A stretch of 64,000 bases of DNA from Bacteroidota bacterium (GCA_016124755.1 WGNA01000010.1:62001-126000); one strand, 5' to 3'. Positions 1 through 64,000 are shown, counted from the first letter of the stretch. Numbers and translations are program-made. The notes: generated from the sequence alone by a model not told the origin.

Positions 1-2917
1 CTTCCCCCATTTTATAATACACATAGGCATTGTTGCCCATAAAACTAATGGCAGTTTTGTAATGCTGAATGGCAGAATTCGGGTCATTTCTCGACATGGC
101 AACATCTCCCAGTCCGTCGTGGCCAGAACTGAAATTCGGTTTGTAAACGATGCACTCTTTAAAGCATTTTTCAGCGCTGTCGAGCTCGCCCATTCTCAGA
201 TAGGCAAGTCCCTGAAAGTGCAGACTATAAAAACTTTCCGGACATAAATCCAAAGATTTCTGAGCATAATCAATTGCTTTACGCCAGTCTGATTTCATCA
301 CATATAAATACGAAAGAGTGCGGTACGCTTCCTCTTCCAACGGATCGTATTGGATATATCGCTTTAATAAATATTCCGCCGAATCAAACTGCTGGGTTTT
401 CATTAATTCATTCGCCTGCGGAATCCACTGATTTTCTCTTTTAACAATCGCGGCTACTGCTTTCCCATCTACATCAATTGTGTGAATGGTTCCTTTCGGC
501 GGGAAATATCCTTTCTTCAATAAAGTCGGAGAGAGTGTTCGGTTGGTCCAGATTGCATAATCCCACTCGTCTTTTTGCCACTGAAGTTCTCTCGCCCACA
601 TCACATTAACCTTTTGCATTTTTTCGGCTTCTTCTTTAATCGGAGCCCCTTCTGCATTGAGGGCGTCGAGTTCCATCTTGTGTTCCGCCTCGGTGAGAAT
701 GCCTTTTTCTTTATAATAATTAATGCGGTCGATGTCGTCGTTTATATCTTCAATTTTGCGTTGAAGTCTGCGCAATTCCTTCCCGTCTTCCTGGTTTTGT
801 GAAGAATAATAGATCAGACTAAAAACTTCATTATTGGAAATTACCCGCGCTTTATTTTTATCTAATCCTTCATTTTCCTGCAACCACTTCATGGCTTCTT
901 TCGGAGTCTGGCACCAGTAATCCAGTTCGTAATTTCCGAATGCGCCTTTTACGCCACCAACCAGTTCGTTGTAATACATATACTCATACGGATGATTGCC
1001 AACCATCCAAATTAAAACCCAGATCATTCCTCCGGCGAGTACAACTGTTCCGGCCAACCGAACGATTTTTTGTTTCATGGAAATAATCCAGTCCCAACCT
1101 ACGGCAGCCAGAATGAGTAGTCCCGGCATTACGAAAAGTACGTGCCTCCAAGAATTATAAAGAGCCGAATCTTTATAAATGATGTAGGCAATCGGAAATA
1201 CGATCGTGAAGATCATCGCGATCAAAATGTACCGGCTGTATTTTTTGAAAAAATCGTTTTTAGTAATTAACCCCATGGCAAATCCTATGAGGGAAATGAT
1301 TATTCCCGCAAGAACGAACAGCGGTAAAGTGATGTAAATCATTTTGGGTGCGTAATACCATGGATAATCTTTCATGTAGTACCGAAGTCCTTCGAAGATC
1401 TCATACACATGAACCAGACTGAATTTTTCAAAATTCTTTAATGCCTGTAACGGATGATTCAGCGGATCAGCAATTGCCGCCGGCCAGAAAATCACTCCGA
1501 TGATATAGGCAATTACCAAAGGAATTAATGCTTTTAATCCATAACTCATAAACCTCGCTCCGGCACTCATCGACTTGTCTTTCATCTGCCACAGGAATTT
1601 CAACCCGACAAACATGACGAGATACGGGAAAACGATGAGACCGCCTGCCCGTATGCTAAACAGAATACCCATCGTAAGTCCGGTCATTACAAAGGTCTTC
1701 GTTCGAACTTTCGGAAGCTCCTGCACAAATCGGATGATGTAAAACAAACTCGCTATATAAAAGGCGAGAAAAGGCATGTCTTTCTGATTGTTGGCAGAAT
1801 GCCCGATGAAAACCGGTGTGCAGAGCATTATTAAAAGTGCAATTACTCCGGTTCGCCACGTGCCGGCTTTTCGTGCTAAAAGTGAAGTGAACAGCAAACC
1901 GATAAAAGCAAAAAGACTGATAACAAAATGCCGGGTTTCGTACGTGTCGAATGGCGAAATGTATTCTTCGGCAAACGCACAGGTAAGGTTTACAAACGGA
2001 CCATAATTCACCAGATGATCGTGAAGTTTTCTGTTTGTGTCTAATGCCCGTGTGTCTTCACCTCCGGTCTGGAAATACGAAATTACCTCGGTAAAATATT
2101 TTCGGTCTTCCGGTTCGTCCCAGGTTATTCCAAAATCAAAACTCAGATATGGAAGCAAGACTAAAGAGAAAAAACAAAGCAGTGCAAATAGCAACCTGTA
2201 AAGCGAATGATTGCCATTATTAATCCCGGATAAGCCTTTCGATTTTATTGACTTGAGCGGTTCTGTAATAAACCAGTTTATACGGCTTCCAAATGCCGCA
2301 AGCCAGCCTTTGAAATACGAATAATTAAATTCTTCAGAATTGCCCTGTCGAACAGCAATCTCATCCTGAACCATTCCATTAAAAATACAATGAGGCGCAA
2401 AACGATAGGCAGAATTATCCAATACTGTGGCATCAAGGAGATTGCGTTCCCTGAGATCCAGCACCGAAACAACCGAAATTCCGGAATCTAATCCGTTGAG
2501 TTCGGTTACGCCAAATACTTTCACGAAGAACAAACCGATTCGCTGAAGAATACTTCGTTTCGTTTGTTTGTCGGCAGCTTTGTCGGCGAGATATATATGC
2601 CCTCCGGTAAGTCCCGGATTTACCCGCATGCTGTGCTGAATTGAATTTAATGCGGCAACTGAAACAGAAGGGACTACCGCAGCAAATGAGGCATTTGTGG
2701 TTTCAAGAGTCGCTGCAATCTGGTCGTAAGAAATAATGCCTTTTGACTCATTAGCCGATTTGCCGCATACCAGAATCTGATCGGTTCCAAGTTTCTGTTT
2801 GAAGTCCTGAATTTTAGTTAATACCTCATCCTCATTAGATGAATTTACACCGGTAACGATGTACAAAAAACTTCTGGAAGGTGCGGTTGATTTCTTCTTG
2901 TCGAACGATTTAGCCAT
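1..2917 (-). CDS. GT39/PMT-like polytopic glycosyltransferase with C-terminal TPR repeats (partial; C-terminus runs off window start)
   Basis: Open frame on the minus strand from ATG at 2917 (MAKSFDKKKSTAPSRSFLYIVTGVNSSNED...) to window edge; not in the ORF track because the stop is outside. Contains SFDFGITWDEPEDRKYF..., many TM segments, then TPR-like ...SLHFQGLAYLRMGELDSAEKCFKECIVYKPNFSSGHDGLGDVAMSRNDPNSAIQHYKTAI. Confidence 0.8.
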   Translation of the reverse strand, partial: MAKSFDKKKSTAPSRSFLYIVTGVNSSNEDEVLTKIQDFKQKLGTDQILVCGKSANESKGIISYDQIAATLETTNASFAAVVPSVSVAALNSIQHSMRVNPGLTGGHIYLADKAADKQTKRSILQRIGLFFVKVFGVTELNGLDSGISVVSVLDLRERNLLDATVLDNSAYRFAPHCIFNGMVQDEIAVRQGNSEEFNYSYFKGWLAAFGSRINWFITEPLKSIKSKGLSGINNGNHSLYRLLFALLCFFSLVLLPYLSFDFGITWDEPEDRKYFTEVISYFQTGGEDTRALDTNRKLHDHLVNYGPFVNLTCAFAEEYISPFDTYETRHFVISLFAFIGLLFTSLLARKAGTWRTGVIALLIMLCTPVFIGHSANNQKDMPFLAFYIASLFYIIRFVQELPKVRTKTFVMTGLTMGILFSIRAGGLIVFPYLVMFVGLKFLWQMKDKSMSAGARFMSYGLKALIPLVIAYIIGVIFWPAAIADPLNHPLQALKNFEKFSLVHVYEIFEGLRYYMKDYPWYYAPKMIYITLPLFVLAGIIISLIGFAMGLITKNDFFKKYSRYILIAMIFTIVFPIAYIIYKDSALYNSWRHVLFVMPGLLILAAVGWDWIISMKQKIVRLAGTVVLAGGMIWVLIWMVGNHPYEYMYYNELVGGVKGAFGNYELDYWCQTPKEAMKWLQENEGLDKNKARVISNNEVFSLIYYSSQNQEDGKELRRLQRKIEDINDDIDRINYYKEKGILTEAEHKMELDALNAEGAPIKEEAEKMQKVNVMWARELQWQKDEWDYAIWTNRTLSPTLLKKGYFPPKGTIHTIDVDGKAVAAIVKRENQWIPQANELMKTQQFDSAEYLLKRYIQYDPLEEEAYRTLSYLYVMKSDWRKAIDYAQKSLDLCPESFYSLHFQGLAYLRMGELDSAEKCFKECIVYKPNFSSGHDGLGDVAMSRNDPNSAIQHYKTAISFMGNNAYVYYKMGE

Positions 2918-2944
2918 AAGTCCCGGTTCCTTTTTTCAGGGAAT

Positions 2945-2952
2945 CAAAACTA
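2945..2952 (-). promoter_or_regulatory. Bacteroidota -7 element (TAGTTTTG) for GT39 gene
   Basis: CAAAACTA on + strand = TAGTTTTG on -, 27 nt before the ATG at 2917; matches TAnnTTTG. No clear -33 element. Confidence 0.4.
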
Positions 2953-3387
2953 AAAAAAAGGCCGGAGGTATAACGATGCTTGTGAAGTTTTGGGAAACAT
3001 TTGGCGAATGCACCACAGTAAGCCGGCAAAATCAAGTTGGTGTATACTCCGTCACCTGCCGGAAAATCCAGATTATTTTATCAATGAAATGAGATCCGGT
3101 TTCCTGATATTACTGTGTTTCAATGTTCGAACTGATTTTAAATCTGTGACTTGTTTTACCGCATCAACCTGAGTATAATAGGTTCGCAGCAAAACAAAGC
3201 CTATGTTTGCCCCATCACTCACAAAGGCTTTTCCCTTTCAGAAATTTTTCAGCCGCAGATTTCTTTAACGTTTTTGGCTTTGTCAGGAGACCCTGAATTA
3301 TTTGTTCTGCCGGGAGGTTCGAGTCAGGTTATAAAACTGTAGCTCTTTCCACGATTCAGAACAGGAGTCAAACACTTAAAAAGATTT

Positions 3388-4590
3388 ATGTACACACATT
3401 CAAAAAAACACAAACCTAAAGGACCTCCAAGGGTTTTTAAACCATCTAAAAAGAATACCGTAAAATCAGGCGTTTCGTATGATCTGGAAAAGATGATACA
3501 AACCGAGCGCAATAAGAACCGGGAAGAGTTTACAGTTTCTGAACCGCAACCATTTGCAACGTTTAAAGATTTTCAATTAACAAAATCGCTTGGTCAGGCA
3601 ATCGACGCCGGAGGATATATTCACCCGACAGAGATTCAGGCAAAGTCTTATTTTAAAATCCGTAATGGAGAAAATGTAGTGGGGATTGCCGGAACCGGAA
3701 CCGGTAAAACGGCAGCCTTTCTCATTCCGTTGATTCAGCAAATGCACACAAATCGCCGGGAAAACACAACTCTTGTGATCACTCCCACCCGCGAACTTGC
3801 ATCGCAGATCATTCAGGAATTTTCCAAACTCACCAAAAGTTCCGATTTGAAATCTTTAGTGATTATCGGAGGAACCGATATCAACCGCGCAGAACGGGAA
3901 TTAAAAAACCGCATGGATCTGATTGTGGCAACACCCGGCCGCTTACTCGATCTCATTCGCCGGAATTCATTTCAATCCGCAGCAGTTAAAAAGTTGGTGT
4001 TGGATGAATTTGACCGAATGTTGGATATGGGTTTTATTTCGGATATCCGGAACATTGTGAATTCACTGGTTAACCGTAATCAGACTTTGCTTTTTTCGGC
4101 AACACATAACAAATTTCAGGAGCCACTCATTCGCGAATTTTCCGGTAATTCTCATTGGGTTTTCGGATCAAAACCTACCTACACCGGAAGCGGAATCGAA
4201 CAGGAATTGATTCGTCTTGAAGTCAATCAGAATAAACTTGAGGTAATCGAAAATCTGATTAGCGAAGCCGATGGAAAAGTGCTTCTGTTTTGTGAAACCA
4301 AACATCTGGTTCGGAAAATTCATAAGAAACTGGTTGGTCGAAATATAAATGCATTATCGATTCACGGAGACAAGTCGCAGTCGGCTAGAGAAAATGCTTT
4401 AAAACAATTTAAAAACGGCTCGAACCCAATTCTGGTCGCAACGAATGTTGTGGCAAGAGGAATTGATATCTCAGATGTTTTACTGGTTATTAATTACACG
4501 GTGCCGAGAGACTTCAGCGACTATGTTCATCGGGTTGGAAGAACAGGAAGAGCCGGAATGCAAGGCAGGGCAGTAACATTTTTAGACTAA
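3388..4590 (+). CDS. DEAD/DEAH-box RNA helicase (motif II DEFD variant)
   Basis: Helicase motifs AGTGTGKTAAF, PTRELA, ATPGRLLDL, VLDEFDRMLDMGF, LFSATH, VATNVVARGIDI, YVHRVGRTGRAG. Confidence 0.93.
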   Translation: MYTHSKKHKPKGPPRVFKPSKKNTVKSGVSYDLEKMIQTERNKNREEFTVSEPQPFATFKDFQLTKSLGQAIDAGGYIHPTEIQAKSYFKIRNGENVVGIAGTGTGKTAAFLIPLIQQMHTNRRENTTLVITPTRELASQIIQEFSKLTKSSDLKSLVIIGGTDINRAERELKNRMDLIVATPGRLLDLIRRNSFQSAAVKKLVLDEFDRMLDMGFISDIRNIVNSLVNRNQTLLFSATHNKFQEPLIREFSGNSHWVFGSKPTYTGSGIEQELIRLEVNQNKLEVIENLISEADGKVLLFCETKHLVRKIHKKLVGRNINALSIHGDKSQSARENALKQFKNGSNPILVATNVVARGIDISDVLLVINYTVPRDFSDYVHRVGRTGRAGMQGRAVTFLD

Positions 4591-4602
4591 ATTTATTAAT
4601 AC

Positions 4603-4845
4603 ATGGCAAAACGTTCGCAAACCACATTTTTTAAAAAGCAAAAGGCAGACGGGAAGAAGAAAAAGCAAGAAGAAAAATTTCAGAAACGACTCGAACGGGC
4701 TAAAGTGAAAAAAGAAACCAAAGAGAGCGGAACAATGCCGGATCTGATAGATTTCGATGCGTATAATAAAATTACAGGTGCAGATGAATTAACTCAGAAT
4801 GAAAATGATGATTTGTCAAATGATGCATCACCAAACAATGATTAA
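4603..4845 (+). CDS. Small Lys/Glu-rich conserved protein next to cold-shock gene
   Basis: 80 aa MAKRSQTTFFKKQKADGKKKKQEEKFQKRLERAKVKKETKE..., between helicase and csp with short gaps. Confidence 0.7.
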   Translation: MAKRSQTTFFKKQKADGKKKKQEEKFQKRLERAKVKKETKESGTMPDLIDFDAYNKITGADELTQNENDDLSNDASPNND

Positions 4846-4856
4846 TTATTACATAA

Positions 4857-5048
4857 ATGAATAAAGGAACAGTAAAATTTTTTAACAGAGAAAAAGGATT
4901 TGGTTTTATTAAAGATGACGAAACTTCTCAGGATGTATTTGTTCATCAAAGCGGACTAATAGACAGCATCAGCGAAAACGACCGCGTTGAATTTAACACG
5001 CAGCGGGGTTTAAAAGGTATTAATGCCGTTGATGTTAAAAGAATATAG
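4857..5048 (+). CDS. Cold-shock domain protein (CspA family)
   Basis: 63 aa with RNP1-like motif KGFGFIKDDE and VFVHQSGL. Confidence 0.95.
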   Translation: MNKGTVKFFNREKGFGFIKDDETSQDVFVHQSGLIDSISENDRVEFNTQRGLKGINAVDVKRI

Positions 5049-5153
5049 CCGTTTGTAATTTTTTGTTCGTAGCAACGAACTAACGGTTGCGGTCACAGAT
5101 TTTGTAACATTATTTTTAGTGAATTGCAATTGAATTAAAGTTACAATTAGTTA

Positions 5154-5185
5154 ATGGTTTCAGAATTTCTGGAACCATTTTTTTT
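5154..5185 (+). terminator. Rho-independent terminator after csp
   Basis: atggtttcag-aattt-ctggaaccat (10-bp stem with one G:U pair) followed by an 8-T tract. Confidence 0.75.
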
Positions 5186-5222
5186 GGGTTTTGAAATGGT
5201 AATTCCTCAGGAGTTTATTTCG

Positions 5223-7733
5223 CTAAAAACGGAAAACCATGGTTGCCTTTACGCCGAAAGGATGAGCCTTCGGGTTGTCGAGATACGTAAGGCGATGAAT
5301 AAAATCTACCCGAAGACAGCGAAAAATATTTTCAATTCCGTAACCTAATTCAACGTATGGTTTATTTCCAAACTGACCAATCGGGGTAACGCTGTTTCCT
5401 TCCGTGTCGAATTTGGGAATGAGGTTGTAATTGGCTTTCGATAAACTTCCGTACACCGCTTTCACATTAAAGAAGGAACGCCATTTTAATTTTCGCATTA
5501 ACGGAATCCGGTTCATGATGAGTCCGTTAAACTGGTGTTCGTAATGACCTGCGATATATTGATCCGCGACGAATTCGTAATAATTCATCAGGTTATAAAA
5601 AGTCTTGTTGCTGAAATACCCCTGATTTCCGCGCATCACTTCCAAAACCGGATACGGCAGTGTTCCCATAGTTTTTCCAACCCAGAAGTTGTATTCGAAA
5701 GTTCCGAGATTGGCCAGACTGTTAAACTGCCAAACGTGAATACTGTATTTTTCAAATTGAAAATCTCCGTTTAAAACACCGGCAATTCCTTTTGTAAATC
5801 CGAGAGTAACAACCGGAGCTTTGAGATTTCCCAAACTAACTCTTTCGTGTTTTCGAACTACTAATTGTTCTTTGTGAGACAACCTGCCTTCAAGTGTTAT
5901 CGTAGTTAAATTAAATTGTCTTGAGACCGGCGAAGCACCGCCCATTTCCGGTTGGGTGTAATACAGAAAATTAAAATTCCCGACTTTCTCGAATGTCAGA
6001 TTTCGTGTTCCGAGAAAAACCCGTTGCGTATAGCCTTTAAAAAGTTCGTGCTCAACCCAGAACTGATATGATTTAGACCGGTTGATGCGATTTGTGCCAA
6101 GCAGGGCAAACGCATCGTACAATGCGGAAGTTCCGTAATCCTTGTCTGTTAAACCAATGAGTTCCACATCACTTTTGGCGGTTAATCCTAATTTGGTCCA
6201 GTGCGTTTTGGAAACGATGTACGAGAGCTTCACTCCGTATTTGTATTTCTGATCTTTTAATCCGTATGCACCGTAAACCCGGCAAAACCATTTATCGCTG
6301 AATTCCTGCGTGGTTCGAAAACCGACTCGGGTTCGCACACCTTCCATGGCGTTGTATCCCAATAAATAGTAATACGCACCGACTTCAATTTTTCCCATCG
6401 GCTTGTACCCTTCTACAATTATTTCTACGAGATCGACATACGTTTTTATGATGGGTTGGTTCTTTAATGAATCCACCATTTTATAAATCCGCAGATCTGA
6501 GGCAGAAACCTGTTCATGCCGGCTGGTGTCCCAAAATGTTTCATTGAAATCGCGGGCATTGATGTCCATCGAAACTTTCTCGTCGTAGAATTTAAGTTCG
6601 TGTTCTTTTTCCGCAACAATGTTTTTGTTGGAACTGTAATACATACCTACCATGCCGAGCGTATTATCGGTGACTTCGGCGATATCAATGAGCACTCTGA
6701 GTCTCGATGGAATCCAGGCACCGGGAGCAGCCTCAACCAATTCCTGATGGATCTTCAGTTTTTCAATAAAATTGATGTTGGCTTCTTTAGTAATTTCTAA
6801 GGTGAGTTGTTTTAAAGCGTAGGTCGAATCGGTGATCCAGATCATTCCGGAGAAAACGAGATCGTATTTGTTTTTCGGAAAAACCCGGATCTGATAGCAC
6901 CAGTCTTTGCCGATGTACATGCTGTCGACAAGCCTGTAATCATAATACACCTGAGCTTGAGCCGAAATAGGGGAAATAAAATCCTTGTCCAGAATGTACA
7001 GATTGTTGTCGTAGAAATTGTATTGCTGAAAAGTGGATCCGAGGAGTTGAGAAACGTAACTGTCTTCTCCTACACCGACTCCCGAAACTTTAGATGCGTG
7101 GATCACCTCTTTGGTTCTTCGGGGTGATTTTTTAAAATAATAATCGCTGAGTGTTTCGGAAACAAATACCGGTAAAACAGGAACCGTGCTGTCGGGTGTG
7201 AGAACAGAAATCGTATCAAACAGCGGTTCCATTGCCTGAAATATCTTCCGTTTTTTAAACCGGTCTGAAATATTGTCAACCGCGAGCTGAACCTTGTTGT
7301 AACTTTCAAATTCGTAATACGAAAGCTTGTCGATGTTGTATTCAGATCGATTGCGTTGTGCGTTTTTGATAATTCTCAAAGCCGGATTTTCGCCGGGTCT
7401 GATTTCCACAACTCCCAACATATTGTCGTCGGGTTGCATGAGAATTTCGTATGTGTTGACCTGATTGCGCTGAATTTTAAAACCAATATTGATGTAACCG
7501 ATATAGGTGACAAAAAAAGAATCGGAAGCCTGTGTAAGAGTGAGATTGAATCTTCCGTCGAAATCGGTCATGGTTCCCTGAGATGACCCGAAGACAATGA
7601 CATTCACATAGGGAAGCGGTTCACCTGTGGATGCATCCGATACCGTTCCTTTTATGATGGTTTGGGTGTAACCGGAAAGCCCGCAAAAAATCAGAACAAA
7701 AAGTGTGAGATATGTCTTGAAAAAATTTAGCAC
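5223..7733 (-). CDS. DUF5686 family outer-membrane protein with N-terminal carboxypeptidase-regulatory-like domain
   Basis: Signal peptide, IIKGTVSDASTGEPLPYVNVIVFGSSQGTMTDFDGRFNL (CarbopepD_reg-like), long beta-rich C-terminus ending in MVFRF. Confidence 0.85.
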   Translation of the reverse strand: MLNFFKTYLTLFVLIFCGLSGYTQTIIKGTVSDASTGEPLPYVNVIVFGSSQGTMTDFDGRFNLTLTQASDSFFVTYIGYINIGFKIQRNQVNTYEILMQPDDNMLGVVEIRPGENPALRIIKNAQRNRSEYNIDKLSYYEFESYNKVQLAVDNISDRFKKRKIFQAMEPLFDTISVLTPDSTVPVLPVFVSETLSDYYFKKSPRRTKEVIHASKVSGVGVGEDSYVSQLLGSTFQQYNFYDNNLYILDKDFISPISAQAQVYYDYRLVDSMYIGKDWCYQIRVFPKNKYDLVFSGMIWITDSTYALKQLTLEITKEANINFIEKLKIHQELVEAAPGAWIPSRLRVLIDIAEVTDNTLGMVGMYYSSNKNIVAEKEHELKFYDEKVSMDINARDFNETFWDTSRHEQVSASDLRIYKMVDSLKNQPIIKTYVDLVEIIVEGYKPMGKIEVGAYYYLLGYNAMEGVRTRVGFRTTQEFSDKWFCRVYGAYGLKDQKYKYGVKLSYIVSKTHWTKLGLTAKSDVELIGLTDKDYGTSALYDAFALLGTNRINRSKSYQFWVEHELFKGYTQRVFLGTRNLTFEKVGNFNFLYYTQPEMGGASPVSRQFNLTTITLEGRLSHKEQLVVRKHERVSLGNLKAPVVTLGFTKGIAGVLNGDFQFEKYSIHVWQFNSLANLGTFEYNFWVGKTMGTLPYPVLEVMRGNQGYFSNKTFYNLMNYYEFVADQYIAGHYEHQFNGLIMNRIPLMRKLKWRSFFNVKAVYGSLSKANYNLIPKFDTEGNSVTPIGQFGNKPYVELGYGIENIFRCLRVDFIHRLTYLDNPKAHPFGVKATMVFRF

Positions 7734-7857
7734 ATCGTAACGGGTGAAAGCCTTTTAAAATTTTGGTTTAAAAAAACGAATTATCGGTCATTAATCCATT
7801 AGTCTATTCGCGGGTTTGTACTGAATTAACAAACACTTGAAACAAAGTTCAACGGTT

Positions 7858-8625
7858 TCAAAGTAAAAATTCCCGGACCGTTTGAACGAAGAATGTCGGA
7901 TTGTCGGCATGCACCCAATGCCCGGCGTGAGGAATTACCACAAATTCCGCGTTCGGAAAATGTTGAAGAATTTCAACTTCATCTTCCGCAGTGATGTAAT
8001 TCGAATTTTCTCCTTTTATGAAAAGCGCATCATTCGAAACCGGCCAGTCGGGGGTTACATCTTCAATAATGCGGTCGTAATATTTATGAATAACAGGAAG
8101 ATTGAGTTTCCATTGGAATCCGCCTTCTGGTCTTCGCTGAATATTTTTCAGGAGAAATAAACGCACTCCCGATTCCGGGATCTGAGGTGCCAATGCATTT
8201 TCGATGTCGCTTCGGTTGTCGAACGATTTCAGATCTAAACCAAACATCGCTTCGAAAATCACATCGTGTCCGGGTTTGTATTTTCTCGGAGCGATGTCGG
8301 CAACGATCAGTTTTTGTAGCATTCCCGGAAATAAACCGGCAAATTTCATCACTGTTTTTCCGCCCATCGAATGTCCGAGAAAATGCGCCTTACCAATGTT
8401 TAAAGAATTGAGAGTTTCTTCAACATCAGCGCAAATCACTTCATAATTCATCAACTTATCGTGATCAGAACCACCATGATTTCTGAGATCAAGTGTAACT
8501 ATAAATAAATCGTTTGAAAGTTCACGGGCTACATTGTGCCAGTTGTCTAACGACCCGAATAGCCCGTGAATAATTACCAGTGGTTGTTGATCAGCACTGC
8601 CGTATGTTTTGAATTTCAGGATCAA
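7858..8625 (-). CDS. Alpha/beta hydrolase (YbfF-like esterase)
   Basis: HGLFGSLDNW, DLRNHGGSDH, FLGHSMGGKTVMKFA (GHSMGG nucleophile elbow), C-terminal HAGHWVHADNP. Confidence 0.9.
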   Translation of the reverse strand: MILKFKTYGSADQQPLVIIHGLFGSLDNWHNVARELSNDLFIVTLDLRNHGGSDHDKLMNYEVICADVEETLNSLNIGKAHFLGHSMGGKTVMKFAGLFPGMLQKLIVADIAPRKYKPGHDVIFEAMFGLDLKSFDNRSDIENALAPQIPESGVRLFLLKNIQRRPEGGFQWKLNLPVIHKYYDRIIEDVTPDWPVSNDALFIKGENSNYITAEDEVEILQHFPNAEFVVIPHAGHWVHADNPTFFVQTVREFLL

Positions 8626-8654
8626 TTTTCAGATCCGAATAATTGCTTTTAATC

Positions 8655-9770
8655 TTATCCTAAGAATTCTTCAACCGGATGATATTCCAGATTGAAGGCT
8701 TCCGATACGCCTTTATAGCAAACCTTACCGTTGATAACGTTGAGACCAAGTTTCAGTTCATTGTTGTCGGTACATGCTTTCTTCCAGCCTTTGTTTGCCA
8801 GTTGAATTGCATAGGGTAAAGTGGCGTTTGTGAGTGCAAGAGTTGATGTGTAGGGTACAGCTCCCGGCATGTTGGCAACACAGTAGTGAACCACGTCGTC
8901 GATCACAAATGTCGGATGTTCATGAGTTGTCGGGCGACAGGTTTCGATACAACCTCCCTGATCAACCGCAACGTCAACCAACACAGTTCCCGGACGCATT
9001 TCTTTCAGCATGTCGCGGGTAATAAGGTGTGGTGCTTTTGCTCCCGGAATCAAAACCGCTCCTACAATCAGATCGTGTGTTCCGATGAGTTCGCGGATGT
9101 TGTATTCGTTGCTCATAAAGGTGTTAACATTCGCCGGCATAACGTCGTCGAGGTAACGGAGACGTGGAAGACTCAGGTCCATGATAGTAACGTCTGCTCC
9201 CATACCCGCAGCCATTTTCGCTGCGTTAGTTCCAACAACTCCACCACCGAGAATCAACACTTTGGCAGGCCGAACTCCCGGAACTCCTCCGAGCAGAATT
9301 CCTCTTCCACCCATTGGTTTTTCCAAATATTTCGCGCCTTCCTGAATTGCCATTCTTCCGGCAACTTCACTCATCGGCACCAACAAAGGCAAAGAGCGAT
9401 CTGCCTTTTCAACCGTTTCGTAAGCAAGACAAACACTCTTATTTTCCATCATCGCCAAAGTCAATGGTTCATGACTGGCAAAGTGGAAATAGGTAAAGAG
9501 CAACTGACCTTCTTTAATGAGTTTGTACTCGGGTTCAATCGGTTCCTTAACCTTGATGATCATTTCCGCAATTGCGTAAGTCTCTTCAATGGTTTGCAGA
9601 ATGTTCGCCCCGGCATGGATGTATTCTTCGTCTGAAAATCCACTGCCGATTCCTGCTGTTGACTGCACGTGAACAGTATGTCCGTGCTTCATTAATTCTC
9701 TAACTCCGGCTGGTGTTACGGCCACCCGGTTCTCGTTGTTCTTTATTTCCTTTGGTACTCCGATGATCAT
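8655..9770 (-). CDS. ald: Alanine dehydrogenase
   Basis: MIIGVPKEIKNNENRVAVTPAGV..., VLILGGGVVGTNAAKMAAGMGADVTIMD, DQGGCIETCRPTTHEHPTF. Start moved to ATG at 9770; the track start at 9794 is TTG and overlaps a -7 box. Confidence 0.95.
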   Translation of the reverse strand: MIIGVPKEIKNNENRVAVTPAGVRELMKHGHTVHVQSTAGIGSGFSDEEYIHAGANILQTIEETYAIAEMIIKVKEPIEPEYKLIKEGQLLFTYFHFASHEPLTLAMMENKSVCLAYETVEKADRSLPLLVPMSEVAGRMAIQEGAKYLEKPMGGRGILLGGVPGVRPAKVLILGGGVVGTNAAKMAAGMGADVTIMDLSLPRLRYLDDVMPANVNTFMSNEYNIRELIGTHDLIVGAVLIPGAKAPHLITRDMLKEMRPGTVLVDVAVDQGGCIETCRPTTHEHPTFVIDDVVHYCVANMPGAVPYTSTLALTNATLPYAIQLANKGWKKACTDNNELKLGLNVINGKVCYKGVSEAFNLEYHPVEEFLG

Positions 9771-9791
9771 GTCGGTCTCTTTTTGGGTCGG

Positions 9792-9799
9792 CAAAGATA
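9792..9799 (-). promoter_or_regulatory. Bacteroidota -7 element (TATCTTTG) for ald
   Basis: CAAAGATA on +; 21 nt before ATG 9770; weak TCTG -33-like element 17 nt upstream (9817-9820). Confidence 0.5.
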
Positions 9800-9826
9800 G
9801 ACCGTCATTCGTATATCAGACTGTTT

Positions 9827-11023
9827 TCATTGTGATATGATAAATTTTTGGTTTACTCTTTTATATCGGCTTACCGCACTCAAAACATAAATGCCCGGTT
9901 TTAAGAATGGAAGCGGTAAATAATCTGTGTTCGGGAACCTGCTGATGTCGATCACAATGTCTTCTCCTGTGAAACACGAAATGGCAACAAAATCAATCGC
10001 CTCATCAAAACCGCCAATTGAGAAATAGCCCTGCTCCGGAAACACCCGGATAGTAGGCGTATTGTTATTTCCATTTTCGCGGACGAACAACAACGGTGAA
10101 TAATTTTGATCACCGTTGAAATCCAATTGAATGAACCGTACATAAAATTGGGTTTGCATCAATGGCATCTGAAAAGTGTACTCGTGCAACACCTCACTGT
10201 TTCCGGCTCCGGGAACAAAGCCGGCTTCGGTCCATAAAGTTCCGTCGGTGCTAAATTCTATCCGGAATCCGCTGTTATTTATTTCCGTTGCAGTTGACCA
10301 GAAGATTTGGGCGCCAAGCGGTTGCCAGATGTAACCAAAGTGAAGGAGTTCAATCGGGAGGGCGAGATTATCATCCGGAGCACAGGAAGAATAATTAGCA
10401 TAAGCACTTGCCGCCCCGGTGTCGTTCCATGTAACATAATTTCCATCGGCGTTGGAAGACCATCCGTTTGTATACCGGAAATCCTGCGTATCTCCGGGAA
10501 GGATGACACGCAGGTTCCGGTAATTCGATGGTGCATTCACAAAATTTCCATTGACATTCCAGCTCGGGTCAATCGAAAACAGAACCGGAATATCTCCGGT
10601 GGAAGAACCACACCAATACGAAAAATCAGGCGTGTCGGTTGGTGCTTCATACATCACCACGAAATAGCTTCCAGCCCTGATGGTGTCTGCATTTGTTGCG
10701 TTCAGAAAATTAAAATCACACGTTCCGTTAAGATAAGCGTTTAGAGCGTTTACATAACCCGCATTTCCGGAAGAAAGGAACGAATCGGAGTAGGTTGTGG
10801 TAGCCGGAAATGAGTTGCTGTACCGAAGCTGAAAGTCACCGGAAGAAACAACGAAATCCCCACCGGAATTGTAGAGCACAACGTACTCGTTTTCTCCCTC
10901 CGAACCCCCGCCGGAACAGGCATTTACCATTACGCTTCGCAGGCTTTGCGCTTCTGCTAATACGGCTAAAAGCAGGAACAATACGAGGATAAGAACCCTC
11001 AGAGTTTTGAGTGTTTGATTCAT
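9827..11023 (-). CDS. Secreted protein with lamin-tail-like N-terminus and degenerate T9SS-type C-terminal domain
   Basis: Signal peptide after MNQTLKTLRVLILVLFLLLAVLAEAQ; SVMVNACSGGGSEGENEYVVLYNSG; ALPIELLHF module; C-term LKPGIYVLSAVSRYKRVNQKFIISQ. Confidence 0.7.
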   Translation of the reverse strand: MNQTLKTLRVLILVLFLLLAVLAEAQSLRSVMVNACSGGGSEGENEYVVLYNSGGDFVVSSGDFQLRYSNSFPATTTYSDSFLSSGNAGYVNALNAYLNGTCDFNFLNATNADTIRAGSYFVVMYEAPTDTPDFSYWCGSSTGDIPVLFSIDPSWNVNGNFVNAPSNYRNLRVILPGDTQDFRYTNGWSSNADGNYVTWNDTGAASAYANYSSCAPDDNLALPIELLHFGYIWQPLGAQIFWSTATEINNSGFRIEFSTDGTLWTEAGFVPGAGNSEVLHEYTFQMPLMQTQFYVRFIQLDFNGDQNYSPLLFVRENGNNNTPTIRVFPEQGYFSIGGFDEAIDFVAISCFTGEDIVIDISRFPNTDYLPLPFLKPGIYVLSAVSRYKRVNQKFIISQ

Positions 11024-11128
11024 GATTAAAATGTTTGGTTGATTGAATTTACAGAAATTCTGACTCAATTAAAACCGACCGCGACATGTGTCTCAAAACC
11101 CGCTTCCCGTTTCATTGCCGTTAGCATT

Positions 11129-11136
11129 TACTTTTG
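11129..11136 (+). promoter_or_regulatory. Bacteroidota -7 element (TACTTTTG)
   Basis: 8 nt before ATG 11145 of the lipoprotein gene. Confidence 0.4.
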
Positions 11137-11144
11137 CATCGCTC

Positions 11145-12545
11145 ATGCTTCGAATACTCCGGAACCTGCTTTTTATACTTGTTATCTTTCAATCGTGTCG
11201 TGAGGAAGAATCTTTTTTTACCGGCTCAGTTACGCTCCAGCCCAGTATCGACACCATCTTTTTTGATACGGTATTTACCGATTTCTCTCCGGGTGTTCCG
11301 CTTTCGGTGAATAAGCAATTCACTATTGTAAACCCGTTGAACCAGTCGGTGAAAACCAATATTAGCGTGGGCGGAGGAAAGGAAAGTCCGTTTCGCATTA
11401 ATGTCGATGGTCGCGTAGGGCCTGAGGTTACCGATGTAGAAATTCTTCCGGGTGATTCTATTTATGTCTTTGTGGAAGTAAGTGTCGATCCTATTAATAA
11501 TGGTCCGGACTATTTGCCGCTGATCGTACGCGATTCCATTGTGATGAGTACAAATGGAAACCGGCAGAATGTACAACTCAGAGCCTGGGGACAAGACGCG
11601 CATTATTACCTGAATGACACGATTTGCGATATGGTTCTGGATGATAAACTCAAACCGTATGTGGTTCATGGTTATTTATATGTCCCTGAGAATTGCGTAC
11701 TCACGATTAAACCCGGTGTGCGTTTTTATTTTGCTCCCAGGTCGTGGCTTTACGTGGAAGGAACTTTGAAAATCGAGGGCACGAATGCGGAACCGGTTTG
11801 GTTTGAAGGCGATCGTCTTCAGCCCGATTTTGAAGAGGAAGCCGGACAGTGGGGTGGCATCTGGTTCGACTATCTGAGTAATAATAATACCATAACGCAC
11901 GCCCGAATTAAAAACGGAACGGTTGGAATTTACTGTGATTCTTCGGCATCAATCGGCTCGGTTCCGAATGTGATTGTGCAGAATACAATGGTGAGAAATA
12001 TGTCGTACGACGGATTGTCCGGTAAGTCGTGTTACATACGAGCGATTAATTCTGTATTCGATAATTGCGGCCGCTATTCCTTTTTAGGGTTATGGGGTGG
12101 CAAGTACGAATTATACCACAACGACTTCATAACGTATGGATATTACTTCGGAAGGAAGGATCCCACTTTCGTTCTCAATAATATCGAGACAAACGAATTC
12201 GGACAGGTTTTAAGAACCTTCAACATTTCTGCAGATGTAAAAAATTGCATCATCGATGGAAATTTAAAAGAAGAAGTAGGTTTTGGAATTGATCAGAATA
12301 AGGTCGGTTCATTCACCTTTGATTTCAATTTGTGTAAGACCCAACAGAAGCTCGATCAGAATAATCTGAAGAATGTGCTGATTAATTCAGGAGATGTAAT
12401 TTTTGTGAACTACCGCAAATACGATTATCACCTTGATCCCGCTTCACCGGCAATAAATATTGGTGCTCTGATTGGAATTAATACCGATCTCGAAGGAACA
12501 ACGAGAGATTCGAAGCCGGATGCAGGTGCATTCGAATTCCATTAA
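11145..12545 (+). CDS. Lipoprotein with right-handed parallel beta-helix fold
   Basis: MLRILRNLLFILVIFQSCREEE lipobox; ...YLYVPENCVLTIKPGVRFYFAPRSWLYVEGTLKIEGT...; C-term SPAINIGALIGINTDLEGTTRDSKPDAGAFEF. Confidence 0.8.
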   Translation: MLRILRNLLFILVIFQSCREEESFFTGSVTLQPSIDTIFFDTVFTDFSPGVPLSVNKQFTIVNPLNQSVKTNISVGGGKESPFRINVDGRVGPEVTDVEILPGDSIYVFVEVSVDPINNGPDYLPLIVRDSIVMSTNGNRQNVQLRAWGQDAHYYLNDTICDMVLDDKLKPYVVHGYLYVPENCVLTIKPGVRFYFAPRSWLYVEGTLKIEGTNAEPVWFEGDRLQPDFEEEAGQWGGIWFDYLSNNNTITHARIKNGTVGIYCDSSASIGSVPNVIVQNTMVRNMSYDGLSGKSCYIRAINSVFDNCGRYSFLGLWGGKYELYHNDFITYGYYFGRKDPTFVLNNIETNEFGQVLRTFNISADVKNCIIDGNLKEEVGFGIDQNKVGSFTFDFNLCKTQQKLDQNNLKNVLINSGDVIFVNYRKYDYHLDPASPAINIGALIGINTDLEGTTRDSKPDAGAFEFH

Positions 12546-12553
12546 TTCCGGGA

Positions 12554-13267
12554 ATGTCGGCGGATTTTCAGTGTAAACAGTTTTTGATTTCGCAGAGGAA
12601 TTCCGCGATGAAGGTGGGAACCGACAGCATGTTGCTCGGGAGTTGGGCTGATTTTTCATTTTGTCACAACCTGCTCGACATTGGAACGGGAACCGGACTT
12701 TTATCACTGATGATCGCCCAGCGTTTTCCGGAAATCCGGATTACTGCAATTGAAAATGATGCGGGTGCAGCAAACGATGCTGAGCTCAATTTTTACCGGT
12801 CGGTTTTTTCGGATCGAATTCAACTGATCCGGGCAGATGCATCCCACTGGAGATCCGATACAATTCTGTTCGATGCCATTATCTGCAATCCGCCGTATTT
12901 CACAAACGGACCGGAAGCCGGAAATGCGCAACGTCATCAAGCCAGAAATGCCTGTCATTTTAATGAGGAAGATCTCGTAAGAATAATAGATTCGTCGTGT
13001 TCGGATGCTTTAAAAATCGCACTCGTGCTGCCGGTTGATCGTTTCCAATCGTATTCAAAATCTTTGGATTCAGCCGGATTAAAGATTGTGGGAATTATGA
13101 AAATTCATCCGAAACAAGGCAAAACCGAAAGTCGATATCTCGCACAATGGGGGCGAAATTATACCGGCGAACCGATCATCGATTCTTTGAACATCCGGGA
13201 TTCTACAAACCAATACAGTTCAGCATATAAAAAGCTGACAGAGGATTTTTATTTGGGGTTGGGTTGA
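12554..13267 (+). CDS. trmN6: tRNA1(Val) (adenine(37)-N6)-methyltransferase
   Basis: FQCKQFLISQRNSAMKVGTDSMLLGSWA; LLDIGTGTGLLSLMIAQRFP; IICNPPYF motif. Confidence 0.88.
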   Translation: MSADFQCKQFLISQRNSAMKVGTDSMLLGSWADFSFCHNLLDIGTGTGLLSLMIAQRFPEIRITAIENDAGAANDAELNFYRSVFSDRIQLIRADASHWRSDTILFDAIICNPPYFTNGPEAGNAQRHQARNACHFNEEDLVRIIDSSCSDALKIALVLPVDRFQSYSKSLDSAGLKIVGIMKIHPKQGKTESRYLAQWGRNYTGEPIIDSLNIRDSTNQYSSAYKKLTEDFYLGLG

Positions 13268-13296
13268 AATGCAGCCAAATCCAAATCTCTAATAAA

Positions 13297-14016
13297 TCAT
13301 AAGGAAAGCATAAAATCGATCTGGTCTAAATCAATTACATCTGTGGACCGGATCATCAGGTGTTGCTTATAAATTTCGATTTCACAATTTTCGATATCAA
13401 TCAAATGCTCCACTATTTTTTCAATAGATGAAGAGTCTTCGCCTTGTGAGATAGGGAAACATTTATAATCACCGATATCCATCGCTTCTTTCGGATTGAA
13501 AACATCATAGAATTTTTCCGTTAGTTCTTTTTGTCGGAAATAATAATGACCGGAAGAGTGCGGGATTTTCATTATTAAAACCAGATATGAGAACGAATCT
13601 GCGACTACAATACCCATTTCCTTTTCAGACTCGGCATTAACAAAATGATATCGCAATTGGTTGAAAGAGTTATTGTGAAGCGTAATTGTTTTAAAATGCC
13701 ATTTGGGTGTCTTGTCAACTTTTTTAAAACCTAAATCCAGTAAACGATTTACAATTCGCATGGTCATTTCTTCTGTCTCGTCTCCGGCTAATGCCAATTG
13801 ATCTTCGGTGAAATAAGGAAATTCTTCCGGCAGATCCCACTTTCCAGATTCTAATTGTTCCAGTGTGAGATGAGCCCCTGTAATCGGATCATAGACTGTT
13901 TCCGTGTCTAAACTTTTTTCGGTTTGCTCAGATGTTTGGCCTTTCTCATTCCGAATAAGATAAATTGGCCAACCGAACATTATAAGGACCAGTATGCCAA
14001 TAAGCAAAAAATCCAT
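13297..14016 (-). CDS. Hypothetical single-TM protein
   Basis: 239-aa ORF with N-terminal TM helix, tightly coupled to the upstream lytic-transglycosylase-like ORF. Confidence 0.65.
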   Translation of the reverse strand: MDFLLIGILVLIMFGWPIYLIRNEKGQTSEQTEKSLDTETVYDPITGAHLTLEQLESGKWDLPEEFPYFTEDQLALAGDETEEMTMRIVNRLLDLGFKKVDKTPKWHFKTITLHNNSFNQLRYHFVNAESEKEMGIVVADSFSYLVLIMKIPHSSGHYYFRQKELTEKFYDVFNPKEAMDIGDYKCFPISQGEDSSSIEKIVEHLIDIENCEIEIYKQHLMIRSTDVIDLDQIDFMLSL

Positions 14017-14018
14017 AC

Positions 14019-14630
14019 TTATTTCTTCGTCTGAACTCCGTCGTACTTAGTCCAGTCAATCTTGTTCATGAAGCGCCGTTCAAGACTTGTCCATTGTGAT
14101 TCGGGACGCCATCTTCCGCGGCCATAAGCATAGCGCGCTTTTTTCCAGCTTCCGTACAAATCGTAATTTTTTTTTAGATAATATACTCCGGCGATGATGT
14201 AATTCTGCCGGGTTTTTCCGCCGGTTAACTTCAATTCTTTATACAACATAAAAAACGATCGTTCGATAATCTGAAGATCGCCGTCTTTGATCAGATAGCT
14301 GTGGTCGTAAATATTCGGCCAGCGGCTTTCGTTCATTCCGATTTCATAAATGAGTTCGTACGGAACTCCGAAAGCTTCTGCCACGCTGTCGACAAAATCG
14401 AGAATCGAAGGAACCAACTGAACATGACAGGAAGTATCAAAACAATTGTTTAGTGCAACCGAAATCGAATCGTGTCTTAAAGAATCGCAATCACACGGAA
14501 GAACCTGAATCATGATCGAACCTTTGCGGCCATCCGGAAGAATTGTGTCCTGTTCTTCTTCCTGAGCAAAAGCAGTTGAGGCTATCGCAACAGAAAAAAC
14601 TAATGATATCAGCAGCCAGGCTTTGGTCAT
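14019..14630 (-). CDS. Lytic-transglycosylase-like protein
   Basis: Signal peptide MTKAWLLISLVFSVAIASTAFAQ; AFGVPYELIYEIGMNESRWPN... SLT-like catalytic Glu context; YYLKKNYDLYGSWKKARYAYGRGRW. Confidence 0.7.
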   Translation of the reverse strand: MTKAWLLISLVFSVAIASTAFAQEEEQDTILPDGRKGSIMIQVLPCDCDSLRHDSISVALNNCFDTSCHVQLVPSILDFVDSVAEAFGVPYELIYEIGMNESRWPNIYDHSYLIKDGDLQIIERSFFMLYKELKLTGGKTRQNYIIAGVYYLKKNYDLYGSWKKARYAYGRGRWRPESQWTSLERRFMNKIDWTKYDGVQTKK

Positions 14631-14662
14631 CGTTAATCGGTCGGGCAAGATAATCATTCCAC

Positions 14663-14670
14663 CAAACTTA
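14663..14670 (-). promoter_or_regulatory. Bacteroidota -7 element (TAAGTTTG)
   Basis: CAAACTTA on +; 32 nt before the ATG at 14630. Confidence 0.4.
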
Positions 14671-14816
14671 CACTTTATTGGATTCGGCTGTTGCCGGTGG
14701 TTAACATCCTGTTCAATTGGTACTCAGTCGATAACAGCCATGTTAAATTTTGGTTTTTTAATTTCCGCTGATCAAATCCGGCGAACAATGCCGGTTTCAA
14801 TTCCGTTCTTTGCGTA

Positions 14817-16742
14817 ATGCACCGCTGGCTATTATCATTAATTCTGTTCTCTGCAGTTCTTCCGGTTTTAGCACAAACGGAAGAGCATACCTGCAAGGAA
14901 TTAATTTATCACGATCAGCGGTTCAATCCTTCGAAGCCGCTTTTCAAATCCACAGCCGGCCACAACATCGACATTATTTACGACCGGTTAGAGTTTGATA
15001 TCGATCCGCGTTTTAATGAAATGAGTGGAGTGGTAACTACTTATTTTAAAGCGCTTGGCTCCACGGTTTCCACCATTAGCCTTGATCTTTCAGACACATT
15101 AATGGTGAATAAAGTTTCAACAAGAGGCGTTGATCTTAACTTCAGTCATCAGAATAATCTGCTCATTATTACTCTGGAAAAACCAATAAATACCGGGCAA
15201 ACCGATTCCGTGCGAATTGAATATTCCGGCGATCCGACCAACAATATTTACCAGAGTTATGCGCGTGAAAAATCCAGAACCAATGATCCGCACCCGATAG
15301 TTTGGACGATCAGCGAACCCTACGGAGCGTATATGTGGTGGCCTTGCAAAGACGGACTAACAGACAAGGTTGACTCCCTCGATATGTTTGTGAAAATCCC
15401 AAAAGGGAACAAAGCCGCTGGTAACGGAATTCTGGTGGATACTGTAAGTCTCAATGATTCGCAGGTGGTTTATCACTGGAAACACCGGTATCCGATAGCG
15501 ACCTACCTCGTTGCCACGGCGGTTACCAATTACGAAGAGTTCACCGATGTTGTATATTTTAAAAACGGAGACACGCTGCCGATTCTAAATTACATCTTTC
15601 CGGAATACGTTCCGTACGGAAGAAACCCGGCAAAGGAAACCGTGCGGATTATGAAGATGTACGACTCGTTGTTCGGGCCTTATCCTTTTATAAAGGAAAA
15701 ATACGGACATGCCCAATTTCTTCGGGGCGGCGGAATGGAACATCAGACGATGACGTTTATGGTCGACTGGAATTTCGGATTAGTCGCTCACGAACTTGCC
15801 CATCACTGGTTTGGTGATAAAGTAACCTGCGGGTCGTGGTCAGACCTTTGGTTAAATGAAGGATTTGCCACGTATTGCGCACTCTTATCGTACGATATTT
15901 TGTTGAGTCACGACGACTTCATTGCCAATAATCTCGGAAGTAGGAGCAGAGCATTTGAGAATACAAGCCTGCCGATTTATGTTTTTGATACGTTGAACGT
16001 AAGTCGTCTTTTCAGCTCTCAACTCACTTATAACAAAGCCGCACAAATGCTGCACATGCTGAGATGGATTCTGGGTGACGATGATTTTTATTCCGGTTTA
16101 AGAGCGTATCTTGAAGATAGTCGGCTTGCCTATGGTTTTGCGCGGTCTGAGGATTTGCAATTTCATTTGGAACAAGTGTCCGGTCGCGATCTCAACTACT
16201 TTTTTGATGAATGGTTGTACGGGGAAGCGTATCCCGAGTTAACGGCAGAATGGCAAAATACCGATGGTGGTGTTCAGGTACGGATTAAACAAAAAAGTAT
16301 TTCTCCGACCGTTTCATTTTTTCATTTGCCCATTGAGCTAAAGGTCGAAAATGCGAGTGAAATAAAGTACTTCCGAATAGAACCGCAGATCGCGGATACA
16401 ACATTCTTTCTTCCGACAAACTTTGTCGCCGACTCGCTTTTTATAGATCCTAATTATTGGATTCTCACTAAAAATTCCGTGTTCCGGTTAGATGAAATTT
16501 CGAAGGGAATAAAACTGATTCCCAATCCGGCCACGGATGAGATTACAGTATATTTTACCAATGAAAAACTGAAAGAAATCCGGGTTTACAATTCGGTGGG
16601 GCAATTGATTTCAGTTACGCAAGTTGGCGCCGGATCGAATCAACAAACGGTGGATCTGAACCCGATGGTTCCGGGAATTTATATGATCGAATGCACCGGA
16701 AATTCAGGGAGAATCGCCCGCAGTGAATTTATCCGGCAGTAG
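14817..16742 (+). CDS. M1 family metallopeptidase with T9SS type A sorting domain
   Basis: RGGGMEHQTMTF, HELAHHWFGDKV, LWLNEGFATYCA; C-term IPNPATDEITVYF...PGIYMIEC...EFIRQ. Confidence 0.93.
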   Translation: MHRWLLSLILFSAVLPVLAQTEEHTCKELIYHDQRFNPSKPLFKSTAGHNIDIIYDRLEFDIDPRFNEMSGVVTTYFKALGSTVSTISLDLSDTLMVNKVSTRGVDLNFSHQNNLLIITLEKPINTGQTDSVRIEYSGDPTNNIYQSYAREKSRTNDPHPIVWTISEPYGAYMWWPCKDGLTDKVDSLDMFVKIPKGNKAAGNGILVDTVSLNDSQVVYHWKHRYPIATYLVATAVTNYEEFTDVVYFKNGDTLPILNYIFPEYVPYGRNPAKETVRIMKMYDSLFGPYPFIKEKYGHAQFLRGGGMEHQTMTFMVDWNFGLVAHELAHHWFGDKVTCGSWSDLWLNEGFATYCALLSYDILLSHDDFIANNLGSRSRAFENTSLPIYVFDTLNVSRLFSSQLTYNKAAQMLHMLRWILGDDDFYSGLRAYLEDSRLAYGFARSEDLQFHLEQVSGRDLNYFFDEWLYGEAYPELTAEWQNTDGGVQVRIKQKSISPTVSFFHLPIELKVENASEIKYFRIEPQIADTTFFLPTNFVADSLFIDPNYWILTKNSVFRLDEISKGIKLIPNPATDEITVYFTNEKLKEIRVYNSVGQLISVTQVGAGSNQQTVDLNPMVPGIYMIECTGNSGRIARSEFIRQ

Positions 16743-16801
16743 AAAAAATTCGAAGTTTGATTTTTTAAGATCGCTTCTTTTTTAAAGACGATTTTTGCGC
16801 C

Positions 16802-17482
16802 ATGTATCCACTTCTTTTATTACATGGTGCCCTGGGCAATGCAGATCAGTTTCAACCACTAAACGGATTAATCACCGACCGTCAGGTTTTAACTATGACT
16901 TTCCCCGGTCACAGCGGAAAGGCGCATCACGGCGCACTGAACTTTGAAATTTTTGTGGATGCAATTCAATCGTATCTCGACAAAAGAGACATTGAAGTTT
17001 GCGATGTTTTCGGATTCAGTATGGGTGGTTATGCCGCATTAAAATCTGCCATTCGCTTCCCCGACAGATTCCGGAAAATAGCCACACTCGGAACCAAATT
17101 CAACTGGACACCCGAATCGGCAGCCAAAGAAGTTGCCATGTTAAACCCGGATAAGATTCTGGAAAAAGTTCCGGCTTTTGCTGAGACTCTGGAAGAACGA
17201 CACGGCGAAAACTGGAAACAACTGATGCAGCAAACCGCCGGTATGATGACAGCTCTCGGAAACGGACAAGCCATGAAAGAAAGCGATCTTTCGGAAGTAT
17301 ATAACCGTGTAGTGATTGGCAGAGGGAGTGAAGATAAAATGGTGAGTGAGGAAGAAAGTCGCTGGGCGGCCCAAAATCTCTGGGACGGATCTTATGTCGA
17401 ATTGCCGGGAGTTGAACATCCGTTCGAGAAAATGAATTTCGACGTTCTGGCGGAATTTATTCTCACGAATCTGAACCGGTAG
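16802..17482 (+). CDS. Alpha/beta hydrolase
   Basis: LLLHGALGNADQF, VFGFSMGGYAALKSA, PGVEHPFEKM. Confidence 0.88.
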   Translation: MYPLLLLHGALGNADQFQPLNGLITDRQVLTMTFPGHSGKAHHGALNFEIFVDAIQSYLDKRDIEVCDVFGFSMGGYAALKSAIRFPDRFRKIATLGTKFNWTPESAAKEVAMLNPDKILEKVPAFAETLEERHGENWKQLMQQTAGMMTALGNGQAMKESDLSEVYNRVVIGRGSEDKMVSEEESRWAAQNLWDGSYVELPGVEHPFEKMNFDVLAEFILTNLNR

Positions 17483-17551
17483 CGGATATTAAATATTCGT
17501 GAAATCCTTTTGTTGACAGTGCTTCTCCTCTTAAGGGTGAGATATTTTGTA

Positions 17552-17559
17552 TACTTTTG
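17552..17559 (+). promoter_or_regulatory. Bacteroidota -7 element (TACTTTTG) for giant surface protein gene
   Basis: Matches TAnnTTTG 10-19 nt before the candidate TTG starts (17570/17579). Confidence 0.4.
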
Positions 17560-17569
17560 AGCAAGCCAC

Positions 17570-20500
17570 TTGTCAATTTTGAAACCAATTACCAAACTGA
17601 AAGGATTCGTTCCGATTTTTTTGTGCGGAATTACTTTTCTGCTCATTGGAAATTCTTTAGCCAAAGCTCAAAAACCAGTTAACGACAGTTGCTCAAAGGC
17701 AATCATCATAAACCTTGGAAACGGAGGTTTCGGAAGAGGTTTGTTTATCAGTGATTCTGTAAGCATCGACAGCGCAACTATTCAAACCGGTGAGTATTTC
17801 CACTCTTCACTCGTTTCAGCGGGGAATGATAAAAAGAGTGTCTGGTATCGGTTTTATATCCCATCCCGACGAGGAGTTAACATAGAATTAAAGCAACACG
17901 CAAATGCAATAGCAACCAAGGATTGCGGATTTACAACGTACAAGAGCGAATCGTGTTTGCCAACTTCAACCATGGCAACGGCTTCAAAAATTACAACACT
18001 CAACCAATTCGGCAGTTCCTTTAATCCTTGTATGGATCCGGGTTGGTATATGGTTCAGGTAAGTGCTAAAAGCCGGGCGGCAGGAAAAATTTATCTCGAA
18101 ATCACTACGAGTTATCCGTATGAATATTCTGCGGTTGTTAATGCCAAGTACGATGTAGCGGATAGTGCTTATCGCTTTGGAAATACCATTGTTGGTTTTG
18201 GCGGAGATAACTCCAAATATGTCGACTTCGAATTGGGATGTTACACAATTGATGATTCAAGCGAATTCTATGCGGATTTAGGTGCAAATTATCTTGCGTT
18301 TAATCAGAGTGCCTGGTTCACATTCCAGGCTAATAAAAATGCAGACAACTCTCAAATCGCACTTCGTCCAATAACCAATTGTGTTCGAAACGACTCTTTT
18401 GCCTATCGCCTTTATAAAGGAGATTGCCGGTCAACCGCAAGTGTGATTCTTCTGGATTCCGCATTCTCCGACTGGAATTCCGGGTCAACCTGTTCCGGCA
18501 ATTGCAGCGATGTTGTTTTTGATTATAAATGTCGTTTTGATTCCGGAGAATTTTATTCGATTCAATTTCTGTTTCATGAGGATCAGGTGAATACCATGAG
18601 ACTTACCTTGTCTGATCAAACCGGAAGATTCGACAGCGGATATCATCAACCGAAGATTGGTCACTCAAATGAAATCGGAGTTGTTCGGGGAAATGTTATC
18701 TACAATACCAGTTTTACCTGCAACTCCTACATATCAGACAATGTTTGCGGAAATGCCAACGCATCTCCAATCTCACTCGGGAATTTTAAATACAACCTGA
18801 GTCAATGGGTGTCTTTTGACCTGGATCAGCAGTCGGCTCTTACCATCAATTTTGCTAATTACATTAACAATTATAAACGTTACGATCTTTTAGCCTGGAG
18901 ACTTTTCAAAGACACCATTACATCCAATTGTTCGGATGTTGACACGATGAATATTATTGCTTCGGGTGTGGGTACATACGGAAGTTATGCGTATAGCCTG
19001 AAATGTCTGGAGCCCGGGAAATACAGTATACAGTTATTAGGTTCAGACAGCCTCCGGGATTACAGTAACTGGAAGTGTTCGGGAACAATGCACCTTGGCG
19101 GAGATTATAGACTTACTCTCACACAAAGTCAATTACCGGTTTCAAACCGATTTTCATTAGCAACAACTACATCTGTTGATTCGGTTAATAATTACAGCAC
19201 ATTAATCAAGAATGGTTATGTGACGGCCCAATATGATACTGTGTCGTGTAACGATGCTTTGTTACCCGAAGACAGATGTGAACCCTTATTTCACAAAGCC
19301 ATGTACCGAACCTTTGTGGTGGGAGACGCAGACAAAGATGGCAGGGCAGACAGCGGGTTAGTTTACATAACCAATCTCCTTCAAGGGTATGTAGGTTATC
19401 CGTATTATAACTACCACGCAAATCACCGTATTTATAAAGGAGATGCGAAAGCCCTGAGAGCTGCTCAATCGGGAAGTGCTTACCCAGACACCCTTTTTGG
19501 TTTAACACCTTACAGCGAGTGTATTCCTAATAGTGCTTATCAGATGGGTGTTTGTGTAGAACCGGGAATTTATACGCTCGTTTCCACGTTTGATTCAATT
19601 GCCATAACTCTTACCGAACGGCCGAATGTCTATTTCTACAGTAGTCACACAAAACACAATACCTATGCAACCGCAGAATTTATTGATTCGATTTCCGGTG
19701 TGGGTTCATGGTCCGGAGAGCGGGATACAATCAGTTGCTCTGTAAATCCGGATACAATTGATGGTAATTATTGTGGAAGACGAAATACGTATCACGTTTT
19801 TTATCTCGATACTACTTGTGTTTTAACAGCCTCAATCGACTACGGAACTTATGCTTACGGAGGAAGAAGGTTTTCACTTTACTCTGGTGATATACGCAAC
19901 GGAAAATCAGGATTAAAGGTTGTTAACGACGGTTCCAATTGGAGTTGTTTGGCTACATATTCCCGAACTATTTCAGATTGTTTTCCCCTCTCTCCGGGTT
20001 TTTATACCGTGGTAATCAGCGAGGATCTTGATGTCGGGTACGACTCACTCAACCGTGAAAACAGTTCCGGGCCACGATTATATCAGTATCCGCATAAAGT
20101 CTATATCTCTACAAGAGCCTCAACCATTAACCCAAAGAAATATTACCGCCCGTCTTTGGCTGCCTATGCGGATAGTCTGGTAAACAACAACCAGCCTTTG
20201 AGTTTCGACACGAATTATTCTAGCATAAACGGAATGCAACTGAAACTCAAAAAATATCAGTTGCCTCGGGAGTATCTCGAATGTGATCTTGATACTCCGC
20301 TGAATTATTATCCCAAAAACCAATTGTGTGATACCGGAACAACCGACATTGTGTATTACACTTTCAATCTTGAAAAATACTCGTTTGTTAAAATCTGGGG
20401 AAATACAAGTGGCGGAACCTGGGATTCCAAACTCTATAATCTCGATGTTCGAACAGATTCAGCAGCACTGGATACTGCGGTGCCGGTCCAGAATTGTAAT

Positions 20501-23500
20501 TACAACCCCAATTACATGGAGTTCTGCGGTCTGCCGGCCGGAACGTACAGCTTGCTATATTTCTGCGAAAGATCAAAAGGGCAAACTGCTACGGTTTATC
20601 CGGTTGTGTACATCGATAGTATATTTAACTCCCGGTTCGACAGGGCTGCCAATGCCTATGATTTCGGTAGAATTCCGGGTGATGGAAATTATTACGATGG
20701 AAAAGTCGGTGATGTACATCCTTTAGACACAGCACTTCCACCAAGCCATGATTTTTTCACATGTAAAACAGGCGTAAGTGAAACAGACCCGACAAGCTCG
20801 AATTGTGGAGGCCACATAAACCCGAGAGTTTATTTAAACGATTCGAACATCGTGATGTTCCCGTATGATTCGGTGTATCAATATTATCACAATCAATCCT
20901 ATTACCCTTGGTCTTTCATCCGACGAAATCTTTGGTATTCCTTCGTAATCCGGGGAAGGGGAAATGTGACCGTTGATTTAAAGGGCTTAACAGCTTCCGG
21001 TTTACAAAATACTCCCGGTCTTACGTTCCGGTATTCTATTTACGAAAGTGATGAAGATGGGAGTCTTTCTATGGTTGACCTCAAAAGCATGGGAAAGATT
21101 GATTCAACTCTTACCAGCGGTTTGACCTATATCGCCAACGACTATTATTACTGTTATTACACGTCACCACTTTCAATCACTTTTCCAATTTCCGCTTGTG
21201 AGTCGGTGCGGGACCGACGCTATTATGTGTTGGTGGATTTGGATGGTTATAACTACTCATCGAGTCCCGCAATTAACTCTAATGTCTGGCTGGAAATTAA
21301 ATACGACAGCGCTTATCTGCCGGATACCAGGTTCGATTATTATTCTACGGCCAATAAGGTTAATGGTCTGAACGACGTGAATCTTTTGCAGAATCCGGGT
21401 TTTGAAAACAGCAACTTCTGGACATCCGCAAAAGGAAACTGGTATCTTAATCAGAACCAGACAACCGGATTAAAAGGAAATCACGCCTGGGCTTACTCGT
21501 ATTACACGTGGCGAAACGATACGGTGGAAATCTATCAGGATGTGGACATGACGCAGTATGCTTCACAGATTGTAGCCGGAACCGCTACTCTTTCATTCTC
21601 CGGATATCTCAAGTCCAAAAACGAATCTACTCCGGATGATGGCCGAATAGTAGTGGAATACCGTAATGCCTCCGGAACGGTTTTGTCGACCTATACTTCT
21701 TCGTGGTACGGGAATTCTTCTGCCTGGACTCAGGTTGCTCACTCGAAAACGATACCTGTCGGAACCAAAACGGTTCGGGTGCGATTACAAGCCAGAAACA
21801 ACGGAGTTAATTATTATTCCGACGTTTATTTTGATGAAATGGATTTTCGGGTTTCTGTTCCGAATTCAACCGTTCACACAACACTAAAAAGCAATGTTCT
21901 GTACAGAGGAGATCTTACCTACTTCGCAGGATCAACCATAGACACAACAGATATTTATCATTCGCCCGGGAATAGTTATTCGTGTTACACCAAAGATGTC
22001 GGAGGAACTGTATGGTATAAAGTGGAAGTCGATTCTGTCGGCTACATGTTTTATAATTATGTGTATCACTACTTCAGCAGTGGTAAGGATTACGAAGGTG
22101 TAACTTACAACTCTTATCTGATGCGGGTTTATCGTTCTGATAAAGACGGTGATTCTTTGGGAGGACTTACGTATATGCCGCCCATTTCCACTTCTTCTCA
22201 ATTCAACAGTCTTATGGGAAGTGGCGGATATTACATCTGTGTGCAACCGGGAACCTACTATATTCAATTAAACAAGTGTAATCAATATGCCTGTAGTGAT
22301 TACATCTATCCTCAGATCGCCTTTGATTTTCACACCGGAGACTTCTGCAATAATGCCGTGCCTTTGTACCTTGATACACTGGAATCTCAATCCGACAGGT
22401 TGCTCGTTAACTGCCATACCATGGGAAACGATTTCGGTGAAGACGGAAGTGATCTGGGTTGTTTGTTCGGGCCGAACGGGTATAAATCAAGTTGGTTCGT
22501 GGTGCATTATACCGATACCACCAAGATTGACCTCGAATTTAAATTAGCAGAATACACAACGGCCAGTGCCAACGAAATCCGGTATCGAACCTATTACGGA
22601 AACTGCCAGAGTTTAACACCGGCTCCCTGCAATACAAACGCTCTTACCACCTTTACGCTGGATTGCCTTCGCGACGGAACGTACTATGTTCAAATTGTAA
22701 CTCCCGAAAATGCAACGGGCGAATTAGAGATGACAGTCGAGGCAAAAGAGAATCACGATTCAACCTGTTTCCCGGTCGATATTTTTCAGCCGAATGCCGC
22801 CTTTTATTATAACACCGCCTGTCCCGAAAATGTGGTGGAGTTTATCAATACCTCATCACGGGGAGATTCAATCCGGTACTTCTGGGATTTCGGTTACAAC
22901 GGTTGGACGGATACTGTTTTAAATCCGGTGGTTCCTTATCCGGCACTAAAAGCTGAGATCACCTATAATGTGAAGTTACGGGTCGTGAACATCGCACAAA
23001 ATAGCTCCGATTCGCTGATTCTTCCGGTGACAGTTCCGTTTGCGCCTTATCTGGATATTCTGAACAACGATACCGTTTTGTGTAAAGGAGACAGTGTTAC
23101 GCTAAATGCTGTTATCTCACACGGTAAAGGAATCTGGAGTACAGGAGATACATCAACATCGATTACTGTTTCCCGAACAGGAAAATATTTCTGGATGGTT
23201 CAGGATAAGAAGAACATTCTCGATAATCCGAGCTTCGAGAAAAATCCGGTTTCTACCAACTGGACGGTTGTAAGTGGAAACTGGCAACGTACCAGCAATT
23301 CGAGTTACGGAGTTCAGGACAGCAGTTATGTCGCGTACGTGGTGAATGCTTCCGGAGGAGTTTCGGAAATGTATCAGGATGTGGATGTGAGTCTGGATTC
23401 AATTGAAATTGATTCGGGAATTGCCAAAACTTCCCTAACCGGTTTTCTTCGGGGCTATCAGACTTATGGCGATGCGGCTCAGGTTACTTTAGAATATTTA

Positions 23501-26500
23501 GACAAAAAAGGAAACCTGCTGGCGATTTACCGAACCGATTATTGGTCGGAGGATTACTGGAACACCTTTACGCATTCCCGTACCACGCCGGTGGGAACCC
23601 GAACGCTTCGTGTGCGGGTCGAAGCCGATAAAATCAGTACGAACAACAACAACTGTTACGCGTTTATCGACGGACTTGTGCTGAAAATGCGCAGCGCCTG
23701 CGAGTATAAAGACAGTGTTTATGTGCAAGTGAATTTGTATCCGAAACTCGATTTACCAAGTGACACATTCTTCTGCAAGGGAGATTCATTGCTATTAAAT
23801 CCGGATGTGTATTACGACAGCCCTTATGTGGTGCAGGACTCGATGAATGCTAAGCTCACGGGAAGTCTGAAGAATAATGCTTCTCACTCGGCATCAAACG
23901 GATATGTGGAACTTACGTCGAATGCCTACAACCAAAACGGGCAAATCGAATGGACCGATTCCGATTTGAAAATCACCGACACGTTTACGGTTTCATTTGA
24001 TATGTATTCCGGCGGAGATGGAGGATATGCACTATGGCTTTATCTGTTCAACAGCTCAACACCAACCTCCGAAGATGTGAATGCCGGAGGTTACTCCGTG
24101 AATTTTGATGAACAGAGCAGCAATCAGCTTCAGTTTAATTGGAGTGGTTCCAGACGAAATACTACTTCTCCGGGTGTGGATATGGGAACCGGGAAATGGA
24201 TAAACATCCGGATTGAATATGCCAATCAAACCTTTAAAGTGTATTCCGGCAATATGCTGATTGCATCTTTTACCGACGCTACAACCCGAACTCAAACCGG
24301 ATATAAATTTGGGTTAGGAGCCCGAAACGGAGGATATTACAACATCTATCGGGTGAAGAATTTTCATATTTCTAAAAACAACCCATCGTTTGCAATTCTG
24401 TTGAAAAAGCCCAAAGTTGGCGGAACGTATTTGTGGTCTGATGGCACAACGAACGACAGCACCCGGTGGATCACTTCAACCCATAAACTTTCGCTGAAAT
24501 TCAGAGATGCTTTTGGTTGTGAAAGCAATACCGACTCGACACAAATTAATGTGGTGAACCAGTACGACAGTTTGTTCACTGCATCCGATAACATCTGTGT
24601 TCTGCTCGATACTTTTTATCTCACCAAACCCGTGAGCACAGGATATTTTTACGGGCATCAGGCGGTCGATAGCCAGGGAATGGTGTTGGTGGATTCGGCT
24701 TCTTTCGGTAGTAATACCATTTATTTTTCAGTGATCGACACGTTTGGTTGTATTGCCATTGACACCGGCTCCTTTATTATTGATTCGATTCCCGATTTGC
24801 AATTCACAGCAGCAGGCCCTTTTTGTAAAAATGATTCACCTTCAAAACTTCAGATCAATCACAGCAGCGGATATTTCTTTGGCGGAACATATATCGATTC
24901 AACCGGAATTTTTGATCCGGCGAAAACAACACAGCGACTCAATCGGGTGTATTATGCAACCTTTGATCAGGACTGTCGCGGCGTAGATTCTATCGATGTG
25001 ATTGTTGATAGTTTGCCGGTAATCACCATGCCGTCGTTAGGTGAATACTGCCTCAATTCCGGTTTGCAACAATTGCCTTTAGCGGATAACAATGGATTCT
25101 TTGAACCAACGCTTTATCTTGACTCAAGTGGTTTGTTCAATCCGGTAAAAGCGGGCGTTGGCGTTCATCGTACTTATTTCACTTTGGTGAACAGCAATGG
25201 ATGTTTTGTTACTGACTCGGCAGACGTTACCGTCGACAGTTTGCCAAATGCAGCCATAACACCAGCCGGTCCGTTCTGCAAAAATTCTGTGAGCCAGAAA
25301 CTTACCGGTTTGTACCACAACGGTGTTTTTCAAAAGGCAACCTACATTGACACTGCCGGGAATTTTAGTCCGGCTATAGCGGGTGTAGGTTCAAAAAAAG
25401 TATATCACACTGTAGTTGACAATCGGGGATGTTCGAACAAAGATTCTTTAGTGGTTCAGGTAAATGCGCTGCCAAATGCGGCGATCTCGTCTGCCGGTCC
25501 GTTCTGTTTCAACCGATCGAAACAATTGTTAATTCCCCGATTCAATAAAGGTGGTGTCTTTACGAAAAACACATACATCGATTCGATTGGTTGGTTTACG
25601 CCCCAAAAGGCGGGAACCGGAAGTCACAAGGTTTATTACACCTTCACCGATGCAAATGGTTGTTCGAATACCGATTCTATTACTGTTCAGGTTGATACCA
25701 TTCCGGATGCTTCCATCGCTCCGGTGGGCCCCTTGTGTTTGGGAGATACTTCGGTTCAATTGATAATTACCGGAAAACCGGGAGGTACATTCACCACAAC
25801 TTCATGGCTTGATACCAATGGAATTTTTACAGTGAAAACAGCCGGAACCGGTTCGCACAAAGTCTATTATTCGGTCACCGACGGTCAGCTTTGCAGCAAC
25901 AAAGATTCGATTACCATTAAGGTGAATCCGATTCCGGATGCTTCGATTACACCGGCCGGACCGTTCTGCGAAAATTCAGGGGTTCATACGATTGCTGCTA
26001 AAATCAATACCGGTGGATATTTTTCTACAACAGCTTTTATTGATTCAGCCGGCCATTTCAATCCGGCGGTATCATCTATCGGCAATCATAAAATTTTCTA
26101 TTCCTTCACCGACAGCAATAGTTGCTCGAATACAGATTCAACTATAGTTCACGTGGATTCCATTCCGGATGCGTCGATCATGGCGGCCGGACCATTTTGT
26201 GAAAACGGTGGAATTCAACTAATCTCACCGGCGATCAATTCCGGAGGATTCTTTACTAAAACTAACTTCCTTGATTCTTCGGGTTATTTCGATCCGGCTC
26301 ATTCGTCAACCGGCGATCATTCGATCTATTATTCATTTACCGATGGAAACGGATGTTCGAATACGGACTCAACAATTGTTCATGTGGATTCCATTCCGGA
26401 TGCTTCGATTACATCGGCGGGGCCTTTCTGTGAAAACGGTGGAATTCAGTTAATCTCACCAACGATCAATTCCGGCGGCTTCTTTACTAAAACCGGTTTT

Positions 26501-29500
26501 ATTGATTCGAGTGGATATTTCGATCCGGCACAATCGTCAACCGGCGATCATTCGATCTATTATTCATTTACCGATGGAAACGGATGTTCGAATACGGACT
26601 CAACTGTTGTACATGTCGATTCGATTCCGGATGCTTCGATCGCAACGGCCGGGCCTTTCTGTCTGAATGCCGGTGTTCAAATCATTTTAGCGAAAACCAA
26701 CAGTGGCGGTTTCTTTACTAAAACTATCTTCATTGATTCGACCGGACACTTTGATCCGGTTCAATCATCGATCGGTGATCATCCGATCTACTATTCTTTT
26801 ACCGATGGAAACGGTTGCTCGAATACAGATTCAATTACGATTCATGTGGATTCCATTCCGGACGCATCGATTACACCGGCCGGCCCATTTTGTGAAAATG
26901 GTGGTGTTCAGTTAATCTCTCCCGCGATTAATTCCGGAGGTTTCTTTACTAAAACCGGTTTTATTGATTCCGCAGGTCATTTCGATCCAGCCCAATCTTC
27001 AACCGGCGATCATCGGATCTATTATTCTTTCATGGATGGCAACGGATGCTCGAATACAGACTCAACCATAATTCATGTGGATTCCATTCCAGATGCTTCG
27101 ATTACATCGGCGGGGCCTTTCTGTGAAAACGGTGGAATTCAGTTAATCTCACCGGTGATTAATTCCGGCGGCTTCTTTACTAAAACCGGTTTTATTGATT
27201 CGAGTGGATATTTCGATCCGGCAAAATCATCAACCGACGATCATAGAATCTACTATTCATTTACGGATGGGAGCGGATGTTCCAATACAGATTCTACGAT
27301 TGTTCATGTCGATTCGATTCCGGATGCTTCGATAGCATCAGCCGGGCCTTTCTGCATGAATGCTGGTGTGCAAATCATTTTAGCCAAAACCAATAGTGGA
27401 GGTTACTTTACTAAAACCGGTTTCATTGATTCGAGCGGATATTTCGATCCGGTTCAATCATCGATCGGTGATCACCTGATCTACTATTCATTTACGGATG
27501 GAAACGGTTGCTCGAATACGGATTCAACTATTATTCATGTGGATTCCATTCCGGATGCCTCGATCACGGCGGCCGGCCCATTTTGTGAAAATGGTGGTGT
27601 TCAGTTAATCTCTCCGGCGATTAATTCGGGTGGATTCTTTGCTAAAACCAACTTCATAGATTCAGCAGGATATTTCGATCCGGCACAATCGTCAACCGGC
27701 GATCATCCGATCTATTATTCATTTACCGATGGAAACGGATGCTCGAATACGGACTCAACCATTATTCATGTGGATTCCATTCCGGATGCTTCGATTACAT
27801 CGGCGGGGCCTTTCTGTGAGAATGGCAGAGTTCAGTTAATCTCGCCGGCGATTAATTCCGGAGGTTTCTTTACTAAAACCGGTTTTATTGATTCCGCAGG
27901 TCATTTCGATCCAGCCCAATCATCAACTGGCAATCATCGGATCTACTATTCTTTTACCGATGGAAATGGTTGTTCGAATACAGATTCAACTGTTGTACAT
28001 GTCGATTCGATTCCGGATGCTTCGATCGCATTAGCCGGGCCTTTCTGCATGAATGCTGGTGTGCAAATCATTTTAGCCAAAACCAATAGTGGAGGTTACT
28101 TTACTAAAACCGGTTTCATTGATTCGAGCGGACACTTTGATCCGGTTCAATCGTCAACCGGTGATCATCCGATCTACTATTCATTTACGGATGGAAACGG
28201 TTGTTCGAATACCGATTCTGCAATCGTTCATGTCGATTCATTGCCGGACGTTACAATTCAACCCGCCGGACCTTTCTGTTTGAACGACACCATTTCTGCC
28301 ATCAAACCAAATCATTCCGGAGGAACCTTCATCGTAACAAATTATATTGATGTAACTGGGAAATTTAATCCGCTCAAAGCCGGAACCGGAATTTCATTAG
28401 TTCAATATCAAAGAACAGATGGCAACGGATGTTCGGATACAGGTTCGCTCACAATAACAGTTGACACCTTGCCCAATGCGTCGATTACTCCGGCCGGGCC
28501 CTTCTGTGAAAACGCATCGGTTCAGAACCTTTCGGCTCAGAAAAATACCGGAACATATAGAGCCCTTAGTTACGTAGATACAGCCGGACACTTTGTACCA
28601 TCGTTCGCAGGTTCCGGTGATCATAAAGTGTATCATAGCTTTACCGACGCAAGAGGTTGTCGTAATACCGATTCTACAATCATTCATGTGGATACGGTTC
28701 CGGATGCATCGATTACTCCGGCCGGTCCCTTTTGCGCGAATGCCGGAATTAAACAAATGTCTGGTTCTACGAATCCGGGAGGAACATTTAAATCAGATAT
28801 TTACATTGATGCTTCCGGGAAGTTCGATCCGCTTAAAGCGACATCCGGATTAAACAAAATCTATTACACATATACGAATTCAAAAGGTTGTTCCGATACT
28901 GATTCAACTTCGGTTCAGGTGGATTCGATCCCGGATGCTTCCATAATTCCGGCCGGGCCGTTTTGCGAAAATTCAGGTCCGCAAAAACTTAAAGCGCGCA
29001 CCCACACTTCTGGAAGCTTTACTATTACTCCATACCTAAAAGCCAATGGCGATTTTGATCCGGCGATAGCAGGACAGGGAGTGCACCGGATTTATTATTC
29101 ACTTTCCGATTCAAAAGGTTGTGCGAATACCGATTCTATCATAATTGAAATCACGGCACCACCCGATGCTTCGCTACCGTCTTATGGTCCGTATTGCGCA
29201 AATGATTCGTCGGAAAAACTAATCGCCGTAAATCCGGGTGGAACTTTTAGTGGTGGAAATTACATCACTTCAAACGGTGTCTTTAACCCGGGGAAAGCGA
29301 ACATAACCGACAACACAGTTCTATATACATTAAGCGATACCAGCAATTGTTTCGACACCAAATCGATTGTGATTCAGGTGAACGATTATCCGCATAATTC
29401 AATTTATATAGATCCGGATGAAGGTTGTGAGCCGTTGGAAATTACTTTCTCAACCGAACCGGTGGATACCATCATTTGGAAATTGGCGGTGAACACCTTC

Positions 29501-30145
29501 CTGAATCAAATGGAAGTGACACAAATCCTGATGGCCGGGGATTACCATTTACAATTGCATATTGCCAACAAGGCGGGTTGTTTTGCTGATTTGGATACAC
29601 CGATTCATGTCTATCCTTTGCCGGTTGCCGCTTTTGATTTTAATCCGAAAGAAGCGTATCTGGACGATCCTACTATCACTTTCATTAATCAATCTTCTTC
29701 AGATGTAACTAATTGGTTGTGGGAATTTGGCGACGGAGAGCAATCGAACCAGACGGATCCTGTTCACCGCTATGTAGAAGGCAAGGAATATCCGATTGTA
29801 TTAATTGTTACCAACGATAAAGGTTGTAGAGATACGGCGAGTAATGTGGTAGTGATTCGCGATAATCTGATTATTTATATTCCGAATGCCATTAGTACAA
29901 ACAACAAACAAGACGGACTTAATTCGGTCTTCAGAGTGGTCGGGATCGGATACCAATCGGTTTCTTGTCAGATTTTTAACCGCTGGGGAGAGAAGATTTT
30001 TGAAGCCGACGACTTCACAAACGGATGGGATGGAACGTATCAGGATCAGCCGGTGCAGGCAGGAGTTTATGTGTACACCATTACGCTGATCGATTACAAA
30101 GGGCGGAAGTATTATCGCAATGGTACAGTGACGGTAGTAAAGTAA
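17570..30145 (+). CDS. Giant (about 4190 aa) multi-domain surface protein, gliding-motility/T9SS type B C-terminal domain
   Basis: Signal peptide KPITKLKGFVPIFLCGITFLLIGNSLAKAQ; multiple CxxPGxYxxxV modules; PKD-like FWDFGYNG and WLWEFGDGEQSNQTDPVHRY; 20 tandem Ig-like units; C-term IYIPNAISTNNKQDGLNSVFRV...CQIFNRWGEKIFEADDFTNGWDGTYQDQPVQAGVYVYTI (type B CTD). Confidence 0.92.
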   Translation: MSILKPITKLKGFVPIFLCGITFLLIGNSLAKAQKPVNDSCSKAIIINLGNGGFGRGLFISDSVSIDSATIQTGEYFHSSLVSAGNDKKSVWYRFYIPSRRGVNIELKQHANAIATKDCGFTTYKSESCLPTSTMATASKITTLNQFGSSFNPCMDPGWYMVQVSAKSRAAGKIYLEITTSYPYEYSAVVNAKYDVADSAYRFGNTIVGFGGDNSKYVDFELGCYTIDDSSEFYADLGANYLAFNQSAWFTFQANKNADNSQIALRPITNCVRNDSFAYRLYKGDCRSTASVILLDSAFSDWNSGSTCSGNCSDVVFDYKCRFDSGEFYSIQFLFHEDQVNTMRLTLSDQTGRFDSGYHQPKIGHSNEIGVVRGNVIYNTSFTCNSYISDNVCGNANASPISLGNFKYNLSQWVSFDLDQQSALTINFANYINNYKRYDLLAWRLFKDTITSNCSDVDTMNIIASGVGTYGSYAYSLKCLEPGKYSIQLLGSDSLRDYSNWKCSGTMHLGGDYRLTLTQSQLPVSNRFSLATTTSVDSVNNYSTLIKNGYVTAQYDTVSCNDALLPEDRCEPLFHKAMYRTFVVGDADKDGRADSGLVYITNLLQGYVGYPYYNYHANHRIYKGDAKALRAAQSGSAYPDTLFGLTPYSECIPNSAYQMGVCVEPGIYTLVSTFDSIAITLTERPNVYFYSSHTKHNTYATAEFIDSISGVGSWSGERDTISCSVNPDTIDGNYCGRRNTYHVFYLDTTCVLTASIDYGTYAYGGRRFSLYSGDIRNGKSGLKVVNDGSNWSCLATYSRTISDCFPLSPGFYTVVISEDLDVGYDSLNRENSSGPRLYQYPHKVYISTRASTINPKKYYRPSLAAYADSLVNNNQPLSFDTNYSSINGMQLKLKKYQLPREYLECDLDTPLNYYPKNQLCDTGTTDIVYYTFNLEKYSFVKIWGNTSGGTWDSKLYNLDVRTDSAALDTAVPVQNCNYNPNYMEFCGLPAGTYSLLYFCERSKGQTATVYPVVYIDSIFNSRFDRAANAYDFGRIPGDGNYYDGKVGDVHPLDTALPPSHDFFTCKTGVSETDPTSSNCGGHINPRVYLNDSNIVMFPYDSVYQYYHNQSYYPWSFIRRNLWYSFVIRGRGNVTVDLKGLTASGLQNTPGLTFRYSIYESDEDGSLSMVDLKSMGKIDSTLTSGLTYIANDYYYCYYTSPLSITFPISACESVRDRRYYVLVDLDGYNYSSSPAINSNVWLEIKYDSAYLPDTRFDYYSTANKVNGLNDVNLLQNPGFENSNFWTSAKGNWYLNQNQTTGLKGNHAWAYSYYTWRNDTVEIYQDVDMTQYASQIVAGTATLSFSGYLKSKNESTPDDGRIVVEYRNASGTVLSTYTSSWYGNSSAWTQVAHSKTIPVGTKTVRVRLQARNNGVNYYSDVYFDEMDFRVSVPNSTVHTTLKSNVLYRGDLTYFAGSTIDTTDIYHSPGNSYSCYTKDVGGTVWYKVEVDSVGYMFYNYVYHYFSSGKDYEGVTYNSYLMRVYRSDKDGDSLGGLTYMPPISTSSQFNSLMGSGGYYICVQPGTYYIQLNKCNQYACSDYIYPQIAFDFHTGDFCNNAVPLYLDTLESQSDRLLVNCHTMGNDFGEDGSDLGCLFGPNGYKSSWFVVHYTDTTKIDLEFKLAEYTTASANEIRYRTYYGNCQSLTPAPCNTNALTTFTLDCLRDGTYYVQIVTPENATGELEMTVEAKENHDSTCFPVDIFQPNAAFYYNTACPENVVEFINTSSRGDSIRYFWDFGYNGWTDTVLNPVVPYPALKAEITYNVKLRVVNIAQNSSDSLILPVTVPFAPYLDILNNDTVLCKGDSVTLNAVISHGKGIWSTGDTSTSITVSRTGKYFWMVQDKKNILDNPSFEKNPVSTNWTVVSGNWQRTSNSSYGVQDSSYVAYVVNASGGVSEMYQDVDVSLDSIEIDSGIAKTSLTGFLRGYQTYGDAAQVTLEYLDKKGNLLAIYRTDYWSEDYWNTFTHSRTTPVGTRTLRVRVEADKISTNNNNCYAFIDGLVLKMRSACEYKDSVYVQVNLYPKLDLPSDTFFCKGDSLLLNPDVYYDSPYVVQDSMNAKLTGSLKNNASHSASNGYVELTSNAYNQNGQIEWTDSDLKITDTFTVSFDMYSGGDGGYALWLYLFNSSTPTSEDVNAGGYSVNFDEQSSNQLQFNWSGSRRNTTSPGVDMGTGKWINIRIEYANQTFKVYSGNMLIASFTDATTRTQTGYKFGLGARNGGYYNIYRVKNFHISKNNPSFAILLKKPKVGGTYLWSDGTTNDSTRWITSTHKLSLKFRDAFGCESNTDSTQINVVNQYDSLFTASDNICVLLDTFYLTKPVSTGYFYGHQAVDSQGMVLVDSASFGSNTIYFSVIDTFGCIAIDTGSFIIDSIPDLQFTAAGPFCKNDSPSKLQINHSSGYFFGGTYIDSTGIFDPAKTTQRLNRVYYATFDQDCRGVDSIDVIVDSLPVITMPSLGEYCLNSGLQQLPLADNNGFFEPTLYLDSSGLFNPVKAGVGVHRTYFTLVNSNGCFVTDSADVTVDSLPNAAITPAGPFCKNSVSQKLTGLYHNGVFQKATYIDTAGNFSPAIAGVGSKKVYHTVVDNRGCSNKDSLVVQVNALPNAAISSAGPFCFNRSKQLLIPRFNKGGVFTKNTYIDSIGWFTPQKAGTGSHKVYYTFTDANGCSNTDSITVQVDTIPDASIAPVGPLCLGDTSVQLIITGKPGGTFTTTSWLDTNGIFTVKTAGTGSHKVYYSVTDGQLCSNKDSITIKVNPIPDASITPAGPFCENSGVHTIAAKINTGGYFSTTAFIDSAGHFNPAVSSIGNHKIFYSFTDSNSCSNTDSTIVHVDSIPDASIMAAGPFCENGGIQLISPAINSGGFFTKTNFLDSSGYFDPAHSSTGDHSIYYSFTDGNGCSNTDSTIVHVDSIPDASITSAGPFCENGGIQLISPTINSGGFFTKTGFIDSSGYFDPAQSSTGDHSIYYSFTDGNGCSNTDSTVVHVDSIPDASIATAGPFCLNAGVQIILAKTNSGGFFTKTIFIDSTGHFDPVQSSIGDHPIYYSFTDGNGCSNTDSITIHVDSIPDASITPAGPFCENGGVQLISPAINSGGFFTKTGFIDSAGHFDPAQSSTGDHRIYYSFMDGNGCSNTDSTIIHVDSIPDASITSAGPFCENGGIQLISPVINSGGFFTKTGFIDSSGYFDPAKSSTDDHRIYYSFTDGSGCSNTDSTIVHVDSIPDASIASAGPFCMNAGVQIILAKTNSGGYFTKTGFIDSSGYFDPVQSSIGDHLIYYSFTDGNGCSNTDSTIIHVDSIPDASITAAGPFCENGGVQLISPAINSGGFFAKTNFIDSAGYFDPAQSSTGDHPIYYSFTDGNGCSNTDSTIIHVDSIPDASITSAGPFCENGRVQLISPAINSGGFFTKTGFIDSAGHFDPAQSSTGNHRIYYSFTDGNGCSNTDSTVVHVDSIPDASIALAGPFCMNAGVQIILAKTNSGGYFTKTGFIDSSGHFDPVQSSTGDHPIYYSFTDGNGCSNTDSAIVHVDSLPDVTIQPAGPFCLNDTISAIKPNHSGGTFIVTNYIDVTGKFNPLKAGTGISLVQYQRTDGNGCSDTGSLTITVDTLPNASITPAGPFCENASVQNLSAQKNTGTYRALSYVDTAGHFVPSFAGSGDHKVYHSFTDARGCRNTDSTIIHVDTVPDASITPAGPFCANAGIKQMSGSTNPGGTFKSDIYIDASGKFDPLKATSGLNKIYYTYTNSKGCSDTDSTSVQVDSIPDASIIPAGPFCENSGPQKLKARTHTSGSFTITPYLKANGDFDPAIAGQGVHRIYYSLSDSKGCANTDSIIIEITAPPDASLPSYGPYCANDSSEKLIAVNPGGTFSGGNYITSNGVFNPGKANITDNTVLYTLSDTSNCFDTKSIVIQVNDYPHNSIYIDPDEGCEPLEITFSTEPVDTIIWKLAVNTFLNQMEVTQILMAGDYHLQLHIANKAGCFADLDTPIHVYPLPVAAFDFNPKEAYLDDPTITFINQSSSDVTNWLWEFGDGEQSNQTDPVHRYVEGKEYPIVLIVTNDKGCRDTASNVVVIRDNLIIYIPNAISTNNKQDGLNSVFRVVGIGYQSVSCQIFNRWGEKIFEADDFTNGWDGTYQDQPVQAGVYVYTITLIDYKGRKYYRNGTVTVVK
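21381..21857 (+). other. CBM/galactose-binding-like domain 1 in giant protein
   Basis: LLQNPGFENSNFW...EIYQDVDM...LSFSGYLKS...VEYRNASGTVLSTY...VPVGTKTVRVRLQ...YFDEMDFRV beta-sandwich pattern (coordinates approximate). Confidence 0.55.
23211..23690 (+). other. CBM/galactose-binding-like domain 2 in giant protein, paralogous to domain 1
   Basis: ILDNPSFEKNP...EMYQDVDV...LTGFLRG...LEYLDKKGNLLAIY...TPVGTRTLRVRVE...FIDGLVLKM (coordinates approximate). Confidence 0.55.
23830..24372 (+). other. L-type-lectin/ConA-like domain in giant protein
   Basis: MNAKLTGSLKNNASHSASNGYVELTSNAYNQNGQIEWTDSDLKITDTFTVSFDMYSGGDGGYALWLYLF...GKWINIRIEYANQTFKVYSGNMLIASF (coordinates approximate). Confidence 0.5.
24791..29384 (+). 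repeat. About 20 tandem Ig-like units, typical period 231 bp (77 aa)
   Basis: Repeated (I/L)PDASITxAGPFCxN...GGxFxxxxxIDxxGxFxPxxxxxGxHxIYYSFTDxxGCSNTDSxxxxVD; spacing measured 26161 to 26392 = 231 bp. Confidence 0.93.
26161..28239 (+). repeat. Higher-order tandem repeat: 3 copies of a 693-bp block (3 x 231 bp each)
   Basis: Units cycle ENGG / ENGG(R) / (L/M)NAGVQIILAKTNSGG; block starts 26161, 26854, 27547 (693 bp each); diagnostic third unit at 26623, 27316, 28009 (693 bp each). Confidence 0.93.
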
Positions 30146-30201
30146 TCCGGGAATAGCGATCATCAAACAGTGATGTATCGCATTTTTATCAGAACTACCC
30201 G

Positions 30202-31920
30202 ATGCCATTTTCCAGTATTTTGCGGGTCATGAGGTGGTTGATTCTCATAGTTCCGGTGGTTCTGGTTTTTGGGTGTAAAAATCCTAAAAGTGAGAAAGGA
30301 AATTCTGCGGAACGGATCTTCAATGAGGATTTGATTTTTAATCCGGCGATGGATGCTAAACGGGATAGCGCATGGAGATTTCTTGCGAGAGGTCAAATGG
30401 ATTCGGCTATCATGTTTGCTCAGGAGGAGATGCAGGAAGCAGAAAGCAAAAAGGCTCCGCCGGAAGTAATCATCAACAACTACTCACATTTTGCGGAACT
30501 CCTTTTTAATATCAATGCGTATGATTTAGGGGAAGAGTACACTATCAAAGCTCAGAGTGTTTATTCAACCTATTTTAAGGATCAGCCTTCCTGGACATAC
30601 CACACTTTCGCCAGTCAGCAGGCACTTTTCGATCTCGCAAAAAAGAACTACGACGAGGCTATTAATCATTACCACCAGTCGATCGAAAGACTGAAACCTC
30701 TCAACAAGGATTTATTTGTTGCGAGCATGATGAACAATATCGGAGTGGTGTATCTGGAACAGGATAATCTGGATTCCGCAAAAGCCTATTTTCAGAAAGC
30801 AAGACTGTACTACATGGATCACAAACTGCCTTTCGATGGGTTGTTTTTCAGCATTAATAACAATCTGGCAGACCTTTCTTATCAGCTTGGGAATTATCAT
30901 GATTCATACAACCTTTACGATTCCAATTATCAACTGGCGAGGATGACTTTGGGAAGTTTTGTTCATGCGCCAAGAAGAATTGTGACTTCCAACATCGGAA
31001 GAGCTAAAAATGATCTGGAACTCAACAAAGCCGATAGTGCCCGGGCTCACGTTGCTCTTGCAGAAGCGTATCTGGATTCTGTCGATTACAGAAAGCGTCT
31101 CGAATACAGGGAAGAGATTCTGGAATTGAAGGGACGATTAGCGGTTCAAAGATTAGATATTTCGGATTACAAGAAATTCAATCTTTTTAGAATGCAGCTT
31201 CGGGATTCAATCAATGAAATCAAACTTTCGGGTTTGGAACTCGCGAATCAAAAGGTAGCGGAGTTACAAATTCAGGCAGCACAACTTCAGCTTGCGGCAG
31301 GAAGGCAAGTGCTCAGGTTCAACCGGTTGCTGGGAATCAGTATCGTGTCCATCATTGTGATGATTGCTATCTTCATTGTGATGGTAATAAGAAGAAGGAA
31401 TAAGGCTCTGCAGGTTCAGAGACAACTCGCCATTGTAGAGTTAGAAAACAAAGAACTTCAGGAAGAAAAGCTGCGGTTGGAGCTGAGCAATAAGATGAGT
31501 GATCTGAATGAATTATCTGCACACGCGGCCATGCTGAAAAAGTTCACACAACAAACAAAGGATCAGCTCAAAGACCTTTGGAAATTTGATAAGGATGAGC
31601 AAAAAACGAAACTTCGCGAACTCTCATCATCGCTGAATCAGAACGATAGTCAGATGAAAGTGAATTCCCTTATTCAGGAAAATCTTCACGACCTCAACAC
31701 CGCATTTTTTGTTCGTTTGGATGAAATTTCGAACAACCAGCTCACCAAAAAAGAAAAGGAGTTGTGCGCACTTTTCCGGCTCATGTTGTCGAATGATCAG
31801 ATTGCCGATCTGCGAAATACCAGTATTAATGCAGTTTGGGTCGCACGACATCGTATCAAAAACAAACTGAATCTGGGTAAAGAAGACAGTCTTTCCGATT
31901 TTCTCCGGAAGCTGGAATGA
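30202..31920 (+). CDS. TPR - transmembrane - coiled-coil - LuxR-type HTH signalling protein
   Basis: Lipobox-like VFGCKNPKSE; TPR repeats (MNNIGVVYLEQDNLDSAKAYFQKA); TM LLGISIVSIIVMIAIFIVMVI; C-term LTKKEKELCALFRLMLSNDQIADLRNTSINAVWVARHRIKNKLNL (GerE/LuxR-like). Confidence 0.85.
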   Translation: MPFSSILRVMRWLILIVPVVLVFGCKNPKSEKGNSAERIFNEDLIFNPAMDAKRDSAWRFLARGQMDSAIMFAQEEMQEAESKKAPPEVIINNYSHFAELLFNINAYDLGEEYTIKAQSVYSTYFKDQPSWTYHTFASQQALFDLAKKNYDEAINHYHQSIERLKPLNKDLFVASMMNNIGVVYLEQDNLDSAKAYFQKARLYYMDHKLPFDGLFFSINNNLADLSYQLGNYHDSYNLYDSNYQLARMTLGSFVHAPRRIVTSNIGRAKNDLELNKADSARAHVALAEAYLDSVDYRKRLEYREEILELKGRLAVQRLDISDYKKFNLFRMQLRDSINEIKLSGLELANQKVAELQIQAAQLQLAAGRQVLRFNRLLGISIVSIIVMIAIFIVMVIRRRNKALQVQRQLAIVELENKELQEEKLRLELSNKMSDLNELSAHAAMLKKFTQQTKDQLKDLWKFDKDEQKTKLRELSSSLNQNDSQMKVNSLIQENLHDLNTAFFVRLDEISNNQLTKKEKELCALFRLMLSNDQIADLRNTSINAVWVARHRIKNKLNLGKEDSLSDFLRKLE

Positions 31921-32245
31921 GACATTTAATTTCTGAACTCAGAATAGAAATTCATAGGAACGTTCATCCCGAATGCAAAAAATTTGGTGGCAGATCGCCC
32001 CGGATTTTAGAACAATTCACCCGTTAATGCAGATCAAAAAAACGCAAGTAAGAGTCGAAATCGGCCTCATTTTTTTCAATCAAAGAGTGTGAAAAATGAA
32101 GTGTAAAATGCTTTTTATCAAAAGCTTGTGATTTCTGACAGTTTTTGTAAGGTGGATTTTTTGGAAAAATATTGCCGGTCGGCTTCCATTTGCACTGCCT
32201 TCTGATAAGGCACCAAATAATTACCCACGCATAAAATCTCAATCA

Positions 32246-35200
32246 ATGAAAAGGTCAATCTTTTTCCTGTCCTTGGTATGCTCTTTTTTTTCTGCTTTAG
32301 CCCAAAATAATGTGGGCATCGGAACGAATCAACCCGACCCAAGCGCAGCACTCGAAATTAAATCCGGTAACCAGGGAATCCTTATTCCCCGAACCGACAG
32401 CACCAGCCGAAAATCGATTTCCGATCCGGCCGACGGACTCATGGTGTATGACACCACGACCAGTTCTTTCTGGTATTTCAACGGTGATGAGTGGCAGAAC
32501 ATGAAAAAAGCGGTGGCAACTGCAATTGCCGACGACGGTTTATCTTTAGGTGATACCTGCTATTTTTCGCCATTTGATGATGCTTCGTTTGAAGATGCGG
32601 ATATAATAGATTCTAAGGCTCATGACAATTGGCAGTCATTCACGGCTTTGTCCACCGGATATCTGGTTCGGTTTGATGCCTATATCCTGCCAAATTCTTC
32701 TCCGTTCGATGGGGGAGTTTTCAGGGTTTACGCGGGTACCGGCACTTCCGGAACATTGCTTTATGAAAGTTATATTGATTCATTGGGAGAAGGCTGGCTT
32801 GAATTTGAGATTCCACATGAGACCGTTTTGGTAGAAAAAGACTCGATTTATACATTTTTTCTTAATGACACGGTGAACAGTTGCGTATGGATTTATAATG
32901 AATTCGGGAACTTATATGCCGGTGGTGAGGCTAGTTCAGGTGTAAACTCAGACTATCTTTTTCGAACCACTGTCAACCGGTGTGTCAACAAAAGTGTGAT
33001 TACCACCGATATCGATAACCAGTCGGCGACTCTGCAATTAATCGACACCATCTTTTTTAAAGACAATACGTGGCAGATTTCTGCTGAAACCGATGATCAG
33101 TTACTCAGCCTCACTTCCGATAGCCTGACCATTGAGGACGGAAATACAATTGATCTGTCGGCATACAAACAGAGTTTGAATCTGAGTGGCGATACCCTCA
33201 CATTGAGCAACGGGAATTCGGTGGTATTTGATGATAAGGTTAATGATGCGGACTACGATCCAACCAATGAGATTCAGACATTAACTTTAAATGGAGACAC
33301 TTTGATTCTCAGCAGCGGGAACAGTGTAGTTTTCGATGATAAAGTTAACGACGCCGACAGCAGTGCTACCAACGAATTACAGTTTCTGAGTTTAAGCAAC
33401 GACACCTTGTATCTGAGCAGCGGAAATTACGTGGTTCTGAGTTCTGTTAATACCGACAATCAGACGCTCAGTTTCAGCAACGACACGCTTTCGTTGAGTA
33501 ACGGAAACAATGTTGTTTTAACCTCCATTAACACCGATAACCAAACGCTGAGTTTCAGTAACGATACGCTTTCATTGAGCAATGGAAATACGGTTGTTTT
33601 AACCTCCATTAACTCCGATAATCAAACCCTCAGCATCAGTAATGATTCATTAGTAATCGACGATGGAAATGCAGTTGACCTCTCAGCATATTTGGATAAT
33701 ACGGATGCCCAGTTATTAGAATTTAGTAATGATTCACTTTCCATTGCGAACGGAAATTCGGTTGACCTTTCAGGCTATTTGGATAATACCGATTCTCAGA
33801 TGTTGAGTCTGAGTAATGATTCATTGTCCATTGAAAACGGGAATACAATTGACTTGTCGGCGTACCTCGATAACACGGACGCTCAGGTTTTCAGCTTAGA
33901 GGAAGATACGCTTACGATTTCCGGCGGGAACTCAATTGATTTAAGCAGCATCGATAATCAGCAACTCAGTGTTTCAAACGACACACTGCGAATCGCCAAT
34001 GGTAATTCCGTGAAGCTAAGTCACTCTACCGATCTTGGAATTCTGCTTTCTGATGAGTGTTATAAAATAGAATACATGGATATTTTCTTTGAGAAAAACA
34101 CCAGCGTTACTTTAGATTCGACAACATCAGGCTGGCAATCTTTTACTGCGGAAGCATCTTGTTATTTAACCAAGGTTATCCCGTACATCGATTCAAGCGC
34201 ACTTTATCACGCTGGAAATTTCAAGATATACGAAGGGGACGGAACTTCAGGCCAATTATTATACAGCAGTGCTCAGGGATCATTGGGGCCGGGTTGGGAT
34301 ACGATTTATGTTGCCGATGGAGCAGTATATGTTGATTCCGGCAGCCATTACACCATTTATCTCGAGGACACGATCGGGCAATTTATCTGGAAATCACGCC
34401 GGGCAAACGGTGGATATACCGGTGGAGGAAGCGATGAGCATTTTAATCTGGGCGACCGCTTTTTTCGCATAAAAGGCGGGTCGTGCGACTTTCGGCAATT
34501 GGTTGAGCCATACTCGGGTTCCGGAACCACATCTCTTCATTATGTGGATACCATCTTTTACAGTAATGGAGAATATTCGACCGGCGAGTCTGTGCTCTCA
34601 ATCAGCAATGACTCATTGTCTATAACTCATGGGAATACGGTTGATCTTTCGACTTATCTCGACAATACAGATGAGCAAACCCTAAGCATCAGCAGCGATA
34701 GCCTCTCCATAACCGGGGGAAATACGGTAGATCTTTCGGATTATCTCGATAACACAGATGAACAAACCTTAAGCATCAGCAACGACAGCCTCTCCATAAC
34801 CGGCGGAAATGCGGTTGATCTTTCAGAATATCTCGATAACCAAACCTTGAGTATCACCAATGATAGTCTCAGTATTGTTGACGGAAACTCAGTTGACCTT
34901 TCGGATTATTTAGACAATACGGATAATCAAACCTTAAGTATCAGCAACGACAGCCTTTTGATTTCCGGCGGGAATTCGGTTGATCTTTCGGCTTATCTGG
35001 ATAACACCGACGATCAAAACCTTTCTTTATCTAATGACTCTTTGTCGATTGACAATGGAAGCACACTCGATCTGAGTTCCATTACACCCACAACTTTAGC
35101 AGATGATGATGGCAATACAACTATTGAAGTGGAAGCATCAGCAAACGAAGACAAAATTCATTTTAAACTCGGAGGTACAGAATATTACACCTTTGAGTCC

Positions 35201-36235
35201 ACCGGAATGCGGTTTATCAATCCGAATGGAAACCTTTCTATTGGTTCTAATAATTTGTTGAGCATCACCTCCGGAAATACGAATGTCGGACTTGGAGACT
35301 ATGCGCTTCGTTACGATTCATCCGGAAGTTCCAACATTGCGATCGGTATAGCAGCTATGCAAGGGAATCGTTCAGGCTCAAACAATGTCGCGATCGGTTA
35401 CCGCTCAGGTTTCGTTAACTCGACCGGATCGGGGAATGTGTTTCTGGGTTACAGATCCGGATTTACAGAAACCGGTTCGAACAAACTCTATATCGAAAAC
35501 TCGGACGTTAGTTCGACCCAGGCTTTAATTTATGGTGAATTTGACAACGATTTTCTGGCAATAAATGGCGATTTACGGATCAACGACGGCACTCAACAAA
35601 GTGGTTACGTTTTTACGAGTGATGCGGATGGTGATGGTAGCTGGCAGGCTCCGGTTGATGATCAGAAGATCGATAAATTTAATCTGAACGGAACCACGTT
35701 AGAAATATCACTTGAAGATGATGGGGAAGCAGATAAAACGGTAGATCTCTCCAATCTGGGCGTTCCAGTGGGATCTGTGCAGATGTATGCAGGAGATACA
35801 TCGATGCTTCCAACCGGCTGGCTTGTGTGCAACGGAAATACTTTTAGTTCATCGACCTACCCAACCTTATATACGGTTCTCGGGAACAGTAACGTCTTAC
35901 CCAATATGAGTGGCAGGTTTCCATTAGGCGTTGGCAGCAGCGGATCTACGTATTCGTCTACTCATACATTAGGAGATACGGCCGGTGATGAAAAGCATAA
36001 ACTTACCATTGACGAAATGCCAAGTCACACACACGACGCAGGAAGCCTGTCAACACAGTTTAACTACCTGAGCGGCAATTCCGGGGCGGGATCTTCAACT
36101 CTGAAGGACGGAAGCGACAGTCAACTTTACAACAGTAGTGCGCTCAGTGGCAGTACTTCCAGTAAAGGCAATGACTACGCACACAGTATAATGCCACCCT
36201 ACTTTACAGTGTATTTCATTATTAAAGCTAAATAA
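32246..36235 (+). CDS. Tail-fibre-like secreted protein: beta-repeats, duplicated domain, YadA-head-like segment, phage tail-collar domain
   Basis: Signal peptide; NNVGIGTNQPDPSAALEIKSGNQGILIPR; 17 SNDSLSIxxGNxVDLSxYLDNTD repeats; GSSNIAIGIAAMQGNRSGSNNVAIGYRSGF; PVGSVQMYAGDTSMLPTGWLVCNGNTFSSSTYPTLYTVLG...MSGRFPLGVG...THTHDAG-like tail collar. Confidence 0.85.
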   Translation: MKRSIFFLSLVCSFFSALAQNNVGIGTNQPDPSAALEIKSGNQGILIPRTDSTSRKSISDPADGLMVYDTTTSSFWYFNGDEWQNMKKAVATAIADDGLSLGDTCYFSPFDDASFEDADIIDSKAHDNWQSFTALSTGYLVRFDAYILPNSSPFDGGVFRVYAGTGTSGTLLYESYIDSLGEGWLEFEIPHETVLVEKDSIYTFFLNDTVNSCVWIYNEFGNLYAGGEASSGVNSDYLFRTTVNRCVNKSVITTDIDNQSATLQLIDTIFFKDNTWQISAETDDQLLSLTSDSLTIEDGNTIDLSAYKQSLNLSGDTLTLSNGNSVVFDDKVNDADYDPTNEIQTLTLNGDTLILSSGNSVVFDDKVNDADSSATNELQFLSLSNDTLYLSSGNYVVLSSVNTDNQTLSFSNDTLSLSNGNNVVLTSINTDNQTLSFSNDTLSLSNGNTVVLTSINSDNQTLSISNDSLVIDDGNAVDLSAYLDNTDAQLLEFSNDSLSIANGNSVDLSGYLDNTDSQMLSLSNDSLSIENGNTIDLSAYLDNTDAQVFSLEEDTLTISGGNSIDLSSIDNQQLSVSNDTLRIANGNSVKLSHSTDLGILLSDECYKIEYMDIFFEKNTSVTLDSTTSGWQSFTAEASCYLTKVIPYIDSSALYHAGNFKIYEGDGTSGQLLYSSAQGSLGPGWDTIYVADGAVYVDSGSHYTIYLEDTIGQFIWKSRRANGGYTGGGSDEHFNLGDRFFRIKGGSCDFRQLVEPYSGSGTTSLHYVDTIFYSNGEYSTGESVLSISNDSLSITHGNTVDLSTYLDNTDEQTLSISSDSLSITGGNTVDLSDYLDNTDEQTLSISNDSLSITGGNAVDLSEYLDNQTLSITNDSLSIVDGNSVDLSDYLDNTDNQTLSISNDSLLISGGNSVDLSAYLDNTDDQNLSLSNDSLSIDNGSTLDLSSITPTTLADDDGNTTIEVEASANEDKIHFKLGGTEYYTFESTGMRFINPNGNLSIGSNNLLSITSGNTNVGLGDYALRYDSSGSSNIAIGIAAMQGNRSGSNNVAIGYRSGFVNSTGSGNVFLGYRSGFTETGSNKLYIENSDVSSTQALIYGEFDNDFLAINGDLRINDGTQQSGYVFTSDADGDGSWQAPVDDQKIDKFNLNGTTLEISLEDDGEADKTVDLSNLGVPVGSVQMYAGDTSMLPTGWLVCNGNTFSSSTYPTLYTVLGNSNVLPNMSGRFPLGVGSSGSTYSSTHTLGDTAGDEKHKLTIDEMPSHTHDAGSLSTQFNYLSGNSGAGSSTLKDGSDSQLYNSSALSGSTSSKGNDYAHSIMPPYFTVYFIIKAK
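32558..32990 (+). repeat. Copy 1 of a duplicated about 145-aa domain in the tail-fibre-like protein
   Basis: CYFSPFDDASFEDADIIDSKAHDNWQSFTALSTGYLVRFDAYI...GGVFRVYAGTGTSGTLLYES...DYLFRTTVNRC. Confidence 0.75.
33093..34025 (+). repeat. Beta-repeat block 1 (about 11 units of about 26-35 aa)
   Basis: QTLSFSNDTLSLSNGNNVVLTSINTDN / QLLEFSNDSLSIANGNSVDLSGYLDNTDS type units. Confidence 0.88.
34058..34486 (+). repeat. Copy 2 of the duplicated about 145-aa domain
   Basis: CYKIEYMDIFFEKNTSVTLDSTTSGWQSFTAEASCYLTKVIPYI...GNFKIYEGDGTSGQLLYSS...DRFFRIKGGSC. Confidence 0.75.
34586..35095 (+). repeat. Beta-repeat block 2 (6 units, mostly 29 aa)
   Basis: QTLSISNDSLSITGGNTVDLSDYLDNTDE type units. Confidence 0.88.
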
Positions 36236-36326
36236 ACTACAACTCCATTAACAGACTTTGGTATGCACTTCCGTGACTTGTGAATAATGGAGATTTTATG
36301 CGATAACGGAAGGTTAACCATGTAAG

Positions 36327-36358
36327 GCAGTCCCGGTAAAAAGGCCGGGGCTGCTTTT
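36327..36358 (+). terminator. Terminator-like hairpin in the 5' region of the 36375 gene
   Basis: gcagtcccgg-taaaaagg-ccggggctgc (10-bp stem, one G:U) then TTTT; ends 16 nt before ATG 36375. Confidence 0.65.
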
Positions 36359-36374
36359 AAAAAAGCTTTAGATT

Positions 36375-37916
36375 ATGAACAAACTTAAAACGTACCTCAC
36401 TAAAATTACCAAACCGGCAACCACAGGTTCATTGGTAAAACAACTAATACATGTAGTGGCAGTTTTAATTAACATATTAATAATTTCCACTTTAATAAAT
36501 CGCGCTTCGGCTCAGGTAATAATAAATGATGCCGAATTTTACGTAGCACCGGGCGCCGTTGTTCAGATTAATTCTGATTTTAATGCCGTTCAAAATTCCA
36601 CAAATCAACCGACCCTATATCTCAGCGACAGTTTAATTATCACCGGAGATCTGGAATTGGATTCGGGAATTGTGCTTTCCGGAGACGGGTGGATTGTACT
36701 AAAGGGTTCGGAAACTCAAATGATTAATTCGAATTCGGTTGATATACAAAAACTAAAAATTAATAATTCCAATGGAGCCGGCTTGCAAAACGAATTACAG
36801 ATTCCGGATTCTTTACACTTCATTACAGGGGTGCTGAGCATAAACGGTTACAACCTCACCATCGGAACTTTTTCCAGTGATTCGGGTGTGATCATCGGTT
36901 CTTCTGATGTCGGATATATTCAAACTTCAGACACCGGTGAGTTGCGCAGATATGTGTCCGGCGGAACATTTTTTCCGGTCGGAAACAGTAGTTATAATCC
37001 GGCAATGATTTATCTCAATAATACAGATTCTATTGGTGTTCGGGTTGAAGACGAAGTTTATGAAAACTATTTTCCGGCATCCGGAAAGCAAACGGCAAAC
37101 GCTTTGAACCGGGCATGGTTTGTATCCAAAGACAGTAGTTCGAACACAATGGAAATGATCGTTTACTGGGGCCAGACCGATGAGTTGAATTCGTTTGACC
37201 GCACCAACTGTATTTTAAATTATTACAACGATTCGGCAGGTCTCTGGCCGGTGTCGGGCTCTTTTTCTTCGGCGGTTTCCACCGGGAGTTTATACAGTCA
37301 AAGCAATAATAATTTTCATTCGTTCAATACCTATTTTGGTGTCGGGAGTGAGAACAGTCCGCTGCCGGTGGAACTTTTAAATTTTGAAGTAAAATGGATT
37401 ACCACCGGAGAACAAGCTCAGCTAAACTGGTCGACAGCCAGCGAAAGCAATTGTGATTTTTTCGAAATTCAAAGAAGTACGGATGCAGGTCAATGGCGAA
37501 TTGTTGGAAGAAAACAAGGTCAGGGGAATAGTTCTGCCATTGTACATTATCAATACGTTGATCAGCTTCCGGGAGATTCAAAATCCGGAATTTATTATTA
37601 CCGGTTAAAACAATTCGATTTTAACGGAGACTTTTCGTACAGTCCGATCCGCATGTTGCATTGGGAAAGCGATAATAAGAATTTGATTTCTGTTTTTCCG
37701 AATCCGGCATCCAACGAAATAAATATCCGGCTATCGGAACAAAACGTAATTTATAATGCGCGTATAACAGACGGTGCCGGGAAATTAATTCAACAAAAAA
37801 CGATTAAAGAATTTGCGACATTCAATGTTAATGAACTTTCCAGAGGTATTTATTATTTACAGATGGAATCGGATGCGGGAGAACTGAAAGTTTTTAAAAT
37901 TATGGTGGTGCATTAA
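36375..37916 (+). CDS. T9SS type A sorting domain-containing secreted protein
   Basis: Signal-anchor-like N-terminus; beta-rich body; PLPVELLNFEVKW...LNWSTASESN module; C-term VFPNPASNEINIRLSEQN...ELSRGIYYLQM...FKIMVVH. Confidence 0.88.
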   Translation: MNKLKTYLTKITKPATTGSLVKQLIHVVAVLINILIISTLINRASAQVIINDAEFYVAPGAVVQINSDFNAVQNSTNQPTLYLSDSLIITGDLELDSGIVLSGDGWIVLKGSETQMINSNSVDIQKLKINNSNGAGLQNELQIPDSLHFITGVLSINGYNLTIGTFSSDSGVIIGSSDVGYIQTSDTGELRRYVSGGTFFPVGNSSYNPAMIYLNNTDSIGVRVEDEVYENYFPASGKQTANALNRAWFVSKDSSSNTMEMIVYWGQTDELNSFDRTNCILNYYNDSAGLWPVSGSFSSAVSTGSLYSQSNNNFHSFNTYFGVGSENSPLPVELLNFEVKWITTGEQAQLNWSTASESNCDFFEIQRSTDAGQWRIVGRKQGQGNSSAIVHYQYVDQLPGDSKSGIYYYRLKQFDFNGDFSYSPIRMLHWESDNKNLISVFPNPASNEINIRLSEQNVIYNARITDGAGKLIQQKTIKEFATFNVNELSRGIYYLQMESDAGELKVFKIMVVH

Positions 37917-37953
37917 AATTCTGTTGAATAAAAAATGGAAATGAACCAGTAAG

Positions 37954-39303
37954 TTAATTTAATGAAAATCGAATCGGAACGCGATATGACATGCGTAGTG
38001 GAAATCCGGCTGTCGTTGCTGGCATCCATAGTCCTGAGGTTCTTTTAACTACTTCAATCGATGCTTCATCCATCCCAAATCCCAAACGATCTAAACAATT
38101 TGTGACATTGCTGACGCTGCCGTCTTTTTCAATTATAAAAAAGACCAGGGCGGTTCCACTCGAACCTTGCATTATTGCCTCATCCGGCACATTGATGTTT
38201 TGGGCGATATAATTCGGAAGGTTCATTATACCGGTTTTGAAATCTGCCTTGATAATAAATGTCTGAGAATAATTATCATCCAATTGGAAATTAAATCTTG
38301 ATGTATCTCCATCATTCAAAGACTGACATTTATTCCCCATGCTTTCGTACATAGTTATTCCATTTTCAAATGTGCCTACAGCCATGGATTTATTATTGAA
38401 ATAAAAAGCAGTATTGTATTTATAACCATTTTTTATTTCGTAAATGCTAAAATCGTTGTGCGATCCGAAACGGCACCAACCGTTGCCTCCACTCACAAAA
38501 AATTGGGAATCCGGATTGCCATTCAGATCATATCGGTTGTACGAAATCAAACGGTCGTTATCAAATATGGCCTCATAAGATTTCCTTTTTCCGGAATAAT
38601 AACCAATGCATTCGCCGTGTAATCTGCCATTATTGTGTCGGGTAACAAAGGCGGTATCTCCGTTATTGTAAAATCCGTAATACGTTATCTGGCCGGACAT
38701 TTCGATCGAACCTACTCTTGTAGACAAAACAGAACCATTAGAATAATAGGCTGTAAATTCCGGAATGCGCTCAGCAAATGTTGAATCAATTTTAGAACTG
38801 ATATCTGCTCTTTTCAATTGAACAACATTCAAGTCCGGGTTGAGCTTTGTTATTTCCTTATCCCCGATATAATGTCGGATTGTATTTCCGGTTATTTCCA
38901 TCCGGGAACCGGATTTATGTGTTTTAATCTGGGTAAGCGTATCGCTTTCATCCGCAGAAAATGTAAGCACATTTTTTATGTCATTTTGCAGATACACTAA
39001 ACTGTCGGGCCTGCCATCTGAATAGTATTTGTAATAATCCGTATTTCTTTCCCGAATTTTCCAGATGCCGGTTTTCTTTCCCCGGTTATATTGCCCCTGA
39101 ATTTTGGTTCCCCAGGAAATGTAGCTGTAAGCACCGTGCATTTTATTCTTATCGACACCCTTTTTAATTACATAATATTTTTCGGAGTAAGCGGGATATT
39201 TTTTGTGTACGATCACTTTTTCTTTGGTGTCGATTTGCGCAAATGCCTTTGAACTTAATAAGAAAAATAGAATCAGGAATTTTATGGTGTGTAAGGGTTT
39301 CAT
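37954..39303 (-). CDS. TonB C-terminal-domain protein with MORN-like N-terminal region
   Basis: Signal peptide; Tyr/Gly-rich MORN-like segments (SYISWGTKIQGQYNRGKKTGIWKIRE, NNGRLHGECIGYYSGKR); C-term PDEAIMQGSSGTALVFFIIEKDGSVSNVTNCLDRLGFGMDEASIEVVKRTSGLWMPATTAGFPLRMSYRVPIRF. Confidence 0.8.
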   Translation of the reverse strand: MKPLHTIKFLILFFLLSSKAFAQIDTKEKVIVHKKYPAYSEKYYVIKKGVDKNKMHGAYSYISWGTKIQGQYNRGKKTGIWKIRERNTDYYKYYSDGRPDSLVYLQNDIKNVLTFSADESDTLTQIKTHKSGSRMEITGNTIRHYIGDKEITKLNPDLNVVQLKRADISSKIDSTFAERIPEFTAYYSNGSVLSTRVGSIEMSGQITYYGFYNNGDTAFVTRHNNGRLHGECIGYYSGKRKSYEAIFDNDRLISYNRYDLNGNPDSQFFVSGGNGWCRFGSHNDFSIYEIKNGYKYNTAFYFNNKSMAVGTFENGITMYESMGNKCQSLNDGDTSRFNFQLDDNYSQTFIIKADFKTGIMNLPNYIAQNINVPDEAIMQGSSGTALVFFIIEKDGSVSNVTNCLDRLGFGMDEASIEVVKRTSGLWMPATTAGFPLRMSYRVPIRFSLN

Positions 39304-39636
39304 GTTAATTCAAACTCGGACGATCTGCCGAAAATACACAATTCATTTTTTTGATTTCTTGGGTAAATCGTTAATAAATTTATAGAAAATGCTTCTCCGC
39401 ATAATTACACCGAACTTTGAATCACTTCAATTTGAGGATTAAAAAAAACAAAATGAATAGTGCGAAGCGGATCCTAAAACAAGAATAGGATCGCGTGGGT
39501 GGGCAGTCGGAAAGGCGGGATAGCCCCGGCGGGAATTTTTCATTTGGTAGAAAATCGGGGAAAGTGCTTGACAATTCTTTAACTAGATTTTCAACAAATG
39601 ATAAAGGGCGCATGGGCAGCTTTCTTTCCGACTTGA

Positions 39637-39678
39637 TTTTCTTCTTACTTTTTTATCAAGAAAAAAGTAAGAAGAAAA
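39637..39678. repeat. Perfect 18-bp inverted repeat with 6-nt loop in a large intergenic region
   Basis: TTTTCTTCTTACTTTTTT-ATCAAG-AAAAAAGTAAGAAGAAAA. Confidence 0.85.
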
Positions 39679-39928
39679 AAGATTGCGTATCGATCCCTAA
39701 CCTATTTATAATCTTGGTGTATTCAAAAGGAGAAGCATTTAATAGAATGATCGAAAAAGTTTCCTCTGCGTTTCCTAATTCAATCGTGACGTTGGTTAAT
39801 TGATTTCTGTTATCCTTCCCAATTGATGTAGATTCACCTTCTACATAACCAAAGAATGATTCGACCGTACTAAATATGACTCCGGTCAGTTTACATTTTA
39901 CTTTTCTTACATTGCGACACAAAGACAA

Positions 39929-42900
39929 ATGATGCCAAACAAGAAGACAACAATCCTCATCTTATCTATTCTGATTTCGTTTACCTCATTCGCCCAAAAC
40001 AAACAATACCAAAGTCGGTTCTGGAAGATCTCCAAAGAAGGCCGCCCCGATTCGTATCTCTACGGCACCATGCACGTGAGCGATAAAATTGCTTTTAATC
40101 TCAGCGATTCTTTTTACAAAGCGGTTCAAAGCGTAAAGACGGTTGGTCTCGAAAGTAATCCTTCACAATGGCTCGATAGTTTTAATACATTTCAGAACAG
40201 TTATACATACGAAGGTGCCCCGAGATTTTCGACCTATGCTTCGGCAGGTTATTATCAGCGAAGTGTGGTGCTGAGAAAAGTTGAAAACGACGATATTTCT
40301 TCGTGGTTAAAAACCAAATCCGGAATTCTGAATGCCATGTTGTATCGCGAAAATTCGTACAACAAAGAATATCAGGAAGACACCTGGCTCGAAATGCACA
40401 TTTATCAGGTGGCTTCTAAAAATAATATTCCGGTGGTAAGTCTGGAAGGATTTACCGAATCGCGTGAGTTGGTTTCCCGGGCATCTTTTGAAGATTCGAA
40501 AGACAAAACCAAAACGGTTGTTCCCAAATGGCTTGAAGATATTCTGGAAGAAAAGAACCGCTACACATTAATTGAAGATGCCTATCGTGCCGGGGATCTC
40601 GACATGATTGATACCATCAACCGCGTATTTAATTCTTCTGGATATTATAAATACATGCTTACCGAACGCAACCGGAATATGGTGCGTCGTTTTCGGGATT
40701 ACGAAGCGGCAGGTCCGGTTTTTATGGCGGTTGGTGCAGCACATCTTCCCGGCCGTGATGGTGTTATTGAAATGCTGAGAGCACAAGGTTACACAGTTAC
40801 ACCCATTACCGACGGCAGAACCGATTTTGCCAAAAAGGAAAAAGAACGATTAGATAGTCTGGTTTCTCCGATTAGTCTGTCGAAGGAAGAGGCCCCGAAC
40901 GGAACCTTTTCAATGATCTGGCCGGGCAAATTATATGGCAGCACTTCCGGGTACACCAACGCAACTCTTGGATACGACCTCGGAAACGGCATGTATTTTC
41001 TCAATCAGCAATTCAACACATACGGGCCTTTTTACGGATTGAGTCCCGAGCAAATGCTGATGAAAACCGATTCCCTGTTTTTTGAAAACATTCCCGGAAA
41101 CATAAAATCGAAGACAAGAATTACCACCAACGGAATCCCAGGATTCGAAATTAAAAACGTAACCCGAACCGGTGATTACGAGCAATATCGCGTTTATGCA
41201 ACTCCGTATCAGTTAAGTCTCTTTAAACTTTCGGGCAGAAATACCCGCATTAAAGTGATGGGCGACAGCATCTTTTCAACGTTGAAATTAATGCCGCTAA
41301 GTGACGACTGGAGTACATTAAAATTTGTTTCCGGACAATTTGAAATCAATGTTCCCGAATACCACACAATGAATCTGATCGACCCGATTCAAACGATGTA
41401 TTCGGTGCCGTATCTTCAGGCCTGGGACAAATCAGACGATTCGTATTATCTGGTTAAAAGGCTAAGTCTTCATGATGTTAATTACATTGAAGAAGACAAA
41501 TTTGAAGTGAAGCGATTCGCCGAAAAACTAATTGAGAAGATGGAATACGAAACCATTTCTCTGGAAACTTCAGATTATAATGGTTTGCCTGTTGCCGACT
41601 TTACCGCTAAAACCAAATTTAATACTTACGTGCACGGTCGCTTCCTTATTCAAGGCCCGTATTACTACATGCTGATCTGCATCAACGGCAAAAAGAAATT
41701 CGGTCCGGCCAAGTTTTTCAATTCTTTTCAAGTACTGCCGACCGTTTATCAGTTGCCGTCTGAGCAATTTATGGATACCGTAATAAAAGCTTCGGTTTAC
41801 GCATCACCTCTGCTCAACAAGCGATACCTGTTCGAGCGCGAAAGTTCTTATTCTGCCAAAGAATCTGACTATAAATCGATCACCGATTCGAAGCGCTATT
41901 ATTCTGAAAACGACGAATTAATTCTGGTTTCAAGAGAGGTTTACGGGAAGTATGATTTTTATGATAAACCCGATTCGCTCTGGTCTGAAATCGTTAAAAA
42001 GTACACTGAGAAAAAACCGTATTTCAAACTGGATTCACATTCGTTCGTGAAAAACAGAATGCGAACCTTCGATGTATTTTTAACCGATACGGGCAGCGTT
42101 AAGCAAATTCACCACCGATATATATTAAGCCGGAATGAAGATGTGATGTTTGAGCTTTCTACACTGTACGACACGATAACCGGGAGAAGTGTTTTCGTCA
42201 AAAATTTTTATGATCGATTTGAGCCGATGGATACCGTTATAAGGCCATCCATTTTTTCGAATAAAGCGAGAATCCTCATCACAGATTATCTCAGCAAAGA
42301 TGAAAACACACACAAGGATGCACTGGATTACTTAACCGGATATAATTTTTGGAAACGCCCCGAACTGGAAGACACGGATCTGGCCTTAATGAAGAGAGCC
42401 ATTTTAGAAAACAGCCGGGCTGATAAGGAATCATTTACCAAAACGATCTTTATTAAAATGCTGGGCGACATTAAAACAGACAGTGCTGCGATGTTCCTCA
42501 ATTCTTTGTATTACGATAATGACGACAATTACCCGGTGCAGATTGAGGCACTGAGTTCATTAGCTAAAATAAAAACCGAGAAAGCCTCTGCCTGTTTAAA
42601 GCAAATTCTGGAAGAAGACGTTCCCTACATTAGTCTGGAACAAAGCTTTTTATTTTTTCAGATTCTGAACGACAGCGCCCGAATTGAAAATCAGCTTTAT
42701 GCGACTCTTCTTGAAAAAATGCCGGACGTTTACAAAGACGTAATTTATAAAGTTCTGGGTTGGGTGGTTGCGGATACATCATCCAGGTTCAAACCGGAAT
42801 ATGCTCAGTTGCTTCCGGATATAATTAAGCGATACAAATTCGAGCTGAAAAAGTACAGAGTGGGAGAGCAGGTTGAAAAGATGGAAAAAGAAAAACGAAA

Positions 42901-43645
42901 AAGCCGGGGTTCGTCTTCATACTCATATTACAGTTACAGCCGCGACGACGACGATATGTTTTCCTCCGGATTTAACATGAGAAGTTCGGGAAGTTTATTC
43001 GGATATTATATCTTGCTCTTACCGTTTGATTCGGTTCCCGAAATTTCTGCACTGCTCAATCAGGCTAATGAATTAACGTCGTACAGTAACGTCAAAAATC
43101 TGATGGAAATCCGGATGATGTATCAGAAGAAAATCCAGGACAGCATTGCTTCTCACTTGTTTGAAGACGACGAGAAAATAGTAAAGGCCTATGCTTTTTT
43201 ACAGGAGATAAAACGAACCGAGTTGCTTCCGGACACATTGCAGAATTACGATCGGTTTGTTAAATATTGTCTTGTGAACCGGGGACGATTCGACATCGAC
43301 AAAGACACCATCAAACTCGTAAAAACCGAAGAAAACGTTTCCGGTAAAAAAGGAGAAATGAAACTTTATTATTACCAGATCCGCGAATACAAAGACCCGA
43401 AGAAGACTTCGCAATACAAGATGAATGATCCTTCGTATAAATTGGTGAGTGTGGGTTTTGTTAAAAATGCAGATGGTTCTTATCCCACAAAAACAGATTT
43501 CTATGAATCGACGAGTGTCGATTCGGAGGAAAAACTGCAGGATGCTTTCGATGAATTAAAAGAAGCGGCACAGATAGACGACCGGAGACGAGCCAAACCC
43601 AGCAAGGGGAATAGCAGTCGAAACAGTTATTATTACGGTTATTAA
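39929..43645 (+). CDS. TraB/GumN-like protease-family domain fused to long C-terminal region with HEAT-like repeats
   Basis: LYGTMHVSD...VGLESN...AVGAAHLPGRDGVIEMLRAQGYTVTPI (TraB/GumN motifs), then about 900 aa including alpha-helical repeats SAAMFLNSLYYDNDDNYPVQIEALSSLAKIKTEKASACLKQIL. Confidence 0.8.
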   Translation: MMPNKKTTILILSILISFTSFAQNKQYQSRFWKISKEGRPDSYLYGTMHVSDKIAFNLSDSFYKAVQSVKTVGLESNPSQWLDSFNTFQNSYTYEGAPRFSTYASAGYYQRSVVLRKVENDDISSWLKTKSGILNAMLYRENSYNKEYQEDTWLEMHIYQVASKNNIPVVSLEGFTESRELVSRASFEDSKDKTKTVVPKWLEDILEEKNRYTLIEDAYRAGDLDMIDTINRVFNSSGYYKYMLTERNRNMVRRFRDYEAAGPVFMAVGAAHLPGRDGVIEMLRAQGYTVTPITDGRTDFAKKEKERLDSLVSPISLSKEEAPNGTFSMIWPGKLYGSTSGYTNATLGYDLGNGMYFLNQQFNTYGPFYGLSPEQMLMKTDSLFFENIPGNIKSKTRITTNGIPGFEIKNVTRTGDYEQYRVYATPYQLSLFKLSGRNTRIKVMGDSIFSTLKLMPLSDDWSTLKFVSGQFEINVPEYHTMNLIDPIQTMYSVPYLQAWDKSDDSYYLVKRLSLHDVNYIEEDKFEVKRFAEKLIEKMEYETISLETSDYNGLPVADFTAKTKFNTYVHGRFLIQGPYYYMLICINGKKKFGPAKFFNSFQVLPTVYQLPSEQFMDTVIKASVYASPLLNKRYLFERESSYSAKESDYKSITDSKRYYSENDELILVSREVYGKYDFYDKPDSLWSEIVKKYTEKKPYFKLDSHSFVKNRMRTFDVFLTDTGSVKQIHHRYILSRNEDVMFELSTLYDTITGRSVFVKNFYDRFEPMDTVIRPSIFSNKARILITDYLSKDENTHKDALDYLTGYNFWKRPELEDTDLALMKRAILENSRADKESFTKTIFIKMLGDIKTDSAAMFLNSLYYDNDDNYPVQIEALSSLAKIKTEKASACLKQILEEDVPYISLEQSFLFFQILNDSARIENQLYATLLEKMPDVYKDVIYKVLGWVVADTSSRFKPEYAQLLPDIIKRYKFELKKYRVGEQVEKMEKEKRKSRGSSSYSYYSYSRDDDDMFSSGFNMRSSGSLFGYYILLLPFDSVPEISALLNQANELTSYSNVKNLMEIRMMYQKKIQDSIASHLFEDDEKIVKAYAFLQEIKRTELLPDTLQNYDRFVKYCLVNRGRFDIDKDTIKLVKTEENVSGKKGEMKLYYYQIREYKDPKKTSQYKMNDPSYKLVSVGFVKNADGSYPTKTDFYESTSVDSEEKLQDAFDELKEAAQIDDRRRAKPSKGNSSRNSYYYGY

Positions 43646-43693
43646 TAATTCAGTTTAAATCAATCCTTTCGGTTTTGAGATTGTTATTCTGAT

Positions 43694-44368
43694 ATGAAAA
43701 CAGTACTGGTAACCGGCGCAAACAGAGGAATCGGTGAGGAGTTGTGCCGGCAGTTTATCGATGAAGGGTTTTGGGTAATCGGTGCCGGAAGGAGCGAAGA
43801 GGAGCTTGAAAAACTCAAAGCGAGATTTAATTCGAATCATCTGGAAACCGTGGTAATGGATATAAGCAGTATTCAAAGTATTATGCGGGCAACCGGTGAA
43901 CTGCGCGACAAAACCATCGACATTCTTATTAATAATGCCGGAGAATTAAGTGCTTCTTCAAAACTCGAAGATTCGGATCCCGCTGAAACGATGCGGATAT
44001 TAAATACCAATTTTACCGGATCTGTTTTGGTGGCGCGCGCCTTCGTAAAGCAACTTCAAAAATCAGAAGATCCGAGAATAATTAATGTTTCGAGCGGGAT
44101 GGGAAGTCGTTCGGAGCTCGGTTTCGGATACGGAGCGTACCGGCTTTCGAAAGCGGCTTTAAATCTTCTCACAATTCAGATGGATCAGGAAAACTTTGCC
44201 GGAGCAAAGGTGTTTTCAGTTTGTCCGGGTTGGGTGAAAACGCGCATGGGAGGAAGCGGAGCGAGTCTCTCTGTTGCCAAAGGAGCCGAAGGAATTGTGT
44301 GGCTGGCGAATTCACCCGACGCGGAAAGTGGTAAATTCTACCGCGACAAACACATTATTCCCTGGTAA
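43694..44368 (+). CDS. SDR family oxidoreductase
   Basis: VTGANRGIGEELCRQF, ILINNAGEL, INVSSGMGSRSELGFGYGAYRLSKAAL (YxxxK). Confidence 0.93.
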   Translation: MKTVLVTGANRGIGEELCRQFIDEGFWVIGAGRSEEELEKLKARFNSNHLETVVMDISSIQSIMRATGELRDKTIDILINNAGELSASSKLEDSDPAETMRILNTNFTGSVLVARAFVKQLQKSEDPRIINVSSGMGSRSELGFGYGAYRLSKAALNLLTIQMDQENFAGAKVFSVCPGWVKTRMGGSGASLSVAKGAEGIVWLANSPDAESGKFYRDKHIIPW

Positions 44369-44389
44369 ATAAAGACCCAAAGAATCAAT

Positions 44390-45064
44390 ATGAAAATCAC
44401 CGTTATGGGCACCGGAATGGTTGCCAAAAACATTGCTCCCCGAATTGCCGAACTTGGCCATGATGTAACACTCGCCACCCGAAATAAGGAAGAAACGCTT
44501 TCCAGACCGGGCAACGGAAACAACCCTTCTTTTGGCGATTGGTATAAAGATCACACGAACCTCAAACTCGCAAATCTCTCCGAACTCGGTGATGCGGATA
44601 TGTATGTGAATGCCACCAACGGAAAGGGAACAATGGATTTTCTGAACGCCATTGGGGCTGAAAAGTTGAAAGGAAAAACCCTGATTGATATTACCAACCC
44701 GCTCGACTTCTCCAACGGAATGCCGCCAACTCTTTTTGTGTGCAACGACGATTCGCTGGGAGAACAAATTCAACGGGCTTTTCCGGAAGTGAACGTGGTG
44801 AAAAGTCTGAATACACTCACGGCGCCGTTGATGTTGAATCCCGAAAAATTGAATTCCGATTCAACGGTTTTTGTGAGTGGAAATTCGGAAGAGGCCAAAA
44901 AACAGGTTCGCAGTTTATTAGAACAAGCCGGCTGGAAAAACAATCACATAATCGATCTCGGCGATATCACAACTGCCCGTGGTACGGAGCAATGGCTGGC
45001 TCTTTGGGTGCGGCTTTACGGACATCTGCAAACGCCGATGTTTAATCTGGCGATCGTGAAGTAA
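44390..45064 (+). CDS. NADPH-dependent F420 reductase-like NAD(P)-binding protein
   Basis: KITVMGTGMVAKNIAPRIAELGHDVTLATRN; GKTLIDITNPLDFSNGMPPTLFV. Confidence 0.85.
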   Translation: MKITVMGTGMVAKNIAPRIAELGHDVTLATRNKEETLSRPGNGNNPSFGDWYKDHTNLKLANLSELGDADMYVNATNGKGTMDFLNAIGAEKLKGKTLIDITNPLDFSNGMPPTLFVCNDDSLGEQIQRAFPEVNVVKSLNTLTAPLMLNPEKLNSDSTVFVSGNSEEAKKQVRSLLEQAGWKNNHIIDLGDITTARGTEQWLALWVRLYGHLQTPMFNLAIVK

Positions 45065-45097
45065 AATCATTTTAATTCTCTTCACTAACTTTCCCGT

Positions 45098-45463
45098 GTG
45101 AAATGGGTAGTTTTTATTCTGGCCATTAATCTCTATGGCTATATGTTTTTTGACGGGATGCGGGCCCTCGTTAAAGGCGATTATGTCAGACCCAAATCCG
45201 GTGAATACAAAGGCAGACTTGGTCCGTGGGAATTCATTTTCTCTAAACTCAATATTGATCCGATGTCTGATTTTGGAAAAGGCATTTTTGTCTTTTTCGG
45301 TTTAACCGGACTCGCAACCGCATTAGCCTTCATCATCAACCCGATGCATTACTGGAAATATCTTGCGGTGTGGAACATTCTGTCGATGTGGTATCTGGTC
45401 TTCGGAACTGTGGTTTCCCTGATCTCTTTGGTCTTGTTGTATTTTATGTATCTGCGCAAATAG
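45098..45463 (+). CDS. Small hypothetical membrane protein (GTG start)
   Basis: 121 aa with several hydrophobic segments (VVFILAINLYGYMFF; IFVFFGLTGLATALAFII; LISLVLLYFMYL). Confidence 0.7.
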   Translation: MKWVVFILAINLYGYMFFDGMRALVKGDYVRPKSGEYKGRLGPWEFIFSKLNIDPMSDFGKGIFVFFGLTGLATALAFIINPMHYWKYLAVWNILSMWYLVFGTVVSLISLVLLYFMYLRK

Positions 45464-45558
45464 TCCGGAATAAAAACCGGCCAATATGTTCAATGAAAAT
45501 CCCGAACTCAATTGTCGACGGAATTTCAATTCATTATATTTCCGATTCGAATGATCAA

Positions 45559-45771
45559 ATGAAACGGGAGTATAAAATCGAAACGGTTGCCGTGGTATGG
45601 GATGCCGAAAAATGCCAACACAGCGGAAATTGTGCACGCGGACTTCCCCGTGTTTTCCGCCCGAAGGCTAAACCCTGGATTCAGGTAGATCACGCTACCG
45701 AGCAGGAGATTATTGATCAGGTGGCAAAGTGTCCTTCGGGAGCTTTGAGCATTCGATTTCTCACCGAGTGA
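45559..45771 (+). CDS. Divergent 4Fe-4S mono-cluster protein (YjdI-like)
   Basis: MKREYKIETVAVVWDAEKCQHSGNCARGLPRVFRPKAKPWIQVDHATEQEIIDQVAKCPSGALSIRF; start chosen at ATG 45559. Confidence 0.85.
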   Translation: MKREYKIETVAVVWDAEKCQHSGNCARGLPRVFRPKAKPWIQVDHATEQEIIDQVAKCPSGALSIRFLTE

Positions 45772-45810
45772 TTTCATTTAAAGTTTGCAAAATCTGATTG
45801 TTCTGGCGGA

Positions 45811-47301
45811 ATGACCACGCAAACCGATTCTACCAAACGAAGATTCACGCATGCCATCATCGGCTGCCTTTTAGCATTCGGTGTTTGGTGGTTGGTTCCC
45901 GAAGATGAATTTCCGAGGGCACCGGTAATGGCCGGCATTATTACACTTATGGCGTATTGGTGGATTTTGGAAGTAATACCGATTCCAGTCACTTCTTTAC
46001 TGCCCATTGTTCTGATGCCGTTATTCCGGATTTCAGATGTAGATGAAGTCGGGCCGTTTTATGGTAAGCCCATCATTTTTCTTTTTCTCGGTGGATTTCT
46101 GCTGGCAATAGCGCTTCAGGAGTCCGGTGTGCATCGCAGAATGGCTTTGCATATCGTGCGGTTTATAGGGAGCAAACCGCAACAACTTTTATTGGGTTTT
46201 ATGATTGCCAGTGCGGCGCTGAGTATGTGGATTTCCAATACGGCAACGGTGATGGTAATGCTTCCGGTTGCCCTTTCACTAATGGACGGAATGGAGAAAC
46301 ACGGTCACGGACATTTGTCGAAATCGATATCTGTTTTTGGAACTGCTTTGATGCTGTCAATTGCTTATGCTGCCGACATCGGAGGAATGTCAACTCCAGT
46401 TGGAACTCCGCCGAATCTTATTTTTTTAGAGATGTTTAAGGAATTCGTTCCGAACGCAACTCCTCCGGGATTTATTAAATGGATGTCGATGGCATTACCA
46501 CTGAGTATTGCTTTTCTTTTTATCGGATGGTATGCGCTCACCCATTGGGTTTTTAAACTAAAGAATGTTGCGATGATGGGTGGTCGGGAAGTGATCGATA
46601 ATGAAATCCAAAAACTGGGACCGCTCAGGAAAGATGAAATACGGGCTGTTACTATTTTTCTGATTGCCGTGTTGATGTGGATGACCGGCAGCGATGTGAA
46701 GATCAATGATTCTTTTACAATTCACGGTTGGCGAGCTATTGAACAACTTTCCTGGATCAGCGATCCGGTGGTGGCGATTTTTTGTGCGGCACTTTTGTTT
46801 TTTGTTCCCTCCGGTGATAAGCCCGGTAAAGCACTTTTGCAATGGTCGCATGGAGAGCAGGTGCCGTGGGGAATTTTATTGTTGTTCGGCGGCGGCTTTG
46901 CCATTGCCGGTGGATTTGCATCAAGCGGTCTCGACAAGGTGATCAAAAGCGGAATTGAGATTCTTCCTCAGTTTCATCCGGTAGTTTTAGTAATTGCGGT
47001 TTGTATAGTGATGACCTTACTTACGGAAATCAGTTCCAATTCAGCGGCAACATCCTTAATGCTTCCATTGATGGTTACGCTCGCAGCGGTGCAGAATATT
47101 GATCCGCTCTGGCTGATGTTCCCGGCAACTCTTTCGGCGAGTTGTGCTTTTATGATGCCGATCGCTTCACCAACCCAGGCAATCATTTTTGGAACGAAAT
47201 ACATCACCGTTCCCAAAATGCTGAGGGCGGGTTTGTGGTTTAATCTGATCGGCGTTTTGCTGATGAGTCTTCTTTTCGGTTTGCTCATTAGCCTGAACTG
47301 A
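45811..47301 (+). CDS. SLC13/DASS family anion:sodium symporter
   Basis: Polytopic; WISNTATVMVMLPVALSL and TEISSNSAATSLMLPLMV paired SNT-type motifs, GGMSTPVGTPPNLIFL. Confidence 0.93.
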   Translation: MTTQTDSTKRRFTHAIIGCLLAFGVWWLVPEDEFPRAPVMAGIITLMAYWWILEVIPIPVTSLLPIVLMPLFRISDVDEVGPFYGKPIIFLFLGGFLLAIALQESGVHRRMALHIVRFIGSKPQQLLLGFMIASAALSMWISNTATVMVMLPVALSLMDGMEKHGHGHLSKSISVFGTALMLSIAYAADIGGMSTPVGTPPNLIFLEMFKEFVPNATPPGFIKWMSMALPLSIAFLFIGWYALTHWVFKLKNVAMMGGREVIDNEIQKLGPLRKDEIRAVTIFLIAVLMWMTGSDVKINDSFTIHGWRAIEQLSWISDPVVAIFCAALLFFVPSGDKPGKALLQWSHGEQVPWGILLLFGGGFAIAGGFASSGLDKVIKSGIEILPQFHPVVLVIAVCIVMTLLTEISSNSAATSLMLPLMVTLAAVQNIDPLWLMFPATLSASCAFMMPIASPTQAIIFGTKYITVPKMLRAGLWFNLIGVLLMSLLFGLLISLN

Positions 47302-47326
47302 TATTGCATAAAGCCTTCAAAATACA

Positions 47327-47357
47327 AAAGCCCGGATCCTCTTCGAATCCGGGCTTT
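47327..47357. terminator. Bidirectional terminator between convergent genes
   Basis: aaagcccggat-cctcttcga-atccgggcttt, perfect 11-bp stem between the stop codons at 47301 and 47377. Confidence 0.85.
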
Positions 47358-47376
47358 GAGAAGTGCAACAACCTAT

Positions 47377-50300
47377 CTATTGTTTCACTACTCTGAACTG
47401 CTCAACCTTGTACAGTCCGGCAATTCTTATGATGTACACACCATTGGTTAAATGGCTGAGATCTACTTTTTGAAAGGTTTGATCGGTTAGTTCCGTGTTA
47501 TACATCACCTTTCCGGTAAGATCGGTTACTTCCATCGTCAACGTTTCTTTTGAATTTTCGGGAAGATTCACGGTCATAGTGCCATTAAACGGATTCGGGA
47601 AAACCTGAATATTCGATTTTACATCGGACAATGGATTTTGAAAATCCACCATTCTTAGCGGACTATATTCTGCTTCCTCATTAAAATCAAATTGATGTAA
47701 CCGGTAGAAAACCACCATCTCATTGTTCGCAATTGTCTGATCAAGAAACCGGTATTCGTGAATCACAGTGCTGGTGCCATTTCCTTCAACCCGTGCGATG
47801 GGTAGAAAGTGGACACCGTCGTAGCTGCGTTCAATGATAAAGTGGCTGTTATCAATTTCGCTGGCCGTAACCCAATTGAGTTGTGCCTGATGATTGGACT
47901 CGGCGGTAACCGTAAACTTTACAAGTTCAACAGGGAGAGGAGCCGGACCTGATCCGCCTCCACCACCAGAACCTCCGCCACCTCCTGAGAAGCTGGATAC
48001 TTCGTATTCACCATAATGATCAAAACCAAATCCGCCATGGACGCCGGCATTCCAGGTAGTTGTACCGGGTGTTGCACCATGCGTTATAATTATTCCGGTA
48101 ATGCTGCTGGTATGCGGTCGGTCGAACGGATCACCACTGGTGAGTTTGTACATCGTAAGCTGGGTGTCTGAAGTTATCGTACTGGTATTTCCACTTCCTC
48201 CCATCGTGGTTGAATTTCCGAGTGCACTCACCAAATCGTTGTACTCATCATCCGTGAAATAATAACGCACGCCAACATTTCCGGAAGAAGGTTGCGTAGT
48301 AGCATCAACGTGCCAACTGCGGTCAATCATTGAATACCCTTTGTTTCCGGTACTGATAATTCCACCATCACTTCCGGTCCAGGTATAAACCGTACTGGAT
48401 CCTGTTTGGAGTTGGAGGTCACCTGGGTAAACCACAGCACCGGAACTACCTATTTTTAAACTGAGCAATAGCGCCCCGGAATCACTGCAGTAGTGCGACC
48501 AGCCATCTGAATATGTAGAAACATACGATGCTGTTTCGGTAGTGTTGAGAGTGGTGAATAATGGATTCGTTGGATGGCAGGCAGTGCTGAAAATGTATGA
48601 TCCTCCAGCGTTTGATGTGCTGTTTAATCCGTTCGCATCGAAATAGTCATTTGCAGCACCTAAATGGATATAGTCTCCGGAAATGGCAACTGCCTGCCCA
48701 AAACCCATTGAATTTGCCCTTGATGACGCAACTATCTTTTGTGCCTGCGACCAGGTTCCGGAATTGTTGGTAAATATGTAGGCCGAGCCGGCATAAGACA
48801 CAGAATTTTGTCCGTTCGCATCTTCCGAGTCGTATGGAGATCCAACGATGGCATAGTCTCCGGAAATACTTACGGAAGTTCCAAAGTCGTCGCTAGTTCC
48901 CCGGTCTCCGGCCGTAATTTTTTGAACTTGCGACCAGGTTCCACTGTCGTTGTGGAATATGTAAGCTGATCCGGATCGATAAAGATAATTGGCATTACTG
49001 GTATCTTCATCGTCACCAAAAGCACCAACTACGGCATAATCATTCGATACAGCCAATGAATATCCGAAATAGTCATCGGTATTTCTATCGGAGGCGACTA
49101 TTTTTTGCGTTTGAGACCAGGTCCCGCTATTGTTGGTAAAGATGTACACTGATCCTGCGCTAGAAGCAGTATTGGATCCACTTGCATCTTCATCTTCATT
49201 ATAAGCTCCAACGAAGGCAAATGAATCTGAGATGGCAACGGCAAATCCAAAAAAGTCACCATCATTTCTATCGGAGGCAACAATCTTTTGTGTTTGAGAC
49301 CACGTGCCGCCATTATTGTGGAATATGTATGCTGATCCTGCGTTACTTTTCGTATTTGCTCCTGCAACATCTTCGTCTTCACGGTCAGCCCCAACTATTA
49401 CATAGTCACCCGAAATGGCAAGCCTGGCACCGAATTGATCAATGGTGGCCCGATCAGACGCCACAATCTTCTGAACCTGAGTCCAGGTTCCGTTGTTGTT
49501 GTAAAATATGTAGGCAGAGCCCGCACTATTCATATAATTCTGACCGCTGGCATCTTCGTCGTCTCCAGCTGAACCAACAACAACGTAATCTCCGGAGATG
49601 GCAACGGCATATCCAAACCGGTCGGTTCCTGCCCTGTCGGAAGCAACGATCTTTTGATAAAAGCTCCAAGTTCCGTTATCGTTGTGAAAAATATAAGCAG
49701 ATCCTGCGCTGGAAAGAGTATTCTGATCATTGGCATCTTCATCTTCCTCCGGTACCCCTACAACTGCAAAATCCCCTGAAATGGCCACACCTCTGCCGAA
49801 ATAGTCGTTGACATTTCTGTTGTTAGCAACCGCTTTGATAACTTGGTTCCAATATGTTCCTTTGGTATTAACAACTACAGCTTCGTACTCATAAGCCCCT
49901 ATGTCCGGTGACGAACCTCTGGAAGTTCCAAGTATGTCTGTGGTCGGCGTACCGCTTGTGGTTCCGGCGTCTAAAACGGATGATCCTATGAGTAAGCGAA
50001 AACCATCGTCCTCGGTCATCCAGATACCATCAGTTCCAACGGCACTGGTAGAATCCACAAACAACGATGCGTAGCTGTTGGAACTGAGATCTACGTAGGT
50101 TGCTGTGCTGGCATTATAAATCACACCTCCGGTTTGATCCGCTGCATTATTCGTGCTCCCAGAGTTGATGTAGAGTCTGAAATTGTCTGTACTTCCTCCG
50201 GTATTGCCGTAAAATAGGCAGTTTACCACCTTGGTGTCTCCGTTGTTATTAATATGTGCGAGGCAATTGGAATTAGTCGTGGAAGAATTGGCGATGAAGG

Positions 50301-51009
50301 AGCAGTTGTAGAACTCAGGATTCCCGGTTGTATTTGCGTGCAGAACCGCGTCATTGATGGAAGAGTTATTATAAAACAAACAATTTCTGATTATGGGGCC
50401 GGCATTGCCATCTGCTACCATGGCTCCCCAGGTCGCGGCATGGTTGTTTGTTACAACACAATTCTGTAAAACGGGACTTGATTTTACAAAGTTGATAGCC
50501 GAACCTGAGCATCTAAAAATGGTACTTCCACCAAAGGATACTGATGTGCAGGAACTCGTTCCATAACCACCGGTAATAACAAGATTTTCGAATACGGCGG
50601 AATTCGACTGGCCTTCCGATACTAATACGTGATAGGCGTTATCCGTGTTTACACCACCGGTTCCAACATCTCCGGAGAGAATGGTATTGCCGCCGGTTTG
50701 AGTGCCCGCTGAAGCATCCCATCCGCCACTCACGGTTACATCCTTATCGTTGATGTGAAACGCATTATCGCGGTTTGAAGAACTGGAGGTAGTGTTTACC
50801 AAGTTGTACTGCGGAATGTATGTTCCTTCGGCGACTAGAATGGAATCACCGTTCGAAGATGCATCAAGAGCATCCTGCAATTCCACGTATGCATTGGCCC
50901 AACTGCTTCCGTTATTGGAACCAGTTGCGGCATAGTCAACATAAAGAATCGAAGCACTTGAAAGTGCATACGACATCAAAAAAAGCAAGGTTGAGAAAAT
51001 TAGTTTCAT
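47377..51009 (-). CDS. T9SS type A secreted protein: parallel beta-helix + FG-GAP beta-propeller
   Basis: Signal peptide; SWANAYVELQDALDASSNGDSILVAEGTY (beta-helix start); seven QKIVASDRxxxDxFGxxVAISGDYxxVGxxxDDEDASG repeats; PLPVELVKFTV module; C-term VFPNPFNGTMTVNL...TNGVYIIRI...FRVVKQ. Confidence 0.9.
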   Translation of the reverse strand: MKLIFSTLLFLMSYALSSASILYVDYAATGSNNGSSWANAYVELQDALDASSNGDSILVAEGTYIPQYNLVNTTSSSSNRDNAFHINDKDVTVSGGWDASAGTQTGGNTILSGDVGTGGVNTDNAYHVLVSEGQSNSAVFENLVITGGYGTSSCTSVSFGGSTIFRCSGSAINFVKSSPVLQNCVVTNNHAATWGAMVADGNAGPIIRNCLFYNNSSINDAVLHANTTGNPEFYNCSFIANSSTTNSNCLAHINNNGDTKVVNCLFYGNTGGSTDNFRLYINSGSTNNAADQTGGVIYNASTATYVDLSSNSYASLFVDSTSAVGTDGIWMTEDDGFRLLIGSSVLDAGTTSGTPTTDILGTSRGSSPDIGAYEYEAVVVNTKGTYWNQVIKAVANNRNVNDYFGRGVAISGDFAVVGVPEEDEDANDQNTLSSAGSAYIFHNDNGTWSFYQKIVASDRAGTDRFGYAVAISGDYVVVGSAGDDEDASGQNYMNSAGSAYIFYNNNGTWTQVQKIVASDRATIDQFGARLAISGDYVIVGADREDEDVAGANTKSNAGSAYIFHNNGGTWSQTQKIVASDRNDGDFFGFAVAISDSFAFVGAYNEDEDASGSNTASSAGSVYIFTNNSGTWSQTQKIVASDRNTDDYFGYSLAVSNDYAVVGAFGDDEDTSNANYLYRSGSAYIFHNDSGTWSQVQKITAGDRGTSDDFGTSVSISGDYAIVGSPYDSEDANGQNSVSYAGSAYIFTNNSGTWSQAQKIVASSRANSMGFGQAVAISGDYIHLGAANDYFDANGLNSTSNAGGSYIFSTACHPTNPLFTTLNTTETASYVSTYSDGWSHYCSDSGALLLSLKIGSSGAVVYPGDLQLQTGSSTVYTWTGSDGGIISTGNKGYSMIDRSWHVDATTQPSSGNVGVRYYFTDDEYNDLVSALGNSTTMGGSGNTSTITSDTQLTMYKLTSGDPFDRPHTSSITGIIITHGATPGTTTWNAGVHGGFGFDHYGEYEVSSFSGGGGGSGGGGGSGPAPLPVELVKFTVTAESNHQAQLNWVTASEIDNSHFIIERSYDGVHFLPIARVEGNGTSTVIHEYRFLDQTIANNEMVVFYRLHQFDFNEEAEYSPLRMVDFQNPLSDVKSNIQVFPNPFNGTMTVNLPENSKETLTMEVTDLTGKVMYNTELTDQTFQKVDLSHLTNGVYIIRIAGLYKVEQFRVVKQ
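48575..49862 (-). repeat. Seven about 61-aa FG-GAP/propeller repeats
   Basis: Seven occurrences of (Q/K)xxxAxxRxxxxxFGxxxAISGDYxxVGxxxDxEDxxGxNxxxxAGSAYIFxNxxGTW (approximate bounds). Confidence 0.88.
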
Positions 51010-51345
51010 TGTGATTTTTGATAGGTTTGAATTTTCACAATCAAAACCGGAGTAATCAGTTCATCACTGAGACAGTCACGAAACCTCGATGAAATTTTCC
51101 TGCATACCATTTTAGCCAGGAATGGAACTAATCAAGAAAAACTACCATTAACTATCTACTGCGCCTTTACTGAGAGACTTCAGTTTTGAAGTGCAATTCA
51201 ATCCTAAAACAAAGGATCTTAGGCATCCACATGGGGTAACCTGAATTGTGATGAATAACGTGGATTTGTTACGAACAACAGCATTGGATGATGTTTAAGC
51301 GTATCACATTTGAAGGTTCAGGTAAATTCGGGTTGATCTTTACGA

Positions 51346-52053
51346 TTACCGAAGCACGTCTTTAAAACTTCGTCCGATATTAAATCGACTGCCCGCCACC
51401 GATGCGGAGGAGCTGTTGAATTCTGTTAGAAATGCTCTGTTAATTACAACACTTCGGTGAATTTGTGCAAAGGGAAATTTAGAGAGAATATCGAGAACAT
51501 CCTTAAGATTGGCTCGGATAAAATAGCTGCCATTTGATGTGGTAATGCGCAGGTAGTTGCCATCCGAAACTATATGCTGAATGTCGCGGTAATCGAGTGA
51601 AAATGATTTAAGACCATCGTAAAAAGTTACCTCATATTCAGAATGTACAGAACCTTGCCGGGTACTATCTCCCCCGTTCAAAACCAGCAAATCGATGCTT
51701 GTGATGAGCGTAGCAATATCGTATGGCTTTTTGATATAACCTTTTGGCCGGGTTCCCTTTATCCGTTCAAGTGTTTCTTTATCACCGTAAGCCGTGAGAT
51801 AAATAATGTTCGCCTTGTGATTCTGTTCTTCCAACTTCTTTGCTATCCATACCCCGTCTGGTTCATCAATGAGATAAACATCCAGCAGAACCACATCCGG
51901 ATTTAATTCCAGAATATCGTTAAGTGCTTTGTGTGCGCTCGCGGCACTTCCAACAACGTTGTAACCTTCTTCTTCAAGCGTTCCTTCCAGAGAAGCCCGC
52001 ACAAATGCTTCGTCCTCAACAATGTAAACAGTAGGCTGTTCGGGATTTATCAT
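51346..52053 (-). CDS. LytTR-family response regulator (REC + LytTR)
   Basis: VYIVEDEAFVRASLEGTLEEEGY, DVVLLDVYL, IIYLTAYGDKETL; LytTR segment YRDIQHIVSDGNYLRITTSNGSYFIRANLKDVLDIL...QIHRSVVINRAFL. Confidence 0.93.
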   Translation of the reverse strand: MINPEQPTVYIVEDEAFVRASLEGTLEEEGYNVVGSAASAHKALNDILELNPDVVLLDVYLIDEPDGVWIAKKLEEQNHKANIIYLTAYGDKETLERIKGTRPKGYIKKPYDIATLITSIDLLVLNGGDSTRQGSVHSEYEVTFYDGLKSFSLDYRDIQHIVSDGNYLRITTSNGSYFIRANLKDVLDILSKFPFAQIHRSVVINRAFLTEFNSSSASVAGSRFNIGRSFKDVLR

Positions 52054-52107
52054 GTATAAAGCGATTATTTCTGTTCTTGATTTTGGTTTGAGTTTCGCCC
52101 AACAACA

Positions 52108-54186
52108 TCACAGGCTTTTGTTCGGAAATGAAAGTCGTAAGCTGAAGGTGCCTTCGGTGACGATGTGGAGTTCACCCTTTAATTGTTCCGCCGTCATGCG
52201 CATGAGCTTTTTGCCCAAAGAATTTTTTGCCGCTGAGTTTTGTGAATCGAATCCTTTTCCAGAATCCTGATAATTCAGTTGAACGGTCGATTCATTTTCA
52301 CGGGTTATTCCGATGTTGATGGTGCCTGTATTTTCCGGGAATGCATATTTCATGGAATTAATGATGAGCTCGCAAATGAGAATGCTTAAAGCCTGAGCTT
52401 GTTCAACCGCCAGAACAACTCCGCCTTTGTTTAGCGGAATTTGTACCGTTAAATCCCGGTAACTGTTTCTGAATTCCTGAATAATAGATTCTAAATATTG
52501 ATCCATTTCCACCTGGCTGAAATTAACCTGCTGATACAGCAACTCATGAATTTTACTCATGCTGATGATAAAGCTCCGGGAATTGCGAAAGGCTAACTGT
52601 GCACTCGTTGTTTTAATCTTATTGCTCTGATGATGGAGAATTGCAATAACAATGTTGAGGTTATTTTTAACCCGATGATGTACTTCCTTCAATAGCCATT
52701 CGCGCTCGTTTAATGCCACATGAAGTTCTTTCTGCTGAATTGCCATCAGCCGGTTTTTCCTTCTCAAAGCGATAAAACCATAAACAAATCCGAGCACGGA
52801 CACGGAAGCGAACACCAATCCGATTTTCTGGTAATTACTCACCGTCTTTTCTTTATCCAGATTGGTTTGTGCCATTAACAATTCCTGTTGTGCCTGTTCT
52901 GTTTCAAACCGAACTGCGGAGATGAGATATCCTTTTCTGGATCTTTCAAAGGCGATAGAGTCTTCCAAATGGCTTTTCTGATACATTGTCTCTTTCGCTT
53001 TGTTGCGCAATCCCTGTTGCAGATAAATATTTCTGCGCAACTCGAGCCCCGTGAGATAATACCGGTTATAAGGTGTTTTGCGATGCAAGAAATCCAGACT
53101 GTCGAGATAGTTTAAAGAAGTGTTTAATTCTCCTTTTTCATGATACAATTCTGCCAGACTCAAGTAGGAACTGAGCGCCAGATACGGATACTGCTCCTTA
53201 TCGCTAAATCGCAGCTGGGCTTCATGTGCGGCTTGCGCGGTTTTAAAATTTCCTCTCATCACCTGAATGTCGGCAACGTTGGAGCGGATCACATAAAGAA
53301 AAGAGACAACGTCTTTCCGATCATTTTCCCGGTCGCTTTTTTTAATGATGTTTTCGCAAATCGAAATCGCGTTTTTGAAATAATACATCGCACTGTCGTA
53401 TTCCCTCATTTTATAAAAGCACATTCCGATATTGTTCAACCGGCTGCTTTCATTTAATGAACCGGGATCCGTGATATATTTTTTTTGCTTTTTATGAACT
53501 TTAATCGCCTGATTGTAATTCTTAAGGCGGAAGTACATGGTTGTGAGATCAGCAAGAATCAGGTATTCGAGTGTATTTTTATCAATGGTGTCAGTCCAGT
53601 ATTTCCGTAAAAACGGGGCTAGCTGTACCAGTTCATTATATTGTTCGGTAGTTCCGTAGAGATCCCGTAAATCAAGAACCACATGCACAAATTGTTTACT
53701 CGTTCGCGCGGTTTCATTATACAACAGCCGGGTAAGTTCTTTTAATTGTTGTAACTGCCAGTCAGATGCGCTGTCGTCGGGTGTTGTAAAACGATAAATG
53801 CTGAGATAAATGAATTCCCGTGACAAGTTGTGTTCTTTGGAATACTCCATACATGACCTGGTGATTTTCTGAAATTTTGGTATTCCGATATCAATCGCAA
53901 AATGACTGTAAGACACCTGATTCTCACAGATGTTAACCCACTCTTTTACTTGTTCCGCAGATTCAATTTTTCCAAATCGTTTGAGAATTTCTTTTGTTGA
54001 AAAATTGTTTTGTCCGTTTGCCAGCAGTGAGATGAAAATCACACTAACAAAAAGCAAAACCGCTTTCGGGGAAACACGAATGAGCTTAACAAATGATTCA
54101 GGCAGAAGCCCGATTTTAAATTGACCTGTGAAAACCCAATAACGGGAATTCGCATTGAATGCGTGGATTCGGTTAATTATTCGCAA
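52108..54186 (-). CDS. TPR-containing sensor histidine kinase (HisKA_2 type)
   Basis: TPR region, TM VFASVSVLGFVYGFIAL, LKEVHHRVKNNLNIVIAILHHQSNK, LSILICELIINSMKYAFPEN, DSGKGFD. Start uncertain (no ATG in the N-terminal signal region). Confidence 0.9.
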   Translation of the reverse strand: MRIINRIHAFNANSRYWVFTGQFKIGLLPESFVKLIRVSPKAVLLFVSVIFISLLANGQNNFSTKEILKRFGKIESAEQVKEWVNICENQVSYSHFAIDIGIPKFQKITRSCMEYSKEHNLSREFIYLSIYRFTTPDDSASDWQLQQLKELTRLLYNETARTSKQFVHVVLDLRDLYGTTEQYNELVQLAPFLRKYWTDTIDKNTLEYLILADLTTMYFRLKNYNQAIKVHKKQKKYITDPGSLNESSRLNNIGMCFYKMREYDSAMYYFKNAISICENIIKKSDRENDRKDVVSFLYVIRSNVADIQVMRGNFKTAQAAHEAQLRFSDKEQYPYLALSSYLSLAELYHEKGELNTSLNYLDSLDFLHRKTPYNRYYLTGLELRRNIYLQQGLRNKAKETMYQKSHLEDSIAFERSRKGYLISAVRFETEQAQQELLMAQTNLDKEKTVSNYQKIGLVFASVSVLGFVYGFIALRRKNRLMAIQQKELHVALNEREWLLKEVHHRVKNNLNIVIAILHHQSNKIKTTSAQLAFRNSRSFIISMSKIHELLYQQVNFSQVEMDQYLESIIQEFRNSYRDLTVQIPLNKGGVVLAVEQAQALSILICELIINSMKYAFPENTGTINIGITRENESTVQLNYQDSGKGFDSQNSAAKNSLGKKLMRMTAEQLKGELHIVTEGTFSLRLSFPNKSL

Positions 54187-54412
54187 GAGTGGCTTGAAAA
54201 AAATTATAAAAGAAAAGTTGATGTGTCAACACACGCTGACAATCTACAAACTCAACCGTTTTTTAGCAACGATTTTTTATCCGCTTTGTACCTCAGGTAT
54301 TCGGAATTAATGAGTTCTTGGGGAGTCCTAAATTTCCGATTCCCGGATTCATTAGAATAATGAGCAGCCTTAAAGAACCTTATCAATGCTTTTAATCTGT
54401 TGTGAGAATGCC

Positions 54413-54443
54413 TTCGGTCAAACGCTGTCAAACCTTAATTTTG
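54413..54443 (+). promoter_or_regulatory. Putative Bacteroidota promoter of icd (TTCG-N19-TAATTTTG)
   Basis: -33-like TTCG 54413-54416 and -7 TAATTTTG 54436-54443, spacing 19; ATG at 54471. Confidence 0.5.
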
Positions 54444-54470
54444 CAGCTCAATTTTTAAGAGTAAAAATCC

Positions 54471-55688
54471 ATGGCAAATCCAATCACCATTCAAAACGGA
54501 AAATTAAACGTACCCGATAATCCGATTATCCCTTTTATTGAAGGAGACGGAACCGGTGCAGATATCTGGGCGGCTTCGCAGATTGTATTAGATGCGGCTG
54601 TTTCAAAAGCATACAACGGAACCCGAAGCATAGAATGGAAGGAAGTATATGCCGGCGAAAAGGCATTTAATAAAACCGGCGAATGGTTGCCGCAAGAAAC
54701 CCTAGACGCAATCGACCAATATTTGGTTGCGATTAAAGGTCCGCTCACCACTCCGGTTGGAGGCGGAATTCGTTCTCTTAACGTGGCGCTTCGTCAGCGA
54801 CTTGATTTGTACGCTTGTGTTCGTCCGGTTCAGTATTTTACGGGAGTTCCTTCTCCGGTGAAAGAACCCGAACTGGTTGATATGATTATTTTCCGGGAAA
54901 ACACGGAAGACATATACGCCGGAATTGAATGGAAAAACGGTACACCGGAAGTGGAAAAAGTGAAGAAGTTTCTGATCGAAGAAATGGGGGTAACCAATAT
55001 TCGCTTCCCGAATTCCTGCTCACTTGGTGTTAAACCGGTGAGTAAAGAAGGAACCGACCGATTGGTGCGCTCAGCCATAGAATACGCAATCGCGAATAAC
55101 CGGAAATCGGTGACCCTCGTTCACAAAGGAAATATCATGAAATTCACTGAGGGAATGTTTAAGGAGTGGGGATACGAACTCGCCAAAAACGAATTCGGTG
55201 CAGTGGATTACGAAGGTGGCCCATGGCAGGTGATCGACAACAACGGCAATCAGATTATTGTGAAAGACGTGATTGCGGATGCCTTCCTGCAGCAGATTCT
55301 TCTTCGTCCGGCGGAGTATGATGTGATCGCAACTCTGAATCTCAACGGGGATTATGTTTCCGACGCGTTGGCGGCAATTGTTGGCGGAATCGGAATTGCT
55401 CCGGGAGCAAACATCAACTATTCAACAGGCAAAGCGATTTTTGAAGCGACACACGGAACGGCTCCGAAATATGCCGGACTTGATAAAGTCAATCCGAGTT
55501 CAGTTATTCTTTCCGGTGAAATGATGTTCCGTTACATGGGTTGGCCGGAAGCTGCCGATCTCATTATTAAAGGTCTGAACGGCGCAATCGGAATGAAACG
55601 CGTTACCTACGATTTCGAACGATTGATGGAAGGCGCTACTCTGCTCAAATGTTCGGAATTTGGAGAAGAGATGGTTCGCCACATGTAA
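54471..55688 (+). CDS. icd: NADP-dependent isocitrate dehydrogenase
   Basis: [81 protein letters not shown]. Confidence 0.97.
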
Positions 55689-57242
55689 TTATTGTTTGAT
55701 GAACCGGGAGGTAGTTATTCCGAAGCTACCCTCCAGAACCACCTGATACATACCGGAACTCAGCATCGAAATATCGATACGGTTATCGGTTTGGACTTTC
55801 CCCTCACAAACTGTTTTGCCTGCCATATCAATAATTCGGAAGTTGTTGATTTGATGTTTTTCAGGAGTTTCAATAAACAACCCTGAACTCGCAGGATTCG
55901 GATATACTTTGGGATTTGAGGTTTCCACCGGTTCAACAGATACCGGGTCATTAGCGCAAAATGCCCAATGATTCTGCAGAGTTTTCGCGTTAAACATCGA
56001 CTGAATTTTTGCTGCTCTGGTTTTTAATAAATCAACCGAATGCAGGTTGTCTTTTCCTCGCGTAATAATGTAGGCTACATCCAGACAGATGTCGTCACCG
56101 GCATTCAGATCAAATGGCCCGAAAGAACCGAGTCCTCTTCTGTCTCCGGGGTGATTGCCTGCACTTTCTTCGGTCCAGTCATCCGACTTTCTTACATCTC
56201 CGTAAAACTGAACCCGTGTATTATCACCTGTAGGTGTTTTAAAATGATTTCCATTCAGATCCAAACCGCTGAGATAATTGTAAAAGTCTGTCGGAAAGAA
56301 TGGGTTACCATTGGTTCGGTTTACATCGTTGTTGAAAGGAGTGAAGGCATTTAATTTATGATTGAGAAATAAAACTCCAACGGCTGGAGGACGATTTCCA
56401 AATCCAAAAGCTCCGTCGTCTGGTTTGCCATTGTATCCGTAATACAGATTGAGTTGAGTGTCGCATCCTACAAAGTCATTCTCAAAATCTCCGATGTCGA
56501 AGTCACTGAATATGCCGAGATGCACATCGTGATAATTTGTGTCTGACCGGTTCACTACCTGCAACTGAACAAATATCACATCCCGCAGATCTGCATTGTC
56601 GTTAAAAACATAGGTCATTTGCCGAACATCAATTCCCATTGATTTTCCTCCCGTTTCGGTGTGATTTCCCTGATCATTAAAAATGGTGAAAGTAGAAACA
56701 TCTCCCCGAATGAGCGGATAATCATTTTGGCTCCATTCGTAATTCCCATCGAGATTGTTGTCGTTAAAAGGCGCAATGGTGAGGGGTTCTCCAAATGAAC
56801 TATTACCGTTGCCGGGCCAGTCTTTTATAGATTGGGAAGTTGAAATACCTGCAATGTGATCGTTTACCTCACTTCGGCGCACTTTAAAAAGTTGATTGAA
56901 TCGCGCAAAAGTGGAGTCGGATTTTGTTGAAACCGGTCCGGGAAAATAATCCTGTCCTGCCTGTCGATACATCATGGCAGCGAGATGAAGACTATCGTTT
57001 TTGTCTTTCCCACCGATCCAGACAGAGGATGAATAAATAAGTGGTTTGTATGCGGAAGTGTCGAAATACCACACCCCGGTTTGGTGGTTTCCGCTCAGAA
57101 AATCTCCGCCATTGCTATTGAAAAAAAGCAAATTTCCCGTGTAAGAACTGTCGTATTCTGTTGCGGCTCTTTGAGCATTAATTCGGGAAATTGATAGAAG
57201 ACAAAAAACGAGAAGTACAATTTTCTTCATACCTGAAATCAT
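55689..57242 (-). CDS. T9SS type A sorting domain-containing secreted protein
   Basis: Signal peptide MKKIVLLVFCLLSISRINAQ; C-term VYPNPASSGLFIETPEKHQINNFRIIDMAGKTVCEGKV...LSSGMYQVVLEG...SRFIKQ. Confidence 0.88.
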   Translation of the reverse strand: MISGMKKIVLLVFCLLSISRINAQRAATEYDSSYTGNLLFFNSNGGDFLSGNHQTGVWYFDTSAYKPLIYSSSVWIGGKDKNDSLHLAAMMYRQAGQDYFPGPVSTKSDSTFARFNQLFKVRRSEVNDHIAGISTSQSIKDWPGNGNSSFGEPLTIAPFNDNNLDGNYEWSQNDYPLIRGDVSTFTIFNDQGNHTETGGKSMGIDVRQMTYVFNDNADLRDVIFVQLQVVNRSDTNYHDVHLGIFSDFDIGDFENDFVGCDTQLNLYYGYNGKPDDGAFGFGNRPPAVGVLFLNHKLNAFTPFNNDVNRTNGNPFFPTDFYNYLSGLDLNGNHFKTPTGDNTRVQFYGDVRKSDDWTEESAGNHPGDRRGLGSFGPFDLNAGDDICLDVAYIITRGKDNLHSVDLLKTRAAKIQSMFNAKTLQNHWAFCANDPVSVEPVETSNPKVYPNPASSGLFIETPEKHQINNFRIIDMAGKTVCEGKVQTDNRIDISMLSSGMYQVVLEGSFGITTSRFIKQ

Positions 57243-57321
57243 TAATTTCAGGCAATGACTTTAGAATAACAACTCAACCCTAATGGGAATTGAGCAAAGA
57301 GTATAGCCGATTTATCAGCGG

Positions 57322-58665
57322 TTAATTCACAACAAATTTTTCGGTTTGAATAAATCCGTTTGTGTCTTCCAACTTTAGTAAATAAATACCGGGAGCTAAT
57401 GAAGACACATTGATCTCAGGTTCCGGGAAATCCTGTTTTATAACCAACTGTCCTGAGTAATTTGTGATTTCCAACAATTTGAATTGGGAGATCGAACGAA
57501 TATGCAGAACGTCTGTTGCCGGATTCGGATAAATGGAAATTTTTTTATCCGTACTGAGTTTTTCAATCCCAATTGAGCCGGTGTTTTCGTAAAAAATGAT
57601 GGCGGAATATTCGTAATAATTTGAGTAATACGTTGCACCACCAATGATGTCCAGGTCGCCATCGTCATCAATATCTACCATAACAGGTATAACATAATAA
57701 CCTTCTGTCGGTACTTTTAAATTGAACGGATCTTTTACCGCTATCGCAAAATCCGGATTGGTTTTACTTCCATAATTTTCCTGATAAAAGAAATTTCCGT
57801 TTTCGTTCAAATACAGCAAATCCAAATCACCGTCGTTATCGAGGTCGGCAAAATCCATCATCGCCAGATAATCCTGACTGGAACTCGGGAGCCCGAACTT
57901 TCCGCCAACCGGTGCGGCGAAGGCAGGATTGGTTGCAGAGCCTGTATTTTCAATAAAACTGATAAAAGGATCGTATGTTCCAGCCATAATATCCAAATCA
58001 CCATCACCATCAATATCGACTACTGAAAAGGATAAAATTTCATAGACATTAGAAAGTCCGAACGGGTGTACAACCGGATCTTCGAAAGACGGGTTGTCCT
58101 TTTGACCTATATTTCGGTAAAACCTGAAATCTCCGTAATAATCTCCGGTAATCAGGTCGAAGTCACCATCGTTGTCGAGATCGCAAAATCTTGAAAAAAC
58201 CATGTAACTGGTATCAATCATTTTAATCCCGAAAGGGTTGATACGGCCTTTTTCGTATTGGGGATTTTTGGCAGTTCCTGAGTTTTTATAATAAATAAAC
58301 TGTCCGTAATATGTGCTCACCAAAAGGTCGAGATCACCGTCGTTGTCGAGATCGGCCAATGTGGGAGCCATAATGTAATCCTGAATGGGCTCGAGTCCGA
58401 ACGGGTTAAGTTTTCCGGTTTTGAAATTCTGTGCTTCAGCCGTTCCGGAACTCATCAGACCGAATAAAAGTGCAACACTTCCCAGTATTCTCTTTAACTG
58501 AACAATGGAAATATAGGGTTTGATTTCCTCGATAAGCTGTTCGAGTTTAGCCCGGAGTTTTTGGTATTGATCTTTGCTAAGCTGCCGCGAATGAATGAGG
58601 TGGCCCAGTTCTTTCGCTTTCAGATACAGCAGTGTTTTTTTAGTTTCTAGTGTTCGTTTTTTCAT
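57322..58665 (-). CDS. FG-GAP/VCBS-repeat protein with T9SS type A sorting domain and extended N-terminus
   Basis: Five (D)(L/I)D(N/G/D)DGD(L/F)D(L/I)(L/I) repeats; C-term IYPNPATDVLHIRS...APGIYLLKL...EKFVVN; hydrophobic signal segment begins only after about 57 residues. Confidence 0.88.
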   Translation of the reverse strand: MKKRTLETKKTLLYLKAKELGHLIHSRQLSKDQYQKLRAKLEQLIEEIKPYISIVQLKRILGSVALLFGLMSSGTAEAQNFKTGKLNPFGLEPIQDYIMAPTLADLDNDGDLDLLVSTYYGQFIYYKNSGTAKNPQYEKGRINPFGIKMIDTSYMVFSRFCDLDNDGDFDLITGDYYGDFRFYRNIGQKDNPSFEDPVVHPFGLSNVYEILSFSVVDIDGDGDLDIMAGTYDPFISFIENTGSATNPAFAAPVGGKFGLPSSSQDYLAMMDFADLDNDGDLDLLYLNENGNFFYQENYGSKTNPDFAIAVKDPFNLKVPTEGYYVIPVMVDIDDDGDLDIIGGATYYSNYYEYSAIIFYENTGSIGIEKLSTDKKISIYPNPATDVLHIRSISQFKLLEITNYSGQLVIKQDFPEPEINVSSLAPGIYLLKLEDTNGFIQTEKFVVN

Positions 58666-58735
58666 GTCTGATGTTGTTGGATTATTAAATTGTTAGTAAA
58701 ATGTTACTTGTACATATTGTGCAATTTAGATAAAA

Positions 58736-59815
58736 TTAATCCTTGTCAATGGTTCTGCCCCAAAAAGTGCCCTGCGGAATTTTGAGTCCGAGGTAATGAT
58801 CGTCTGTCAGCGTATTCAGAATATTCGGTCTGATTTTGTCGGGAAGAACACACACGTCGTAAATTTCATCTACAGAGGTCTGATAAATAATTTCTCCTGC
58901 GATACTCGCAGTTGGAAGGTGCATTACAACAATTCCAGAACGATTGGCAAACTCTGCAAAAGGTAGTTTTCCGAATGATGAGGAGTTCTTTCTGAGTTTT
59001 GATAATCCGATAAACAGGTAGTCTTTGTAATATGCCATTCCGCGAACGAAGCCATTCATTTTTTTGATCACTTCATATTTACCAGCTTTTGAATCTACTT
59101 TAATGAGTTCACCGGTTGCCGAAAGGAGTGTGTAAAGTTCATTATTAAAGATTCTGGGTGAATGTGGCATTGCGAGATTTGAAACTACTGTTTCTCCGGA
59201 TTCGATATCGTAAATCACTCCACCGGTTGTTATTTCTTCTTTCCAGCTCCGCATCGAATTTCCCTGATTGAAGGCCGAGGCAAATCGGGGCTTTCCGTTT
59301 TCCATTGCCATTCCGTTCAAATGACACCGATCTTCCGATACCATCGCGTCTATTTGTGGCGGCTGCCAATAGGGGGTGAAGTTGTTATCCGAATCGAGTG
59401 AGATAATACATGAGAATAATGTGTTTACTGCGAATAGTGAATTTTCAGAACCAAAGCTGAGGTCGTGCAAATCGAGTGGCCCGGTGTGATACGTTATTCC
59501 GGGGAGAAAAAGGCTGTCGAATTTGCCGGGTGCTTTTGGGTAGGTGCGGGCGAGTTCTCCTGAATTCCGGAAAACAATCACATCTTTTTTACCGGCCAGT
59601 GCTAGTTTTTCGGTTTCTTCATCGTATGCAATGCCCATCGGTTTCTCAAAATTTCGCGGCAACTGAATCAATGAGTCTTCACCCGAAGGCGAGAGAAAAA
59701 TGAGTTTACCTGCCTGATAAGTGGAAAGCGCCAGACTGCAACCGAGTTTCTGCAGCAATTCCGGAATCTGAGATGAGTAAGTACAACTAAAAGGCGAAAC
59801 GGGTGTGTTGGTCAT
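58736..59815 (-). CDS. TIGR03032 family protein
   Basis: IPELLQKLGCSLALSTYQAGKLIFLSPSG; NSLFAVNTLFSCIISLDSDNNFTPYWQPPQIDAMVSEDRCHLNGMAMENGKPRFASAF. Confidence 0.8.
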   Translation of the reverse strand: MTNTPVSPFSCTYSSQIPELLQKLGCSLALSTYQAGKLIFLSPSGEDSLIQLPRNFEKPMGIAYDEETEKLALAGKKDVIVFRNSGELARTYPKAPGKFDSLFLPGITYHTGPLDLHDLSFGSENSLFAVNTLFSCIISLDSDNNFTPYWQPPQIDAMVSEDRCHLNGMAMENGKPRFASAFNQGNSMRSWKEEITTGGVIYDIESGETVVSNLAMPHSPRIFNNELYTLLSATGELIKVDSKAGKYEVIKKMNGFVRGMAYYKDYLFIGLSKLRKNSSSFGKLPFAEFANRSGIVVMHLPTASIAGEIIYQTSVDEIYDVCVLPDKIRPNILNTLTDDHYLGLKIPQGTFWGRTIDKD

Positions 59816-59887
59816 ACTGCATAAATTGGTGCAACCAAAATAGACCCGGAAGTTTTAAATTCAAGAATTGTATTCAGAATACCTGAA

Positions 59888-62602
59888 TCATTCAAAAGCC
59901 AGACGCACGAGTTCTGCCTGTTCCTCTGCGTGAACTTTTGCATAACCGGTTGCCGGGGTGGAGCTCGATTTTCGGCTGAGATACTTCAGATCGAATGGCC
60001 AGTCGTAGCGGTGCATGTGTGTTCTGGCGCCCATGTTTTTAGGTTCTTCCTGAACCCAGAGCCATGATGCCTTCTTATACTTTTTGCCCAATTCCTCAAT
60101 CTGGTTTTCGGCTAAAGGATAAAGCTGTTCAATTCGAACAATCGCTACATCTTTAATTTTATTTTCCTGCTGATAGGCAAGAAGGTCGTAATACAGCTTT
60201 CCGTTACAGAGGAGAACTTTTCGAACGTCACCGGCTTTCACATTTGCATCGTCGATCACTTCCTGAAAGCCGCCTGAGGTGAAGTCGGTGAGCGAAGAAA
60301 CACAGGCCGGATGTCGCAATAAACTTTTGGGTGTCATCACGATCAGCGGTTTGCGGAATTCCCGTTTCAACTGTCTTCTCAATGCGTGAAACAAGTTAGC
60401 CGGAGTGGTCGGATTAATTACCTGCATATTCATGGTCGCACACAACTGAAGATATCTTTCAGGTCGGGCAGAAGAATGTTCAGGTCCCTGACCTTCCATT
60501 CCGTGCGGGAGGTACATTACCACACCGTTGAATCGCTTCCACTTGGTTTCTCCGCTGGATATGTATTGATCGACAATCACCTGAGCTCCGTTGGCAAAAT
60601 CCCCGAATTGTGCTTCCCAGATGGTGAGTCCGTTCGGATTGCTCAAAGCATATCCATATTCAAAACCGAGAACTGCGAATTCGGATAACAATGAATTGTA
60701 AATCTCAAAACGCGCCTGTTTATCGGAAATGTTGGCCAATGGCACATACTCGGTTTCCGAGTCTTCAGAGGTAAGTACCGCATGTCTGTGACTAAAAGTT
60801 CCGCGCTCGCAATCCTGACCGCTCATGCGTACCGGATGACCTTCTTCAAGCAAGCTTCCGTATGCCATCAGTTCACCCATCGCCCAGTCGAAACTTCCGT
60901 TTTTGATCATGGTGCGGCGATCTTCCATTAGCTTTTCAACTTTTCGGAAAGCCTTAAAGTCTGCCGGAATCTGAGTGATTTTATCGGCAATTTTAGTAAA
61001 GGTTGCTTTGGAGATGGAGGTTTTTGGTGAACTAAAGAAGTCCGCTCTTTCGGCTTTGCGGATTTGTTTCCAGGATGTACTCGGATTGTCGTGTGAAACC
61101 ACCGGTTTGTCTTCCCGAACCCAATTCAGTTTTTCCTGCAAAAGGTCTTTAAACTCCTTCTCCATTTTCTTCGCCAGCTCAATTTCAAGAGCGCCACCTT
61201 TTGCGAGTTTGTCCTGATAGATTTCTCTCGGGTTGGCGTGTGACGCAATAGCTTTATAAAGTTTCGGTTGTGTGAAACGCGGTTCGTCTGATTCGTTATG
61301 TCCGTACTTTCTATAACCCAATAAATCTATAAAAACGTCGGAGTGAAATTTCTGCCGAAACTCCATCGCTAGTTGAATCGTATAAATAATGGCTTCAACA
61401 TCATCGCCATTAACGTGAAACACCGGGCACTTCGTAGTTTTCGCTACATCAGTGCAATAAATGGAAGTTCTGCCGTCGATATAATTCGTGGTGAATCCGA
61501 TTTGGTTGTTGGTAACGATGTGAATGGTTCCGCCCACGCGATATCCGGGCAAGGCTGCCATTTGAAGTGTTTCGTAAACGATACCCTGACCCGAAACTGA
61601 AGCATCTCCGTGAATGAGAATCGGAGTGAGTTTATTTTCGTCGTTGTTGTACCGGCCATCGAGTTTTGCACGTCCGAGTCCGGCCACAACCGGGTCAACC
61701 GATTCGAGGTGTGAGGGATTTGGCGACAGAATTAATTTAACATCGTCCCCACTGGTGGTTTTAATTTCAGAAGAATATCCCAGGTGGTATTTTACATCGC
61801 CTTCGAACAGTGCATCCTGATATGCTTTGCCTTCGAATTCGGTAAAGATTTCTTCGTAGCTTTTGTTCATGATGTTCGCGAGAACATTCAGTCGTCCGCG
61901 GTGCGCCATGCCGATCACGTATTCCTTAACTCCGAGTTCGGATCCGTGTTCAATCGCTGAATCGAGAGCAGGAATCAGGGTTTCGAGACCTTCGAGAGAA
62001 AAGCGCTTCTGCCCAACATATTTAGTATGAAGGAAGTTTTCGAATACAACAGCCTGATTGAGTTTCTGGAAAATTCTTCGCTTTTGCTCAATCGAAAGAT
62101 TTGCCCGGTTGCGACTGGTTTCCATCTTGTCGCGGAGCCATTCCTTCTGTTCGGTGTTGTGCATGTACATAAATTCAGCACCGATAGATCCGCAGTACGT
62201 TTCCTCGAGATGGTTAATAATGTCGCGCAGTTTTGCCGGACCGATTCCGATTTCAATTCCGGCATTGAAGGTCTTGTCGAGATCAGCTTCGGTTAATCCG
62301 AAATTCTTAAGTTCAAGTGTGGGTGCATAGTGTCGTCGTTCGCGAACCGGATTGGTTTTAGTGAACAGATGACCTCTGGTTCTGTAACCGTCGTTTATCA
62401 AACGCAGTACGTTGATCTCGTGGATCATGTCGTCTGATACGGATTTGCCGGTTGCAGATCCGTTGCGTTCATAGGCCAGATCAAAACCTTCGAAAAATTT
62501 CCGCCAGCCAAATTCTACACTGCCGGCATCAGCCTGATATTGTTTGTATAAATCGTCGATGGAATCAACATCGGCGTTGCTCAGATAGGAATGTCCCAAC
62601 AT
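59888..62602 (-). CDS. sucA: 2-oxoglutarate dehydrogenase E1 component
   Basis: MLGHSYLSNADVDSIDDLYKQYQADAGSVEFGWRKFFEGFD; GMAHRGRLNVLANIM; VDVIDLLGYRKYGHNE-like; LPHGMEGQGPEHSSARPERYLQL. Start set at ATG 62602 (track start 62635 is TTG overlapping a -7 box). Confidence 0.96.
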   Translation of the reverse strand: MLGHSYLSNADVDSIDDLYKQYQADAGSVEFGWRKFFEGFDLAYERNGSATGKSVSDDMIHEINVLRLINDGYRTRGHLFTKTNPVRERRHYAPTLELKNFGLTEADLDKTFNAGIEIGIGPAKLRDIINHLEETYCGSIGAEFMYMHNTEQKEWLRDKMETSRNRANLSIEQKRRIFQKLNQAVVFENFLHTKYVGQKRFSLEGLETLIPALDSAIEHGSELGVKEYVIGMAHRGRLNVLANIMNKSYEEIFTEFEGKAYQDALFEGDVKYHLGYSSEIKTTSGDDVKLILSPNPSHLESVDPVVAGLGRAKLDGRYNNDENKLTPILIHGDASVSGQGIVYETLQMAALPGYRVGGTIHIVTNNQIGFTTNYIDGRTSIYCTDVAKTTKCPVFHVNGDDVEAIIYTIQLAMEFRQKFHSDVFIDLLGYRKYGHNESDEPRFTQPKLYKAIASHANPREIYQDKLAKGGALEIELAKKMEKEFKDLLQEKLNWVREDKPVVSHDNPSTSWKQIRKAERADFFSSPKTSISKATFTKIADKITQIPADFKAFRKVEKLMEDRRTMIKNGSFDWAMGELMAYGSLLEEGHPVRMSGQDCERGTFSHRHAVLTSEDSETEYVPLANISDKQARFEIYNSLLSEFAVLGFEYGYALSNPNGLTIWEAQFGDFANGAQVIVDQYISSGETKWKRFNGVVMYLPHGMEGQGPEHSSARPERYLQLCATMNMQVINPTTPANLFHALRRQLKREFRKPLIVMTPKSLLRHPACVSSLTDFTSGGFQEVIDDANVKAGDVRKVLLCNGKLYYDLLAYQQENKIKDVAIVRIEQLYPLAENQIEELGKKYKKASWLWVQEEPKNMGARTHMHRYDWPFDLKYLSRKSSSTPATGYAKVHAEEQAELVRLAFE

Positions 62603-62632
62603 CTTAGAATAGTCGTTTTGCCAATTGGCCCG

Positions 62633-62640
62633 CAAAGATA
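62633..62640 (-). promoter_or_regulatory. Bacteroidota -7 element (TATCTTTG) for sucA
   Basis: CAAAGATA on +; 30 nt before ATG 62602. Confidence 0.5.
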
Positions 62641-62682
62641 AATTAAACCCTATCCGAAGGCTTTTGAAAAACCAAAATTGTG

Positions 62683-63450
62683 TCAGGCTTTCGCCGGACG
62701 AAGATCCAGATTGTACCGGAGAGCGGTAATTAAGGTGTGATTATTCTCGAAGAGACTTCCACTGAATCCGGATTTGGCTGCATACTGATTCATGTAGCCC
62801 AGCACCAGATCGAAACCTTTTCGGATACTGTAATCGATTGTTAAAGTAAGCCGGTTCTGGTCAAATACAGTTTTTGAAAACGACTCAGACACTCCCAAAA
62901 AGAATTCGTCGTGAAGTACTGCATAGATCGCATGTTCAGTTTTTGCGATTTTATTCAACGGAACGGCAATCTGAAAACGGTACCTCACCCGGTGAAGCAA
63001 ACCATAATGGTCGTGTACCCAATTGCCATACAGATCTTTCACCTTTACCTCGCGATAACGCTGCTCGATTCTCACCCGGTTCTGGATTTTGCATTTTTTC
63101 CATTTGGTGTCGATGGCAAATTGTTCCCAGCTTCGGTGTTCAATCAGCGGATATTTGGCTGGTAGTTCTCCGTATTGATGGGCATTCACAAAGTCGTAAC
63201 CGAGGGTTGTGTGATATGTCTTTTTTTTCCATTCAATTCCACCGCGTACAAGATCCTGCATCGGGTGCGCGATGAGTCCGCTACGTCTGAAATGAAACTC
63301 GGTTCTCAGACTAAAGTTCTTGTAGAGTTTGTGATTTCCCTGATACGCATACCAGGCATTGTACTGCGTGGCGGTATACGGTGTGGCTACTCCGAAAGCA
63401 ACGATCGAAATTGAAACTAAAACTAAAGAACTCAGTAACCGGCGTTTCAC
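62683..63450 (-). CDS. DUF2490 domain-containing protein
   Basis: Signal peptide; AWYAYQGNHKLYKNFSLRTEFHFRRSG...LLHRVRYRFQIAVPLN outer-membrane-like beta pattern; start overlaps the stop of the upstream moxR gene. Confidence 0.75.
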   Translation of the reverse strand: MKRRLLSSLVLVSISIVAFGVATPYTATQYNAWYAYQGNHKLYKNFSLRTEFHFRRSGLIAHPMQDLVRGGIEWKKKTYHTTLGYDFVNAHQYGELPAKYPLIEHRSWEQFAIDTKWKKCKIQNRVRIEQRYREVKVKDLYGNWVHDHYGLLHRVRYRFQIAVPLNKIAKTEHAIYAVLHDEFFLGVSESFSKTVFDQNRLTLTIDYSIRKGFDLVLGYMNQYAAKSGFSGSLFENNHTLITALRYNLDLRPAKA

Positions 63451-64000
63451 ATCAATTTGGAAATGATGTTTTCAACCGAAATTCCTTCTGCTTCCGCTTT
63501 GTAGTTCTTTACCACACGATGGCGGAGAACGTAATTGGCAACTGCCTGCACATCCTCGATATCCGGAGAATATTTACCGTGAATAAGTGCGTGACATTTT
63601 GCGCCTAAAACCAGATACTGACTGGCACGCGGTCCCGCTCCGTAGTTCAGATACTGATTCACGATATCTGCTGAACCTGTAGTGTTCGGACGGGTTTTGT
63701 TTACCAGCTTAACTGCGTATTCCATCACATTGTCGGCAATGGGAACTTTTCGCACTAAGGTTTGAAATGCCTGAATATCGTGCGCTCCGATAATTTTTGA
63801 AACGGAGGGTTTAAAATCGGATGTGGTTTGTTTTACGATATTGATCTCGTCTTCCAGACTTGGATAATCGAGAACAATGTTGAACATGAATCGGTCGAGC
63901 TGAGCTTCCGGAAGCGGATATGTTCCTTCCTGTTCAATAGGGTTTTGCGTTGCCAATACGAAGAAAGGTCTTGGCAAAGCGTGATTCTGACCATTCACCG
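63447..64000 (-). CDS. MoxR family AAA ATPase (partial; N-terminus beyond window end)
   Basis: PFFVLATQNPIEQEGTYPLPEAQLDRFMF; GPRASQYLVLGAKCHALIHGKYSPDIEDVQAVANYVLRHRVV. Confidence 0.92.
   Translation of the reverse strand, partial: VNGQNHALPRPFFVLATQNPIEQEGTYPLPEAQLDRFMFNIVLDYPSLEDEINIVKQTTSDFKPSVSKIIGAHDIQAFQTLVRKVPIADNVMEYAVKLVNKTRPNTTGSADIVNQYLNYGAGPRASQYLVLGAKCHALIHGKYSPDIEDVQAVANYVLRHRVVKNYKAEAEGISVENIISKLM

Follow-up and report, generated by a model that had tools for sequence, protein, structure and literature searches.

The T9SS surface proteins encoded by members of the Bacteroidota number from scores to hundreds, and to our knowledge little is understood of how individual proteins of this kind are switched on. 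A run of four consecutive plus-strand genes beginning at positions 17570, 30202, 32246 and 36375 of a Bacteroidota sequence, which combines a giant T9SS type-B protein, a regulator, a protein resembling phage tail fibres and a T9SS type-A protein, raises the question of whether such genes are controlled from within their own neighbourhood and which of the four belong together. An earlier note on this DNA had suggested that they could form a single regulated surface appendage or adhesion apparatus. The whole stretch analysed, hereafter the window, comprises 64,000 nucleotides of contig 6 of a genome (G000) of 4.05 Mb rated 100% complete. The reading preferred here, to which a probability of roughly 0.6 is assigned, is that the interval holds two separate things, a stand-alone giant adhesin and an accessory three-gene fibre module (30202-37916), in which regulator, fibre and partner represent a recurrent arrangement for a regulated surface fibre and the giant is an unrelated neighbour.

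Methods

Loci around regulators composed of a TPR array, a membrane helix and an HTH (TPR-TM-HTH) were assembled from 16 homologues and, once a pattern had emerged there, from 40 more that were picked by HMM score alone before their neighbours had been seen. A neighbouring gene was called a surface gene when it was co-oriented and carried a T9SS signal or a fibre signature, and offsets within three genes of the regulator were considered. The direct repeats in the intergenic gaps were counted without an assumed sequence.

Gene content and transcription signals of the interval

The four open reading frames, P0001, P0002, P0003 and P0004, and the domains ascribed to them by the earlier note were all found (Table 1), and the flanking reading frames, read by eye, include no phage structural or replication gene beside the tail-collar protein, as that note had also held. 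The genome carries 150 type-A (PF18962) and 50 type-B (PF13585) domain hits, six of them in the window, so that finding genes of both types within 20 kb calls for no particular explanation.

Table 1. Features of the interval, in positions of the window
Feature	Position	Strand	Remarks
Bacteroidota-type -7 box TACTTTTG before the giant	17552..17559	+	region has two TAnnTTTG matches, including this
P0001, giant T9SS type-B adhesin, 4191 aa	17570..30145	+	CHU_C/TIGR04131; judged outside the module
Tandem array inside P0001, 231-bp unit (77-aa repeats)	26126..28248	+	TRF: 9.2 copies, 78% matches
Terminator-like hairpin, then ATTTTT, after the giant's stop	30156..30186	+	fold of gap, sequence
P0002, TPR - membrane helix - LuxR-type HTH regulator, 572 aa	30202..31920	+	
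Regulator-fibre gap, 325 nt	31921..32245	+	no recognisable TGTAnnCC direct repeat
P0003, MAT-like chimeric fibre, 1329 aa	32246..36235	+	signal peptide, N-terminal module, stalk, beta-roll, tip
Tip with homology to short tail fibres of phages	35750..36232	+	tblastn: 340 phage records; PDB 9nxk, 9cuy
Terminator-like GC-rich hairpin and T-run, gap between fibre and 36375 gene	36324..36358	+	14-pair stem in gap fold
P0004, T9SS type-A protein, 513 aa; probable fibre partner	36375..37916	+	sorting domain

The giant carries what appear to be the signals of a transcription unit of its own, namely a promoter-like box in front and a terminator-like hairpin behind. Its start codon is TTG at 17570 or TTG at 17579, and no good -33 partner was found for the -7 box. 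The exact promoter pattern TTTG-N18-20-TAnnTTTG has no match in the window, and a relaxed version matches once, on the opposite strand within the 36375 gene. As hairpins with a T-run lie after the giant and before the 36375 gene, a single transcript is disfavoured.

The giant adhesin as a separate unit

P0001 is identified as T9SS type-B cargo by matches over the cut-off to CHU_C (E 1.9e-16) and TIGR04131 (E 7e-10), and also contains a PKD domain. Homologues of its first 1800 residues, within proteins approximately 3000-4200 aa in length, occur in G002, G003, G009 (three copies), G010, G014, G015 and G018, and contig-truncated ones in G012, G020 and G051. The homologues are 37-61% identical to P0001 and show many invariant cysteines, glycines and aromatic residues in the alignment; the ectodomain forms a conserved family of its own. 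A structural model of residues 33-400 consists of beta-sandwich units (mean pLDDT 74), for which Foldseek listed collagen-binding and CUB-like domains, all with TM-scores below 0.35, and the ectodomain is therefore described simply as a beta-sandwich. Two shorter giant paralogues of 1608 and 1641 aa with type-B sorting domains are present elsewhere in the genome (G000:C33:46020 and G000:C36:25224).

The nine full homologues listed above have neighbourhoods in which the downstream side is covered, and in none of these does a regulator, a fibre or a 36375-like gene adjoin the giant; similarly, the class-wide neighbours of the regulator family include no giant homologue. Synteny of the four genes, which the earlier note had named as a check, is thus rejected with respect to the giant.

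Architecture and relatives of the regulator

P0002 possesses a TPR array (TPR_12, E 1.4e-12), a hydrophobic N-terminal stretch containing a lipobox-like FGC, a single membrane helix near residues 376-396 and a C-terminal HTH, the combination that characterises the TPR-TM-HTH regulator family with its LuxR-type HTH; no histidine kinase domain was matched. The LuxR-type assignment, made earlier for this protein, is well founded for the family, 11 of the 17 proteins in the family alignment matching GerE/LuxR, and weak for P0002 alone, the HTH of which gives no GerE match when taken by itself (Sigma70_r4_2, E 0.07). Its recognition helix is atypical.

Full-length relatives of P0002 are absent from all 58 family and order relatives, and full-length homologues are found across the class at 20-28% identity. 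Within its own genome P0002 is by far the top match to the family model, the others being mostly TPR sensors that lack the HTH part. In the maximum-likelihood tree P0002 falls into a five-member clade (support 99/91) with the regulators of L112, L113, L114 and L120; P0002 shares 20-26% identity with its relatives, and as its branch is long, its exact position is less sure than the clade itself. Four of the five members have a fibre gene behind them, and the fibre label is clustered over the regulator tree (0 of 500 shuffles as low). No new members of the clade emerged from a phylum-wide search at E 1e-70 or from the order of G179.

The distribution of the regulator-fibre pair, judged from the genomes compared, appears to be patchy and accessory. 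The triple of regulator, fibre and T9SS gene in place is absent from every close genome, and the regulator is missing from eight of the nine genomes in the genus of L112. The closest pair, L112 and L114, belongs to different families, with regulators 44% and fibres 52% identical, and its regulator and fibre may possibly have been transferred horizontally as a unit.

Gene order around the regulators across the class

In 26 of 55 loci the regulator was directly followed by a co-oriented gene of the T9SS or fibre type, as compared with 23 of 251 positions at the remaining offsets (p 5e-10), in counts that treat loci as independent while these span many families and yet share ancestry. The directly upstream gene, included in the latter figure, was of this type in 8/54 loci. 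The bias was retained in the validation set alone (16/39 downstream versus 14/182 elsewhere, p 1.2e-6). Fibre signatures were found seven times at the +1 position and never at another offset, PF18962 in 20/55 downstream and 9/53 upstream proteins, and Peptidase_S74 in four of the 55 proteins downstream and in no more than one upstream. By these criteria about half of the regulator family has no surface gene behind it. Members of the thiol-activated cytolysin family were also seen among the neighbours (2/55 downstream and 1/53 upstream; sets A4 and A3).

The order of regulator and then fibre recurs in other families (L112, L114, L117, L120, L144, L149 and L162). Thus, of the synteny proposed for the remaining genes, the order of regulator and fibre is recovered in distant lineages, and the close relatives offer no full-length P0002 with which to follow it.

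A direct repeat in regulator-target gaps

Comparison of the intergenic regions of the closest loci revealed TGTAGCCC twice, 11 bp apart, an 11-bp direct repeat of TGTAnnCC with the consensus TGTAnnCCnnnTGTAnnCC. Repeats matching at 8 of 9 positions at an offset of exactly 11 occur in 18 of the 51 regulator-target gaps and in 12 of 261 other gaps, against a mean of 1.2 for shuffled sequences and 0-6 for other offsets. Under leave-one-out scoring, 18/50 regulator gaps and 3/261 others exceed 10.6 bits, a threshold that was derived from the control gaps themselves; among gaps outside the model building, 6/35 do so. Two of the three control gaps above the threshold touch T9SS genes (L121 and L138). 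These repeat sites precede T9SS genes that are not immediate neighbours of the regulator, so that the regulons may be wider than the adjacent gene.

All 18 sites are followed by a co-oriented gene, which is of the surface type in 14 of the 18 cases as against 12/32 for gaps without a site (p 0.008); in the non-seed loci alone the contrast is not significant (p 0.19). The distance from the site to the next start codon is -56 in L112, -124 in L114, -62 in L143, -107 in L137 and -129 in L140. The site often lies about 30 nt ahead of a promoter-like box; in L113, L114, L139 and L148 it is followed by a TAnnTTTG-like box at a distance of 29-32 nt, which would be appropriate for an activator.

The gap between regulator and fibre in the window gives a PWM score of -0.5, its best repeat is no better than those in shuffled sequences, and no site clearly above chance was detected elsewhere in the window. 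Because this gap carries no site and the recognition helix of P0002 is atypical, direct control by the regulator is inferred at this locus.

The chimeric fibre

P0003 matches Collar (E 5.7e-12) and Gp10_C (E 9.5e-9) and has no T9SS signal of its own. Its N-terminal module is common to secreted proteins of many relatives and is followed by stalk repeats of 81-87 bp and by a beta-roll in which NVAIG repeats can be recognised by eye. The tip is about 33% identical to phage tail proteins, while related fibres elsewhere end in S74 domains or carry YadA_head repeats. A single-sequence AlphaFold model of the C-terminus was unusable (pLDDT 32).

The T9SS protein behind the fibre

P0004 is identified as T9SS type-A cargo by a match to Por_Secre_tail (E 1.2e-11, over the cut-off) and an N-terminal signal recognised by eye. 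In this family and order, fibre genes are often followed, 5-19 nt later, by a gene for a T9SS type-B protein whose N-terminal domain is distinctive; such pairs are found in the same genome on C1 and in G002, G009, G014, G017 and G054. The conserved pairs were recorded as L135 (G000:C1:42547-48167), L187, L188, L189, L192, L193 and L194. A protein with the partner-type N-terminal domain is also encoded behind regulator and fibre in L120, and in L114, where it is truncated by the end of the contig. A T9SS gene stands behind the fibre in seven of the nine cases with a co-oriented follower, against a background frequency of 11% in the loci assembled, and the seven represent fewer independent events because most of them are orthologues.

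Comparison of P0004 with the family of fibre partners (A7) by hhalign gave a weak match (probability 20%, E 1e-3; 0.1-9% for three controls from the window), the alignment being collinear with the family. P0004 also contains an NRxW/DRxx motif; out of 109 T9SS proteins compared, the others that have it are all encoded beside fibres, and the motif was defined after these proteins had been seen. As the motif was written post hoc and the profile comparison is weak, P0004 is regarded as a probable fibre partner. It differs from the other pairs in the 139-nt gap and the strong hairpin that separate it from the fibre.

Proposed mechanism and alternative explanations

In the mechanism proposed for the three genes, the TPR domain of P0002 would sense something in the periplasm and pass the signal through the one membrane helix to the cytoplasmic LuxR-type HTH, which would then activate the next gene. 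The product would be a trimeric MAT-like fibre serving in adhesion, with a tip akin to the short tail fibres of phages, while the T9SS-exported partner would be carried to the cell surface, where it may serve as an anchor or a cap for the fibre.

The alternatives differ in how much of this arrangement they concede. It is unlikely, although it deserves serious consideration, that four unrelated genes have come together by chance in a genome rich in surface genes, with a regulator that does not act on the fibre; the 150 type-A and 50 type-B hits, the lack of an operator in the gap and the lack of synteny in close relatives would all agree with this. The pairing of regulators with fibres is, however, significant across the class, P0002 lies inside a fibre-linked clade, and the 36375 gene carries the motif found otherwise only next to fibres. 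The same clade membership argues against a regulator directed at some other target, such as the upstream giant or distant genes, as does the failure of any site elsewhere in the window to rise clearly above chance; such a target, which would account for the lack of a recognisable site in the gap before the fibre and has a parallel in the sites before other T9SS genes in L121 and L138, is judged improbable.

At the other extreme, the single apparatus of four genes envisaged by the earlier note has in its favour the co-orientation of the genes and the surface or regulatory nature of each, but its giant has homologues without the other three as neighbours, its own -7 box in front and a T-run hairpin behind, and no counterpart among the class-wide neighbours of the regulator; it is given hardly any credence. 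What survives of that proposal is the regulated surface fibre, which the comparison backs for the three genes from 30202 to 37916, and what falls is the four-gene appendage locus. Just as little credence is given to a phage origin of P0003, as a prophage remnant or as the fibre of a phage-tail-like injection particle. Its Collar/Gp10_C tip does resemble phage tail proteins; nevertheless, the reading frame is intact, the N-terminal module and stalk are common to chromosomal secreted fibres of relatives, and inspection of the 64-kb window by eye revealed no phage structural, tail, baseplate or replication genes. The prophage remnant was rejected on these grounds.

The most valuable result lies outside the interval, in the class-wide link between regulators and surface genes and its predicted operator. 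There is about an even chance that this link reflects an undescribed system spread over the Bacteroidia, in which membrane-anchored one-component TPR-HTH activators directly precede their own targets and act through TGTAnnCCnnnTGTAnnCC a short way upstream of the promoter, the window regulator being a divergent, fibre-linked member. The targets would be T9SS-exported or fibre-type surface genes, and the state of the respective protein in the periplasm is possibly what is sensed. If this is true, T9SS regulons could be predicted from sequence, by way of a regulator located beside its target and a DNA site that can be recognised, and they could be examined in cultivable strains. The open-access literature searched contained no relevant report of TPR and LuxR pairings with T9SS or tail-fibre genes, which is not proof of novelty.

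Comparison with known systems

Like the SprB-type adhesins, P0001 is giant, repetitive, secreted and terminated by CHU_C; it differs in its ectodomain, which forms a separate conserved family, and no PorP/SprF-like gene adjoining it was recognised by eye.

The MAT superfamily of Bdellovibrio bacteriovorus comprises long secreted fibres with a phage-tail-fibre-like body and C-terminal tips that vary and may or may not include S74, which are surface adhesins (PMC10769870). P0003 shares with them the signal peptide, the mosaic phage-tail-fibre-like body and, through Collar and Gp10_C, a tip of the variable phage-like or adhesive kind. However, P0003 gives no NCBIfam match up to E 0.1, the model of the conserved MAT domain that follows the signal peptide (NF053851) included, and the capping-loop motif VG..xxPxxxL has no match in it, as against 10, 8 and 24 matches in the fibres of L112, L114 and L144, respectively; a fibre on C20 of the same genome matches the N-terminal model weakly (E 7e-4). 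P0003 would thus work like a MAT protein and is yet not filed as one, because both the model and the motif are unmatched. It differs further in having a TPR-HTH regulator before it and a T9SS protein behind it. The range of phage-tail-like chimeric fibres employed by bacteria as surface adhesins would hereby gain one with a phage collar tip, and the T9SS partner may explain how the fibre is attached to the surface.

In FimS/FimR of Porphyromonas gingivalis, a periplasmic TPR sensor with a membrane helix controls fimbriae (PMC11053733), which sets a functional precedent for the sensing proposed for the TPR domain of P0002. P0002, in contrast, lacks the histidine kinase and unites sensor and HTH in one protein, so that no response regulator would be needed. 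On the minus strand of the window (47377-54186), a TPR histidine kinase (52108-54186) with a weak match to the FimS model and a LytTR regulator (51346-52053) directly precede a T9SS type-A gene (47377-51009).

Parallels also lie in the same genome. The operon on C1 encodes a fibre with the same N-terminal module as P0003, followed by a T9SS protein, and differs in its YadA_head and S74 fibre, its type-B partner, its gaps of 5-19 nt and the lack of a TPR-HTH regulator. On C20 (G000:C20:178001-190000), a TPR histidine kinase, a LuxR-type response regulator, an S74 fibre and a small T9SS type-A protein are encoded in the same orientation, and this locus is, to judge by its gene content, a two-component version of the regulator-fibre-T9SS arrangement.
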